Assembly (NCBI GenBank): GCA_017506865.1
Contig: JAFCMP010000279.1
Span: forward strand, 310,001-374,000
Length of the DNA: 64,000 bases
From: Tribonema minus
Taxonomy: Eukaryota; Sar; Xanthophyceae; Tribonematales; Tribonemataceae
Direction of reading: 5' to 3'
Shown: in pieces, positions 1-64,000 of the stretch
Position numbering within the stretch: position 1 is the stretch's first letter
Layout of the letters: each line of letters begins with the position of its first letter
Position numbers and translations under genes: made by a program
Notes under the pieces: generated by a model
The model's database searches: none
Told to the model about the DNA's origin: nothing
The model's input: the letters and a program-made list of their open reading frames with translations, nothing else

Positions 1-414
1 GCAGGCGAGACCACAACGTAATGCACGGCATTGACCTTAAGTAATTGCCTGTGATTGGTACACAAACTACGGTCATGGTACTGCTGTGCGTGACAAGCGC
101 GCTTCCACACAAGGCTCCCACCCACTGTCATGTAAGCTATCACTGTCGTGCAAGCCTTGAAGCTAAACTAGTTGTGTGCATGGATGCAGAGAGCACCATG
201 CAGTGGGGTATGTAGCAGCGGTGTATGCAGAAGTGCAAGTGCGACAGCATGTGTGTGGTAGTCGCGATATCATATGGTGATGACCAGGGTCATGTTGGTG
301 TGACACGCTCTTTGTTGCTGTCTCATGTAGTATGCTCGTCCAGGTCTGCAAGCGTGTTTTCACTGCAACTTTGCGACCAGCGCCTGGGATCTGATGTGAT
401 GCAGGTCAGATATT
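1..414. other. No gene recognised at left edge
   Basis: Short ORFs on both strands here show no family motif and no convincing splice-bounded exon. Nothing can be supported beyond unique-looking AT/GC-mixed sequence upstream of the alanine-rich ORF. Confidence 0.5.
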
Positions 415-2277
415 TTGTGTGCTGTACGTAAAAATGAATTCTCCCTGGGATTACTTCAAACATTTGATTACACATTTGGTAGTACACCGAACGCGACCGC
501 TCCGCCAGCGGCAACTGCATCAGCGGCAGGCCGCGCTAATGGCGCAGCCATTCCGGCAACACACGGCGCAGCTGCCGCTGGATCAGGGGTCGCGGCGGCA
601 GCACAGGCGGCACCAGCGGCAGCAGCAGCGGCGGCACACGGCGCAACCTCTCCGGCGGCAGCAGCTGCTGCAGCGGCGGCAGCAGCAGCTGTTCCAGCAT
701 CAGAGACAGCAGCAGCGGCAGCACGTGTTGCACCGCAAGCGGCCTCCGCGGCATCACAAGTAGCTGCCGCATCAACAGCAGCTGCTGCGGGCATAGGCAA
801 CACAGCTGCTCCAGGCACTACTAGGGCTGCTGCAGCACCTGCAACAGGAGCAGCGGCGGCAGGCGGCGCCGCAACCGTGCCGGCTGCGACAGCGGCAATG
901 GCGGTGGCAGCGGCCAATGCGGCAGGTGCTGCACCAACACCTGCGCCGGCGGCAGCAGCAACACCACTGGCAGCAGCAGCAACGGCGGGCGGCGCAGCTG
1001 CAGCACCAGCGCACGCAGCAGCGGCAGCCGTCAACTTGAATGCAGGCGCTGGGCGTTCCACACCAGCAATGCTACAAGGCGCAGCAGCAGCAGTGATGGC
1101 GCACCTGCCCCTCATGCGGACGATTGCCACAGCTGCCGCATCCCTGCGTGCAGCAACAGGTGACAAGCTGGAACATATGCTGCCACCAGCGCCAATGCCA
1201 CTGCAGCAGCAGCCACATATGCAGCAGCCGCCGCCGCCAGCAGGTGGTGGCACCGGTGCGGATGCTGCTCACGGCGTACTTGACGTCAGTGCTCTGCAGT
1301 TGCAGTGTAGCCTGAAGCGCCCCAATCAGAGTGCGCTTGCAGATGCCGTCGCTACCGAGCTTGCAGATAAAGTGGAGGCGGACCTGCAACAGCTGCCGCA
1401 GGGCAAGCATCGCACGCAAGCACTTGCTCGATTCCGGTCGCAGCGCCACATGCACTCGTCGATCGACATGGCATCCCTCAACGAGCCCATGTACTCCACA
1501 ACGGCTTCGTTCGATGGCCTATCATGGCAGCTGGCCGTCAAACGCGCCATCGGCGTAGAGGAGCACACGGCAGGCTGCAAGCTGTGCGGGAAGTCGCCCG
1601 GCGGCACTCTGCATGCGCGGCTGCGTCAAGCGCCACGCGTCAAGGCGCACGACACCATCGTCCACAATAACGTCAAGAGGGCCACGCAGCGCATCCTGCG
1701 GCAATACCTCAAAACGGGACTGGTGGATGAGGACTACACGCCGTTTCTGGGATCCGCCAGGGCGCCGGGAAGTCGCAGGATGGACATCGTGCTGCCTGCC
1801 GACGCCTTCCCGGTGACCGGCTACGACGACCCGACGCGTCAACTACCGCTCATGGTGGACGTCACCTGCTTCGAGGCACAGGTGGCGTCGCGGGCGCAGA
1901 AGACTGCAGCAGACCCCGAGCGTTGCTGCCGCGACCAAGAGGCCGCCAAGATTACCCACTATTCTGGTCATTATGATCAGAATTGCCACAAACTTGCCAC
2001 TTTGGCAATAGGGTCATTTGGCAGCATCGGGGAGCAGGGGCGGAGGCTGCTGGAGGCTGTGGCGACGGAGTATGCCAGCAGGATGTCAGTGCCCGAAGGA
2101 GCGCGCCCTAAAGCTTCCAAGGGCATCGCTGGCGCGCTTACGGCACTGTCGGCAGCGCTCCACATGGCGTACTCTGGCCGTGTCATGACACACATGGCAG
2201 AATCCAGGGGGGGGGGGCACATGGAGGAGGACGTAGGGGAGGATCCCGATATGCCATTTGGCGGCGGTGGCGTTTGA
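415..2277 (+). CDS. Alanine-rich ORF with C-terminal zinc-knuckle and nuclease-like module (retroelement-type)
   Basis: Open frame of 620 codons ending in TGA at 2275-2277. Residues about 25-230 are almost pure alanine with Pro, Thr and Gly, encoded by GCN repeats. This is low complexity, and the antisense strand is equally open there. From about residue 300 the composition becomes normal. A C-x2-C pair (C388, C391) followed by H400, then an acidic stretch with D457 (RRMDIV), D482 (VDVT) and K512 (AAKITHY), resembles the zinc-knuckle plus PD-(D/E)xK-like tail found after reverse transcriptase in many algal retroelement ORFs. No reverse transcriptase motif is visible, so this is either a truncated element tail or a domesticated derivative. 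No ATG lies at the open 5' end, and the first in-frame ATG sits well inside the alanine region. The nuclease assignment is inference from spacing and motif look. Confidence 0.5.
   Translation: MCAVRKNEFSLGLLQTFDYTFGSTPNATAPPAATASAAGRANGAAIPATHGAAAAGSGVAAAAQAAPAAAAAAAHGATSPAAAAAAAAAAAAVPASETAAAAARVAPQAASAASQVAAASTAAAAGIGNTAAPGTTRAAAAPATGAAAAGGAATVPAATAAMAVAAANAAGAAPTPAPAAAATPLAAAATAGGAAAAPAHAAAAAVNLNAGAGRSTPAMLQGAAAAVMAHLPLMRTIATAAASLRAATGDKLEHMLPPAPMPLQQQPHMQQPPPPAGGGTGADAAHGVLDVSALQLQCSLKRPNQSALADAVATELADKVEADLQQLPQGKHRTQALARFRSQRHMHSSIDMASLNEPMYSTTASFDGLSWQLAVKRAIGVEEHTAGCKLCGKSPGGTLHARLRQAPRVKAHDTIVHNNVKRATQRILRQYLKTGLVDEDYTPFLGSARAPGSRRMDIVLPADAFPVTGYDDPTRQLPLMVDVTCFEAQVASRAQKTAADPERCCRDQEAAKITHYSGHYDQNCHKLATLAIGSFGSIGEQGRRLLEAVATEYASRMSVPEGARPKASKGIAGALTALSAALHMAYSGRVMTHMAESRGGGHMEEDVGEDPDMPFGGGGV
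500..1110. repeat. GCN trinucleotide-rich low-complexity tract
   Basis: Imperfect gca/gcg/gct repeats make up the alanine-coding portion of the ORF. They keep several frames open on both strands, which explains the overlapping long ORFs there. Confidence 0.85.
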
Positions 2278-3254
2278 GTGGTTGTCGTTGAGACACTTTC
2301 AGACTGTCTTACGACATGTAGATTCCGTACAGCTAGATGCCAATCATCTGGGCTTTTTCGCGCCCTGAGCGAGAATTCATAAAAGGTACACCGAACGCTA
2401 TGACAAGCAGCGTACGCTTCTGCAGCTCATGCTGCGAGAAAGGCGAAGTGTTGGACATATATGTGTACGTATGCAATCGGAGCATCCACTGCTGCTGGTA
2501 GCTCATACTTGATTTAGACTCCAAACGGTCGCAATGGATGGCTATGCCATTAGCGTGCAAGGCCATACACGGCGGCACTTTTCGAGCACATAGGCTCGTC
2601 GTGGTCATTTGCACCCTTTAAGAAATCTGCCGGCGATGCATGCAGCGCGGTGCTTTTGTTACCATGTTCAAGAGGGGGGGAGCATTACGTGCCGTCAACG
2701 TGGCATTTGCCGAGCTTCAGATCCTGGCTGCTTCGACTCTGTGCGTCCAGGCGTATTGGCGCCTGTCGTACAGGTACCGAGACACGTGCATGGCACATGT
2801 GTCGACAGCACCTGGACGCACAACTCGAAGTATGTTCCATACTGCAACGACTCGCTGAGCCATTAAAACGTACGTACCCGTGCCAGATTTAATGCTCATT
2901 GAGTTGATAGTGTGATTAGTGACCAATATGACCGTGTTCTCAACGCCCTTGTCTGATCGGTCATGGTGCTTCAGCCTGAATTACACAGCAACTCCTGCCT
3001 GGATATGGATCCTGATATGGTAATAGGCGAATTCGTTTCCTTAGAAAAAGCAAGTAAATTTCTCGATTTTTTTATTCTCTCGCTGCCATTCATCGCTGCT
3101 GCTGCTGCTTGAGCCTTGCGATGGCGTCCACAGGTGAGATGTGTGCATGTTTGGTTCAAGTTTGTCTCTGCGATGCTGCACACTTGCGTCAAGCACCTCT
3201 GCTCAGCAACAGCTCTACGCTGAACGCTGTCTAGTGAGTTTTGGCTAGGCCTTC
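2278..3254. other. Intergenic; holds one copy of a dispersed repeat
   Basis: No gene motif is seen. A short sequence near 2350-2385, read on the minus strand, is repeated in the opposite orientation near 23036-23072. The 5' exon of the TIR-NB-ARC gene may begin within the last 200 bases, but I could not fix it. Confidence 0.5.
2350..2385 (-). repeat. Dispersed repeat, copy A
   Basis: Read on the minus strand, this segment (core gctcagggcgcgaaaaagcc) matches 23036-23072 on the plus strand almost base for base, and weaker similarity extends about 20 bases upstream. It is probably a fragment of an unidentified mobile element. Confidence 0.6.
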
Positions 3255-5444
3255 ATGAGCTGCCTTCGCATCCTGTCTGCTCAAGACCTGTTCACTGGCT
3301 GCTTCCGCTGCCTGACAGATTTGCAGCATGGTAAGTACGTGTTCATCAGCTTTCCGAATGCGGATTTGAACAAGCGAGCGGGAGACTTCGCCACCATGTT
3401 GTCCGAGCGCATGGAGGAAATGAACATCCCCCACTTCTTTGATGAGCGCGACCTGAAGCCGGGGGGAAGTGCTTGCTGATCGCGTGGGAACTGCGCTGTG
3501 TTCCTGTCTATCCTGTCACCCGACTACTTCTTGCGCGCCTGGTGCATGAAAGAGCTGGACTGGGCAGCCCAGAGCCAGCGCACGATCGCCTTCTTGCCAG
3601 TTTACTTCGGCACTGACCCGTACCCAAGTGATGAGCAGAAATCAGCCTGGAGAGCCGCTTGGCAGGGCATGATCAACGCAGGTGCGGTGACAGCAGAGGA
3701 GGTATCCCGCTGGACAACGAATCTGGACTCGCGCCTCGTTCACCAAGGCGCTGTCCTCGCCAACTACCCCGGGGTGTTTGGGCTACGGAAGCTGCGGGAT
3801 GCAATACTGAAGCTGCCATGCATAGACTCCCTTCGCAGACTATCGCTGGTAAGTTGGTACCTTCAGCCATGCAGGTATCTGTTGTGATACATGCACAATT
3901 TGCATGCTGTGTAATGATGTCTTTTGAACAACTCACCTCCTGTGCAGGTTGAAGTGAGCTGCCGCTACCAGGATGGTTCACCTCTACCAGGCCATTCAGA
4001 ACTTTTGAGCAGACAAGAGCTGCAGCTGCAATCCACAAATGAAGCTGTCCAAGTACTGGTCATACATGGCGCAGGTGAGAGCAAGTGAAAAGTCTGAGAG
4101 CTGTGCAGGTTGCGTCGGCATGCATCTATTATCACATCCTCACACCATAGCCCCATCTGCTCTGCACAACGCTGCACAGGTGGCATGGGGAAAAGCGCAT
4201 TGGCAAGAGCTCTTTTCAACAAGCTGCTGGAGCGTTTCAGCGCGCACCAGACTGCTGCCCATGTGCAATCGGATGTGGACACCGCCGCCGCCGCCCTCCG
4301 TACACACCTGCTCAAGTGTCTGCGCCTCTGGAATGCCAAAGACACTGCCGATGATGAGCGCGACCGTGTCAGACAGTGGTTGACGCAGGGCCAAGCCAAG
4401 CTTCTGGTCGACAACCTCTGGACACGGCAGCAGCTTTCAGACCTGTTAGTGGAGCGGCTCGTGGCTGGCAGTGTCGTTGTGATCACCACCCGCAACAGGG
4501 GCGTGACGCAAGGACTTTCAGCCCAGCATGATGCGCAAGTCCGCCTCTTTGCCATGCCAGGGCTGGGGGAAAAGAATGCCGTGTCACTGTTCCGGCGTTG
4601 TCTGAAGGCCACAGAACCACCGTTTCCGGTGAGTCCATTGCAATATTGCACCTGCCACTGAAGATTTGCACAATGCTGACCACGATTGCACAATTCTGGT
4701 CAAAACAAATTTGCTTTCACCCCCAGATGCGATCCTCACGCACGTTGCTTACATGTGTGGTCTGTGCAATGTTTCGTTAGGACTTGGAGAAAGCCATTGT
4801 GCAGGCATGCTCTGCAAAATCACCGGAGCCAGACGAACTAACGTGCATGCCGCTGGCACTGGAAGTGGCTGGGGCGCTGCTGGGGCAGAAAAACGAGAGA
4901 CAACAATGGGAGGTCAGGATTGTGTGAACGCTTCTGCTGGACATGTCATTGAGTTGCAATGCTCCACAGCGCAGAGATTGGTTACTGATTGAGTTGCTCA
5001 ACACCCGCTTCAGTTGACCATATTGGCGAGTGCTTGCGGTGCAGCCTGCTCAACTGCTCATTTGACTTGTAATACTGCAACACCATCCGATCCTGCTTGC
5101 TTGCCCTTGCGTTGCAGGATGTTCTGGATGATTTGAAGCATGGGCATGTCGACGATGACAGACTAGACAATGTCCTCACTGCATCATTGGACAGCCTTGC
5201 CTCAAATGGCAAGCTGCAGTATCGGAAGTTAATGTTCATTGAAGCCGCAACCACCATGCATGGTTGTAATGCAGACAATGCGTGTATTGTCTGGCAAGAC
5301 CAGCATGCAAGGCATGGCGCAAATGCCGCACGCTGCGGGCTGACTCAGCTCTTGGAGCGTTCCCTCGTGCGAGTGGACAGCAATGGTAATCTGTGGGTGC
5401 ATGACTTCATCAGAGGTCTTGCAGCCGCCATTGCATTTTTGTGA
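3255..5444 (+). CDS. TIR-NB-ARC (plant TNL-like) receptor gene, TIR frame interrupted
   Basis: Exons: TIR about 3255 or 3327-3848, then 3948-4074, 4180-4628, 4781-4912 and 5118-5444. All introns are GT-AG. The TIR part reads KYVFISF, then a BB-loop-like FFDERDLKPGG, then SPDYFLRAWCMKEL, whose Glu in WCxxEL is the catalytic position of TIR NADases. Splicing 4074 to 4180 creates a textbook P-loop, GAGGMGKSALA. Next come a kinase-2-like KLLVDNLW, an RNBS-B-like VVVITTRNR, a GLPL-like CMPLALEVAG, and an MHD-like LWVHDFIRGLA near the end. The last exon stops at 5442-5444 with no leucine-rich repeats, so it is a TN rather than TNL architecture. The TIR exon has an in-frame TGA at 3477-3479 after a run of six Gs. 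The next frame briefly reads a good TIR helix there, so a pair of indels (real or from assembly) is likely. Plant relatives act as pathogen sensors; that role here is inference. Confidence 0.88.
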
Positions 5445-6550
5445 CTGCAATTGCATGGCCTGAGGAAGCCAGGGGCTTTAATGACACGGCCGACAATTCA
5501 ACTTTAACTAGGCGCTGGAGGCATTGCTGCATGTTGTTATCTCACCTGCATCTTCATCTGATTCCGCATGCTTTTGCCAACTTTGTTTGACACAAGCAAT
5601 ATGCGCTGCCGTCGTGTAAAGGTCAGCAGCTGGTAAACTTGTTCATCATGGACTATATCACCATTGACAAGCTTATTCGTCATGTGTCTTGCCCTTGCAC
5701 TCTGCTTCAACTTCAACCATCTTGACCAAGGTCGGATGGCTTGTCATACGTCACCCCTGAACCACGGCACGTGATCTAAGTAGAACTGAGCCGTTGGCGC
5801 AGGGCAGACGAGCGCCAACGATGAGCTCGTGCCACCAATGGCGTGGACGTTTAGTTGTTTGACCCAGGAAAGCAGCAACGCACAAGCGACTTGACCCCCA
5901 GCACCAGCGTATGCCCTTCCAGGGTGCAGCGCGCAAAGCGCTGCTGCTGCTGCTGCTGGTGTTGGACCTCCACTGCTGCGCCTGGATCTTGACCGGCAGG
6001 TCAGTGGTCAGCGGTTTAAAAACACAAGAGAACAGCAGCAGCCGCCGTACGCATTCACACCAGGCGGAGCGCGGGCGTGGTGGGCGCAGCAGTCAAACAG
6101 CTGGTTTTCATGCTCATCAAGACCTTTAGCAGACTGCTTGGGGCAATGCGAGCGCCCTGCTGCAGGGGGCTTGGAAGAAGCTAGTCAAGGCAGGCAGAGT
6201 TTTCTGCACGGGCCAAAGGCGTGCAGCACGTCGGGTTTGCGGAACTTTCATGCATGAAGGCAACCGCAGAGCAGTACAATTTCAAAGCGGTGCACTCTGC
6301 CTTGAACGGATTACTGTGAACGTACGCACCCTCAACTACCAAGGTGATGTGAATGTGCACAGCTGCCTGCCATTTGCTCTGTGCAACTCCCGTAACCATA
6401 GCCCAGAATGCGCATGTCTGCAAGCGGCTGCAAGTCGCATGCAAGACGGGACAGTGAGACTGGAACACAAAACTCAGCAAATGTCGATGGCTGGCTGGTG
6501 CCCAAAACCTAATTTGTGAGACAATTTCGTGTGCGCATACTGCCAATAGC
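5445..6550. other. Intergenic between convergent genes
   Basis: This is the 3' flank shared by the TIR-NB-ARC gene (+) and OGG1 (-). No LRR-coding exon could be recognised downstream of 5444. There is a short CTG run near 5941-5960. No other feature is supported. Confidence 0.5.
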
Positions 6551-9500
6551 TTAAACCTGTATGGCTGTGCCAGCCGTGCTAATGTCACCAGTTGTCGCAT
6601 CGATTGCATTTCGGCCGCGTTTTCTCTTAATCGACACCTTCTTCGCAGGACCAGCATTGATCGTATTAGCACCAGTTGTCGTGGCGGTTGGTGCCTCTGG
6701 CACAGCATCACACGCTGATGCTGACAGCCCTGCTACATTGTCAGCTGCTTTTACTGACTTGACGCGCCGCCGCCCTGCTTGAGCTGCTTTGGCTGCAGCA
6801 GGCTGCTCACCAGCACCCGCAGCCCCCGCTTTGCGGAGCAGCGCTGCACCAGCCATGGTAGGTAGGCTTTGCAGCGTTCTCTTGCTTGTGGACCTCGGCG
6901 CCTTCTTGCCATTGGCGCTGGTGATGCCCTTGCCAGCTTCAATGTGCGTATCGTCAACGTTAATGGCAGTGGTAGCGCGCGCTGCTGTCTTGACGAGCTT
7001 TGCAGCATCTTTCCACTCTTTTTCTTGCGCCTTGAACGCCTTCATTTCCGCTCGCAGGGCGTCTGGCAGCAGCACTTGGAATGCTGGTAGCTCTGCAATA
7101 AGGCGGCATACAGATTGCCATGCTTGAGCACGCGCCAGTGAGTTGTTGATGCGTAGAGTATCCAGCATCATCAGTTATGTGCGGCCATGTGTGGTCAGTC
7201 CTTGCGCGCCATTGTACAGACTGCACCTGCGCTCAAATGAAGCACATCCAAGCTGTTCGTGCGGCACACAACAATGCAGCTCATGTGTTTTGCACAAGCT
7301 CTCAATACAAGATTCAAGTTCACCGCCACTGCTGCAATTCACTCAAGTAGCCTTGTGGCACGGTTTCCCAGGCGATGCACTGCCGAGTGATTGAAGGGCA
7401 GGTGCAAATGTGAGGGTTCGCCAAGCACCTGCTTTGCGACTACACAATGTGACGATCCAGTCAATATTCGATGCTTTCAAGAAGCTCATCACATACTGCG
7501 TTCATCACATAATGTGTGCGTCTGTTGCACTTGCCTCCAGCGAACAGCAGGGAGTGCGCCCAGCCAGCATGCTGTCCGAATCGCTGCTTGAACAGCTCCC
7601 CAACCCTCTGGTAGATAGTTGGGGTCAGACTCTTGGCCAGCCGCAGAGATGCATCATAGTCCCTGCAAAGTGTGGCATCATCGTACAGCCATGAGCAATT
7701 GATGAGAGATTTGTGCGGTGACCCCAAAGGCGCTTGCTCAACACTCGTCGTCTGCATCGTGCACGTAATGGCATTGTGCATGTGGTTTCATGCAGATACT
7801 CACAAGCCCCAGGGTCATGCCTTGAAACAACGCAATGACCACTCTCCGTTCTTTTGCAGCTCGCGGTGCCTGGCTGCGGTGTGCCCCGTAAGCACATCAA
7901 TACAACCGAAACAAAAGTTATACCTTGTGGCAAAAGCCACCGCAGTTGCCCATGACTGCAACTGACATGACTATCGCATGGTGATGGAGGCTGCGCGGAA
8001 TATGAAATACATATAACTTCGAAGTATATATATGTGGCCTATGAGCGAACGCCTGCAGCAGCAAGCATATTTCCAATGCCGGTCATGTGGCAAGGCAACA
8101 GGCACGCCAATCACTGCATCACGCAGTACAACTGCGTGAGTGAGTCGACCAACGCGACCGGTGTGGCATGCCTTGACAAGCGTCCAAAAGAAGCACAAGT
8201 CCACTGGCTCTCACAACATCAGGCGGCAGGCCGGGCCTCTGTGCCGTTCTGCTAGTGGCCATGAAAGCCAGGTATGATGGTGCTGCTCCCTCACTATGAC
8301 TTACACCACCTGAGAGGTGTGCAACCTCATTGGTGCCATCTAACATGGACTGACGCACTCCAATCACTACCACTAATAATCATATCGACAGTGGTGAAGC
8401 GGATGGCAATGATGCGGCCTGTCACCTGCATGCGATGCGCCACACGTGCACGTCCACAGGGATGGCCCCGCTCTGGTCCAGCGCAAACAGCGCTATGCAG
8501 TCTGCCACCTTGGGCCCAACGCCCTTGAGCTGGCACAGCTCTGCGGCAACAAGAAGCGGCCGTTGTCAGAATCACTGGCCGCTTGTGGCCGTTGTCGGAG
8601 TCGTCCGTGTCAGCGTTGAACTCATACCAATGAAATTCGTTGAGAATCGTTAGCGGTGAGCTTCCTATGCAGCAGCACTGCTGCATGTTCTTCGCATTGC
8701 AGTTGGATGCAGTAGTGAGCAAGGTGGCGTGCCCAGCATTCTGTTCAGAACAACACATCACTGCGCGGTGATTGGTGGCAGCTCCTTCAGTGTTTGCAGG
8801 ACGCAATCACGTTTAGAATGGATGATGCGTTGGGCGGTATCAACACATCAAGAACGACAGTGACATGCAGCTGCATGCCCTTCTGTGCGGATGGCTTCAA
8901 AACCTCCTGCCTCAAGTTCCACATCTTCTTTGATGGTCTGCTGAGCCACCTGATAATATAAACTGCGATGCCCCATGGGGCATACAAGCATTTGTACACG
9001 CGCCCTAGCATCAGCAGGATGAAAGCACAGGATAGAAGCACAGGATTGAAGCACGTCGTCACCTGCTCTGACAACGGTGTCACTGTCCGAACCAGTGAGG
9101 CTCCGCAGCGCCAGCAGCCATGCCTCGCCGCCGCCCTCTCGCGCATTCAAGTAGGCGACTGATGCTACAATGTAGCCCGCCCTGTAGCCGTACCCTGAGG
9201 TACGAGGGGCAGATGATGCGGGCGGAGCTGCCATGATGCGTGTTGCTGTGAACATAAGGCCTTCATTGTCATGGGAGAAGCAGCTGGGACCAATGAGCTC
9301 CTGCGCAGACAGTTCAACACTCATTGCACAGTTACTCCGAAATGCCCTTCAGGTAAGTCGCAGCGTGATGCATCACAACCCCACAAGCAAGTCACCTATG
9401 CTATGAATTCAAATCGGTTTTGCGACCATTGCTGCATGCATGTTGTGGCAGTTGCACCCGACCTCGTTAAAGGCGCTGACAACGCGGCTGTGCAGTGCTC

Positions 9501-11619
9501 ACCTAGGTCTCTAAGCTCCTTTTCACTGGCCTCAGCCAACTGTTCCAAGGAGGGAAACGAAAAAAAGTCCAGCTGCTGAGGACCGTCTGCATCAGCAAGG
9601 CTGCCGTTGCTCTCCCCGTCAACAGTAGTACAAGTGCTGTCTGCACTTGCATCTGCTGCCGTGGCTTCCAGTATGCTGGCTGAATCGGTCGTAAGCAGAT
9701 GCGTTCCGTACTTCCTGCAGAGCAGAGTTCACAGGGGGGATGATAACATGTGCAAGCGCAACTTCAAGTCAGTGCTCCAGATTCTGACCGCAACACGGTG
9801 CCGGTGCTCAGTATTGGATTGGCGCCAGTTGAAGCTTTCCAGCACATGGCACACGTACGAGATGATAAGCTTGGTGTGCCTACTTCAGACGGCCGCCCTC
9901 ACGCGCTTGCAGACGCATCACAGTTTGTCAGGCTACTAGCAGGCTTGGCTCATGAGCAGAGACCCTGCACACAAAAACACACCACTGGCTGATAGCGAAG
10001 CCTTGTAAACAGTTGCACCTGGGTGAGCTGCAGCCACATAATCCACTTCATGGTGTGTACACCCAAATCTGGCACCTGTTGTGCAGGAAGCAATGTGCAC
10101 GGCTGCAGGAGATCCGAAGGTTTCGCATGGTTAAAGAGCCGCATCAAAAGTACGCTCCCTGTACAGAACAAATGCCAAAAGGGTGCGTACATGATTTGTC
10201 ACGAAAAAGCGCAACTGAAATGGCTGCAACGATCCCCCAATTTCCTGATCCTGCTGCCGGTACATGAACTGTACTTCAAGTACCTGAACTTACAGTGCCA
10301 GCACTCACCTCCGTAAACGGTCCAGCATGAGCGAGATGCGTGATATATTGTTGTTCGATGAGCATATAAAACTGATCAGGCACTCCACAGGCTCCTGCCT
10401 CAGAACGCGAACGCCACATAGCACGGCAGCTATCTGCGCCAGGCGGCTGTCCGCTGCGCCCCACACGCCGTACAGGTCTGCCAGCGGCTGCAGTGACAGC
10501 ATGGGGGATAAATAACATGTAGATGTGAGAGTTGAGTTGCAATTCATAAGAGGTTGGGAATGCGAAGGGTGGACAGAGGTTGGTGTACAGCCATGCGCAA
10601 CAGCGCTAATACGGTCCGAATCGGTGACCGGCCACAGAGGCTTGCCGTGAAGCTGATTTGAGAGCAGCCTGTGACCGGCCACAGAGGCTTGTCATGAGGC
10701 TGATTTGAGAGCAGCCTGTGTTGTATCGATCATCGTGCAAGCTCAGTTAACTGCAAGAGCGGTTGCATCAGCTAATTCCCGGCATTGACGCCATCGGCTT
10801 CAAAGAATGGCCATGAAGTAGGGTGTGCAAGAATTGTACACATGGTTCACCCCGGTACATGGCGGATGCCCCTTGCAAAGTCATGCACCACAATGCATGC
10901 GATCATGCCCGCTCAACAACACGAGGCGTACATACATGTGTTAACTGGAAGTAGTCTCGGAGTGTGGTCGCCATGTCATGTGCTTCCGCGGCGTCACCCC
11001 CCAACCATTTGTACAGGGTCGTGTGTGGCAGCTGGCGTATCGCCAGGACGCTCCTGCCCAGAACTCCCACCCACACATCGTCTGCAAAACAGGGGTCACG
11101 CGCAACGACGTGCACAATGGGGACATGGAATATAGTGCGCCATTGCTATGTACACTGTAGAGGTGGCCACCGACTGCGACCACAGCAGGCACCAACAAAG
11201 CAAGGCACCAGATGACAAAGCTTATGGTTTTAGGGAGTGACATGCCATTGAGTTCAATGCCCTATGTAGCACAGCGACCTATCCCACAAGGTTGAAAAGA
11301 CTGTGTTCTCATTGATGTGTCATGCAAACCTGTCTTTGCTGACGACACAGTAAAGCTTTGCAGTGCCTGTTCTCAGCTCTCACACCGTAAAGCAGACTGA
11401 AGATAAGGGCAGAAAGCCTGACTTCTGCTGACATTCGGCAGTACTGAAACTGACTGAGCAGCTGTACACAGCTTCACAATTCAATGTCAGTGGCGCACCA
11501 GTGATGCGTCGCCAGTTGAAACACTGCCCCATGTTGAGAGTATTGTTGGGCCGCAACTCCGCCGGCGCAACCTGCAAGTCCTGAAGCGTGCGTAGGCAAC
11601 ATGACGTTGCAGAAAACAT
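6551..11619 (-). CDS. OGG1: 8-oxoguanine DNA glycosylase (OGG1)
   Basis: Base-excision repair glycosylase/AP lyase that removes 8-oxoG opposite C. Exons in gene order: 11619-11499, 11081-10936, 10487-10309, 9714-9503, 9194-9063, 8540-8426, 7662-7535, 7092-6551. All junctions are in phase, giving 525 codons with the stop. The N-terminal domain shows [20 protein letters not shown] and LRDYFQLT. The family signature follows as [31 protein letters not shown] and YGYRAGYI. The helix-hairpin-helix/GPD core is [11 protein letters not shown] (catalytic Lys) and PVDVHVW (catalytic Asp), then [18 protein letters not shown]. The roughly 150-residue tail is Ala/Lys-rich with [11 protein letters not shown], a likely nuclear localisation signal. 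The intron after 7535 appears to start with GC rather than GT. The start at 11619 is the first ATG in phase with exon 1; an upstream organelle-targeting exon is possible. Confidence 0.95.
10624..10717. repeat. Tandem duplication inside an OGG1 intron (2 x 47 bp)
   Basis: Two adjacent copies beginning gtgaccggccacagaggctt differ at only about three positions. They lie in the intron between the second and third exons and appear to be recent. Confidence 0.85.
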
Positions 11620-12100
11620 CAGTATTGAGGCTTGAAATGGATGTGTGCAGACTTCATTCTGATCATACTGATATCCATCAAGATACAGCTTTTGTCACAG
11701 TCCTGCATAGAAGCATCATGTCTCACCTGCCAGTGGTGCGCATGTGCGCTACTCCGGGCACTACTTGTGGCGGTATCGCAGTCCTCCTGCCCAGCAGCCT
11801 CAGTGGGCTTTGCCTGAGCTGAAAAGCACAGTCTGCGTGCCACTTGCACCGATGATGTTCTGAAATGCATGTTTACACCAGCACTAGCTGCCAGAGCCTG
11901 TGCGGTCATTGCAGAACGTGCCAAAGCGGATGCAGTCAGCAAAGATACGCCAGCCGCCGCTGCTCGCATCTAATTTCTTCAAATCGCGCATCAACTGCAA
12001 TTGATCAACAACTTCACCTTGGCGTGACACACAAAACCTCTTCAGGAAAGGACAAGCAAGCAGTGAGGAGTGCCGGTGCTGTGGTTGGAGGGCCTTCATC

Positions 12101-14487
12101 ATGGGGCCGTCAACCTCGGCGGCTCTGCTGACCACAGCATTGGCCTCGCAGGCAGCCCTGGTGGCGCCATTTCAGCAGAATGGCAACATTCTTCGCAGCC
12201 CTCTCACAGCGCGGGTTGGGCTAGCAGAGCACCGCTCTCCAACGCCCACGCCTAAAGTGCTGCCCAACGCATGGCTTTCATTGATACCATTTCCGACTTC
12301 TGAGAAGGCTGGGGATGCATCAGAAGGACGGGTGACAGACGAGCAGCGCAACAGCCGCCTTCCATCAGATTCTCAGGTAGGAGCGCCTGTGGCACGCGGC
12401 GTGGCGGTGGGCAAGATCGGCGGCTCTGCATGATGTGTATTTGTTGCTATGACCGTTGGTTCCAGGCATCCTGCTGTCCTGTCGTGTGCTGTGCTGATGC
12501 GCTCTCGGTTCAAAAATGCGCGCCGCAATCTCCATTGCAACAGCAGCCTGGCACACCAAGTGTGTCCATCTTGTGCATGACGGTGCCCCTTTCTCCTGCG
12601 TCTGCAGCTGCCGCGTCAGGGCGACACCGCTTTGGTGCCGGTGCAGCACCTGCCCACCTACAGAGTACACTACCGCGACGGCCCCAAAGCAGTTTTCGAG
12701 GACGTGGTAGGCCACGGCGATGCTACTTCCACCGCCAACGCTATTTCTGCCCTCATTTACAAATTCCGGAGCCGCTGGGAAGCTGGTGGAAGCGGTAGCG
12801 GCAGCGCAGGCGCGCTGCACGGAGGACCGGAGATTTTGAGCCTCGTGTCGGCGATGCAGCTACAGGAGGCGATTGCCGGGAACGGGATTACGGTGGTAGC
12901 CTATGAGGCGAAGTGGTGCCGCAAGTGCAGGTGGGTGACACCCTTCAGTCCACTTGCTGAAGTTTGCTCAACCTGGCAGACATCTTGCAGCACAGAAACC
13001 TTATCGGATGTGAAAAGCTGCCGTAGTTGGTGCTCTTCATTCAGATTACACTTTTGCCCAGTTATGCGGTATGCGATCGCTGCGGCATTTTTGCGGGATT
13101 CTTGTGGCTTCATTGCAACAAAAAAGCCGCAGCAGCAGCAGCAGCACCAAACCAATCCACAGTAGTTCAGCAGGCTCCTCAAGCTTCCACATGGTCTCTC
13201 AAGTTCATTTACTCATGACATGACAATGGCAATGGCCTCTGTACGCCGTACCACAGATACCTGAAGCCGATGTACCGGCGAACAGCTGCCTCACAGGCAG
13301 CGGGCCAGGACCTGCCAGACATAGATTCCATCCGGGATGCTGGCTCGCGCTCACGGACGTTGGCAGCGAGGGGCGGAAAGCTTTCAGTAAGGTTCTTTTC
13401 CGTGGATGTGGATGTGGTGCCCGGCCTCATCAGTGGCAGTGTTCAGGAGGAGGACCTCGTCGTGGCGCGCGTAGGCGCGGCGGGAGCGGCGGCACCGGCA
13501 GCAGCTGCTGCGATGGCAGGCGGCGGAGCGCTGTGGCAGCAGAGCAGGTATGTAGGAAAGAGGGTGCAACAGAACTTCAACATGAACTGGCGTTCAGTCG
13601 TGTGGTGGCAGGACGGTGGCACACTATGGAGGTCAGGGTGATGTCACGACAAATGTATTTCAGAGATTGCTTTGCATTCGCAATGAAAGTCCGCCGAGCC
13701 ATGCTCAGTGCTGGTGCGTTAATGCCGCGACAAAGAAAAAGATGCTCAGTGGTGGTGCGTTGATGGCCTGGTGCAACAGCGCTCGACTCGCTTCCTGGCA
13801 GAAGAACTGTCAGTGCGTATCTGCTGCCGTGAAAAGTCTGATTATATTAACACCATCCTATGTGTACACCCACAACGCAGAGAGGAACACAACTCACACA
13901 ACCACAACAGAGCTTTCTCAGCTGACTCCAGAGCACATTCAGCACAACTAGCCACCACTTTATCATCCACCTAAAATGTAGTCGTCGAGGCCATGACAGC
14001 ACTTCCAGGTGTGCGGCAGTGCACATCGCCTGCTCAACCAGCAGCTGCAAACCATCAGTCTGTGCGTCGTCAATAAGCCACTCTCAGTGCTTGCCACGCA
14101 AGCGCCGGCAGCGCCACCACGCGCACTCAGCTCCCCCCGCCCCCTTCCCCCTGCCCTCCTCTCACCATCACGCACAGGTCGCCCTTCCTGAAGCCCAAGG
14201 CGGTGCCCCTCATGCAGCTCGACATTCCGGCGCCCCCCGCGACCGCCGCCTCCACGCACGACGACGCCGACGGTCCCTGCGCCGTCTGTGCAGGCACGGG
14301 CTTTGTCCCCTGCGGCGACTGCGCGGGGGCAGGGCACCGCGTCCTCACGGCCGCCGCCACCGCCACCGGCGCTGCCGCCGCCGCGGGCCGCCAGCGCAGC
14401 CTGACTGTGACGTGCCCGGTGTGCGTGGGGTACGCCAAGGTGCGCTGCACGGCGTGCGGCGGGAGGTGCTACCTGTGCGCCGACTGA
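12101..14487 (+). CDS. WCRKC-type thioredoxin-like protein joined in phase to a DnaJ-type zinc finger
   Basis: Exons 12101-12376, 12608-12930, 13257-13547 and 14178-14487 join in phase to 400 codons. The N-terminus (MGPSTSAALLTTALASQAA) looks like a chloroplast transit peptide. Residues about 185-205 read VVAYEAKWCRKCR followed by YLKP across an intron, the active site of the plant plastid WCRKC thioredoxin-like family. FFSVDVDVVP matches the following beta strand. The usual MPT cis-proline segment is replaced by an Ala-rich stretch, so the fold is divergent. The last exon holds four Cys-pair motifs (CAVCAGTG, CGDCAGAG, CPVCVGYA, CTACGG) as in plastid BSD2-like DnaJ zinc-finger proteins. If the last exon is a separate gene, its first exon lies unseen in 13550-14170. 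The thioredoxin part is solid, the join is tentative. Confidence 0.72.
14178..14487 (+). CDS. Exon encoding DnaJ-type CxxCxGxG zinc finger
   Basis: The exon follows an acceptor (cacgcacag) and ends with TGA at 14485-14487. Residues RSPFLKPKAVPLMQLDIP lead into a roughly 65-residue cysteine module with four CxxC pairs separated by an Ala/Thr linker. There is no J-domain. This is the architecture of small plastid thiol/chaperone zinc-finger proteins. It is listed separately because membership in the upstream thioredoxin-like gene rests only on phase compatibility. Confidence 0.75.
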
Positions 14488-15597
14488 GGGGGAAAACGGG
14501 GGGGGATAGGGGGCTGCCAGCCTCAAGTTGAAGTTTTTCCCATCTTCAATTTGGTGACCCTCCGGTCTTCGAGTTGAAGTGCGGCCCTGGGGAGCGGAGA
14601 GATTTGGGGGTGCTGGCGTGGAGACCTTTTTGCAGCGCGTGCGCGAGCTGCTGGGGAGCCGTGTGCGTGATCACAGTGAGTTGAGCGCTGCGCCGTCGCT
14701 GCCGGCGCGCGGCTGCCGCCCGCCATGGGCGCGCTGCCTTGTGGGATCACAACCGCGCCTGTGGCGCTTGACGTGGAGCCACGAGCGCTGCGTACAAAGG
14801 CTACAGTAGTATTGTGCGCCTGCCTTCACCTCGCGTCACTGCGTGCGACCCATGTGGTAGGGGCAGGGTGAGGGGGGGGGGAGGGGGGGGCAGGGGGGGT
14901 TGCAGGCGTTTTGGGGGACGGTTGTGTACATATTTGTGATATTCGTATCCGCGCGGCCCGTGTAGTCATGCACACCGTGTCAGTGGTATCTACCCGTAGT
15001 GTGCGTGGTTTATCATAGGCAGAGGGAGAGCAGAGAGCAGATGCGCGAGCAACGAAAGAGGGACGAGAGAGAGAGCAGCAGAAAATGTGGGTGCAATTAC
15101 GCGGCAGCAGAGCGCCAGACAATCCCAAAGCACGTGTACAGCCAGTTTGAGCCACACACACACTTTTGGATAAATGCACAGTTACTTTATGATGCTACGC
15201 TACTCCCTGGCTACAGCGTTGCCATGTTGGCCGTTTAGAAGGCTTCTCAGTGGCTAACATGGTGTGCTGCTTTGCAACCATATTTCCTTGCCATGCTCGA
15301 GCCCACTATGCCAATGCTCCAGCGCGGTCTGCAAGTCAGAGCAGTGACTCAGCCTGGCCGCCCTTCGTTTATACATGGGCATTGCATGGCCATACAGTCA
15401 ATACTGCACATGCAGCGTAATGCAGTTCAGAAAGTGCACTTGGTGTGAGCGTGCATAAAGCGGGCCAATGCGCAACGCATATGTGCATCATTATGTACTG
15501 TAGCTACACCTTTTAGTGGCCCCCGATGATGTTGAACCAAACACTTGTACAGTGAGGTCAACAGTGACCTCTCTGCCTGAACATCTAGAAACTCCAA
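14488..15597. other. Intergenic between convergent 3' ends, G-rich tract
   Basis: This stretch separates the zinc-finger exon (+) from the last exon of the coiled-coil gene (-). It contains near-continuous G runs at about 14870-14900 followed by an AG-rich stretch (15020-15080). No gene is seen. Confidence 0.55.
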
Positions 15598-18500
15598 TCA
15601 CCGATCCGCCGGGGTGAATCGCAGTGTGCCGCTGTAGGGCTGCCTCTGATTGATTGATGACAAAGCGCTGGTGGCCATGCCATGCAGCTGCTTCTCCACC
15701 GCATTGAGGTTGTGGTCGTATGCTTCGCCGCGCGTGCTGAACCAGTTGACAAACCTGGCATCAGAGCAGAAGAGCACAAGTGCGAATGTGAGAGACCGAT
15801 TGCATACTGGCCCGATGATCCTCAACAATCGCACAAAGCAATGTCATGGAGCATGGCTTGTAAGCTGCACTTCCTGCTCTTTGCCTTGAATTCCTGCCAT
15901 CCATTCAATGCTGACGTCGATGTCCAAGCCAATGTGCTCCCACAAGCAGTGTACTGACCATGCATACGTTGCTCAACCATATGGGTCTGGGAATCACCAT
16001 TCGTCACCGACACACCTCTGCTTGCTATATGAGATTAGTAACAGTGAATGGCATGCATCCTGTTCTAGTGTCGAAAATTTGGTGCAGTTAGGTATACCTC
16101 AAGTTCCTAAAGTACGTGCATCCGGTCTCACTTGATTGCAATGAAACGCATGGCCACCAAATCCTGCTTGAATTGATGCGCATCGAACAACTACAAAAAG
16201 TACGCCGAAGTACTTGCTGTACGGCTCACGCCTCCCTACCACAATGCTTGTGGGTTACCTCGGGTGTGAAGTACTTGGTACTGCAATTAAGGTTGGTACG
16301 CTGCATACCTGACAGCCAGCGCAGCCTGTTTTGCGGTGGCCGCTTGATCGCTAGACAACCCATCCACCCTCTCAGCTAGACCCCTGTGCTCGTGTCCCCA
16401 AGCCTGCGCACAAGCAGAGTGAGACGGGTGCTGTCAACACCTATGATGTTGTGCTCAATGCAGCTGCATTCCTTTCACGCCACGCACATCCACACCCTAC
16501 AGCATGTGTACATGCATCACATGTAGACGTGCATGTTAACCAACACCAACCAATGTCAGGTCCAATGCCTTCGTAGGACAACAGTGGCGCCTCGCCTGCA
16601 CTTGAGCCGCCGGTCGCGCAACACACAGACACCAGAGCCGTACGGCGCACCCTGCCTTGGCCAGCACACAGGACAAACAACCGAGCGCAGCACCCCTCGA
16701 CCCCACCTTGCAGTCAATCTCCGCCCGCAGCTCGCTCCACATGCCATCGCAGATCGCAACATCCGCCTTGGTCGCCAGCTTGGCGTCGACCTCATCCGCC
16801 ATCGCCTCCCGCCGATTCTCACTCGCCAGCCGCTCGCGCTGCGCGGCGTCGCCAGCCTCGCGCAGCCGCGCCTCCAGCGTCGCGCGCGTCGCTGCTGCTG
16901 AAGCGTGCAGCTCGCCGCACCGCCGCTCGTGCGCTGCGACGGCGTCTCGCAGGTTTTCAAGCTGGCGCTCCAGCTGCGCCACGGAGTGGTCGGAGGCCCT
17001 GGTGGAGAGGCTGTTGTGGAGGGCCTCTACGCGCTGCTTCGTAGCGTCTGCGCTGTCTGCGAGCAGCCTGCAAGTGTAGTGTGGCGGTGAAGCGGGGGCG
17101 TCGCCGCGTGAACGACGGTGATGAGCCTCAGATGGTACTACATCATGGTAGGTATACATATGCCTGAGCCATGACTGCGTACCTCCGCTGCCTGCCCCAG
17201 CAACAGGTGCCTTGTCGTGTAGAATTTTTGAACTTGTGCTCATTCACAAAAGAAGGGCATGTAGTTGTCTTGACTAGACGGCAGCATTGCACCACCACGT
17301 GCATCCAAAAACGTGCAACACCGTAGGACATGTTGTCCTGGATAAAACAGAGTCCACTTTTAGCTCTCCTGCCTGCTGCTGTCAGCAAATGCTGCTGAAA
17401 CACACGCCCTTGGATGAAGCTGGCGCACCCCAGGCTACGATGCACACGCACCGGCCCGCCTACCCAGCCCTCATCGCTTGCTACACGTACACATGAGCCC
17501 ACCTGTGTTGCTCATGAGCTCTCTGCACGGCGCCTTCCAGCGCAGTCACTCGCGCTTTGGAGTCATCCATGAACCCAGCGACGGCGGCCACCCTCCCCAC
17601 CAGGTGCTGCACGTGCTGCACCTCGCTGCGCTCCAGCTTAGTGGCCAGGGCAGCCTGATTCGAGAGACATCGAGCAGCGTGTGTGGCGGTTGGCAGCTTG
17701 GTTCGGTGATGGTGTTACATGGTGCGCCTTGTGTTGCCTCATATCAACAAGGTGCAGCTGCGCACTGCTGAGAGCAGACCCCTGACGCTCAGGATGCGAC
17801 ACTTATCCAAGTGCAGTCTCGCTTTGCCGACAACGCAGCCCCATGACCGCACTTTAAAGTAAGTGTCAGTTGCTGCCTGTGCAGGCGCGTACATCACCAG
17901 AGGGGGGTCAACTGCAACCGCTGTGACATGAATTTGCCCATTCACACCCCGGTCGATCATTTACTTCAACACAATAACGGCTTCCATGTTGCTGTGCTAC
18001 ACAACCTTGCCGCAATCAGTGTGAGCAATATGGATGCAAATCATGGTTTCGTGATCAGCCGAGATGCGAGCACAGAGTTGGCGTCGTGCTGAGCTTGGCA
18101 GCCGACACATGACGCTCACGAGCGCTAGCCCAACCCGCAGGCTGATGTAAAAGACACACCAGCTCATGCAACCTGGCCTTCGAGCTTCAGCTACAAGCCG
18201 CAGCTGCAAAATCAACCGCACATGGACCATGAATGGCGGCTGTTGAAACAGACTTATACCGCGCAACACACCTGCTGTGCCGCCAGAGTCTGCTGCAGCG
18301 AGCGGCAGGATGCCCACAGGTCCTCCCCCGCCTGCCTGTCCATAGCCCACAGCTGCAGCCGCTTCACCTCCGACTGCAGGCGCTGCTGCATGCTTTCGCC
18401 CTGCGAGCATCAGCGGGACAAACAGTACTGACTTCAGGCCGCCTGCAGGCAGGCACAAGGATCACTTGCCCATAGTATGTATAATGATGCCAGCTGCGTC

Positions 18501-19185
18501 TCGGTTGGCTCCATGAAGGACCCATATTTGCAGGCTCAATTTCTGATCATTCCATTAAATGAATGGGTGGTTTTCAGCCAGAGCACGGCAGATGCCAACG
18601 AGAAACACAGCAGTACACAACAACAATGTAACAGTTTACCTGTTCTTCTAAGTCGTGATGCGTTGGCTTTGTGAGCAGCTCCCGTGTAACCCTGGACAGC
18701 GCCTGCATGCAAGCCCCGAGGTGTTCACCTACAGTGCCGCTGCCGGCTGTGCACACTGCGTCTGAGCCATCTGTGCGGATGATCAACCCTTTTTCGATGC
18801 AGGTCACACGCTGCTCAAGCCCGCACAGGCGCCTGTCAATGGACTGGATTTCTCTGCGGGACAAGTTCAGCAGCAACAAGTACGGCCCACTCTTGAGCGA
18901 CTTCGTGCAGACAGCAAGGCGTCACGCGTTTGAGCACAGTAACAGTAATACCGCGAGAGAAATGGGTCAGATCACCACAGCGGTGCGTGGTCACGCAGAG
19001 CAATACCTGTTGAAGCTCTCCGCTGACACCTTCGCCTGCAGCTGCTGCTTCAATGAGTGCAGCTCTGTGGCATGACTGTTCAGTGCTGCCACGAAGCGAG
19101 TGAACACTCCTTCCGCCAGCTCCACGTTCACAAGGTCTTTCAACCCTATGTGCAGCTCACCATCCCCACTGCCTTGGCCGCTCAT
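15598..19185 (-). CDS. Coiled-coil protein, function unknown
   Basis: Exons in gene order: 19185-19007, 18853-18640, 18400-18272, 17654-17503, 17067-16707, 16403-16309 and 15754-15598. All junctions are GT-AG and in phase, giving 429 codons including the stop. It starts MSGQGSGDGELHIGLKDL. Most of the protein is heptad-like and charged, for example ELHSLKQQLQAKV, LQSEVKRLQLWAMD, ALATKLERSEVQ, LERQLENLRDAVAAHERR and ATLEARLREAGDAAQRER, so a long coiled coil is expected. The last exon reads FVNWFSTRGEAYDHNL and ends LRFTPADR. I do not recognise the family. A cytoskeletal, basal-body or flagellar part is a guess from composition only. It shares a short divergent promoter with the PPIL3 gene. Confidence 0.82.
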
Positions 19186-19348
19186 ATTGCCGCCAGGTCC
19201 AGAAGATCTTTACCTTCGGTGCGCTGCGCACAGGAGGGATCAGTTTTCGTGCTGCTCTAACACAACACGCGCTTCGCTGGGGACTTCAACAACTGCCAAA
19301 ACTCGTGTGAAGTTCGGGATCTTCTCTTGCGCTTGACAAAGCTCTATC
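19186..19348. promoter_or_regulatory. Divergent promoter between coiled-coil gene and PPIL3
   Basis: The two start codons are head-to-head with 163 bp between them, so both promoters and 5' UTRs must share this segment. No TATA-like box was recognised. Confidence 0.65.
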
Positions 19349-22300
19349 ATGGCGGCGACGCTGCACACATCGCTTGGAGACATCAAAGTGGAGTTGTACT
19401 GCGACCTCACCCCCAAAACAGCGTACAACTTCCTCGCTTTGGCAGCATCAGGCTACTACGATGGGACAAAATTTCATCGGAATATCAAAGGGTTCATGAT
19501 ACAGGTACGCGGCCATGGTGTGCTGCTCTTGAGCAATAGACATGCTATATACGCTCAAGCTTGGGAGCAAGGAGGTTCGCTTGTGGCAACGCCGTGGGGC
19601 TTAAACCGCAATTCTGCTGTATAGTGCACACTTTGCGCTGGTCGGAGAGTTGCCTTGAACATATTCATAGTCAGTAGCTGTGGCCGATGTTCTAACCTGT
19701 ATACATGTGCCGCACCTCGTTTTAAGATTTACGGCTACACCAGGTCGTGCAGTGAGGATCAGTTTTGCATGTTTTATTGACCCTCAGTTCCGCTGTTGCA
19801 TGGTGCTCAAACGCTACATGCACTCAGATCTGCATGCTAGGTTTGATTTACCGTCCTACGTTTGTTGACACCATGCTGCTTCAAACGCTGGCGGGCGGTG
19901 GGCAACTTTGAGCTGTGTCGTGACTTGTTAACACAGCATGTTTTGCTGTGCTGCAACACAGCTTCTCTGGGTGAACCATCTTTTTTCTCATCTTGTCATT
20001 GACTGACATGGTGTTCAGGGCGGGGATCCGACGGGGACGGGGAAGGGAGGAGAGAGCATATGGGGGGACTCTTTTGCGGATGAGTTCCACCAGGACGCTA
20101 CTCATGAAGCACGGGGGATTCTTGCGATGGCGAACAGGTGATCACCGTGCAGTGACAAGTTTTTGAGGTTTTGCCACTCTTGGTACGTGCATCATGCAAG
20201 CGGCATGCAGCGTGGGCGCATGCTAGTCCCACTGCGTAGTATTCGATGATGGCGATGTCAGTGTGTGATTCATGGTTGTGTGCAAGAGCCGTCAGCGGCA
20301 GGGTGTTGTGCAGAGCTGTCGTTGGCAGTGGCAGACTTACAAACGCTGAGCATCAATGTAAGAGTATGAGTATAATGAAATGTGTGGGACTGGAACATCT
20401 TCTCCAGAGCATCACCTGTTGGATAATCAAGTATGTGGCCCCTATGCGCAGAAACGACACGAGTGTGTAAATATGTGTAAACCGGATTGCTGCCGGCGAA
20501 GTCAGCATTGTTGCTGCAAGTAGGATCGTTCTTGCTTGACAGCGCAATTTGCTCGCAAAGCACACTGGTATATATTGGCGTCTACTTGCAATGTTTACGC
20601 AGCGCGTGATGATTTTGTAACGTATTTGGTCTGTATAGAATACAGTAAGCGCGTTATTTGAACAGTTTCTGTGAAATTGCATGATCACACCGGCACGGCC
20701 CACACTTCAAGTCGCAACCCCACGCTCTACGATCGGCGCACAATTATGTCGGCTGTATCATGCCATCGACGGGCACTCGGCCGTGTCGCAGCGGAGTACA
20801 TGAAGTATCGGTGGTAACATATCCTGAGGGCCTGCATATGGGCCATAAGTCGCAGTGTTAGCCTCATGCTGACGGCACCCAGACCTCAGACACGGCGCGC
20901 AGTGGCAGAACATGTACGTTGCTTCAGCTCTTTGCATGACACCACAGCGGGCACCCAGCGACCCCTCACCTAACCAGCAGCCCCGGTCTCGAATCCCAGT
21001 GATGTGCAGCACGTGCGCACGTCAGCACATCCTGCTGCTGTGCTCTGCACTCCACTGCACTCGGCGCCGTCATGTGCGGTCAGCGACCTGAGCACCATGC
21101 AAGCTGTGTGCATTCACCTTGTCGTCATGCTGACACCTCCCTTTGCTTCGTTGCCTGCGCTCCTGTCTCTCATTGGCTCGTGTCCTGGCGCGTTGGTGCT
21201 TGAACCGCTGCTGCTCAGGGGTGCCAACACCAACAGGTGCGTGCGACCGACGCACATGCCGCCTGCGGCCGCTTCTGTTATTGGATCGCGACTTGCCAGG
21301 CCCTTGTGCTGCGTCATGTAGATGCAGCAAGGCTGCCGCAGCTGCGCCTGGTGGTGACTGTGCTCAAGAAGCCCCTGTCAATCCTCGTTCTCTCTGTTGA
21401 CTGAAACTGGCTGTACCCTGTGATCCCACGTATTCCGTGCAACGCTCGACGGAGCTTGGTCAACTTGCTGCTCACTGCTGCAATTTTTTATCGCTGTGTG
21501 GTTTGCATTGATTTGCAGGAGCCAGTTCTTCTTCACCTACTCCAAGCAAGCACACCTCAACAACGTATACTCTGTATTTGGCAAGGTGGGTGTGTTTGAA
21601 TCTGATCTGACAAGTTCAAGACACTATGAATAAGATTGTGCAAACTTGATCGCAGCATGGCAGCGCGCTGAATTCTGTGAGCTTAAAAGCTTCAGTTGAT
21701 CTTCGGGTGCATCAGATGTGAGGATCATACATCTGTGGCACATGCAACCCCTGGCAGGTAGGTACACATGCAGGTGTCGTGCACATGCAGAAATATGTGC
21801 TCTGCGTTGTCATTGTGATAGAAGTATGTGAACGTAGGCACTTCTCACCTCAATCACGCACGGGCACTAGCTCTCATCCGTGCTCCAAGCCTTTATGCAC
21901 CTTCTCTCCTTCATGAGCTCAATGTTGGGCTTTGCAGATGGACACTGACCTCGAATGAGAGCACCGAGCGTTTTCTGAACCCCGCATTACATAGTGATGC
22001 GTCCTTTGTTTCTGCAGTTGTGGCTTGTGCTGAGTACTGCAACAAATCATTGTGGACAGCAACATACGACAAAGAAGCTCACTAGATCACCAACTTGTAA
22101 ATTCAAAAGTGTGGCGGTGCTCGAGCATCTTGAAGTCTGGATGGTAACACTCGTGATTGGCAATACAGTGCCTTTGCGCTGCCTTATTGAGGTAGTCTGC
22201 TTGCATCAATGCATCACGACTGCTGAAAGGCAGATGCAGATGATGGCTGTTGTCCTGTCTGGTTTTGCGCTATACCACCATTGTTTATCATATGTTCATT

Positions 22301-22605
22301 CACTCGCGTTGAGAACATGCTTTGCTTTGTCAGATGCAAGCCTACATGCCCACATGAAAAAGTACGGCAGAAATCTTTCCAGTTGTCTCAATTGCATGTA
22401 CAACAACACAAACCATTGTTGCGTATCACTAGTGTACTCATGTCATGTGTGTGAATGTTGAACGTGCGTTTCTGATGTGCAGATAATCGATGGGTGGGAC
22501 ACACTGGACGCCATGGAAAAGGTTCCTGTCGGCAAGAAGGACCGGCCTGTGACGGACATCGTCCTTCACAGTATCACAATACATGCCAATCCACTGGCGA
22601 CATAA
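19349..22605 (+). CDS. PPIL3: Peptidyl-prolyl isomerase-like 3 (spliceosomal cyclophilin)
   Basis: Exons 19349-19504, 20019-20137, 21219-21236, 21519-21585 and 22483-22605 join in phase to 161 codons including the stop, essentially the length of animal and plant PPIL3. The protein starts [19 protein letters not shown]. It carries [21 protein letters not shown] (active-site Arg), [36 protein letters not shown] and [15 protein letters not shown]. It ends [18 protein letters not shown]3 is a cis-trans prolyl isomerase found in catalytic spliceosomes. The third exon is only 18 nt and codes for GANTN at the substrate-binding turn, and is bounded by ctcag and gtgcgt. The four introns are all GT-AG, 282 to about 1080 bp long. 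Confidence 0.96.
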
Positions 22606-23035
22606 CTAGCAGGCTTCTCCCGAAACGGCGTGTTTTTGCGTATGTTTGTTGCTATTGCATGTTCAGCAGCTACTGTTAAAGTACGGTCTACCAACACCTC
22701 TTAGTGCCCATCACGTCAAAAGTGATAGCTGTGGCTTTTTTGCAATGGAATGCAGTGCTAGACGGTGTGCCTTGACCTTGCTTTGTGATGCAACATGCAC
22801 ACCATGCACACCAGGCACAAGACAAAAAAATCTGAAAACACAAACTGCAACCTGCCACTTGTATGTTGTTGTCGGCATGACTGCATCAGTCACACACCTG
22901 CATCTGCCCAGCGTGCCTGTGTCTCATGAACCAAGAACCCCTGCCACATTATCATTGCCAACGTGTGTTTGTTTGCGGAGGTCCGGAGGTCTTTCAAACC
23001 GCAGATTTCATGAAGAGAAAGCCGTTGTACTTTTC

Positions 23036-23072
23036 ATTAATTCTCGCTCAGGGCGCGAAAAAGCCCAGATGG
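23036..23072 (+). repeat. Dispersed repeat, copy B
   Basis: Nearly identical to the minus strand of 2350-2385 over about 35 bases, with weaker similarity extending upstream (gttgtacttttcat against ggtgtaccttttat). Confidence 0.6.
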
Positions 23073-23249
23073 TGGATGTCCATGGACTTGCAATTGATTA
23101 ATCAGCATCTACATGTGTCTTTGTGAACTTTTTGACAGTCTCAATGCGCAGTGCCGATCACTCGTGAACGACATCGCCATGTGGTTGTACTAATCATGAA
23201 TTCTCACTCACTTTATTAACCTCTTCTTGAGGGGCGGAAACCTTGTGAG

Positions 23250-23990
23250 AAATGACGAATGGCAATGGCAATCAAGAGCCGTCTTGTGCCTTGCATGTCT
23301 CACTAGATATCTCAGGAAGTTAAATGCTGAGACTGTTCGGAACTGCAGGTCAGCCAATAAAACACAATTGATCGGATGTAGCCTGATGTCAAATCCGCAA
23401 CGCTACAATGATGGCGGCACACAATCACTGCATGAGGCGACTTCGCATTGCTTTGCTCTACTTTCATTAAACCTTTTCTAGATCCTCTCTCTCCCCCTTC
23501 CTTTAAAGAAAACTTCAAATTGCAGTTGACTGTGAAGGTTCTGCGCAGAGAATATAGCGAGAGCATGCGGTAACGGCCTGTTCATCACAGGCAGGTACAG
23601 TCTACGTGTGGCGGCGCCTTGTGTGTTCACAATTCAACATGCCAACGAAATTACTGAATTAAAATTGATTGCTTGGATTTCCACACTTTGTGGAACGTGG
23701 TGTCGCTTCTACTAGTAGTAGTAGCTATCAGCGAAGTTCGCATATCCCACCCTAAGGCACCTCCGCGTATGACGCAGGTCAAAAATGAGTCTATGATGTG
23801 ATAGAGCAAGGCGCACATGTAGACAGGTGAAAGACAGTACAAAGTATACACCACGCGAAGTGCCCTTGAAAATTTTGAGCTGTAGATTGTGACTGCAGAC
23901 AGTCGTATGCATGCACCAAGTAAAGCTTTCTAGCATTCTTTCATGATGCTTACATGTCAGGTGCATTATTTAAACGTGATACCAACATGG
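23250..23990 (+). repeat. Direct repeat, left copy (with internal extra sequence)
   Basis: Blocks such as gttaaatgctgaga, gaactgcaggtcagcca, tgcatgaggc, gcccttgaa and the tcatgatgctcaaatgtcaggtg-like block (cttacatgtcaggtg here) occur in the same order at 25270-25720. The left copy is longer because of about 300 extra bases near 23500-23820. It is unclassified and non-coding. Confidence 0.65.
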
Positions 23991-24124
23991 TGAAACGTGA
24001 GTGGCCACTCGAAGTGTTGAAACCTTTTTTTTTTGCTGGCGATGAGGGGGTAGGTATGTACCTGTGCGCACGTGTGTAACTGAAAGAAGGAAAACAAAAA
24101 AAACGAAGTGGCGTGAATATTCAA

Positions 24125-24200
24125 TGCTTCCCTCGAACGGGTATCGAACCCACGACCTCACGGTCAGCGGTACTTTCCTTTTGCCACTACGCTATTTGAC
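24125..24200 (-). other. tRNA-like relic with A and B boxes
   Basis: On the minus strand, tagcgtagtgg resembles a Pol III A box and ggttcgatacc is a near-consensus B box at roughly tRNA spacing. A run of eight Ts follows about 35 bases downstream. The acceptor and D stems do not pair well and no clear anticodon loop forms, so this is more likely a tRNA-derived SINE head or a dead tRNA than a working tRNA gene. Confidence 0.4.
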
Positions 24201-25269
24201 GGACAGAGTTGTGCAGGCCTGTACATTTATCAGACTGGTGAGCAACACCACAGTCGTGAGCCTCGTGGGCAAGCCAGCGGAGGGCAACGAGGTTTGATGA
24301 TCGATCTGAGAGCGCACTAATGAGATGAATCATGCTGTACGCACCCTCGCAAACGACACTAGGCCATAAAAGAGCGCATCCGCAACTCCTTTCCACGTTA
24401 GTGCACTTGGCGAGACAGTGCCAAAAAGTTCGCACCAGATGCCCGCACAGCAAGCCAGGGAGAGCACACCGCGACATATACTGATAGATGTTCGATCTCA
24501 ACAGCGAGTAAATGAGAGGCTATCGTGAAACGATGTCTCCACATATGCTGGCATCATCGTCGAACTGGCATCCTGCGTTAAACTTTGCTGTCGTACATTC
24601 GAGTCGGACAGAAGTACCGTAGGTCAGCAACTTGTTGACGCCAGCACTTGCTGTTAATTTGATGACGGTCATGTTTGAATGTGATACAACCTGATACCTG
24701 CCGATCACAGCAGACATCAATGTCATCCCTGCAGCGCACTGAAAGCAAAAACATGCGTTCTGTTTGGGCGAGCTGCAGCCTGAGAGGACTCGGAGGATGC
24801 TGCAGTGCTGGCATGAAGTGTGCACACTGTGGCACGTGTGCAGTGCAACCACTTGAGGAAAATGGTTTTAATTACAAACTTTGTCGGGTGACCATGAAGC
24901 CTTGAAGTTTTTTATCTAGGGCCTTCACAATCCTGTTTGCCTTCTGATGGCGTTTGGGAGTTAAATTGACTTCGTTGAGTCTGCCATGCCATCATGTGGT
25001 TCTGGGCAGCTGTCCCCGGGGAGCGTGGCTGAGGGGTTGCACGTGAGCGCTGCGCTGTGCACTTACCACTTGAGTTGCCAGCAGAAGCAGGGCTGCTTAG
25101 GCTCAGTGCTGCTTCCACTGCCGCCAGCATGGCTTCACCCAACTCGCTGAGGCCTTGTTTTTCTCAGAAGGCTTGGAACTACGACACAGGGTAAATCAGT
25201 CTTGACGGCATGCTGCACACGGGTGCGTGCATGAAGCTGTCAGTGAGTGCCATGACAAACATGCAAAAT

Positions 25270-25720
25270 GTCAAATGACAATTGCAATGAAGACCGCCTT
25301 GTGCTTGTGTGTCTCACTGCCTCGTGTAGTTAAATGCTGAGACCTCTGAACTGCAGGTCAGCCAGTGAGACACAGCAGCAATTGTTGCACGGATCTGATC
25401 GTGATGTCAAGTCGGCAACACCATACCTAATAATCAAAAATTGCAGCCCAGAATCTCTGCATGCATGAGGCAAACTTGCGATGCCTTGCTGCAAAGTGAG
25501 ATGCTCTTCCCCTTCTTTGCACATAAAGCTTGGCTGTAAAGTTTCTGAGTGAAAGACGTGTACAGTATGTCTACTTTGCAAACTGCCCTTGAACAGCCAT
25601 AAATTGTGACAGTCTTTTGCTTATGAATATGCACTAAAAGCTTCCACATGGGCTGCATTCTGTCATGATGCTCAAATGTCAGGTGAATGATTGCTACATG
25701 GTAACAACTGTGTACTGTCA
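25270..25720 (+). repeat. Direct repeat, right copy
   Basis: Collinear with 23250-23990 at what looks like 70-80% similarity. The 1.25 kb between the copies shows no ORF of note, so the pair could be two ends of a non-coding element or an old segmental duplication. Confidence 0.6.
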
Positions 25721-26816
25721 GCCTGTGTCGCATAAATTCAAGCTGTCCGTACTCAGACAATGCAGTGCATCACAGGCCAACAGTGTGCTACAGCTGCTGT
25801 AATGTGTTGCATGTTATGCACCAAGCGCCCCCCTGCGCATGTCTTGTAGACGTCAGGCTAGGCTGGAGGTGCTGCGCCGTCACTAGCGCTGTCCGCTCTG
25901 AACATTCGTAGCACCTCACCAACTCCGCACCTACATCGATGTGGGAGGCTGCGGGTGTGATCACAGCGTGCAGTGTGATTCATTCGTTTCGCAACGTCAT
26001 CAGACACCCAGCACTGCAAGCACATGGCGCTGCCTCTCTTCAACAAAGTTGAAAAACTCCAATCAACTACAGCAGCGCGGCCAGTAATAGTTGGCCACAA
26101 CGTGTCTGGTTCACGCTGGCGGACGCTACCAAGGCAAGCAGCAGGCACACCGAGCCTGCTCATGATTACAAGCCCCGATTCGACACCAGGGCTGCCAGCA
26201 TTGAACAACTCATGAACCTCTAAGTAGAGAAAGTGAAACCATGGCTAACAACTACATATATCTAACAAAACTCTGCATCATGGTGCTTGCGGTCCCCACA
26301 ACATCCTGTAAGAATATGTGCATCAGCACTTGCTTTGGGGTAGTGAGCTAGGACGCGGAGCCATGCCAGTGGACTCTGGTTGTGCTGCCATCTCTCCCCC
26401 AGAACAAACGTGCGTGCCTTCACAAGTCGTCTTGTTCGCTGCAATATGCTGCCTGGCTTCACATTCCATTGGGCTCACTGGCCTCCACCACGGCTGCGGT
26501 AGCTGCAGCCATGTGTTGGACGATGGCCTTCAGGTTCCAGGAGCAAGCGTAGACCGGAGAGAGCTCGCTCGCTCCTCTCCAGGGGCCTCCACACACCTTC
26601 AGAATAAAACATGTGTCAGTTCAAGGGTTGAAGTCCCACCTCGCAGCTGTGCAGGGAGGCTCTGCATTATCAGCCCAGGGGTCGGTCCTGAGGTCGCTTT
26701 AAAGAGTGGGCTCCCAGGTGAGGAGACCCATCTGAGTCCATCTGTTGCACGTCTCAGACAACGAGGTTTGAGCGTAGTGAGAGCTGTGTAGCGAGGCGGG
26801 GACCAATACGACTGCA

Positions 26817-27497
26817 ATGTGGCGCCTGTTCAGTTGGCTGGAGCGCGCGCACGACGAAAAACAGTTTCGCCCGCTCAACGTGAGGTATGTAGGAGACCGC
26901 AAGCCCATCAGTATCAGCATCGAGGATGAGCACAACGGCAAGCAGTATCTCTCACGCATGATCAATCCGGGTTTCTTCATCGGACTGTCTTTGCCGAAAG
27001 CGGCAGCTTTGTGCCTGAAGCTGTCAGATCGCGCTGACAACGCCGACCATAGGACGCTGGTGCCCCTACAGCACCTGGTAATAGAGTGGAAGGAGGCTGA
27101 GGATGTTCGCCTGGCGTGGCATCCCACTACAAAGGAGTTGGCGTTGTTGCAGGAACAGCAGCTGTTGTTGGCTGAAAAGGGCCCCCGCATAGCTCCTAGT
27201 CTTCTGCGACAATTGCGGGACCAGGCCTCTCCGCAAGGGGTGCGGGAGCAGACGGCACCGGCGCCGCGGCGGGAGGAGTCAACGATCACAGCGCAAGAGA
27301 ATGAGCGGCTGTGTGAGCCAACACAGACATGTAGCGCACACGAGGAAGCAGTGCTGCAGCTACACCGGCAGTTTATAGCGCAAGACATCAAGACGGCTAG
27401 ACCATACACAGCTCAGCCTAAGGAAATGCGCTCGTTTGATGATGTGCCGTTCGTCATCTACATGGACAATCCGACAAGCTCGTTGTGCAGCAAATGA
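26817..27497 (+). CDS. Intronless ORF, 226 residues, unknown
   Basis: A single continuous frame from ATG 26817 to TGA. The start MWRLFSWLERAHDEKQ is followed by a possible beta-rich segment (PLNVRYVGDRKPISISIED), then by acidic and glutamine-rich helices such as LALLQEQQLLLAEKG. The end is DVPFVIYMDNPTSSLCSK. Composition is normal for a globular protein with a helical C-terminal half, and the opposite strand is also partly open. I recognise no domain. Being intronless among intron-dense genes suggests a retrocopy, an element-borne gene or a recently acquired gene. Similar 35-bp sequences lie on either side (26600-26633 and 28290-28325). Confidence 0.5.
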   Translation: MWRLFSWLERAHDEKQFRPLNVRYVGDRKPISISIEDEHNGKQYLSRMINPGFFIGLSLPKAAALCLKLSDRADNADHRTLVPLQHLVIEWKEAEDVRLAWHPTTKELALLQEQQLLLAEKGPRIAPSLLRQLRDQASPQGVREQTAPAPRREESTITAQENERLCEPTQTCSAHEEAVLQLHRQFIAQDIKTARPYTAQPKEMRSFDDVPFVIYMDNPTSSLCSK

Positions 27498-29575
27498 AGC
27501 ACACGCCACACAATTCCTGCCCCGTCTTGCACCAGTCGACCATTGCAAAGTTGCAGAGGTTTGTTGGCGGTGCACATGCGCAAAAGTTTTTGAGACGCAG
27601 TGCGGGTGCCTATATTTTTGTGCAGGGCGTGAGTTGACCATGACGTCGGTCTTGTTGCATTTCATTGCTTGTCAAGTGCCTATGAATACCATCCATACTG
27701 AGCGAGTGCATGCCTGAGGAGTCCGAGGCAGAACCCATGGGTTGCGTGAATGGCGTTCAAATGACATCGCCATTGCAACAATGTCATCAATCATGACAGT
27801 TATTACCATGGGCATTTGTATTGATGTGCATCTTGCGCATATGCTATCTTGCTGTGGCCGTCCGTATCCTGGAGTCTTGAGCTCAGGCTGGCGCTGCATA
27901 TGGGTCATGTTTAGGCGCATCTGCCCATCGTTGGCAAGTCAATGGCTGCGCAAACGTTATTGCAGTTCTCAGGAATGGTGTGGCATGCTATGCCCAGTTT
28001 GCGCCATGAGCGTGGCTTGCATTTGCTATCCTCAATGCTCTTGCATCACCAGCAGCTCGAGAAAAGTGCTGTGGGACTTGATGCATGCATGCAGTACGCG
28101 GTTGTTCACCGCACTGGATTTATGGCTGTCAGTGATCGCCTGGGTTGAGATGTTGATGTCACCGCTGAGATGGCTCCCAATCCAAAGACTTATTTTTGCC
28201 GTAAGTGCTAATCATAATCAATCAATTTACTCATACATTTGCGATGTATTGGTGGGCAAAACGCAAAACCCTAGTGACTTTACTCACCCTGAGAATAAAC
28301 TTCATGTCAGGAGTTCAAGGGTTGAAGTGACATGCCATTTTTTTGGCGAAGAAAGAGCCTGAGCTCAAAGCCTGGAGCAGGACGGGCTGTGGTGACAGAG
28401 CGACCACTGAGGGTGACTCAGCTCTAGAGGCCTCGGGGCGAACCGACCAGGAGCTCAAGCATGTCACAGGAGCACAGGAGCCCAAGCAGCACGGGTTCGG
28501 TGGGTGCACGTTCTGATGTCTGCGCCGCATGGTGGCTATGCTATTCATACTGACATATATCTATGCGCTACTTGCAGACCAAGCCACGAGAGCTCCGATT
28601 CTTTCTGTGAGACAGCAGGTGTTTCACATCGAGCATTATGAACTAGTGTTCAGAAAGCCTAGGCCAGATGTCTGCCTGTACCTGCAGTCGAGTCGTACAC
28701 TGCTGCTTAATCTGTGCTATCAACACTTGTAGCGTGAGATTTGCTCATTGAGGTTGTGGGGTGTGCATATTACAATATGTTGCTGCCACCAAAGCAGTTG
28801 GTCATCTATGAATCACTCATGCAGCTGCATGAGCCTCTGCGGCTGGTGCGCACAGCACTAGCTGCGTGCACATCGCGCGCTGCCCCTCCCTACAGTCTTG
28901 GCCAGATCCATCGACATCAAGTAGGTTGACAGTGTAGTAGGAGGCTCTGTTGATGCTGCAGCGATCAATGTACGTCAGCCAAGCATGTCTTACCATCACT
29001 ATGTGCGCGCCAGATGCGATGACGGCTTTCAAAAGCATGAAGAGCAGTATTCAACGCCCAATCTATCGGCTGCTGATTGCTGTCACCTGATGAGAACTGG
29101 GTCTGGTAGGCGCTGCAATATGTGTACGCTCGAGCTGTGTATCACAACTCTATAGATAAAAGGTGCGCTCGGGGTGCTGCGTGAGTACATACATGCAGCC
29201 ACTCCATAAGCGAATTCGCTGGTGAACAGTCATTGACATATGCTGTATTGCATCACTGCACGTGATATGTAGCAGACCTGGAGGCGAAAGCGGGATGGCC
29301 ACAGACATTATCTGTGTGCTGAGTTGTTCAAGAGTCGACGCCATTTGTCTTGCCTGCATCAGCCGCAGCAGATAATGGCTCGTATTCTCATTGCGTTCTG
29401 CAAACACTACGAGCAGAAGCATGCCGCATTGCATGCTGCGGCCACGTGTAGTCATCACCCGGCACAGCAGTCAAACAGTTCTGGTGCTGATGCCGCTGCC
29501 ATGCACACGTGGCAACATGCACTGCTGCAGTGCAGATGCAAAGCAGAAGCGTAGAGCTGAACTGATGTTCATGCA
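27498..29575. other. No gene recognised
   Basis: A 206-codon open frame at 27742-28362 has no family motif and an odd Cys/Met/Trp-rich composition, so I do not call it. The segment near 28290-28325 resembles 26600-26633 (agaataaa, then ttcaagggttgaagt). Nothing else is supported. Confidence 0.45.
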
Positions 29576-32500
29576 TTGAGTCGCCCGCTTTTGTTCAGAA
29601 TGATCTGGCATGACACACCATCTCCTCTGTGCGTCTTGCGGCCATGCTGTTTCTTAACAGCCCTCCCCACATCCCCACGAGGGAAGCGCGGATGCGGAGG
29701 CAAAGCCATCACGGGAGGAGGCCAGGAAGTTTTTCAGGACGACCACCCTACCCAGGTACTGGATGAGTCGGAATCATTAATTAATGAGTTTTTCCCACAC
29801 ACCACTGCGCCCATGGTGCCGCAAAATCTGGTTGTGTTCTTGTGCTATGACCCCTGCTGCAGCGCTGCCAGACACCGGTGGTGCTGCAGTACCACTTTTC
29901 AGTCGGTGCATTAGTGGCAGTTGTGTAATGTGCATTGAGGTCGACCGTTTCATGAGCACTGCAGCGCTCAAGGGAGCTGAAGGTGATGCGCAGTGCAAGA
30001 ACATGCTGCCTGGCCACTGCGGCAACCTAAGCTGCACCGTAACTCCATGAACAGCGCTCTTCATCAGACTAGACAGGCAGCTGCACTGCTGGCTATATGT
30101 CCCTGTGATATGCTAGCAGTCCTAAGAGCACAGGCACAATGGTGAAGGGGTGTTGTTTTTGTATATCACGTGATCAGCTAGTGGTGGTGTTGAGCCTCGC
30201 GGAGTCTACTTGCTGCTTGTTGCCCTGACCTCTTCACGTGAGTGAAGGCATCAATGCATGCATGCTGATACAGCTCCTGCACTAACACAGTGACGAACCA
30301 TCTGCTACAATTACCCCAGTTCTGCCATTATGAATGCTGCGCTCGCTTTGACCCCTGTTCTGCCGTTGCGGACGCTGCCCTCGCTGCTGTTCCAGGCGGG
30401 AGCGATTACCCAATGGCAGGAGATGGCGAAAGGTGGGTGCTTTGCTGGCATTCGAGGATGCTCACAGCAATGCATCAAACAATGCATGCGACATCAACAG
30501 TTGCACACGTTAGACGTCGGTCCGCCGTGACGGAGTCGAGCAGCGCGACGGCTAATCCGACAGCGGTGTGATGGCGGAGTCGTGCATAGCGACGGACTCT
30601 GGTGTGACCGTGTGCGACAGTGCTGACAACGGCAACAGTATTATCCAGCAGCAACAGTCGACGGTGTCGTGCAGACACGACGGAGATTCGAACCGGACAG
30701 TTGACGGAGTTGAAGTTATATTTTTACAATCATGTGAGCACCCACGCACGCAAAGGCTGTGATACGTCTATACGCTGCCAGCCCGCTATGCAACGATGCC
30801 GCAATCACTCAAGTAAGCGTTATTTTTGGTTCGACGGAATGGAACGGAGCTGCGACAACCATGCGCAACAGACATCGTGCAGACGACGGAAAGTGCACCA
30901 TCCTTGTGCGACGGTGTCGTGCAGACGACAGCAAGTGGAGCACTCGTATGCGACAGGGTCACGACAGAGTTTTCGTTAGCGCTGTCGCGACGGACCGTCG
31001 CGACTCCGTCGTCTACGTTGCTCCGTCGTCTATGGTGTGAACAGTTGGTTGCGTATATGTGTTATTGTGAACGATGCAAACGCCCCCCCCTAACCCTCTG
31101 ATATCAACTACGGCACATATTGGAGGATAGGCCAGTGGCATCGGCCGGCCTGCGCACAAACAGGTCATTGTTGCAATGACACCAAGCAGCGACAGGCAAC
31201 TGGCTACGACACAATGTACTTCATGTGGTTCTGGCTTGAGGGCCGGAAACCTTTTCAAACCTACAGCGTACCGTGACACACCACGTTTTCTATAGTACCT
31301 TTCATGTACCTGTTTCTTGTGGTGCCCCCCTCTGCTCGCGCAGCAAGGGTAGGTATACTTTCTAAAGTGCCCTTTCTAAGGGACTGCATCGCGCCGCTCA
31401 AGTGCTTTTGCAATACCACCTCTTTGTCTGAATAAAATTCAACACCTCAAACCTGCAAGGCAGGATGCGTGAATCTGATGGTATAATGATTCCTGGTGCT
31501 TGTGGTGCAGCTGGAGCCTGGTGAAGAGGGCGGCGAGCTGTACAGCCTCTGGAAGACGTCATTTTATGAGGTGCGCAGCCTAAGCATGACATTGAACATA
31601 GACATACGCACTGTGTCCTGGGCTCGCGCATGTGGGCATTGGTTGTCCTGGATGCAGTCCAACAGTGCGCTTCACTCATCAACAAGGGATTGTAGGGTGT
31701 TCGCAGGCTCACTGCATGCGTGTTGAGCGCTGTTGCAGTTTCTGCGTAAGGAGCAGCACAAGTCACGCTGAGGCATGTAACAGCTGTCAGTGCTTCGCAG
31801 AGAGTTGTAGACTGAGGCGTGAGGAAATGTGTCCATCTGCCCTGCATTGCTCTTGCTGCATACTATTGCAGAAGCTTGCGCTCAGTAGTTAGTGCACGTC
31901 TGTGTGAACGTTGGAGTTGAACTCCAACGCCTGGCGGATTGTGTGGACCATGCAATTATGCTGGCTGGACTGGAGCTCCGCTTCGTGGCGTGTCACGACG
32001 TCCCCCACATCGCATCGCTGATCTTCGCAGCCTTTGTCATCAACCGCTGTGCAACGGCTTGCTTTCAGGGTTTGCTGCCGTCATGAGTGCATGTAGGAGG
32101 GCGGCCCTCAGCGTCACTCCTCTAGTGATGTTGCAGTTGGCTCATTTTGTGCGACCGCGACTTGCCTCACATTTTATTCCTCCTCCTTGCTGTGCTGCTG
32201 GTGCTGTGCGCCGCGGCCATTTGTGTGTTCACGCAGTTTGATGATTTCGGCCTTGGCATCGGGTTGTATTTCCACATGGTGGCGGTGAGTGCTGAGCACT
32301 GATAATCAGGAGTATGTATACTCTTTGCTTCAGGACTGCTGGGCACAGTCGTTGCAGATGTGTCTTGATATGCGATTATCGAACGGCATTTCGGATTGGG
32401 CGAGAACAAGACTTCAAAATGCTGATTGTCCGGCTTGCTACATTTAGTAAAAAAATGGAAAGCACATGAGAGCGGTACTTTGAAGCACATATCTCGAACC

Positions 32501-35500
32501 GAATGCATAAACGAAGCGCTTGCATCAACTTCAACTTTGAGGCTGAAGGATTCCAAAAAGCATAAAGCCCCGTGCCTTTTGCCTAAAATGTTCACGGTTG
32601 CCCATGAATGGTGCCGGTCATGCAATATAACGCAGAGCGTTGCCGTGGTCGGCTGATGACCCCTGGTGTTGCCGCTGTCATAGGCCTTGCTGTACAGAGT
32701 ATCAAGCTGGCCATGCAGCTGCAGCCAGGGCTGTTGTACATCCGTGATGCGCTCACGTCAATGTATGGGCGTGTAGCGCGCAGCGACAGGCCCCAACCGC
32801 TGCAATGCCACTTCCCGTGTACCGTTGTTGCCGCATGTGGTCTTGCTCATACCAGCGTGCGTTAGTGTCGGAGCTCACCAGCCCATCATCACAAACGCCG
32901 AACGCCCCTGTCGCCCGCAGCATCTCTTGGCCATGTGTGAACCCTCCGCGCATCGCATCATCGTCTTACGCCCTGCCTTTTGTGGCGGCATGTGTGTTCT
33001 GGCTTTTATGCTAATGTAGATGGTGTGCGTGGCGCTGCTGGGAGCAGGCTTGATCAACGCCTGGACCATCTGGTACTTTGGGTGAGCGCCGCTGCTCCCT
33101 TTGCTGTGCGCCTTACAATTCTCAGTGCATTCTGCCACTGTATCAATGCCGTCCGCGGCCTCTAGTGGCAGTTTCGAGCGGTTTGGCGTTGTCGAATCAC
33201 TGTTAAGATCAGGTTTTGTGTATCGCCCCAGACGTAGTGCGTTGCCTGAGGCGCCTCGATCAGGCGAGCTCTGTGTAGCTTTGCGCATTGGGTTGTCCCT
33301 GCCGTCAGATGCTGTCTGTTGCGTGCTGCATTCACCAGCGGCAGGTGAGAATGCAGAGCGATCACAGTGACTCGTTGACTGATGTTACAGGACTCATGTG
33401 ACTCATGTGAATTATGACTCACATGACTCATGCGACGCATATGCTCCCGTTCATTTGGCAAGTGCAACCCATGGTGCCGGGCAGACGGCGTAGTACACTC
33501 TTTTGTGTGCTGCACTCGTCAATCGTTCCTGTGTATCTGCCCATCCTTTTGATAGCATAATGCCTGTGTGTTCGTACCAAGCATCGCACTCATGTCATGC
33601 TCGGAATGAACCAGCATACATGGCACTCTCACCATTGTCATGCACATGCTGTTCTTCTCGTCTGAAAACGAATGAACATCCTTGTGAACCACATACCTTC
33701 ACCAAGTGTGTTGCTTGATGTGGTCTGGAGCATTTGCCTCACTCGGGCAGGAGTCGAGGGAGTATTGTCTTGCAACGCCAATGTGACCGCAGCAGCGACT
33801 CCTTCGCCTCATGCGCATTGCGCGATGCTGCTGCTACCGCTGCTGTACCACCTCATGTGCATCGCGCCCTGCAACTGCTGCTGCTGCTGCTGCTGCTGCT
33901 ATGTGTACAGAAGTTCCAACTATGTGGGGGGTCAGGCTGGCCTCCCCGGTGGCCTGCAGGGCAGCGCTGTGTGTGCCGTACAGGCAAGTGCCCCCGCAAT
34001 AACTCTTTGCAGCGTTGAACCTGCGTTTATTATCAGTACTTGAAACCATCGCTGCTGGGTTAAGCAGTGTCAATAGACCCAGGATCGTATGCTCAGTCGC
34101 AATCTTCGAACTTCAAGTTTGTGGCCATGTCTCAACAAGCATGCTTGTACAAGGTAGAATGGCCTCAAAGTTGACATCAAAAAGTTTGAAACTGCATGCT
34201 CTGCTGCCACATCACATAATTTGTCTTGAGTTTGCATTGAGCCTGTTTCTGGTAAGGGTGTGAACTTGTTGCCTCACTTTGATACAAGGAGGAGGTTCTG
34301 TGCGGGCATCACCAGCTGCCCCAGCGAGGCTGTGTGTTACTGGCATTGTTATATCGTGCTGTGCTTGCATCCGCTAGACCCCTTCACGGGCCACAGTAGA
34401 TATGTAGATGCATGTTTGGGGTGCAAGCGCACTTGTCTTGTTCTGTTTCCATGACCTTGTTCCGTTGCCAGTGGTACAGTTGTAATGAGGTCGATGATTC
34501 AATTGGATGTTGTCCTATAGGCTGCCACGCGTATGCACCCTTATCATGTGGTCATTACAAAACGTCGCCCACTGATGCTGATGTGCCGATCGCTGTGCGC
34601 TGTTGTGTCGTGCAGCCTGTGTGCACGGCAGCAGTGTGCCTGAACGTGAAGCAGAACACGGCAACGGATGTGGTCGACGGAGACTGCCCCTTAGACCTCA
34701 CACAGGCAAGCTCAGCGTTCAAGCTATGTGCAAAATGTGCACAAAAATAAACTTGAAGTGCGCATGAGAACGGTGATTTAAATGCTGACTGGAGGCAGCC
34801 ACAGTGCTCACTGCAGCTGCTCTTTGTGCATCAGCTCGTTCATGGACAAGGGCAGCCAGCGCAGCCTCGCCATGCCTGCTGTAGCCTGGTGCACGTTCCC
34901 CCGCCCTTGCTGTCCCGGTTTTGTAGCGGAGAGTCAGCGATTCACAGAGCGGAGAGTCACAGCCTCCAGAGTCGCCAAACAGAAGTGTGAATAATGATGT
35001 GCCGTATGATACTGACTGGAGATGGCGAAAGCGTGTGCAGACGGCAGCTTGTCAACACTGCAATGCACATGTTGATGCACACAATATATGCATGGAGGAG
35101 TGAACATGAGGCGCTCAAGCCTGTGTGTATTCTGCTGCTGCACGAGCGCTTATATGTAGTAGCCGTCTCACAATGACCCTGGCGTTCCCCCTGACCGCAC
35201 CTCACAGCATCAACCGAACCCGCTTTCATTTCATGTCATAAACACTGACATGCGCGCGCTGACTTTTGCTTGTTATACCTGCTGCTCTGCTCAGGGCTTG
35301 TTGGACTACTTCACCATCCCGTTTCTCTTCCTGTTTGGGGTGGTGATGCACATGTACCACGTGAGTGACGTAAATGCTGCTGTGACCATATCGTGTAACT
35401 ACGCGAGTGCCGCAACCGCCGCAGAGTCACAGGGGTGTGGCGATGATGCAGCACCTGCAATTGCTAGCGGACACAAAACGCACGTTTCGCTGTTGCGCTG

Positions 35501-38500
35501 TATTGCCAGCGTACACAAAACGCACGTCTCGTTGTTGCGCTGCATCTTCTTGCGGAGGTATGCAAACGTGATTGGCAGCGGACAAAGTCGATCGCGCAAG
35601 CCTGCATCAGCTTGATCAGCAGAAAACACAGTGCCCATATCGTGCCGCGATGATGGAGCACACGCCATTGCCAGCGAACGCACCGCAAGAAGCATGGTTG
35701 TTGTTGCGCTGCAGGTATCCATGCATTCTTTGCATGTTTAAGTACTCCAATGCCCATGCGTCCTCATGTTCTGACGTGCTCATATATATCCATAGGTGGG
35801 TGACTTTGGTGGCGATCAGGGCACTGCAGGGCTGGTGGATACACTCGGGGGTCACAGGCAGGCCCGGATGCAGCATTCTGGAACAGTTTGAAGGATGAAA
35901 TAGTGTAGGACCATGGGTGATGTGCAGCATGCATTGTCTAACACGGTAAGTATGAAGCGTGTTGCTCACCATGAGCAACTCAATTTGCAGTGTTGAGTTC
36001 GCCTTCTGTGAGACCGACACCCAATCTGAAACGCGTGATAAGGAGCACCAGCGTTGACTTGCACTCGACCGTTGTCCTGTGTGCATCTGCAGAAAAAGGA
36101 GGCGAAAAGCATTGATCTGGGTGCACAGACCGCGCAGGTGCGCTCGAAAACAGCCGTCCCTGCAAAAATACTGTAGCATCTTGACACGCTATGCGCATAA
36201 TTCGCCACTATGGAGCGCGACACGATAGGCAACCATCCGTATGTGGGGCTGTTTGCAGGTGTGCGGCACATGCATTGGTCGCTGCGCGCATGCCATATGG
36301 CCTGCACGTCACAGCTGCTAGCCCTCTCTGCTTCGCCATTAGCACAATTCAACACAGCAGTGCACAAGACAATAGGCAACCCCCCGTATGCGGGGCGTGT
36401 ATTGATGCGTAGCGTACGCTTTGATCGCTGCACGCATTGCAGATGGCCCGCATCTCACAGCTGCCTGCTGTGGTCGCGAGGGCCGCTTGCAGCTGCATAC
36501 GTAGCAGGCACTGATGAGGGAAGGTAGCTGTTGAGCACTGTTTATAGGCGCTGCTGCGGCCGCTGGTGACCAGCAGCAACTAGTGTCGCAAAGCTCCACC
36601 GACCGGGGCAGATCTGCTGATCTGATGCTCAAGCTGTCATAACCTCACGGCCTTTGATGTTCACCGCTTTTTCTCTGCGCATGCGGAAGCTGAAGTTGGC
36701 CCATGGCACTGCCGCTGCACTGCGAATGATGAGCATGCCATGCGCCCCATATGGCGTGCGTGAGCTTCTCATTCAGTAGAGATTTGCAGTGCTGTCCCTG
36801 ATGGCACGATACCCACCTTCCGTTGTCGACAATGCACACAAAGTGAAACATGTTTCTGGCCTTTGACGTGCCGTGCTCCATTCGTTTAGGACTACTCGAT
36901 TCAATGATGATGACTGTGGCCTACCTCACTGCGCCGCACTCCATCCAGGACTACTCGATACACCTTGCGCCATGGAACGCGCACACGAAACCACTCTGAC
37001 CGATGATAAATAACTGTGGTTTGCCTCACTGCGCCGGTATTCCTTGCAGGACTACTCGATACCCCTTGTGCCATGAAATGCGCACACAATAATGAAAAGC
37101 GCACACGAAAACACTCTGTTCGATGATAATATTTGTGGCCTGCCTCACTGCGCCGTACTTATTGCAGGACTACTCTATTCGGGTGGAGGATCCCGACAAG
37201 GACGCTACGAACCCCGATGAGTGGCGCGAGTTCTTTCAGCAGTTTGGCCACGTGACGTGAGTGCGTGCTGACACTGCCACCGCCGCTGCTCGATTGCCAT
37301 GCATGCGCCTTCTGCTTGCAAGCTGGCGCCTGGCAGTGTCTGCGCCAATGCGCACATGTCACTTGTACTTCAAGTAAACCTTTTGAAGTACTTCTAAGTA
37401 TATGTGTCGTTTGTGCTGGCTGTGCGTGCGAGCTGGTCGGCGCCGCTGCTCGTGTCCTGGCAGTGCGCACTCAATCGTAACAGTTCAACTTGTGGCCCGT
37501 CACACGCTCCCCTGCGCGCAATGCAGCTTACGCCGTCCGCCCAAGTTACGGGGCATGAGCGTGGCAACTGACATCGACATAGATCGAGCGACACAGACTT
37601 CATGGATATTGCTGTGCAGGCACTGCACCTCACTGACTCTGTGCCCCCCTTCGTGTCTCTGTGCTCATGAGATGTGGTGAATGTGGCGTGCGTGGCACTC
37701 TGCACAGCCATGTGCCCTCCTTCGTGTCTCAATGCTCATGACATATGGTATGGTGTACATGATGGTGTTTATGACACTCTGCGCAGCCATGTGCCCCCCT
37801 TTCGTGTCTCAATGCTCATGAGTTACCGTGCGCATGATGGCGTGTGTGGCACTCTATCTGCGCAGCTATGTGACGGTGGCGCTGGACAATGGGACGCTGC
37901 TGGAGTCCCTGGTCAAGAAGCGCACCATCATGCACAAGCTTGAGGTCAGCGCGCTGTGCCCTCGCAAGTCGACAGCATGCGATGAGCATTGTTCAGTTGT
38001 GAAGTCGCAGTTGCCTTACGATTCACTGAGGTCATAGAGGTTGTCCATACAGTCACCTAGTGATGCATGAGTTTTGAGATCAGCATTGTTGATTTTGAAA
38101 TTGTATACTTCTTGAAGTACGATGCTCCTACGGCAGAAACCCTGCACTCAAAGCGCTTGACAAAAATGACAAAGACGCCAGCTTTTTCAGAAAGCATCCC
38201 TGTCCAGTGTTGCCGTATCTCCTATGTGTGCTTTCATGTTTCGAAAGCGCAGCTTGAGGTGAAATACTTGGAAGTATTGGTGTGTGAAGACAAGCTACTG
38301 CCAAGCTACTGCCAAGAATATGCCTCGTACCTCTGAACTAATATTTCATGCTTCAAACTGCCAGTCTGTCCTTCTGGCGCGGCAACTGCTGTTCAAATAT
38401 CGCAAACTCGCAGTGGATAGATGATCAAGCGTTTCAGATGCTTAGGGCTTGGTTGGTGCTAAGTAGGGTTTGGGGTTGGAGTTTCATGTTGGCATCATTT

Positions 38501-41500
38501 TATGGGTCGTCTTGATTCCGCCAGCAGGGCAGTCGCACTCTTGCTGGCAGCGTAGCATTATAGTCATGTCCTATACCAACCGTCTTGGTGTCGCTTGCAC
38601 CTTGTTGTGATTTGTCGTGTGTTGCAGCTGGAGGTTGGCGGCACTGGCCCTGAGTATGAGAGGGCGGTGGTGAGTTATTATAGGCCTTGCTGCAATTGGT
38701 AAAGCTCCTTGTTACTAAATATATACTTGAAGAATGCAGGAACTTTGGCGAAGCCCAAACTGCACTAGCGAGCCAAGCGCGCAGCAGCAGCGCACCCGAA
38801 CCAGTTACACTATACCTTCCTGCGCCAGTTTCTCCGCACGCACCTGCTGCGTCGCGTGTATTGCTAGTGCATTTCGTTACGTGTTGCTTCTGCATGCTGG
38901 CACGTGTCACGCATGCAGTGCCGTGGCAGCGTGTGCTGCGCTCTTGGCGCTCAGTCGCATGGATGCATGAATTGCGATGTGGCGTTGCTGCGCATGGCAA
39001 ACGTTGCATCAGTGTGTTCAGCAAAGGTGCCGGGTTCGCATGCTTCACAGTAAGGTACTTGTGGTATCACTCTCTGCCACGTGATGTATCCGCATGCACT
39101 GGTAACACCCTCGCATGTTGTCATAATATCAGCAAGCTCACGACCGTGGACATTGCTCTTTTGAAAGGCGCGACAGCTACTCTACCTCAAATATTGCCAA
39201 CTGGCACCCATCACTACTAGGACAGTCGCTTGAGGTGATGCCCAGCCCGACCGTGCAGCTGCCTGCGAAGCACGACACTGCCGTCTCCTTTGATTCAGTG
39301 CTCCGCTGAGTCTCAATTTTTTTAAATGTTTATTTGCGTTATTCTGGCCGCGTGTGCACAGGACGTTGCCAACCCCATGACGCGCGAGGGCAGCAGGCCG
39401 TGCTGGCGGTGGTTCATGAACCTGTTTGGGCTGTGCGGCGACGTGGTCTTCTACCACGAAAAGGTGACGTGCCGCGCATGTTTTCCGCGCGAAACCTAGG
39501 TGACAAAGCCCCTTGTATCTCCATACTGGAGCTCTGCTGCATGATTGCTAGCACTTGCTGCTGGCTGTTGATTGTTGGGTTGCTTCTGTGAGTGCCGGTC
39601 AATGCAAAGTGCGCCGAGAAGCAAGGCGCAAGGGTTACGGGTCAAGCTGACTTACACTCCTATGTATTTCCTTCTGCTGGCAGCCACGTAAGCTGTCCCA
39701 CAGTCCAGTGAATCGTACGTACAAATCTGCTGGAGCGCCGCTGAGAGTTTTTGAAGTCGCAGCTCAGTGAGAGCTAGGGTAAAATAGAGTCTCAGGGCGC
39801 AGCACCAGTGAGCACAGGCACATGAAATCATGCTTGCGCATCACAGACGCCGAGGTGGTTGTAGCATCACGCTCTTTTCAAGTCGCATGCAACCAGCGAG
39901 ACAAGTTTGCAACACTCATTGGCACTGTCACATGTTTTCGCTCTCGGACATCACAGGAGTACACTGCTGGCGCAGGCCTCTGCGATCTGAACGACCGAAC
40001 ACGCTGCATGGTCATTTTTTGCTGTGGCAGCTGCTGCCAGTCTTCATGCAACACGGTGCTTGCAGGGTATGTGCTCGCATTGTTGCTGCGAGGTGTCGAC
40101 GCTGCTCGGTGCACACGGCTGCGACGCCTTCCTTCATCAGTTTCCTGCCATCAGAGATTATGCTGTCGCTGCTGTGCTGGCCCTACATAGGCGACCGATC
40201 TCGCACCACCGCAGAGGACAATTGCTTTTTGGAGCATACGCCCATCATCAGGCGCTCAGTCACCCTGCTACTGCCAGCTTCTTGATATATGCATGCAACA
40301 AACCAGGAGCAGCTGCGGTCACGACATCCCATTGTGCGTAGCCAACGGCAAGTGTTCTACCTTGACGGCATGTGATGTATGCTTTGACGTGTGACAGCTG
40401 CGCAAGACCATGGACAGCATTACGGAACTGGAGCACAAGCACTGCAACGCCGTCAAGGTCTACGTGACCTTTGAGCATGAGAAGGACCAGGTACATGACA
40501 CTTCTCTCTGTCGGTCATCATTGCGACTTTGAAACACTTCTGAGCAGCTGTAGGTGCTGCCCTGGAGCAGCTAACCGCAGTTGACATCAGCACCCTTTTG
40601 CAGCTTCAGTTACATCAAATCTTGAGTGCTGAGTAGGTTGCTATTAGTGCACCTTTTGCGTGGCCTTCATTCTGTGCTGCTTGTGCAGTAAGGCTGCTTG
40701 GGAACTATGGAGACCTTGCAACATGCAACAGTGCTGACAGCCTTTCTAGCTCTTCACACTGCCACGTGCATGTATGAACAATAGCACCTGAGATCAAGTC
40801 TTGGCATTTGGTGGCATGGATCTTGCAGCTAGTCGTTTGGTGACCAGCTGCGCTAATACTTTCAAGTTTCAATGATTACTCCTACAAGCGTAAACAAAAA
40901 GCAGGCCATTATCTAGCGCCCCTCACTGTGCAAGCAGGGACACTTGCTCACGCGCTCCCCCTTGAAACTGACAAGCACAAAGGGGCAGCACCTGTGACTC
41001 CCCTCAGCGTCAGTGACTCGTTGCAACACCTTGACCGGTGTCATTGCATAGGCGTATGTACTGCAGGGCATGCGGACTCAAGCACTGATAACGACATGAT
41101 GACTTTGGCAGTAATATAAATATCCAGCGTCGCTTCCTCCGCCATTGCTGAGCATCCATGCTGACATGCGGTCATTGTGTTTTGTTGCGACACGCGCAGC
41201 GCGAGTGCCTGCAGGCCATGACCACTGGCATCATCGCGGCTACGCAGGAGCGGTCCACCAAGGTACGTACGTGACGCACCCACTTCCTTCAACTTTTTAC
41301 TTCTACTTGAAGTTTATGTTTCTAGTTTTGAACGTACAATGCGCAGTCCAGCGTCCCGGTCGAAACGTGTTGCAGTGTGATTGTTGCGGCGAATGCGCGG
41401 AGCGTGTGGTGATCACCACATGATGTAAGCTGTAGTTGCCCTGTTTGATCACAGCAGGGTAGCATCCCATACTGCATTTCACGGCCACATGGTACCCCCG

Positions 41501-44500
41501 AAGCACCACGCTGGCCATTTGATCTCAGCATGGAATGTAACGGCGCAACCATCTACCGCGACTTTTCCAGCATCAGTCTGGTCAAATCCACTTGGCTGGC
41601 GCAAATGAGCAAGCACCGCAGCATTTTAGATGACTGATTACTCGTGTCCGTGCGTGACAACACACTCTCACAGCATATGTACTCCAGAGACGCGTCTGCT
41701 TATTGGAAGGCCTCGAATATGTCGAATGCAGTGCAGAGACGTTGGAGGCATCACCATGATCCATGCTGGGAGCAGATCTTGAAGTTAACATCATGCTATA
41801 CATTCTGTGTACACGCAATGTGGTTGCTCAGCTTCGATGCGTTCACCTGCTTCGTTGTGATTGCGCTTGCACGATGCCACCGCAGTGCTGCTGATGCTGG
41901 GCTTGCTGTCAGAAGCACGTCTGTCATCATGTCTTCAGACGTGCGCAAGGCGCACGCACGGCGGCAAGTGACACGTCCAAAGCAGGGCTGAGGGCACTGT
42001 CATCATCTGCTGTCAGAGTCAGGCTGCAGTGGCTTTGTGCGGCGAGCTGCAGGTTTTCTGAGAATATTATGCGCATCGTGTTAACTCCTCGTCATCGTCT
42101 GCACTGCCACCATGACTGGTTGCGCGCCTGATGCTTAGGTGAAGCCGGAGCACAGATTTAGGGGGTCCAACGTCCTCAAGATTGAGGAGCCTGCAGAGGT
42201 GCGGTGATGAGCGAATCTCAATGAATCCGATCTCACCATTCGTTTGCACTGCCATTTATTTGCGCACATGCGTCGCGCTTCGAGGGAGCCAGTTTGATTA
42301 GCAAACATTGAAATGCTGTGGAAGGACACCATTCACAGCCCTCAGAGAGTGTTGGCTGTGTACGTTTGAAACAAGTATTTTTGTGAAGTTGTGGAATGCC
42401 TGCTCTCCTTTCTACTGACAGCCGACTATGTGTCTGGCGTAGTCACATCGACTTGTCAGTATCTATGCGGCATGTTATCATCCTATCAGCAGGCGCTCCC
42501 TGCACTATTGTCGACTGGCACATCCTGCACCTGCGCTCACAGTGCTATACAGTATATTTCGACGTGTCTGGCCTTTGTGACTGCATGTGCTTGCTGCTCG
42601 TCTAAATCCCAACTAGTGTGCATTACATCGGCGCACATTAGCTTGTGCTCATAAGCCGATCTGCGTCACCTGCGTCCGCGTGCACAGGCCTCAACCCTAA
42701 CCTTAAACCCTAACCCTACGCCACGGGTGTCGCATCGCAGCGCCCGGAAATGCCAACACACCACGTAATCACATGCTGTACTGGTGCTCGTGCCTACTGG
42801 CGTTCATGTTGTGCTGTGCACAGCCGGCGGAGTTCGTACTGTGCTGCGTCACCTACTTCCGGGTGCACAGGCCCTAACCCTAATTGTATCCTCCTCACCC
42901 TAAGCAAAAACACACTGATCGCAGCGCTGGAAATTGGCAACACACCGCGTAATTAACTGCGGTCTTGTGCGTGCTGTATCGGTGTTTGTATCGTGTGCTG
43001 CGCGCAACTCTGATTGCCAGCCCTAATGCTAACCTTAAAGCCATGAGTGTTGCATCGCAGCGCTGGAAACATCAGCACACCGCGTGATAAACTGCAGTTT
43101 GTGCGTGCTGTATCGGTGTTTTGTATCGTGTGCTGCGCGCAGCCTGCGGAGGTGAACTGGCTGACGCAGGACAGCACTTTCTTCTACCGCCTCATTGAGC
43201 AAGGCGTCACGCTGGCCATCACGGCCGGCATCATTGCGGTTCTGGCAGCGCTCATCTATCTGGTGAGTCATATGCTTACGCGGTACCTCACAATAAGTCA
43301 AGTACTTACGTGGTACATCCATCTGGTAAGTCGTGTACTTGCGCGGTACCTCAAAATGTTTTTGAAGTACTTCAAAGTACTCAAGAAGTATGCACGTTTT
43401 TTTGGCAAAGTACTGCGATGTATACACCGTTGTGTTGGTTCGGCTGGTGCTCATTCACCTGGTGCATCATGTGAATAGCATCGTTGCAGATCTGGCAGTG
43501 CTCATTTTTCTGGTCAAGGGCTGGCGTGGGGGTGCACTCCACTGCCAGCTTGCCACAGCCCTGCAGGGGAAAGAGCGCTTTGACAACACTGCACGACCTT
43601 GCCGTGACCTCTACGCAGGCGGTGTTTATGCATAGAGTCCTACATACTGTTTCAAGCATGTTGTTCCTGCTCTTGACGGCAGTTGTCAGAGCTTCGATTG
43701 GTCCTGCATCGTCTTGATTCAACCTGCACTGCCTTGTCAGCAATGCCATGAATAATTCAGTTGAAAATTGCGTTGACTTCTGTCCATGAACCCCATGTAG
43801 ACTTGGGGTCCTGGGGCGACGACCACATGTTGGCGCTGTGAAATGTGCATGTATGCAGTCAAGTCAAGCAAGCAGTGCAGTCAAATTATAGTTTATAGTC
43901 AGCATCATTGCTCGTTTCTAAAACTTGTTGTTGCTGTAGTCCAGTACCTACTCAATAGACGTTCTTCACACCATTGGCCTTTTCTGGGAGTGCTATTCTG
44001 ATACCACTGTGGCCTGCATCTGTCCAGTTCTGGTTCATGATCGTAAAGATAGTTGCATTATGCTGTACTTGTCTGGTTCCTGACCTTGAGGGCTTTCCCA
44101 TGATAACGCATTGTACATATGAGGACGAACTGCAGTTTTGATCTCAGTGGCGTTTTCATCTTCAATTATGGCGTCCCTGCTACTGCTCTGTTGCTGCTGG
44201 CATGCATCAAAACCTAACAGCGCATTTTGGCGGCCCATAGCCAGCGCACGCATCTCTGTCAACATTGACATCAAATGGCGAACTTCTACATTGAAGTACG
44301 TTCGTTGGGTTCACCGCTGCCGCTCCGTTACCGCGCGTGCAGACGTCCAAAGCAGACAATGCGCTGGCGGCCATCTTCATCTCCGTTGTCAACAAGGTCC
44401 TCCCCATCCTCATCAAGGTGCGCAAGTGGCACGCGCCAAGAACTGCCTGCAAAACTTCCATCGCCAGACACGTGCTCGTAGCTGCTGTGACGCTGGGTGA

Positions 44501-47500
44501 TGCATGCAAGGGTCTGAACCACCGCTAGATGTCTCCAGACGTTGTTGAGAGAATTTGTCATCGTCTTGTAATCGTGTGACCAAACAAACATTCAGCGTGC
44601 TATTGTTTGCGGCGGTCGCCTGTAGCAGCCAAGGTTGCTTACAGCATGAGGCACTCTTCCGCACATGAGCGCAGTCGCTGCACCTCAGCTTCGTGCATGC
44701 TTCGCAGATGTGTGGCGCGTGTCTGAGCAATCAGCACCATCACCAAGCACCCCCTCAGCGCCAGCACACTCGCCTTGTCATCAAACTGCTGCTCAGGCGT
44801 TCATAATGTTGCCAGGCTAACCCCCATCTCATCACCCACAAGCAGTGCGAGCGTGGCTCTTGCGCAATGATCGCACAACTCACGCGTGCCATTGCCCTTC
44901 GCGCATCATCTAGCAGGCATCACGCAGCTTGTGGCCCATTGTTGGACGCAGCGAACTCACCAGGGCTTTTGTCATCCCGATACTGAATTGCGTGTGCGTT
45001 GCTCTCGCGCCCGCAGCTGGTCGTGAGAAAAGAGCACCATCTCACCGACAGCGGCCTGCAGTCGAGCCTGCTCCTCAAGATTGTGATCCTGCAGTGGATG
45101 AACACGGCATTCATCATATACATCATCACGCCCAGCGACGAGTTCCTCACCAGGGGCTTCATCGACCAGATCAGCAATGTCAGTGCAAACTGGCACCCAT
45201 AGCGCAGGCGTAGAGTCTACAGACAAATGCTCACAGCATTCACCCTGCAAAAGTGCAAGTGGCCGCAAAAAACGATGCAGGGTTGTTGGCACATTTGTGT
45301 TAGAGCTTATGCCACTTGAGCATGAAGTTCCTTAGAGGTGAAGCTGTGTTCGCATATTCGCACAGCGCTGATGATGTCTGTGGTGATGTACCCATGATGT
45401 AAAACGTTGAAAAACCGACCTTGCCCAAAGCTCTTAAAGGCTTGTGTCGTTGAAGTAAGCTTCATACTGATCTGGTACAGTCACGTGGTATGCGCGCATT
45501 GTCGACAACTACGCCGACTTCCCATGTAATTAGTCTGCATAAGTGGTGCCGTGTCGTCTCATGCCCATGCTGCTTGGAGTCTGTACTCATTGAGCGGTGC
45601 TGCTTCAGCTAGCAGCGCCATATCATGACTTCCAAAGTCCTACTGTGAACAGAGGCTCTTGTCCTTGTAACTACATACCCCCAAGCACACTCGCATGCAC
45701 GTTCATCAACATGAAAGGCGTTTATTTTATCTCACTTGCCCTGACCCCCCCTTTATGTCCTATTTGCTCCCTCGTTTCTGCTGGTGCATGTACGCTGCGG
45801 GCGCTGCTGTGGACTGGGCGCAGATTCTGTGGGCGGTGAGTAGTGATGCGCTGGTTTTCATATTGATATGTTCATGGCAGCTTGTGTATGCACAAATCAT
45901 TCGCTCATTGACTGGTACTGCACTCACCCAGTCAGTGTAGAGGCGCAGCTTTATGTACATGGCATCAGAGCGGGCACCTTGTTTTCACTTTTGAACACTT
46001 GTAGACTAGCCTGATCCCATGAGTTGCATGAGCGCGCATCACTTGGGACATCATCCACAGCATCAGCTCGGGCTTGTGTACATCCTGCAACAGATGTGGG
46101 TCACGAGATAGTTCAAGGGCACTGCAGGCCTTGCTTTGATGTGGTACTGCTACTGCCACTTGCTGATGGTCCACGCTGTCAGATCGCGGCTCAATGCACT
46201 CAGTGCTCAGCGGTGATGCCGTCGTGTCAGATGGATGCACGCAAGCAAAGCGCTGCTGTATCATCACAGAAAACAAATATCATCCAGCCAGCACGTAATG
46301 ACCGACCAGCAGACATGTTGTCCACATGGCAAGTGGTGAGCATGTGCTGCCTCTGCCGGGCGCATGATTGCCACTTGACAACTGACCGCTGTGTACAGTA
46401 GTAATCTCCTGCCGGCCACGCGTGTGGCAAATCTGCATCAGTTATGGCAGCCATCACCGAGTGCACCAGAAGTTTTGGAACAATCTTTCAAAGTTAAGGT
46501 GCCTGGAATTGACCATCCCTGACACACTGCTCTCATTGCTGCACTGCGGCCACAGGACGTGTATGTTTCCCCCGTCATCATGCTGCTGGACATCCCCGGG
46601 CGCCTGAGGTCAGTCTACCAAATGCTCGTGTTTGGTACCATGCGGTTCACGGGGAACTTCCCGACCACACTTTTCAAATACCCACATCTCGCAGACCTCT
46701 TGACCGGTTCCTGTCAAATTGATGCATTGTGAGGCTCATGTCGCACGATACATGACCTGGTAATGGTGCTAGCCGATGCGATGCTTTTGCAGAGCTACGC
46801 GGTTTACAGTGCTTTTTTTGCCAGACCAGTGTATCTGACTTGCGTCTTCAGCCGATTAAGAATGGCGCTGCTCAGCAGCGCGACCTGTTGTTCTAATCAC
46901 TCTGGCATTTGTGCTGATGTTGCGCGGAAGGCCGCTTAGGCAGAGCATCCACTTTGTTGCACACAAATGAATGCAGGGCATTCGCGCTCCGATTGTCCGT
47001 CAGCATTTTTTGTCAGCACCAAGTATGCCTTTACTCGCAAGCATTTTTGTGCAAAGTTCAGCATGCTGCTCTAAGTCACAAGCTAGCATCCTCGTCAGTG
47101 CCTGCTCCGCTGCTTGCATGAATGATGTGTTGGCGTTCAATGTCTGGGTACCAGTGTCAATCGCCTCTTGAAGCATATCACAGCTTGCTTGCTTCTGGAC
47201 ATCTACTTCTGCACACCCCCTTGCACGCACACGCGTGGGTGGTTGACTCTGTACTCTGATGCGTGCTGCCATTTGTACTTGCTCCACAGCCGCCTGGTGC
47301 TCTCGCGCACAGCCCACAACCAGTTGAAGATGAACTCGTACTTCATCGGCAGTCCGTGGTTCCTGGCTGAGGTAAAGGCAGACCAACCCTCATAAAGTTT
47401 TTCGCGATGTGCTGCGGCCGAGTATGAGGCTTGGCTTGCATTATTGCAGGCCCTGGCGGACACCGTGTTCTCAGTTCTTGTCAGACAATATACGCCCCTC

Positions 47501-50500
47501 TATGGGTAGAATCTGGTGCTAACACATCACTAGGCAGCAAATGTGCAACCACAGGTATGCCTATGTTCACACAGGCTCAAGTTGCGGTTGACCTGCACCT
47601 GCAGTTGGAACTGTGCGAGGCTGGTGGTCAGCCTTAAGCTCGATGCACACAAATCTGGGACAATGATACGACCGGATCGGATTGGCGCTGCTGCTGCGAG
47701 GTTGCAGTTTGTGCTTAATGGACGTCAACATTTGCGACGCGTTGCTGCATGCGCAGGCAGCTGCATGGGTGCAGTGAAACCAGTCTACTGCTGGCAGCAT
47801 TGGAGCCAATGCACAAGCACACGGCACGCTCATGTGGAATCACCAACACTGCTAATAAGTACGCAAGTGCTGCCGGCCAGCGCCTGCGCAGCCCCTTGTT
47901 CACACTGTGTGTGCTGCCTGAACTGTACACGTTATCGGGTGCTGCCGAGCGCTGCAACGCTACGCCGCCATGCTGCCGCCTGCGCAGCTTCCTACTCTCG
48001 CCGTGTGCTGCTTTAACTGTACACGTCATTGATGAGTGTTGCGCTCTGTTGTGTGCTGTCGAGCGCTGCTGCAGCGCTATGCCGCCATGCTGCCGCCTGC
48101 GCAGCTTCCTACTCACTTGTGCGTGCTGTCTCAATTATAAACACTATTGATGAGCGTTGCGCTCTGTTGTGTGCTGCCGAGCGCTGCTGCAGCGCTACGC
48201 CTCCATGCTCAAGACGGCATTTGTGGCCCTCTTTTTCAGCGCGCTCTTCCCCGCGGGCTACTTCATTGCCGCGCTGGCGCTCTTTGTCACGTACTGGTAC
48301 GTAGGTATTGCGCAATGTCCTGATACCCCCGCTCCTGTCCTGGCCTCAGCTATGCTACCCTAGAGGACAAGTCTTAGCAGAGTCATGGATGAAAACGGTA
48401 GTTGAGAGGTTCTGCAATCAACAAGATGGCGGGTCAAAGGCTTGATAGCCTCACCTGAAATATTATGGTTTGACCAACTGCCGCAGCAGCGGCGACCACG
48501 GTTATTGGTGGAAGGCATGTGCGGCCTACCACACCTTGCCACCTAGAGCTCCACGGTCTTTCGATCTGTTTCCATAGTACCGTCAGTTAAGTACGATCAT
48601 TCAGAAATGTATGTAGGGTCCCTGATACCCTGAGGAGGCGCTCACACGCGACAAGGAGCATTCGAGCATACTGGTGCGTGAGCTTGTGACCCATTGCTCA
48701 GATTGTGCTGCATGCAGTGTCCTGTGCTGTGGGTGGCCGAGCAGTGTCGCTTCAAGCATGGCACTTGGCAGTCAAAGTATGCGCTGGCGACTGTCACTGC
48801 GTTGACGGGCTTTGCTCCGCGTCGCCGTGTGAACGTTGGCGAGCCTGCCGGTCATTACTGGTTGAAGTTATCATCCACGCTCAGCTGCAACGTTTTTGTG
48901 ACATCCGCGCCTCTGATACACGATCAGACTCATGAAGTTTCATTCTTCTTGCTCCATCATTTGACGCCTGCTGTGACGGCTTGTAAATGTCAAGCCGCCG
49001 TGCTTGTAGCCGCACACATGTGCTGCGTGTATCGTATGGGCTGACGTGCGTCACTGCAACTGTGTCTGCGTTTCACGCTCGCAGGGTGAACAAGTACTGC
49101 CTGCTGCGGTTATGGGCCACTCCCCCCCCCATGGGCGCATTCCTGGCACAGGTACAGTAAGCGCCCATGAGAACGCCGGTTTTGCCGCAGTGGGTGACTC
49201 TGGGGGCTCCTGCTACTCATTTGGTCTGCCAACAAATCTGGCGTGTGCCTGCTGTTATTTCCTGGCCAGTCACCTGGCAAGACTGTCCCAAGCGCCTGCA
49301 GTAGGTGCTTGTATGGTCTCATGTGGCAAGCTGCACTTCGCTGTTGATTCTTGCTCTCTGCTAGCGCGTGAAAAAGCTCACACCGCCGTACTTCCGAATA
49401 CCTGCGCGCGTAGGCGCAGAGGCCACTGGTTGTGCTTGCCGACCGCCCAGTCAACGGTGTCCTCTTTGTATTGTCAAATGGTCCGCGTCCCCTGAAGCAC
49501 GCCCTTTTTGATTGGTTGCATGTTATTGCCTGTGTGTGCAGCTGTCGCGCAGCTACCTGGCACTGGCAGTGCTCGTCAAGCTGCTCGTCACTCTCAACTT
49601 CTACGCAAGTGAGTCAAACCGCAGGCATGCCTTGAAGTATTTATTTTCTTCTTGAGCTACTGAGCAATATGTGCACCATCGTCTGCTGCAGTAGAATGTA
49701 ATCACGCTTGCGCTTTCTTGCGGCGCTCATCTGCTAGGTGCCTCTCATCAGGATCCGTCTGCACAATTTGTTGATAATTCAGGCACATACATCACTGCGA
49801 CGTGCATGTTGAAGGTTACAGTGGTGCGCAGTCATCACGCTCTACGAACCTACATGCGGTACACATTGTACCCGCGCTCAAGCGTGAAACGAATACGCAG
49901 CCTGTGTATCTGCATTCTGCACTCGCGCTATCACGTGCAATGAATACGCAGCCTGTGACATGCAGGCGCCATTTTGGTGCTCGTTTCAGGTGCGGTCGCT
50001 ACGCTGAGGCCTCACACATTGCAAGCGCGACTGTGCATCTGCCCTGGCTGCCCTCCCCCCCCAATCTTCAACTACAACTTGAAGTGGCTGACGCCCGGCG
50101 CAAATTACCACCGCCCTGCAACCAAGCACCACGAGCACACGCGCTACATGCGCCACGCGCAAGCCACTCACGACTCACCCCCATGACTCATGACCCATGT
50201 ACCCCCTGCTGCGCGGTATGCGCAGACTGGCCCTTCGACAACGAGCTGTGCAAAACAGGAGAGACGGTGACGCAGGTGTCGCCGGAGGTGGCAGCGCTCG
50301 GCATTGCGCCCGGCGCGACCGTGTACGGGTACTGCGCCACCGACGTCAGTGGGTCGCCGTGGTACATCTTCACGGAGCCGTGGATGAACGACGACCAGAA
50401 GACCCTGGTACGTGGTGACTTTTTAAATTAGAGTTGCATAACAAATCAAGAAACAACGCGTTGCTTCGTTAGTTGTTAGATATTCGTAATACAACAAATA

Positions 50501-53472
50501 ACTAACGACACCTCTGATGGCGATTCGTTGTTTTCGCATTTCTTTCAAATGCCCCCCTTCAGCTCGTTGTCGAGCTTGTCCAGCGGTGTAAACAACCAGG
50601 CCTGCACGCATTATGTTGCGCTGATGTGCCAGCAAGAGCAGCACCAGCACTGCAGCACATCTCCATCAACAAACCCAGATTTGTTTGCCAGCCTCGCACG
50701 CACTGCAGATAGCCGCGCACAAAGGCAGTCGCCGAGAGCTTGCTTCATGCTGGTTGGCAGCAACACACGTCCAAGCCGTCATGGCATTGATCTTCAGACT
50801 TCCGACCACCGGCTTTGTAGCAATTGCTTTCAGAGACCACAAAGGAGACCTTCAACAGTTGTGGAACCTCAGGTAGGGTTGTTTTTGAAGGGGGGAGGGG
50901 TTTGAAACCGTGATCCGCACACTGGTGCTTTGAGAAACGCCGTGCTATGATTTTACAGGCTATACAACTGCCGAAGACAAGATAAGTACAGCCATAATAC
51001 ATGGAAGTCTGACAGAAAGCAGGAGCTCTATCACACTTGACCCATTCTTAGGGTGGCGGTGAGTGAGATTTGCTAGTGAAACCATCAATGTTAATCAGTA
51101 ACGCTAAAATAACGAATATTTATAAAATTACGAAAACCCAACGAATACCTAACGAATGGATGGTTCAGCAGTCATAACAAACAACCAACTATTGTAATAG
51201 TTGCGCAACTCTATTTCTGATTAAATCAAGACAATAATTACTGCAAGAATCAACATTTCAACAGATGGCCTTTGGTATTTCAATTTAAAAGATATAGTCC
51301 AAACCCATGATTTTCATTTTGTCAAGGGGAAATCTTTGCGCTGCTTGGCAGCTGGTTGTGTGTCTGTGGCATCAGTGGTGGTCGGCGCTGGAACATTTGA
51401 AGTGCAGCAATGCTGTGTGATAGCGCTGCAATGCTGCCGCGTGTTTCAGGCAGTGGGCAACTGGCTTTGTAGCGTTCGCCGAGCAGTGCAATGAGGCCTT
51501 TCATGTGGCCCACACCTCGTGATGAGCGTGGGCCTCCTGTGCGTGTGCGTGAGGCACACACCTCGTGATGAGCGTGGCATTGTGAACTCAAGCTGAAGCT
51601 CAAAATCGTCCAATTGTGCTACACATGCCGCATCACGAGCCCACAACACTACCAACTACTGCATCAAAGCAAGTAAAACGACACAGCATCACACCTCTGC
51701 TGCCACCTGACAGTAACCGTTGTCGTGTCTTTGCTCCACTTTCAAACTTCACTTTCCAACTTCAAAAATGCAGGTGCACCTGTACTCCATCACCGCCATC
51801 GTCGCGACAGTCCTGGTGGCCATCTTCTGCTTCGGCGGCCCGTTCTGCTACTTTGTCTACCGCCTCTACTGGGGCGCATACAAGCCGGTGGGCCGCGCAA
51901 AGGGCGTCCCCTACAGCAGAGTTGAAGAGATTCAGGCGTTCGTGCCGCAAGTGAAGTTCAAGCTGCTGCCGCACCCTCTCCTTGCCACGGTGAGCCACCT
52001 CTGTATAGGCGTAATACCTGAAGTTATTCACGCTACGTGAGTGCGCTGGGCAAACGGTTTGCTGCCTCACTTGCCTTGTATACTTGTTTGAAGCGCATGA
52101 GGGCGTTCCCAGCGTTTGCAGGTAGTTTTCACGGGTGTTCCTACATACCAATTGAGGGTGGTTTTCACTGCCCACCTCAGCAGCGTAGCAAGGTTGTTCT
52201 GCATTGTGCTGCGATGTCATGTCAACTGCTTCCTGTTATGACTAGGTGAGGGCACCCGCTTGCTGACGAGCACGCCAGTCATAGTCGTATCTGCTTACAC
52301 TCACTCTATGCATTACAGGAGTCCACACATGACTTGACGTGAAGTCACAGTGAGCCGTTGTACTAATGACGTGCGCGCTAAAGGGCTTCCTGATGTGCCA
52401 TTGCCGTGCCTGCGTGAAAGTCTGCTTTAACACGCCTGCTTATAATGATGCATGCATTGTGGATGTCTTGACCCTGAATTTTTGCCTGATGCCCATACGC
52501 ATTAACGTCTCCCACACCCTGCTGTGAAGGACATGTGGCACTGTGCAGCGGTGCTACCTGTTGCGCCATTGAAGTGACCCGTGAGCTGCTGCCTGCCTGA
52601 GCTGATGCACACATTGCACGCATGTTGCTGCCGTACTGAATGTCGCACTGACCGTGTTGAGTATGTCTGTCGCATCTTGCCGTGAAGGACATATCGCGGC
52701 TCGACACGCATCACATCGCGTTCCAAGTTCAAGACGATGACTACCAGAAGTTCAACCTCTGCTCGGTGAGATGAGCAGCAGGCCCCTCTTCACTACTGTA
52801 GCCCTCATTCTGAGTTTTTGATTACGTCACGGATCGCCTGAGTATGTGCACTCTTTGGGCTTCAGCGCTGGGTCTTCTGCTTTAATCAGCGCAAACAGAA
52901 CAGGCACTACTGTTTTTGATAGTACTTTGGCCCGATATGGGGCAGCAGACCGGTGTCAGCCAAGCCAATGCGCCGGTAAACCCGTTCAGGCCGGGGACCC
53001 ACCTGACGCTCCATTGACAGCGTGAAAAACGCGCAGACACGCCCTCTCGGCGGCAGCAATGGCAAAAGAAGCTGCACTCGCGCTCTTGCCATTTAGGAAC
53101 AGGCCACTGTGTCCATCGAAACCCCTTTCACTTCGTTGCCAACAAACAGTTGCTTACAATCTGACACGCGTGCATGGCATGTCAACATGTGGTGCTTCTA
53201 CTTGAAATGCCAAGCAGTTGCTTACAATGTGTGATGAAAAGCGGGCATGGCACATCAACATGTGCTTCTGCTTGAAGTATGCATACTTCGAAGTCAGTGC
53301 ATTGATGCGTGCTTCTTGCTCCAAATGAATGCATCGCCTCTCTCAGGAAGCGGACATGCCCACCATTCCCGAAGAAGAGCGCTCCAACTTCTTCAGCAGG
53401 TGCATCAACTACCCCCCCGCGCATGGACGCAAGAGCGCACAGGCAGACACGCACGCCGGCGCTTCCGCTTAA
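29576..53472 (+). CDS. OSCA/TMEM63/CSC1-like mechanosensitive cation channel (very large gene)
   Basis: Multi-pass channel of the RSN1_7TM (DUF221) family. Exons placed in phase: tentative 5' exon ending 29755; 31511-31570, 32237-32284, 33020-33081, 33911-33983, 34616-34705, 35295-35360, 36093-36137, 37168-37256, 37866-37944, 38628-38669, 39362-39463, 40398-40490, 41200-41262, 42139-42198, 43152-43262 (or from 43143), 44343-44417, 45017-45178, a weak exon ending 45835, 46556-46608, 47290-47371, 48193-48296, 49085-49151, 49542-49608, 50226-50407, 51774-51989, 52688-52765 and 53347-53472. Landmarks: FGLGIGLYF near the first membrane span; DYFTIPFLFLFGVV; the RRM-like cytosolic domain (DYSIRVEDP, EFFQQFGHV, KVYVTFEHEKD); EPAEVNWLTQ; FVALFFSALFPAGYFIAALA with TYWVNKYCLLRLW. 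About 800 residues, the family's usual size. One membrane exon between 45178 and 46556 is uncertain. Plant relatives open on membrane tension or hyperosmotic stress. Confidence 0.9.
30480..31030. repeat. Degenerate GACGG/CGTCG-rich minisatellite
   Basis: Repeated motifs such as gtgtcgtgcagac, gacggagt and gcgacgg recur irregularly over about 550 bases, in the first large intron of the channel gene. Confidence 0.65.
35460..35715. repeat. Short tandem copies in a channel-gene intron
   Basis: acacaaaacgcacgt followed by tgttgcgctg occurs twice in direct succession (35470 and 35515). A third, more diverged version lies near 35660-35710. Confidence 0.65.
36215..36430. repeat. Diverged tandem duplication in a channel-gene intron
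   Basis: ataggcaaccatccgtatg and ataggcaaccccccgtatg lie about 145 bp apart with similar following sequence (gctgcgcgcatgcc and gctgcacgcattgc). Confidence 0.6.
36888..37180 (+). repeat. Four tandem copies of a 3' splice junction
   Basis: aggactactc(g/t)at occurs at 36888, 36947, 37048 and 37166, each but the first preceded by cctcactgcgccg. The last copy is the acceptor plus first codons (DYSI) of the exon at 37168. The earlier ones are intronic replicas. Units are about 59, 101 and 118 bp. Confidence 0.88.
37620..37880 (+). repeat. Three or more tandem copies of a 3' splice junction
   Basis: The sequence cag-c(c/t)atgtg, preceded by ggcactct(g)-type sequence and followed by ccccccttcgtgtctcaatgctcatg, recurs about every 80 bp. 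The copies start near 37705, 37784 and 37863. The last is the real acceptor and start of the exon at 37866. Confidence 0.85.
42660..43155 (+). repeat. Tandem array with telomere-type tracts before an exon
   Basis: Three diverged units of about 180 bp carry ccctaaccctaa-type tracts (42693-42719, 42871-42884, weaker at 43021), then tcgcagcgc(c/t)gg(a)aa, then caacacaccacgtaat-like sequence, then a cag-c(c)gcggag junction. The last unit ends in the real acceptor of the exon at 43143/43152. Confidence 0.85.
47880..48215 (+). repeat. Three tandem copies of a 3' splice junction
   Basis: gtgctg(c/t)cgagcgctgc, then a variable few bases, then cgcta(c/t)gcc(g/t)ccatgct, recurs near 47940, 48055 and 48172 with a spacing of 113-118 bp. 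The third is the acceptor and start (RYASML) of the exon at 48193. All copies keep the exonic portion. Confidence 0.92.
50431..51211. mobile_element. MITE-like DNA transposon with terminal inverted repeats
   Basis: The left end gagttgcataac and the reverse complement of the right end, gagttgcgcaac, form inverted repeats. Each end is flanked by TA (50429-50430 and 51212-51213), consistent with a TA target duplication. The element is 781 bp, AT-richer near its ends, with no transposase ORF. It sits in a channel-gene intron between the exons ending 50407 and starting 51774. Superfamily (Tc1/mariner-like or other) is undecided. Confidence 0.72.
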
Positions 53473-55471
53473 CCGGGCGCTGCACGGCTGTAGATGCAGT
53501 CGCTGGAGCTGACTGCCGCAGCAGCTGTGCCCGATGCTGCAGTGGCGGCTGCACTGGTGGCAGCGACGGTGCCTTCACGGCAAGGAACGCCGCTGTCGCA
53601 ACGGCTACCACTCTGGCGGCAATGCAGCCACTCCTGCTGCAGGCATGCAATGGGTTCCCCACTGAAGCACTGCTGATCCACGGGGACTGGCGCTGAGGGT
53701 GCATTGAATCGTGCCGCAGCATTGTTGTCGGCTTGCGGCACTGCGTAGTTTACTCTTTTTGAAGGCTTGTCCGTCGCTAGCGATGTCTCACTCCTTTTGC
53801 AGCCCCCACCTTCCACTAGAAACAGCACCCTCCTCCAAGTGGTTGTTGTGTACTCACATGCGCTGGTGCAGGCTGCAGATTGGCAGCATGCATGTCAACA
53901 TTGATCCCGCGGCATGGTTTTATCAATGCTCCCAGTTCCAACTGTAGGCTATGAAGAGAGTGGTTGACGTGTGAACAAGGCCTGCCTTGTCTGTAGGATT
54001 ACAATGTGGTGGTGCACCGTCGCCAGCAGGCTGTGGTGTGAACTTTTATGCCTTTTGCACATCAGATGTGATCGAACTCGAGCCAGAGTTGCCCTGCCAA
54101 TCTCTCTTTCTGCCGTCTGCACTCATGTCCATTCCTCTCGCATATGTGTTCACATTATTTTGCTGCGTGCACAACTGGGTGGGGAACCATATCGGTGCAC
54201 GCTTCAGTTGCTGCATGCTGTCGTTGCTGCCACCCTACTGTGTACAGCCGTAGGGCACGCCGCCCACAAGTTCAAATCAGCATTCCCGCCGCCATGTGAA
54301 CTGCTGTAGTGCACAGCCCACTGACACCGACCCCCCGCTAACCAGGAGCTGATCAGTCAACATCCCCGCTGTTGCACTTCAAGCGAAAACGCCAGGCGAT
54401 CATAGCTGCAATGCCATCAATTGTGTCAGCATGAGAGAGGCACGCAGAAGCCATGCCGGTCTGCAAGATGAATGCCAATAATGTGCACGCCGCATAGACG
54501 GGCGCATGCAGCATGTAGACCTCGACAAACAGTGTAGCACGGCACGTGTGACTCTCAAATATTTTGGCCAGCGCCATCAATATGAAGTGTGCATGTGAAG
54601 CTTCATGCCGGTGTTTGTGGCTTAAGGGCAGCCTCGCCTGGTGACATATATTTATTCAGATGCTGCTCTCAACAATGCTGGTACTTCAATGCCATCGGCG
54701 CATTTTGTGAGTTGCCGCTTCTGTTCGCCGCGTGCAGGCAGCGACGCCGCGGTTGCAGACCTGTTCATGCAGGTGCTGTGACATCGCTTACTCTGCAGCC
54801 GGCATGAAGGTGAGATAGTAAGCTCGCGACATTCCGACACCATGGTCTGTGTGTGTTGACAACTACCACACTTGCCACACAAATAGCCGTCACTGCCCGT
54901 GCCACAGTGCGGCAGGCGCCAGCGGAAGCTTCACAAGGAGACAGCTGCAACGCTCATTGCATGCAGCTGCAAGGCGCGGTGCTTGCGCGATGTGTCCCGC
55001 TTTTCCAGTATAGCTCAGCACCTCCCCTGCGGTGACCCATCGATCACTTGATCCATGCCAGGTCGTATTGCTCGCTGACGCGTGTGTGTCTGAGGCTGGC
55101 GCGCCCTGTGGCGTCTCACGTCAGTGCTCAGTGGTGTGGCTTGATCATCCAGGTCATCACCTGCGCTCAAGCGCCCTCGGCCCACTTTGTGCGCTACGGC
55201 TTGGTGCTCTGCGCCGCGCAGTGGTGCGACAGCACAGATAGCCAGTGACCTATACGCTGGTAGACCAGCAGCTGCTATGAGCGCCTACCCCGCTTACAAT
55301 TGTGCCCGTTGCCACGTAAAAAGCGACATTGGCAATTGGTGCATCAGCGCCTTCTCGCTGAAGGGCCAAGCCATACCATGAAGGGCCAAGCCCTACCATG
55401 AAATTGGCACAAGGCAGCCCACACGGGATACTTGACACCTCCAGTGACTAGGGCAGGGCCCTTGCATGGTT
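53473..55471. other. Intergenic between convergent genes
   Basis: Two kilobases separate the stop of the channel gene and the stop of the dolichol kinase gene. No splice-bounded exon or repeat of note is seen. If the terminal channel exon were instead spliced at 53400, a further exon near 53998 would be possible, but its phase does not fit well. Confidence 0.5.
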
Positions 55472-58400
55472 TCATGTGACCAAGGCCATGGCACAAAACG
55501 CGAAGAGGGGCAACACCAGGTTATCAACCTGCACACCACAGCAGCAGAGCAGACAAGCAGAGGCACTTGTGTGAACAGCTGTCAGTGATTACAAACGGAC
55601 AAACTCGCATCTCAGTGCATGCGTCTTTGTCTGCGGCCAATTTGCTACTTGAAGCACAAATGGCGTGCCACCAGCTGCATGAAGGCAGCAGCTTCCTGGT
55701 GCTGCACACGTTGAAGCACATGTGGTGACGCTGGCTAAACCACTGCGCTGAAACGCTTGTGCACATTTGGCAGGGTAGCATTCCGCTACATACTGACCCA
55801 GGGGTGCCACAATACCAGATTATGCCAGAATACCACAATCATTACCACCATGATCACGAAAGGCAGTGCATGCCAAGGTCGGGGTGGTGTTCAAGCTCCT
55901 CATGGCATCCGCATACTCATACTCATACTCATGAACTCTAGCAGCACCCCAACCTGGTCTGTTCAACCAGTGGCAGCAGCACATGTAGAGCGCTCAGTCT
56001 GGAGTGACATCAGCATGTTACCTGGCGGCATGAAAGTGCAGCTGCTGTAAGATGGCGCACATCAAGGCCCCTCAGGCAACAACGCTCAGCAAGCGGGGCC
56101 TGATCAAATACAGGCAACGTCACAAGGCTCGGGCCGAATATGCCAGTAGCAGCAGCACTTCTGTAGGGCGCTGACCTGTGTGGTCCACGCTTCCATCAGC
56201 GTGATGAGCACTGAGGCAGCCAGATATTTGAGCACTGCTGGTGGTGCACCTGTGGCAGCAACAGCGCGCCGGGCATGCGAGGATCAGAGACTGGGTCACA
56301 GCAGAGTTTAAAGTGGATGAACCTCCGCAAGAATGCATGCAATTACATGAGTGCGATAGCATGGCAGATGGTTTTGCAGCCGAGGTGCAGCCGTATTCTG
56401 CTCGACGGCAGCGGTACTTGTGTGTCGTTGAATCCGTTGCAAGAAGCGGGGGCGCTTTGAAACGGGACTTCTCCGCAATACTACTAGCAACCATCAATGC
56501 CAGCGGATGCGGCAGAATTTCACATTTTGGGCTGGCGGCATCGTCAGCATGAACATCCTGATGTCAGGCCTGCATGCAGAAAAAACTCACCATCAACACC
56601 ACGTTACATGTATGATTACTCACCATCAGCGCCTGCAGGGCCGAGCCAGCTTGCCGCCGCCATTAGCGACGCGAACGTCGCCACCAGCATGGCCGCAGAC
56701 CCCTCTAGCGTGTGCTGCGAGCCTGGCCACTTGTGCCGCCCAACGGCGCTGCCGACGAGCGCCGCAGCTGCAACACATACATACATGCATACCATAGAGA
56801 GAGACGAGTGTGCAAGGCGTGTTGGTCCTGTAACACACAGCTTGACCACCTGAATTTTTAGACAGAGCGGCTTTTTGGGATATTATGCCAGGTGAAGTAT
56901 CAAAGATAATCAACGCCTAGCTACAATCAAATATCCACAAATCTTTGGAATATAATAGAACACGTGTGCAAGGCGTTTTGGTCCTGTCATCAGACAGCGC
57001 TCTTGAGTGAGTGAGTGAATGAGTGGTCACCGCTAGTCGCGACAACATGTATGACGACATGTGGAGGTTCTACGCGACGTCTGCTTGGCCACATGGGCAA
57101 GCGCAAGTGATTCATTGTCTGCCGCTGCTTTGCACAACTACTGGGAGCCGCATGAGCGCGCCTGGCTCACATCCTGCCTCCGGAGCTGAATCTTCCATAA
57201 CTGAGTGTCCAAGAAAAACCAGGAGATGCCATCCAGGTCATTTCAAATGATCTACTTGTGTCCGCCATGATGGTCTGTCAGCCAATGACCAGTGATGCGA
57301 CACGCGCTTTGCCATTCCAAGAGCACAGCAAATACGGATTGAAAAAAGTGCGCGGTAGGTTGGCTCGCCGTCTGCTTGTCGTCATTTCAGATTACAACAC
57401 TCACATGGAACAGAGTGATACTTCAAGTACACATCTAGCTGTAGACAACTTGCTCCATGATTGACGCACACACACACACACAACAGTCAAGTGCGCGCAT
57501 GACTCACCTGCGTCCCCCACCCCCAGCGCGATGAGCCCGCACAGCTGCGGCAGCGCCCAGCCGCAGCTGCGGCTCAGGCCACCCCCTTGCTCCACTGCTT
57601 CGTCCGCAGCAGCAGCAGCGGCGGCAGCGTCGGACGCGCACAGCAGCAGCGGCAGGCACACGCCGGCTACCAGGTACAGCGGCGTCAGGACCAGCAGGCC
57701 TTGATCGCTGCGGCGCGGGCGCACACGGCGCGCAGACGTTAAAGTTGGCAGGGGTGAGCGGTTGAGGGAGGGCAGGTGCACTGCTTCTGATACTGTGGCG
57801 TGACTTCCGTTTGCCTTGTCCACAGGCCTTAATCGCTGCGGCGCGGGCGCACATTGCGCACAAATAGGGCGAGGGTGAGTGGTCGAGGGGGGGGGGGGGG
57901 GGGGGGGCTGCTGCGCTGCCTGCGCTTCTGATGCTGTCGCGCGGATGGAGGCGTGACTTGAGGTGGGCTTGTCCACTTGAAGGTGGAGGTATTTGGCGCA
58001 GCAAAACTTGCCTTGCCACGCATAGGTGACTGATGAAGTGAAACATGATGAGATACACAGCCCGTGGCTTCAAGGGGAATGTGTGTGCATCCAGTTGATA
58101 GATTCGCAGCATGTAGACATTCATCTCCTTCTACAAAACTGCATGTTCTGGAAATTGGGACATGCGTACAACAGATGCACAGCACTCATTGCAGTGTGTC
58201 TCCTTCTGAACCTCAGATAGGCCTGTAATGTACACATACATACGCTCTGACTGCCCTGCTGAAGAATGTACCGAGTAGCACTGTACGCGATACATTTATA
58301 TACACTGCATACCAACTAGCGCTCTCACCTCTCCGCCAGGGGCACGCACCGTAGCAGCGCTGCAACGGGACATATACATAACGCATACATAAATAGCTCT

Positions 58401-61400
58401 CACCGCCCTCCAGGGCACGTGCCGTAGCCAGTGCAAGGGGGTATATACGTACTGCATACCTCTGACGTGCATACGCGCGCTCTCACCGCCCTGCCAAGAA
58501 CATACACACATATGCTATCACTGCGCCCCCAAGAGAATGTACAAGGAGCTCATCATCGGTCTTTTCCAGCAGCAGCGCCCCAAAAGGCCCCTCCGCTGCC
58601 TCCACTTGCTGAGCTACCTCGGCCACGAGCTGCACTGCTGGCAGCGGGAGCACGGGCCCTGCACTAGAACTCCATGGAAGGGGTATGTATGTACAGCATA
58701 CATACATACTTCTACACGCGCTCTCACTGCTCCGCCAAGAACGCGCCGCAGTAGCGCGGCAGCAGCACTGTAAGGGGGTATGTGCATACTGCATATCTCT
58801 GCAGTGCATACATGCATACATTTACCGCTCTCACCGCTCCGCCAGGAACGTGCCGTAGTACCCATGCAGCGCGCGCGCCAGCGGCGGCAGCCGCATCACG
58901 CGCACCGCCTCGACCGCCACCATCAACGCAGTCGCGACAGCACCGGCAAGGGCTGTGAAAGCAGCGCTCAGCATCAGGCCCGGCACCACAATGGCCACCA
59001 GCAGCAGGTGGAAGAGCTTTCTCGAGACAGTTCTGCGGAAGCGGTAGAGCGCTGCGAGTGCCGGAATCGACGGCAGCCCGAGGAGCAGAGCTGCGAGCCA
59101 GCAGGTGATGAGTAGGGGGTTGGGGGGTGCGCGCGCCTGCGCACGCGAAAGCGGCGGGGTGTTGGGAGAACAACGGGAGAGTGTGAGCGGGGGGCTAGGA
59201 TGTACTGCAGTGAGCAGCGGGGGCTGACCGCGTGAGTGCGGGCAGTTGGACTTAGTAAAATTAAGTACACGGAGAGGGTTGCGGACGCGTGCATTGCGCA
59301 GCGAGCTGCGGGCGTGTGACAGTGGCCACAGTGCGTTGGTGTGCACATGGCACCACGCCTTACGGCCAGGTAAACAGACAGAGCGCGTGTGTGACTTGCG
59401 CACCGTACAAGCGAACGAGGCACATTACACAGGCGTTGTTGACACAAATGCTGCCAAGGGTGGGCTGGCCGGTGTCAGCACATGGTAGCAGTGTACCAAT
59501 ATCATCATCATCAAGCCTTAGTGACTGATGCAGGCAGCCAGCCTTGTCATGCCGCGAAAAACAATGAGTGTGCCACACCTTATCATGCCAGTGCAATCTG
59601 CTTTGAAGTTGAGCGAAACGCAACAAAATGTGTTTTTTACAGAGTGCCTCACTGCCTGCATCTTTGTGACCAAGCACATGAAGACGGTCAACCGTCCGGT
59701 TGTGCACACACTCCATGAAGTGTGGGGTAACTAAGCAACTGGTGCCTGCAAAGGTTCCATTCTAGCACCCCAAAGCAGTTCAGTCCCCCTGGACACAACG
59801 ATGTGGCACGCTTAATGCTGTAGATCTGAACAATTGTCAGCAGGGTGCGGAAGCGGCACGCCAACATGACATAGTCTAGTGTGACAGCCCTTGATTAGCG
59901 CTAGTGCCTGTTTCGGACACCAGAGGTCATACCTCACCAATCACGTACCAGAACTACACACATCAATTTAACACAAGCCCCTTTTGAGCGCGATTTGACG
60001 CGCTTTTGTGCTTGCCTGAGACACTACCGAAACCATTGGCATCAAGCCCAGTTTAAGCGCAATACGACGTGTTTTCACGCTTGCCTGAGACAATACCCAG
60101 ACCAGCGGGTTTGCACCACCGAGCAGCGGCGGCAGCCACAGGCACAGGACGGTACTGATGCACGCTGCACACACTGCCCACGCACGCACCACCCCTGCTG
60201 TCCCCTCCGTTCTGACGGCTGCATCAGGGGGGGGGGGGGGGGGTACAGGCACGGGCAAAGGCATGATCAGCAGACGCGTTGCTGCCTCACTGCGCGCAGG
60301 GGCGGTTACACGAACACATCAAGGTGAGCAGAGGCCTGAATGCACTGCGGAATCAATGCTTGTGGCGCTGCAAAATAAGAAGGAGGGACAGGGGGTCATG
60401 AGCGTTTGTTCGGTGCCGTGACGTCCGGCAGGCACTCGTTCGTAACCCTAACCCTAACCCTAACCCTAAGGCATTCGTTCTGCATGTTCAACAATCCTAC
60501 AGCCGCGGCCTGCACCTCACGACGGTGGCAAGGGCTACAGCATCAACGTGCGATCAGCGCACGCTTCGAAGGCAAACTGTGGCGTCACAACCTCAACTTT
60601 GTTGTGGTGGGGAAAAGGGTGCGTTTTGCTCAGCACAATATGTCTGGCAACGCGGCAGTGCGCACCACAACAGAGCAGCGAGCGCGATAAGGACCGTCTA
60701 GTGACTGCGGTTTGTGCATAGCACAAGTGCACCGCACTGTACAAGTACGCAGGTATTGCGCCATGCAGCGCGGCGCGAAATGAGCAGCCTCACGAAAGTG
60801 CATACCTCATGAGGCACACACCCCTGTGGTGTGCTGGGATGGCTGTGATACAGGTGCATGGAGGCATGGCACGTCACCTGCAAGTGTCACTGATCAGCAA
60901 CTCTGTTGAAGTTTCAGGGTGGTGTTGACACAGACACACCTGCCATTGCACAGGCTGTGAGCAGCACCCCTAGCACTCCTGCCTGTGCCACCATCCCCAC
61001 TTCCGAGCGCTCGTGCGGCAGCGGCGCAATCGCGTACGGCCCCAAAGTGGCAGTCGGTGACCACGTGACTGCTCCCCGTGCAGTCCCCTGAAATTGCATG
61101 ATGCAAGACGCAGGCATGATGCATGAGGAGGCACCGTATGCAACGTCAGTTACGTCTGTTACAAACAACATCCAGTGCCAACGTCATGGTATGGCAGAAG
61201 GCATGATAATTACATCAGTCACATCAGTTGCAAGGGTCAGCAGCACCTTAATGTCATGATGCCAGAACTGTCGGTTCATCAGTGGAGGAGATGGCCATCT
61301 GCTGAGCACCGTTGAGCACGGCCTTCGAAAAGTTTGTGGCCAGGCTAGATATGGGGCCAAGTAGCGGTACGGTCGCGTTTTGGAGCAAACGCTCTGGGAA

Positions 61401-63461
61401 ATGACTGCTTGCGAGTGCTAAATCCAGGACAACAGACGTCCAAGGGGCGGCGTAGTCTGCTTCAGTGTCGAGTATCACAATATGATCAGTTTGCCGCTCA
61501 AACAGTAGTTGTCAGCGTTAAAGCGTACTGGCTATATGAAACAGGACCAGATGATATCTGCGGAGACTGACGTGACAGCTTTCATGCAAACAAATCCACA
61601 AGAGCAGACGGAATTGGAGGTCGTGATGCACCTTCCGGTACCACAGAGCGATTGTGTGCACACTATTTGCGGCAAATGAGGACCCACGAGTCAAGTCAAG
61701 TCTCAAGTCAAGTCTCACTTTGCACATGAGTCGAGTCAAGTCTCAAGTAGAGTCTTACACATGCAACCACTGTGCCGCACCAGCATCCATCGCCTGGCAG
61801 CCACAAGTCAAGTCAAGTCTCAAGTAGAGTCTCTTACACGCACGTGCGCGCACACTGACCTCCGCCCCCCTCCCGAGCAGCACCAGCGCCGCGTCGCACA
61901 GCCACAGCGCCGCCGCCACCGCCAGCACCGCCGCTTCCGCCCCATCCACAACGCCCCCCCCCGCGGCGCGACGCCCCCCCGTGCCCGCAGCGCTTAACCC
62001 CAGCGCTGCCGCAGCGGCCGCCGCCAGCGACAGCAGCGGGTAGGTATGAGCCATTGCGATCGTGCTGAGTGCTGCCACAGCTAGAGCGGCGCGGCGCGGC
62101 AGCGGTGACGCGGCGCGCGGCGGCGCGGCGACGTCGAGCGATAAAAATGTCGTTGCGAGCGCACTGAGTACAGCGCACTGCAGCAGCGCTCGGCAGTAGG
62201 GAGCGTCGCCGCCCGTCGCTGTTGAAGTCTGGGGGGGGGGGCGCAGCGCAGGGAGGACGGGTCGGAGCATGAAGCGGATTGGGCTTGGTGCGATGAGTGT
62301 TCCATGGCGTGCTCTACTGCAGCTGTGACGTCAGACATATACATCAATGACAGTGCCTTTGGTATTTTCAGCAACTTCAACTGTTGGCTTGGTCGGCTTG
62401 CGACGCATGCCCGGCGGTCTGAAGAAGGCGTTGGCGTGCCATTCCACTAGCAGCAGTATGTGCAGGTTTACCGTCGGCTGCACAGCCTACCAGTGCAAGA
62501 ACAAGGTGCCATCTGCTGCCATTGCGGCACTGCCAGCGGTGACCTTTATGTACACCAATCTCCCTGCGTTAAATCTGCGTTAAGGTTCATTCCAATAGCT
62601 GGAGAGCTCAGGCTTGGGACAGCAAGTGTTGGAGACTCGTTGGTGAGCGCCACAAACTTCAACTTCCGGCATGCACCGTGAGGTAGCCCTGCAACTGTAA
62701 TGAGCTGTCACAAATACCAATACCGAAAACATACCACTAGGGTCCTACCACTTTGAATGCAGTTGAGTCTGTAATGGCAGCTTTTATCTGCAGAGTCTCA
62801 TCTCAGTACGCAGTATGCGTACATTTTTGAAGGCATACACTGGAGGAGATGCACACATGATGTCTTATGCACAACAAATTCAATGCCACTTCGTCAACTA
62901 TTGATGCGACTTTCACAGCTTGTAGAAAGTAACGGAAAGCAGGTTGCATACCTGGTTGTCAGTGCTGAGCCTCCTCAGCATGAGACATGCCATCGCCACA
63001 GGTACCAGCGCTGTCCCGCTTGCGACATCTTGCACTGCTAGCAGCTTCGTTGTGCTCCATCCTCTGCTGCAGCTACCATCCCCAACGGTTAATGTCATGT
63101 CATATGATGCGTTGTGCTGCCCTTGCTGCTTCATGCCTGAATCCACAGCAGCTGCAGATCCTGCTGCATCAGATGCTTCGCCTGTACGTGGACTCGCAGC
63201 TGCGCTTGAAGTGCCTCCATTGTGCTGTACCTCATCACTGGCGCCAGCACTGGATCTGCTGTTGTCAGTGACTGCGTGCCTTCTTGGGGATTTGGCATAG
63301 CAAAGGCACGCAGAGACCAGCATTGACAAGACTGGACTGCACAGCAGCACCTGCAGCGCAAGAGGGCCCTCAGCATCCTGCCAAAGCTGCCATGCTGCTG
63401 CGCAGAGCACCGCTTGCACCAGCAGTACACCTTTCTGCTGAACTACAAGGTGGCAGAGCAT
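55472..63461 (-). CDS. DOLK: Dolichol kinase (SEC59/DOLK family)
   Basis: CTP-dependent phosphorylation of dolichol in the ER membrane, supplying the lipid carrier for N-glycosylation. Exons in gene order: about 63461-62952, 62228-61860, 61087-60940, 60218-60085, 59136-58835, 57707-57508, 56767-56624, 56234-56176 and 55528-55472. All joins are in phase; with the first exon the product is about 640 residues. The C-terminal half is diagnostic: SRKLFHLLLVAIVVPGLM, RALHGYYGTFLAER, DQGLLVLTPLYLVAGVCLPL, LIALGVGDA with ALVGSAVGRHKWPGSQHTLEG (the CTP-binding segment), LMEAWTTQVDNLVLPLF, and the end CAMALVT. The N-terminal half is hydrophobic and Ala-rich with several membrane spans. The first exon is less certain; an alternative start is ATG 62270. 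The intron after 60085 appears to begin with GC. Confidence 0.92.
57700..57960 (-). repeat. Two tandem copies of a dolichol kinase 3' splice junction
   Basis: In gene orientation, gcgcccgcgccgcagcgat(c/t)aaggcctg occurs at 57707 (real acceptor and exon start) and again about 130 bp upstream near 57840. Flanking tracts (gaccactcaccctcgccc-like, agcatcagaagcgcaggc-like) are also duplicated. A run of about 20 Gs on the plus strand lies between them at 57888-57907. Confidence 0.85.
58315..58860 (-). repeat. Five tandem copies of a dolichol kinase 5' splice junction
   Basis: The exon end and donor (plus strand ctctcaccgctccgccaggaacgtgccgtag, 58829-58859) recur on the intron side near 58721, 58480, 58390 and 58322. 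They are interleaved with tatgtatgcatac-like runs. The copies keep the exonic LAER-coding bases and the GTGAGAGCG donor to varying degrees. Confidence 0.88.
59996..60112 (-). repeat. Two tandem copies of a GC-type 5' splice junction
   Basis: In gene orientation, ggta(t/g)tgtctcag followed by gcaagc occurs at the exon end at 60085 and again about 62 bp into the intron. The following 35 bases (acgtcgtattgcgctt and gcgtcaaatcgcgctc) are also alike. Confidence 0.85.
60443..60469. repeat. Interstitial telomere-type (CCCTAA)4 tract
   Basis: Four perfect ccctaa units lie in a dolichol kinase intron. An 11-bp imperfect direct repeat (ggcactcgttc at 60431 and ggcattcgttc at 60470) flanks the tract, as expected if it was captured at a repaired break. 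Confidence 0.85.
61685..61840. repeat. AAGTCAAGTCTC minisatellite next to an exon end
   Basis: Two blocks of aagtcaagtctcaagtagagtct-type sequence (61691-61755 and 61805-61834) separated by about 50 bp, just inside the intron downstream (gene direction) of the dolichol kinase exon ending at 61860. Confidence 0.8.
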
Positions 63462-64000
63462 TCGAATCAATGCTGATCTCCGTGCACAAAAAATCCATCA
63501 CAACTTCATCAGTAACCTCAACATCAACTTGGAACGAAAACCTGCGCGCCTCACAGTCAAACGCAAAATCATTGCACATGCAGAGAAAGACCTCAAAAAA
63601 GTGTGCGTACTTCACAACATGCACCAAGCCATGGTGGCAGAAGGTCAAGTTCCTCATTAGGCCAGGCAGAACAACAGTTGCCTTGTTGTGCAAAACTCTG
63701 CAGGGATCTGAGGCAATCAAGACAAGTGATCGCCAATGCCGTCGCGTGACATGCAACTCTGCGTGCCAATGTAAGGTGACCCCCTCCGCGTTGCTGTCGA
63801 GCATTTGATGGCATCAGAAACGAAGCTCAATATCCACAAATCATTCCAGCAACCTCAACATCAACTTGAAAAACCTCCAAAACTTTCAAGATCTTCCACA
63901 TAGTGGCCAGTACACAATCAGGGAATGGAAAGGGTAGGCACCCCGAGCAAGCTTTGCGCGCCTCGCCCGAGGTATTTATTCAACGCAGAGTGCACATTCT
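63462..64000. other. Right edge; repeated segment, no gene fixed
   Basis: aacctcaacatcaacttg occurs at about 63516 and 63851 with similar flanks, a duplication about 335 bp apart. A minus-strand open frame (63804-63370) crosses it and could be 5' sequence of the dolichol kinase gene or a neighbour. No motif decides this. Confidence 0.45.

Follow-up and report, generated by a model that had tools for sequence, protein, structure and literature searches.

About one quarter of the exon–intron junctions that we sampled in the genome of Tribonema minus carry one or more decayed copies of the exon edge in the neighbouring intron, and the introns concerned seem to grow by duplication across the exon–intron border. 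The interpretation that we favour, with a probability of roughly 0.7, is that tandem duplication recurs in this genome, is commoner at exon edges and lengthens introns neutrally. To our knowledge, intron lengthening without transposons is poorly documented.

The analysis started from a window of 64,000 nucleotides (contig JAFCMP010000279.1), in which an initial annotation had described seven splice junctions, at 3′ as well as 5′ sites, as being repeated on the intron side. These junctions are the picks of a first inspection and not a census of the window. Self-alignment of the window and a junction-by-junction search are in full agreement with the description: intron-side copies are present at all seven junctions, each has one to four inner copies (accepted at E≤0.01), and at every site at least one copy includes exon bases (Table 1). 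The junction coordinates of the first pass were accurate to about 3 bases. In a chance control with 366 trials, a 100-bp query matched some unrelated 700-bp stretch of the window eight times. The real exon is indeed always the outermost copy, as the initial annotation stressed, but geometry forces this arrangement: no copy except the outer one runs on into the remainder of the exon.

Table 1. Arrays at the seven window junctions, with their intron-side (inner) copies
Array	Junction base	Span	Strand	Inner copies	Identity	Exon bases copied
Acceptor ('channel' gene)	First exon base 37168	36894..37178	+	3, about 118, 219 and 278 bp upstream	83-93%	11-13
Acceptor	First exon base 37866	37640..37872	+	2, period about 75-79	78-80%	7
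Acceptor	First exon base 43143	42661..43151	+	2, at -174 and -333	97% (-174), 87% (-333)	None (-174), 9 (-333)
Acceptor	First exon base 48193	47939..48209	+	2, period about 118	87-93%	17
Acceptor ('dolichol kinase' gene)	First exon base 57707	57695..57893	-	1 (two-copy array)	90%	13
Donor	Last exon base 58835	58300..58872	-	4 (five-copy array); unit is exon end plus GTGAGAG	76-88%	15-37
GC donor	Last exon base 60085	59974..60104	-	1 (two-copy array)	77%	20

TRF detects part of the five-copy donor array, at 58321-58459. A CCCTAA telomere-like stretch lies at the upstream end of the array across the acceptor at 43143. Neither gene name was confirmed: when hand-joined open frames were compared with Pfam, an anoctamin match below threshold (10.5 bits, cut-off 28) was all that the 'channel' gene gave, the 'dolichol kinase' gene gave none, and a search of PDB with the frames of both genes returned nothing up to E=5. 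At six of the seven junctions only 7-20 exon bases are copied, so that the case for exon inclusion is weak if the window is taken by itself; stronger evidence comes from a genome sample, where the copied exon part has a median of 52 bases.

This sample consists of the kinesin and myosin genes of the same genome, two families only, chosen by protein family and represented by home-made gene models built without RNA. The genome also encodes light-harvesting proteins of the red-plastid chlorophyll a/c type; a search for the phycoerythrin alpha family gave no match, but gave none in any control either. Thirty-four of the 46 kinesin clusters were used for junctions (two single-exon clusters and ten others were left out), together with nine myosin loci from a longer list, and locus L012, which overlaps L023, was kept for its last intron only. 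Model exons below 15 nt were merged into the intron, and the main count left out introns shorter than 100 bp and those with neither end confident (flank score ≤6 bits). Local duplications straddle 72 of the 276 confident junctions (37 donors and 35 acceptors, out of 138 of each), and the phenomenon is thus not local. Altogether 107 arrays were found in 83 of the 178 introns, with a period of 89-218 bp between the 10th and 90th percentiles. Eighty-five of them cross a junction (39 a donor, 39 an acceptor and seven both) and 22 cross neither, while none lies wholly inside the flanking exon within the 150 bp or less that were examined.

Each event adds length, which bears out the proposal that the process lengthens introns; 78 of the 107 arrays sit at one end of a pre-existing intron, and the remaining seven crossing arrays span both ends. 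Copy identity ranges from 68 to 100% in the kinesin set (quartiles 76-87%), and this range indicates that duplication is recurrent. The myosin paralogues L055 and L062 have arrays at the same two donors; at one donor there are two inner copies in one paralogue and one in the other, and at the second donor both have four, differently spaced. An assembly artefact is hard to credit in view of these observations: misassembly yields near-identical copies, whereas most copies differ by several to 30 percent and contain frame-shifting indels, and arrays are found at the same donors in a paralogue.

The initial annotation further held that the straddling goes beyond random minisatellites. The opposing view is that these are ordinary intronic minisatellites placed at random and that the junction preference is a detection effect, because the exon-derived part decays more slowly and old straddling arrays therefore stay visible. 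Intron letters do decay faster: between paralogues, exons show a divergence of 0.126 at third positions, and identity is no more than 0.61 and 0.72 for two introns. With the detection bias built into simulations, the crossing fraction goes up from about 0.36 and reaches 0.57 at most. However, the observed fraction is 0.79 (85/107), compared with 0.44-0.57 in simulations that include slower exon-letter decay, the decay model being calibrated on one paralogue pair. When exons were masked and arrays were found from intron letters alone, 55 of 77 (0.71) belonged to crossing arrays, against 0.32-0.35 in simulations and 19.2 expected by formula, the highest of 50,000 draws being 34. Among masked-exon arrays with an identity of at least 88%, 20 of 23 cross a junction, against 0.41-0.43. 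The 20 exon bases next to the junction have a coverage of 0.255, compared with 0.13-0.16 under uniform simulation with matched interior coverage, and even the non-crossing arrays lie near exons, with a median gap of 42.5 bp (115 bp under uniform placement) and 18 of 22 within 100 bp (9.9 expected).

Some results count against this reading. With exons masked, the number of array ends lying no more than 12 bp from a junction is not clearly raised (9 at donors against 7.7 expected, 14 at acceptors against 9.5); within 25 bp the counts are 14 against 8.0 for donors and 17 against 10.1 for acceptors. Among kinesin arrays at least 90% identical, donor crossings number 6 against 2.4 expected and acceptor crossings 2 against 3.2, and two of the four arrays with an intron part at least 93% identical cross a junction. 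An early kinesin count gave flat coverage over the junction, and with masking, base coverage does not increase in the direction of the exon, being 0.083 at 0-25 bp and 0.20 at 300-400 bp, although uniform simulations fall more steeply. Copies also extend less far into exons than simulated (coverage of 0.050 against 0.066-0.072 at 60-100 bases). Exon masking and simulation thus shrink the excess without abolishing it, and we rejected pure detection bias as its explanation. Under the calibrated model, exon edges are favoured roughly twofold by the arrays over uniform placement. Apart from the 12-bp comparison, the sampled arrays do not behave as if placed regardless of splice junctions; the check named beforehand, whether arrays end at random relative to splice sites, was thus run on a sample and did not refute the claim, and we regard randomly placed minisatellites as an unlikely, though not negligible, explanation.

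What becomes of the inner copies was judged from 119 of them. Compared with the real exon, they diverge by 0.084, 0.082 and 0.168 at codon positions 1, 2 and 3, a pattern that shows no coding constraint on the copies and would be expected from free drift of the copy combined with synonymous drift of the exon. Differences between inner copies are likewise highest at position 3 (0.125, 0.165 and 0.227), which we put down to copies of different ages. Frame is shifted by 33 of the 36 indels in inner copies. It had been suggested that the decoy sites might recruit alternative splicing; on such a functional reading, the copies would be alternative donors or acceptors, or zero-length exons (recursive splice sites), kept for that purpose. 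In keeping with this, GT is kept in 45 of 60 inner donor copies and AG in 47 of 59 inner acceptor copies, and AG|GT, the form of a recursive splice site, is found as a motif in 29 of the 60 donor copies. However, drift at 8.3% per site would leave 0.84 of the dinucleotides, as calculated from the codon divergence, and the observed retention equals this value or falls slightly short of it. The 40 of 119 decoys that are in frame correspond to the one-third expected by chance. Only four of these are also stop-free. The inner copies have neither the coding constraint nor the open frame of tandem or alternative exons, and we consider a function in alternative splicing very improbable. Given the equal divergence at codon positions 1 and 2 (8%), the frame-shifting indels and the few usable decoys, the inner copies look like dead, decayed imitations of splice sites rather than useful new ones.

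It might also be argued that short templated insertions pasted an exon edge and its splice site into the intron without adjoining intron sequence. The intron flanks of the copies are nearly unrelated (identity 0.52, with 0.43 for an unrelated control) while their exon parts reach 0.89, and the L042 acceptor at 2097 and the L033 donor at 2632 are examples. Furthermore, copies with an exon identity of at least 0.95 have a median flank score of 28, with 15 of 20 above the control cut-off, which is below the expectation for young flanks copied together with the exon. Calibration on true paralogous introns with an exon identity of about 0.915 gave a median flank score of 32, with 82% above the cut-off, and copies with an exon identity of 0.90-0.95 fall just slightly short of this (median 27, 17 of 25). 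Several arrays are moreover head-to-tail, for example at the L063 donor 686, where distance and match are both 181. After this calibration we largely withdrew separate copying of exon edges, and templated insertion now appears distinctly improbable.

Tandem duplication across the border, our preferred explanation, has relatives among known systems. Intronic minisatellites or VNTRs are diverged head-to-tail arrays of changing copy number, and the present arrays resemble them in these respects, with head-to-tail units of tens to hundreds of bp (about 60-220 bp) in varying copy number; unlike minisatellites, they take in exon bases, and their crossings of exon edges are about double the expected number. 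In tandem exon duplication exon material is likewise repeated beside an exon, but here only an exon edge and one splice site are copied and the products are not usable exons. The suggestion that no named class exists needs to be qualified, since the literature names tandem genomic duplication among the routes by which introns are gained (PMC3443670), and an ATP2A1 case is described in PMC4974935. There, too, short gene segments are duplicated and the extra copy is tolerated through splicing (PMC3443670); however, an exonic AGGT segment is duplicated to give a new intron, whereas the present arrays lengthen introns that already existed, and we do not claim any new intron. Closest is the potato RdRp gene PGSC0003DMG402000361, in which, according to PMC4974935, the duplication crosses an intron–exon boundary and comprises the 3′ end of an intron and the start of the next exon. 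That single case made a new intron, while the present arrays are multi-copy and affect about one quarter of the sampled junctions, donors and acceptors. Introners resemble the present arrays as large-scale intron evolution in protists (PMC9860276), but no dispersed family was seen here: the one array queried against the whole genome as DNA (that at the acceptor 48193, common words skipped) matched itself only. No report of systematic exon-edge duplication was recognizable from titles and abstract openings in the open-licence literature, and passages of a paper on an intron-rich alga (PMC12730881) do not mention such copies. Judged against these sources, one boundary-crossing case was known, and the scale and bias of the phenomenon look new.

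We propose that local tandem duplication recurs along genes and spans exon edges at about twice the frequency given by uniform placement. Where the unit spans a junction, the outer copy would stay joined to the exon and functional while the inner copies would fall in the intron, and because the protein is unchanged, such an event would be tolerated. The inner copy would then be neutral, its exon part free to mutate and its splice dinucleotide to decay. Each event would make the intron longer by one unit, and repeated rounds could build up, at either kind of splice site, arrays with two to six copies. The presence and frequency of the arrays, their excess at edges under the calibrated model and the lack of coding constraint are observed in the sample; we infer that the events are neutral, that selection purges exon-internal duplications and that the mutational process is the source of the excess. 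A bolder and more tentative version, possible but in our view doubtful, is that duplication is tied to the edge itself, for instance through breakage or template switching linked to transcription or co-transcriptional splicing; junctions would then be mutational hotspots, and introns would grow outward from their ends with a datable record of dead exon edges.

Each event leaves in the intron an exon-derived tag, which can be set beside its living parent; intron growth could thus be dated one event at a time and its rate determined. Should the sampled rate apply to the whole genome, the arrays would also provide a natural experiment, with many cases, on how splicing tolerates nearby decoy sites. 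For annotation they call for caution, as relics of exon edges give extra partial matches in homology-based gene finding, and such matches were met in this analysis.

The initial annotation had claimed that seven splice junctions in two neighbouring genes are each repeated on the intron side, exon bases included, and this is borne out by self-alignment of the window and by comparing every junction sequence with the adjoining intron. Between one and four inner copies (intron-side copies of the exon edge) are present at 7/7 sites, and at every site at least one copy contains 7–37 exon bases; a chance control of the junction search gave 8 matches in 366 trials against unrelated window stretches. 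Comparison with domain and structure databases did not confirm the labels 'channel' and 'dolichol kinase' given to these two genes.

Coordinates of the junctions, arrays (sets of copies) and other features; positions are those of the window unless a locus or contig is named
Feature	Position	Strand	Observation
Junctions, gene labelled 'channel'	37168, 37866, 43143, 48193	+	
Junctions, gene labelled 'dolichol kinase'	57707, 58835, 60085	-	
Largest array	donor 58835	-	exon end + GTGAGAG, five times in total
Array used as query against whole genome	47939-48209		sole match is itself
GC donor at 60085	60084	-	ag/GCAAGC, kept in the real site and in its copy
Further local duplication	53143-53276		self-alignment
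Further local duplication	61684-61839		self-alignment
Telomere-like stretch	42687-42720		CCCTAA/TTAGGG
Telomere-like stretch	60443-60469		CCCTAA/TTAGGG
Open frame	4098-4661	+	GMGKSALARALF..., presumably resembling an NB-ARC type ATPase
Intron of myosin paralogue L055	L055:1464-3356		longer than its L062 counterpart; apparent inverted-repeat insertion, absent from L062 (by eye)
Light-harvesting gene match	G000 C70:84559-85430		scores identically to the C489 match
Light-harvesting gene match	G000 C489:5435-6306		scores identically to the C70 match

Outside the window, the sample consisted of part of the kinesin and myosin genes of this 158 Mb, 554-contig genome, picked by protein family, with splice junctions placed by a home-made spliced profile aligner. 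A diverged local duplication is present in 83 of the 178 pooled introns (100 bp or longer, with one or both ends placed confidently), and of the 107 arrays in total 39 cross the donor, 39 the acceptor, 7 both and 22 neither, while no array is confined to the flanking exon, of which up to 150 bp was searched. Arrays straddle 37/138 confident donors and 35/138 confident acceptors; their period is 89–218 bp (10th–90th percentile), the median exon part of crossing arrays is 52 bases, and match identity in the kinesin set ranges from 68% to 100%. Most likely, a tandem duplication spans the junction, the outer copy stays joined to the exon and the inner copy is spliced out with the intron; the protein would therefore be unaffected, and duplications within exons, of which the sample has none, would alter it. 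Since the outer copy alone would be joined to the exon, the earlier observation that the real exon is always outermost follows from the geometry of a junction-crossing duplication.

It had also been proposed that the repeats straddle junctions beyond random placement. Many crossings are expected under uniform placement already, because the units are long relative to the introns, and intron letters decay faster than exon-derived ones, which keeps old crossing arrays detectable for longer; both effects matter to the crossing counts. Among arrays detected via intron letters alone, 55 of 77 extend into the exon, compared with 19.2 expected by formula and a fraction of 0.32–0.35 in simulations that allowed several events per intron and took decay rates calibrated on one paralogue pair, as do 20 of the 23 that are at least 88% identical (0.41–0.43 expected). 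Without masking, 85 of 107 arrays cross a junction (0.44–0.57 simulated), and arrays cover a fraction of 0.255 of the final 20 exon bases, where simulations with matched interior coverage give 0.13–0.16; a simulated fourfold favour for crossing units gave too high an edge-to-interior coverage ratio. Non-crossing arrays, too, lie near exons, at a median distance of 42.5 bp (115 expected). With exons masked, 14 array ends fall within 25 bp of donors (8.0 expected) and 17 of acceptors (10.1); the counts within 12 bp, 9 against 7.7 and 14 against 9.5, are near expectation. Kinesin-set arrays at least 90% identical include 6 donor crossings (2.4 expected) and 2 acceptor crossings (3.2 expected). 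The proposal is supported by the intron-letter, unmasked and edge-coverage tests, but the 12-bp result and the kinesin acceptor shortfall count against it; the end-position test depends on the alignment staying clean right up to the splice site, and with introns decaying fast this is often not the case. Our conclusion is a preference for exon edges of about twofold, subject to the caution that it depends on a decay model and on two gene families. This bias may be linked to breakage tied to transcription or splicing, or to the higher GC content of exons (0.632, against 0.542–0.575 in introns).

The intron letters beside the copies are nearly unrelated (identity 0.52, against 0.43 between unrelated introns), which might suggest that the exon edge only is copied, without adjoining intron. 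However, the introns of the myosin paralogues L055 and L062 are themselves down to 0.61–0.72 identity, their exons differing by 0.126 at third positions, and flank-score medians are alike (32 for these introns, 27 for the copies). Rapid decay of introns suffices to explain most of the unrelated-looking flanks, and copying of the edge alone has mostly been dropped, although the closest copies (exon identity at least 0.95; flank-score median 28) leave a residue that decay does not fully cover. Duplication across the junction is a recurring process: both paralogues have arrays at the same two donors, with two inner copies in L055 and one in L062 at the first, and four in each, differently spaced, at the second. 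Misassembly would not yield copies so diverged.

The suggestion that the decoys, splice-site look-alikes within the inner copies, are recruited for alternative splicing is not supported. In 119 inner copies at 75 junctions, each with at least 18 exon bases, divergence from the living exon at codon positions 1/2/3 is 0.084/0.082/0.168; positions 1 and 2 diverge equally and the copies are therefore without coding constraint, while the doubled value at position 3 is consistent with the exon itself having drifted synonymously. Between inner copies the values are 0.125/0.165/0.227, as expected if the copies date from different times and the exon was drifting meanwhile. Of 36 indels in inner copies, 33 shift the frame. 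GT is kept in 45/60 donor copies and AG in 47/59 acceptor copies, close to the fraction of 0.84 predicted under drift alone. Of the 119 decoys, 40 are in frame, which is chance level, and only 4 of these 40 are stop-free. Judged from their sequences, the inner copies look like dead relics rather than recruited splice sites. AG/GT, the form of a zero-length exon as used in recursive splicing, occurs in 29/60 inner donor copies at the kinesin and myosin loci.

An active, unnamed process that lengthens introns and leaves decoy splice sites had been envisaged; duplication across junctions does recur, but tandem genomic duplication is already among the recognised routes to intron gain (PMC3443670). 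In potato, a duplication likewise spans an intron–exon boundary, although it is a single event that gave a new intron (PMC4974935). No account of systematic exon-edge duplication was found in the open-licence papers searched.

Telomere-like stretches, some of them degenerate, occur in introns of L033, L036 and L042 from the kinesin and myosin sample as well as in the window; some intronic ones adjoin exon-edge copies, and they may mark repaired breaks. Light-harvesting proteins of the chlorophyll a/c type are also numerous in this genome, and the gene pair on contigs C70 and C489, either recent duplicates or uncollapsed haplotypes, would be of use in dating the arrays.
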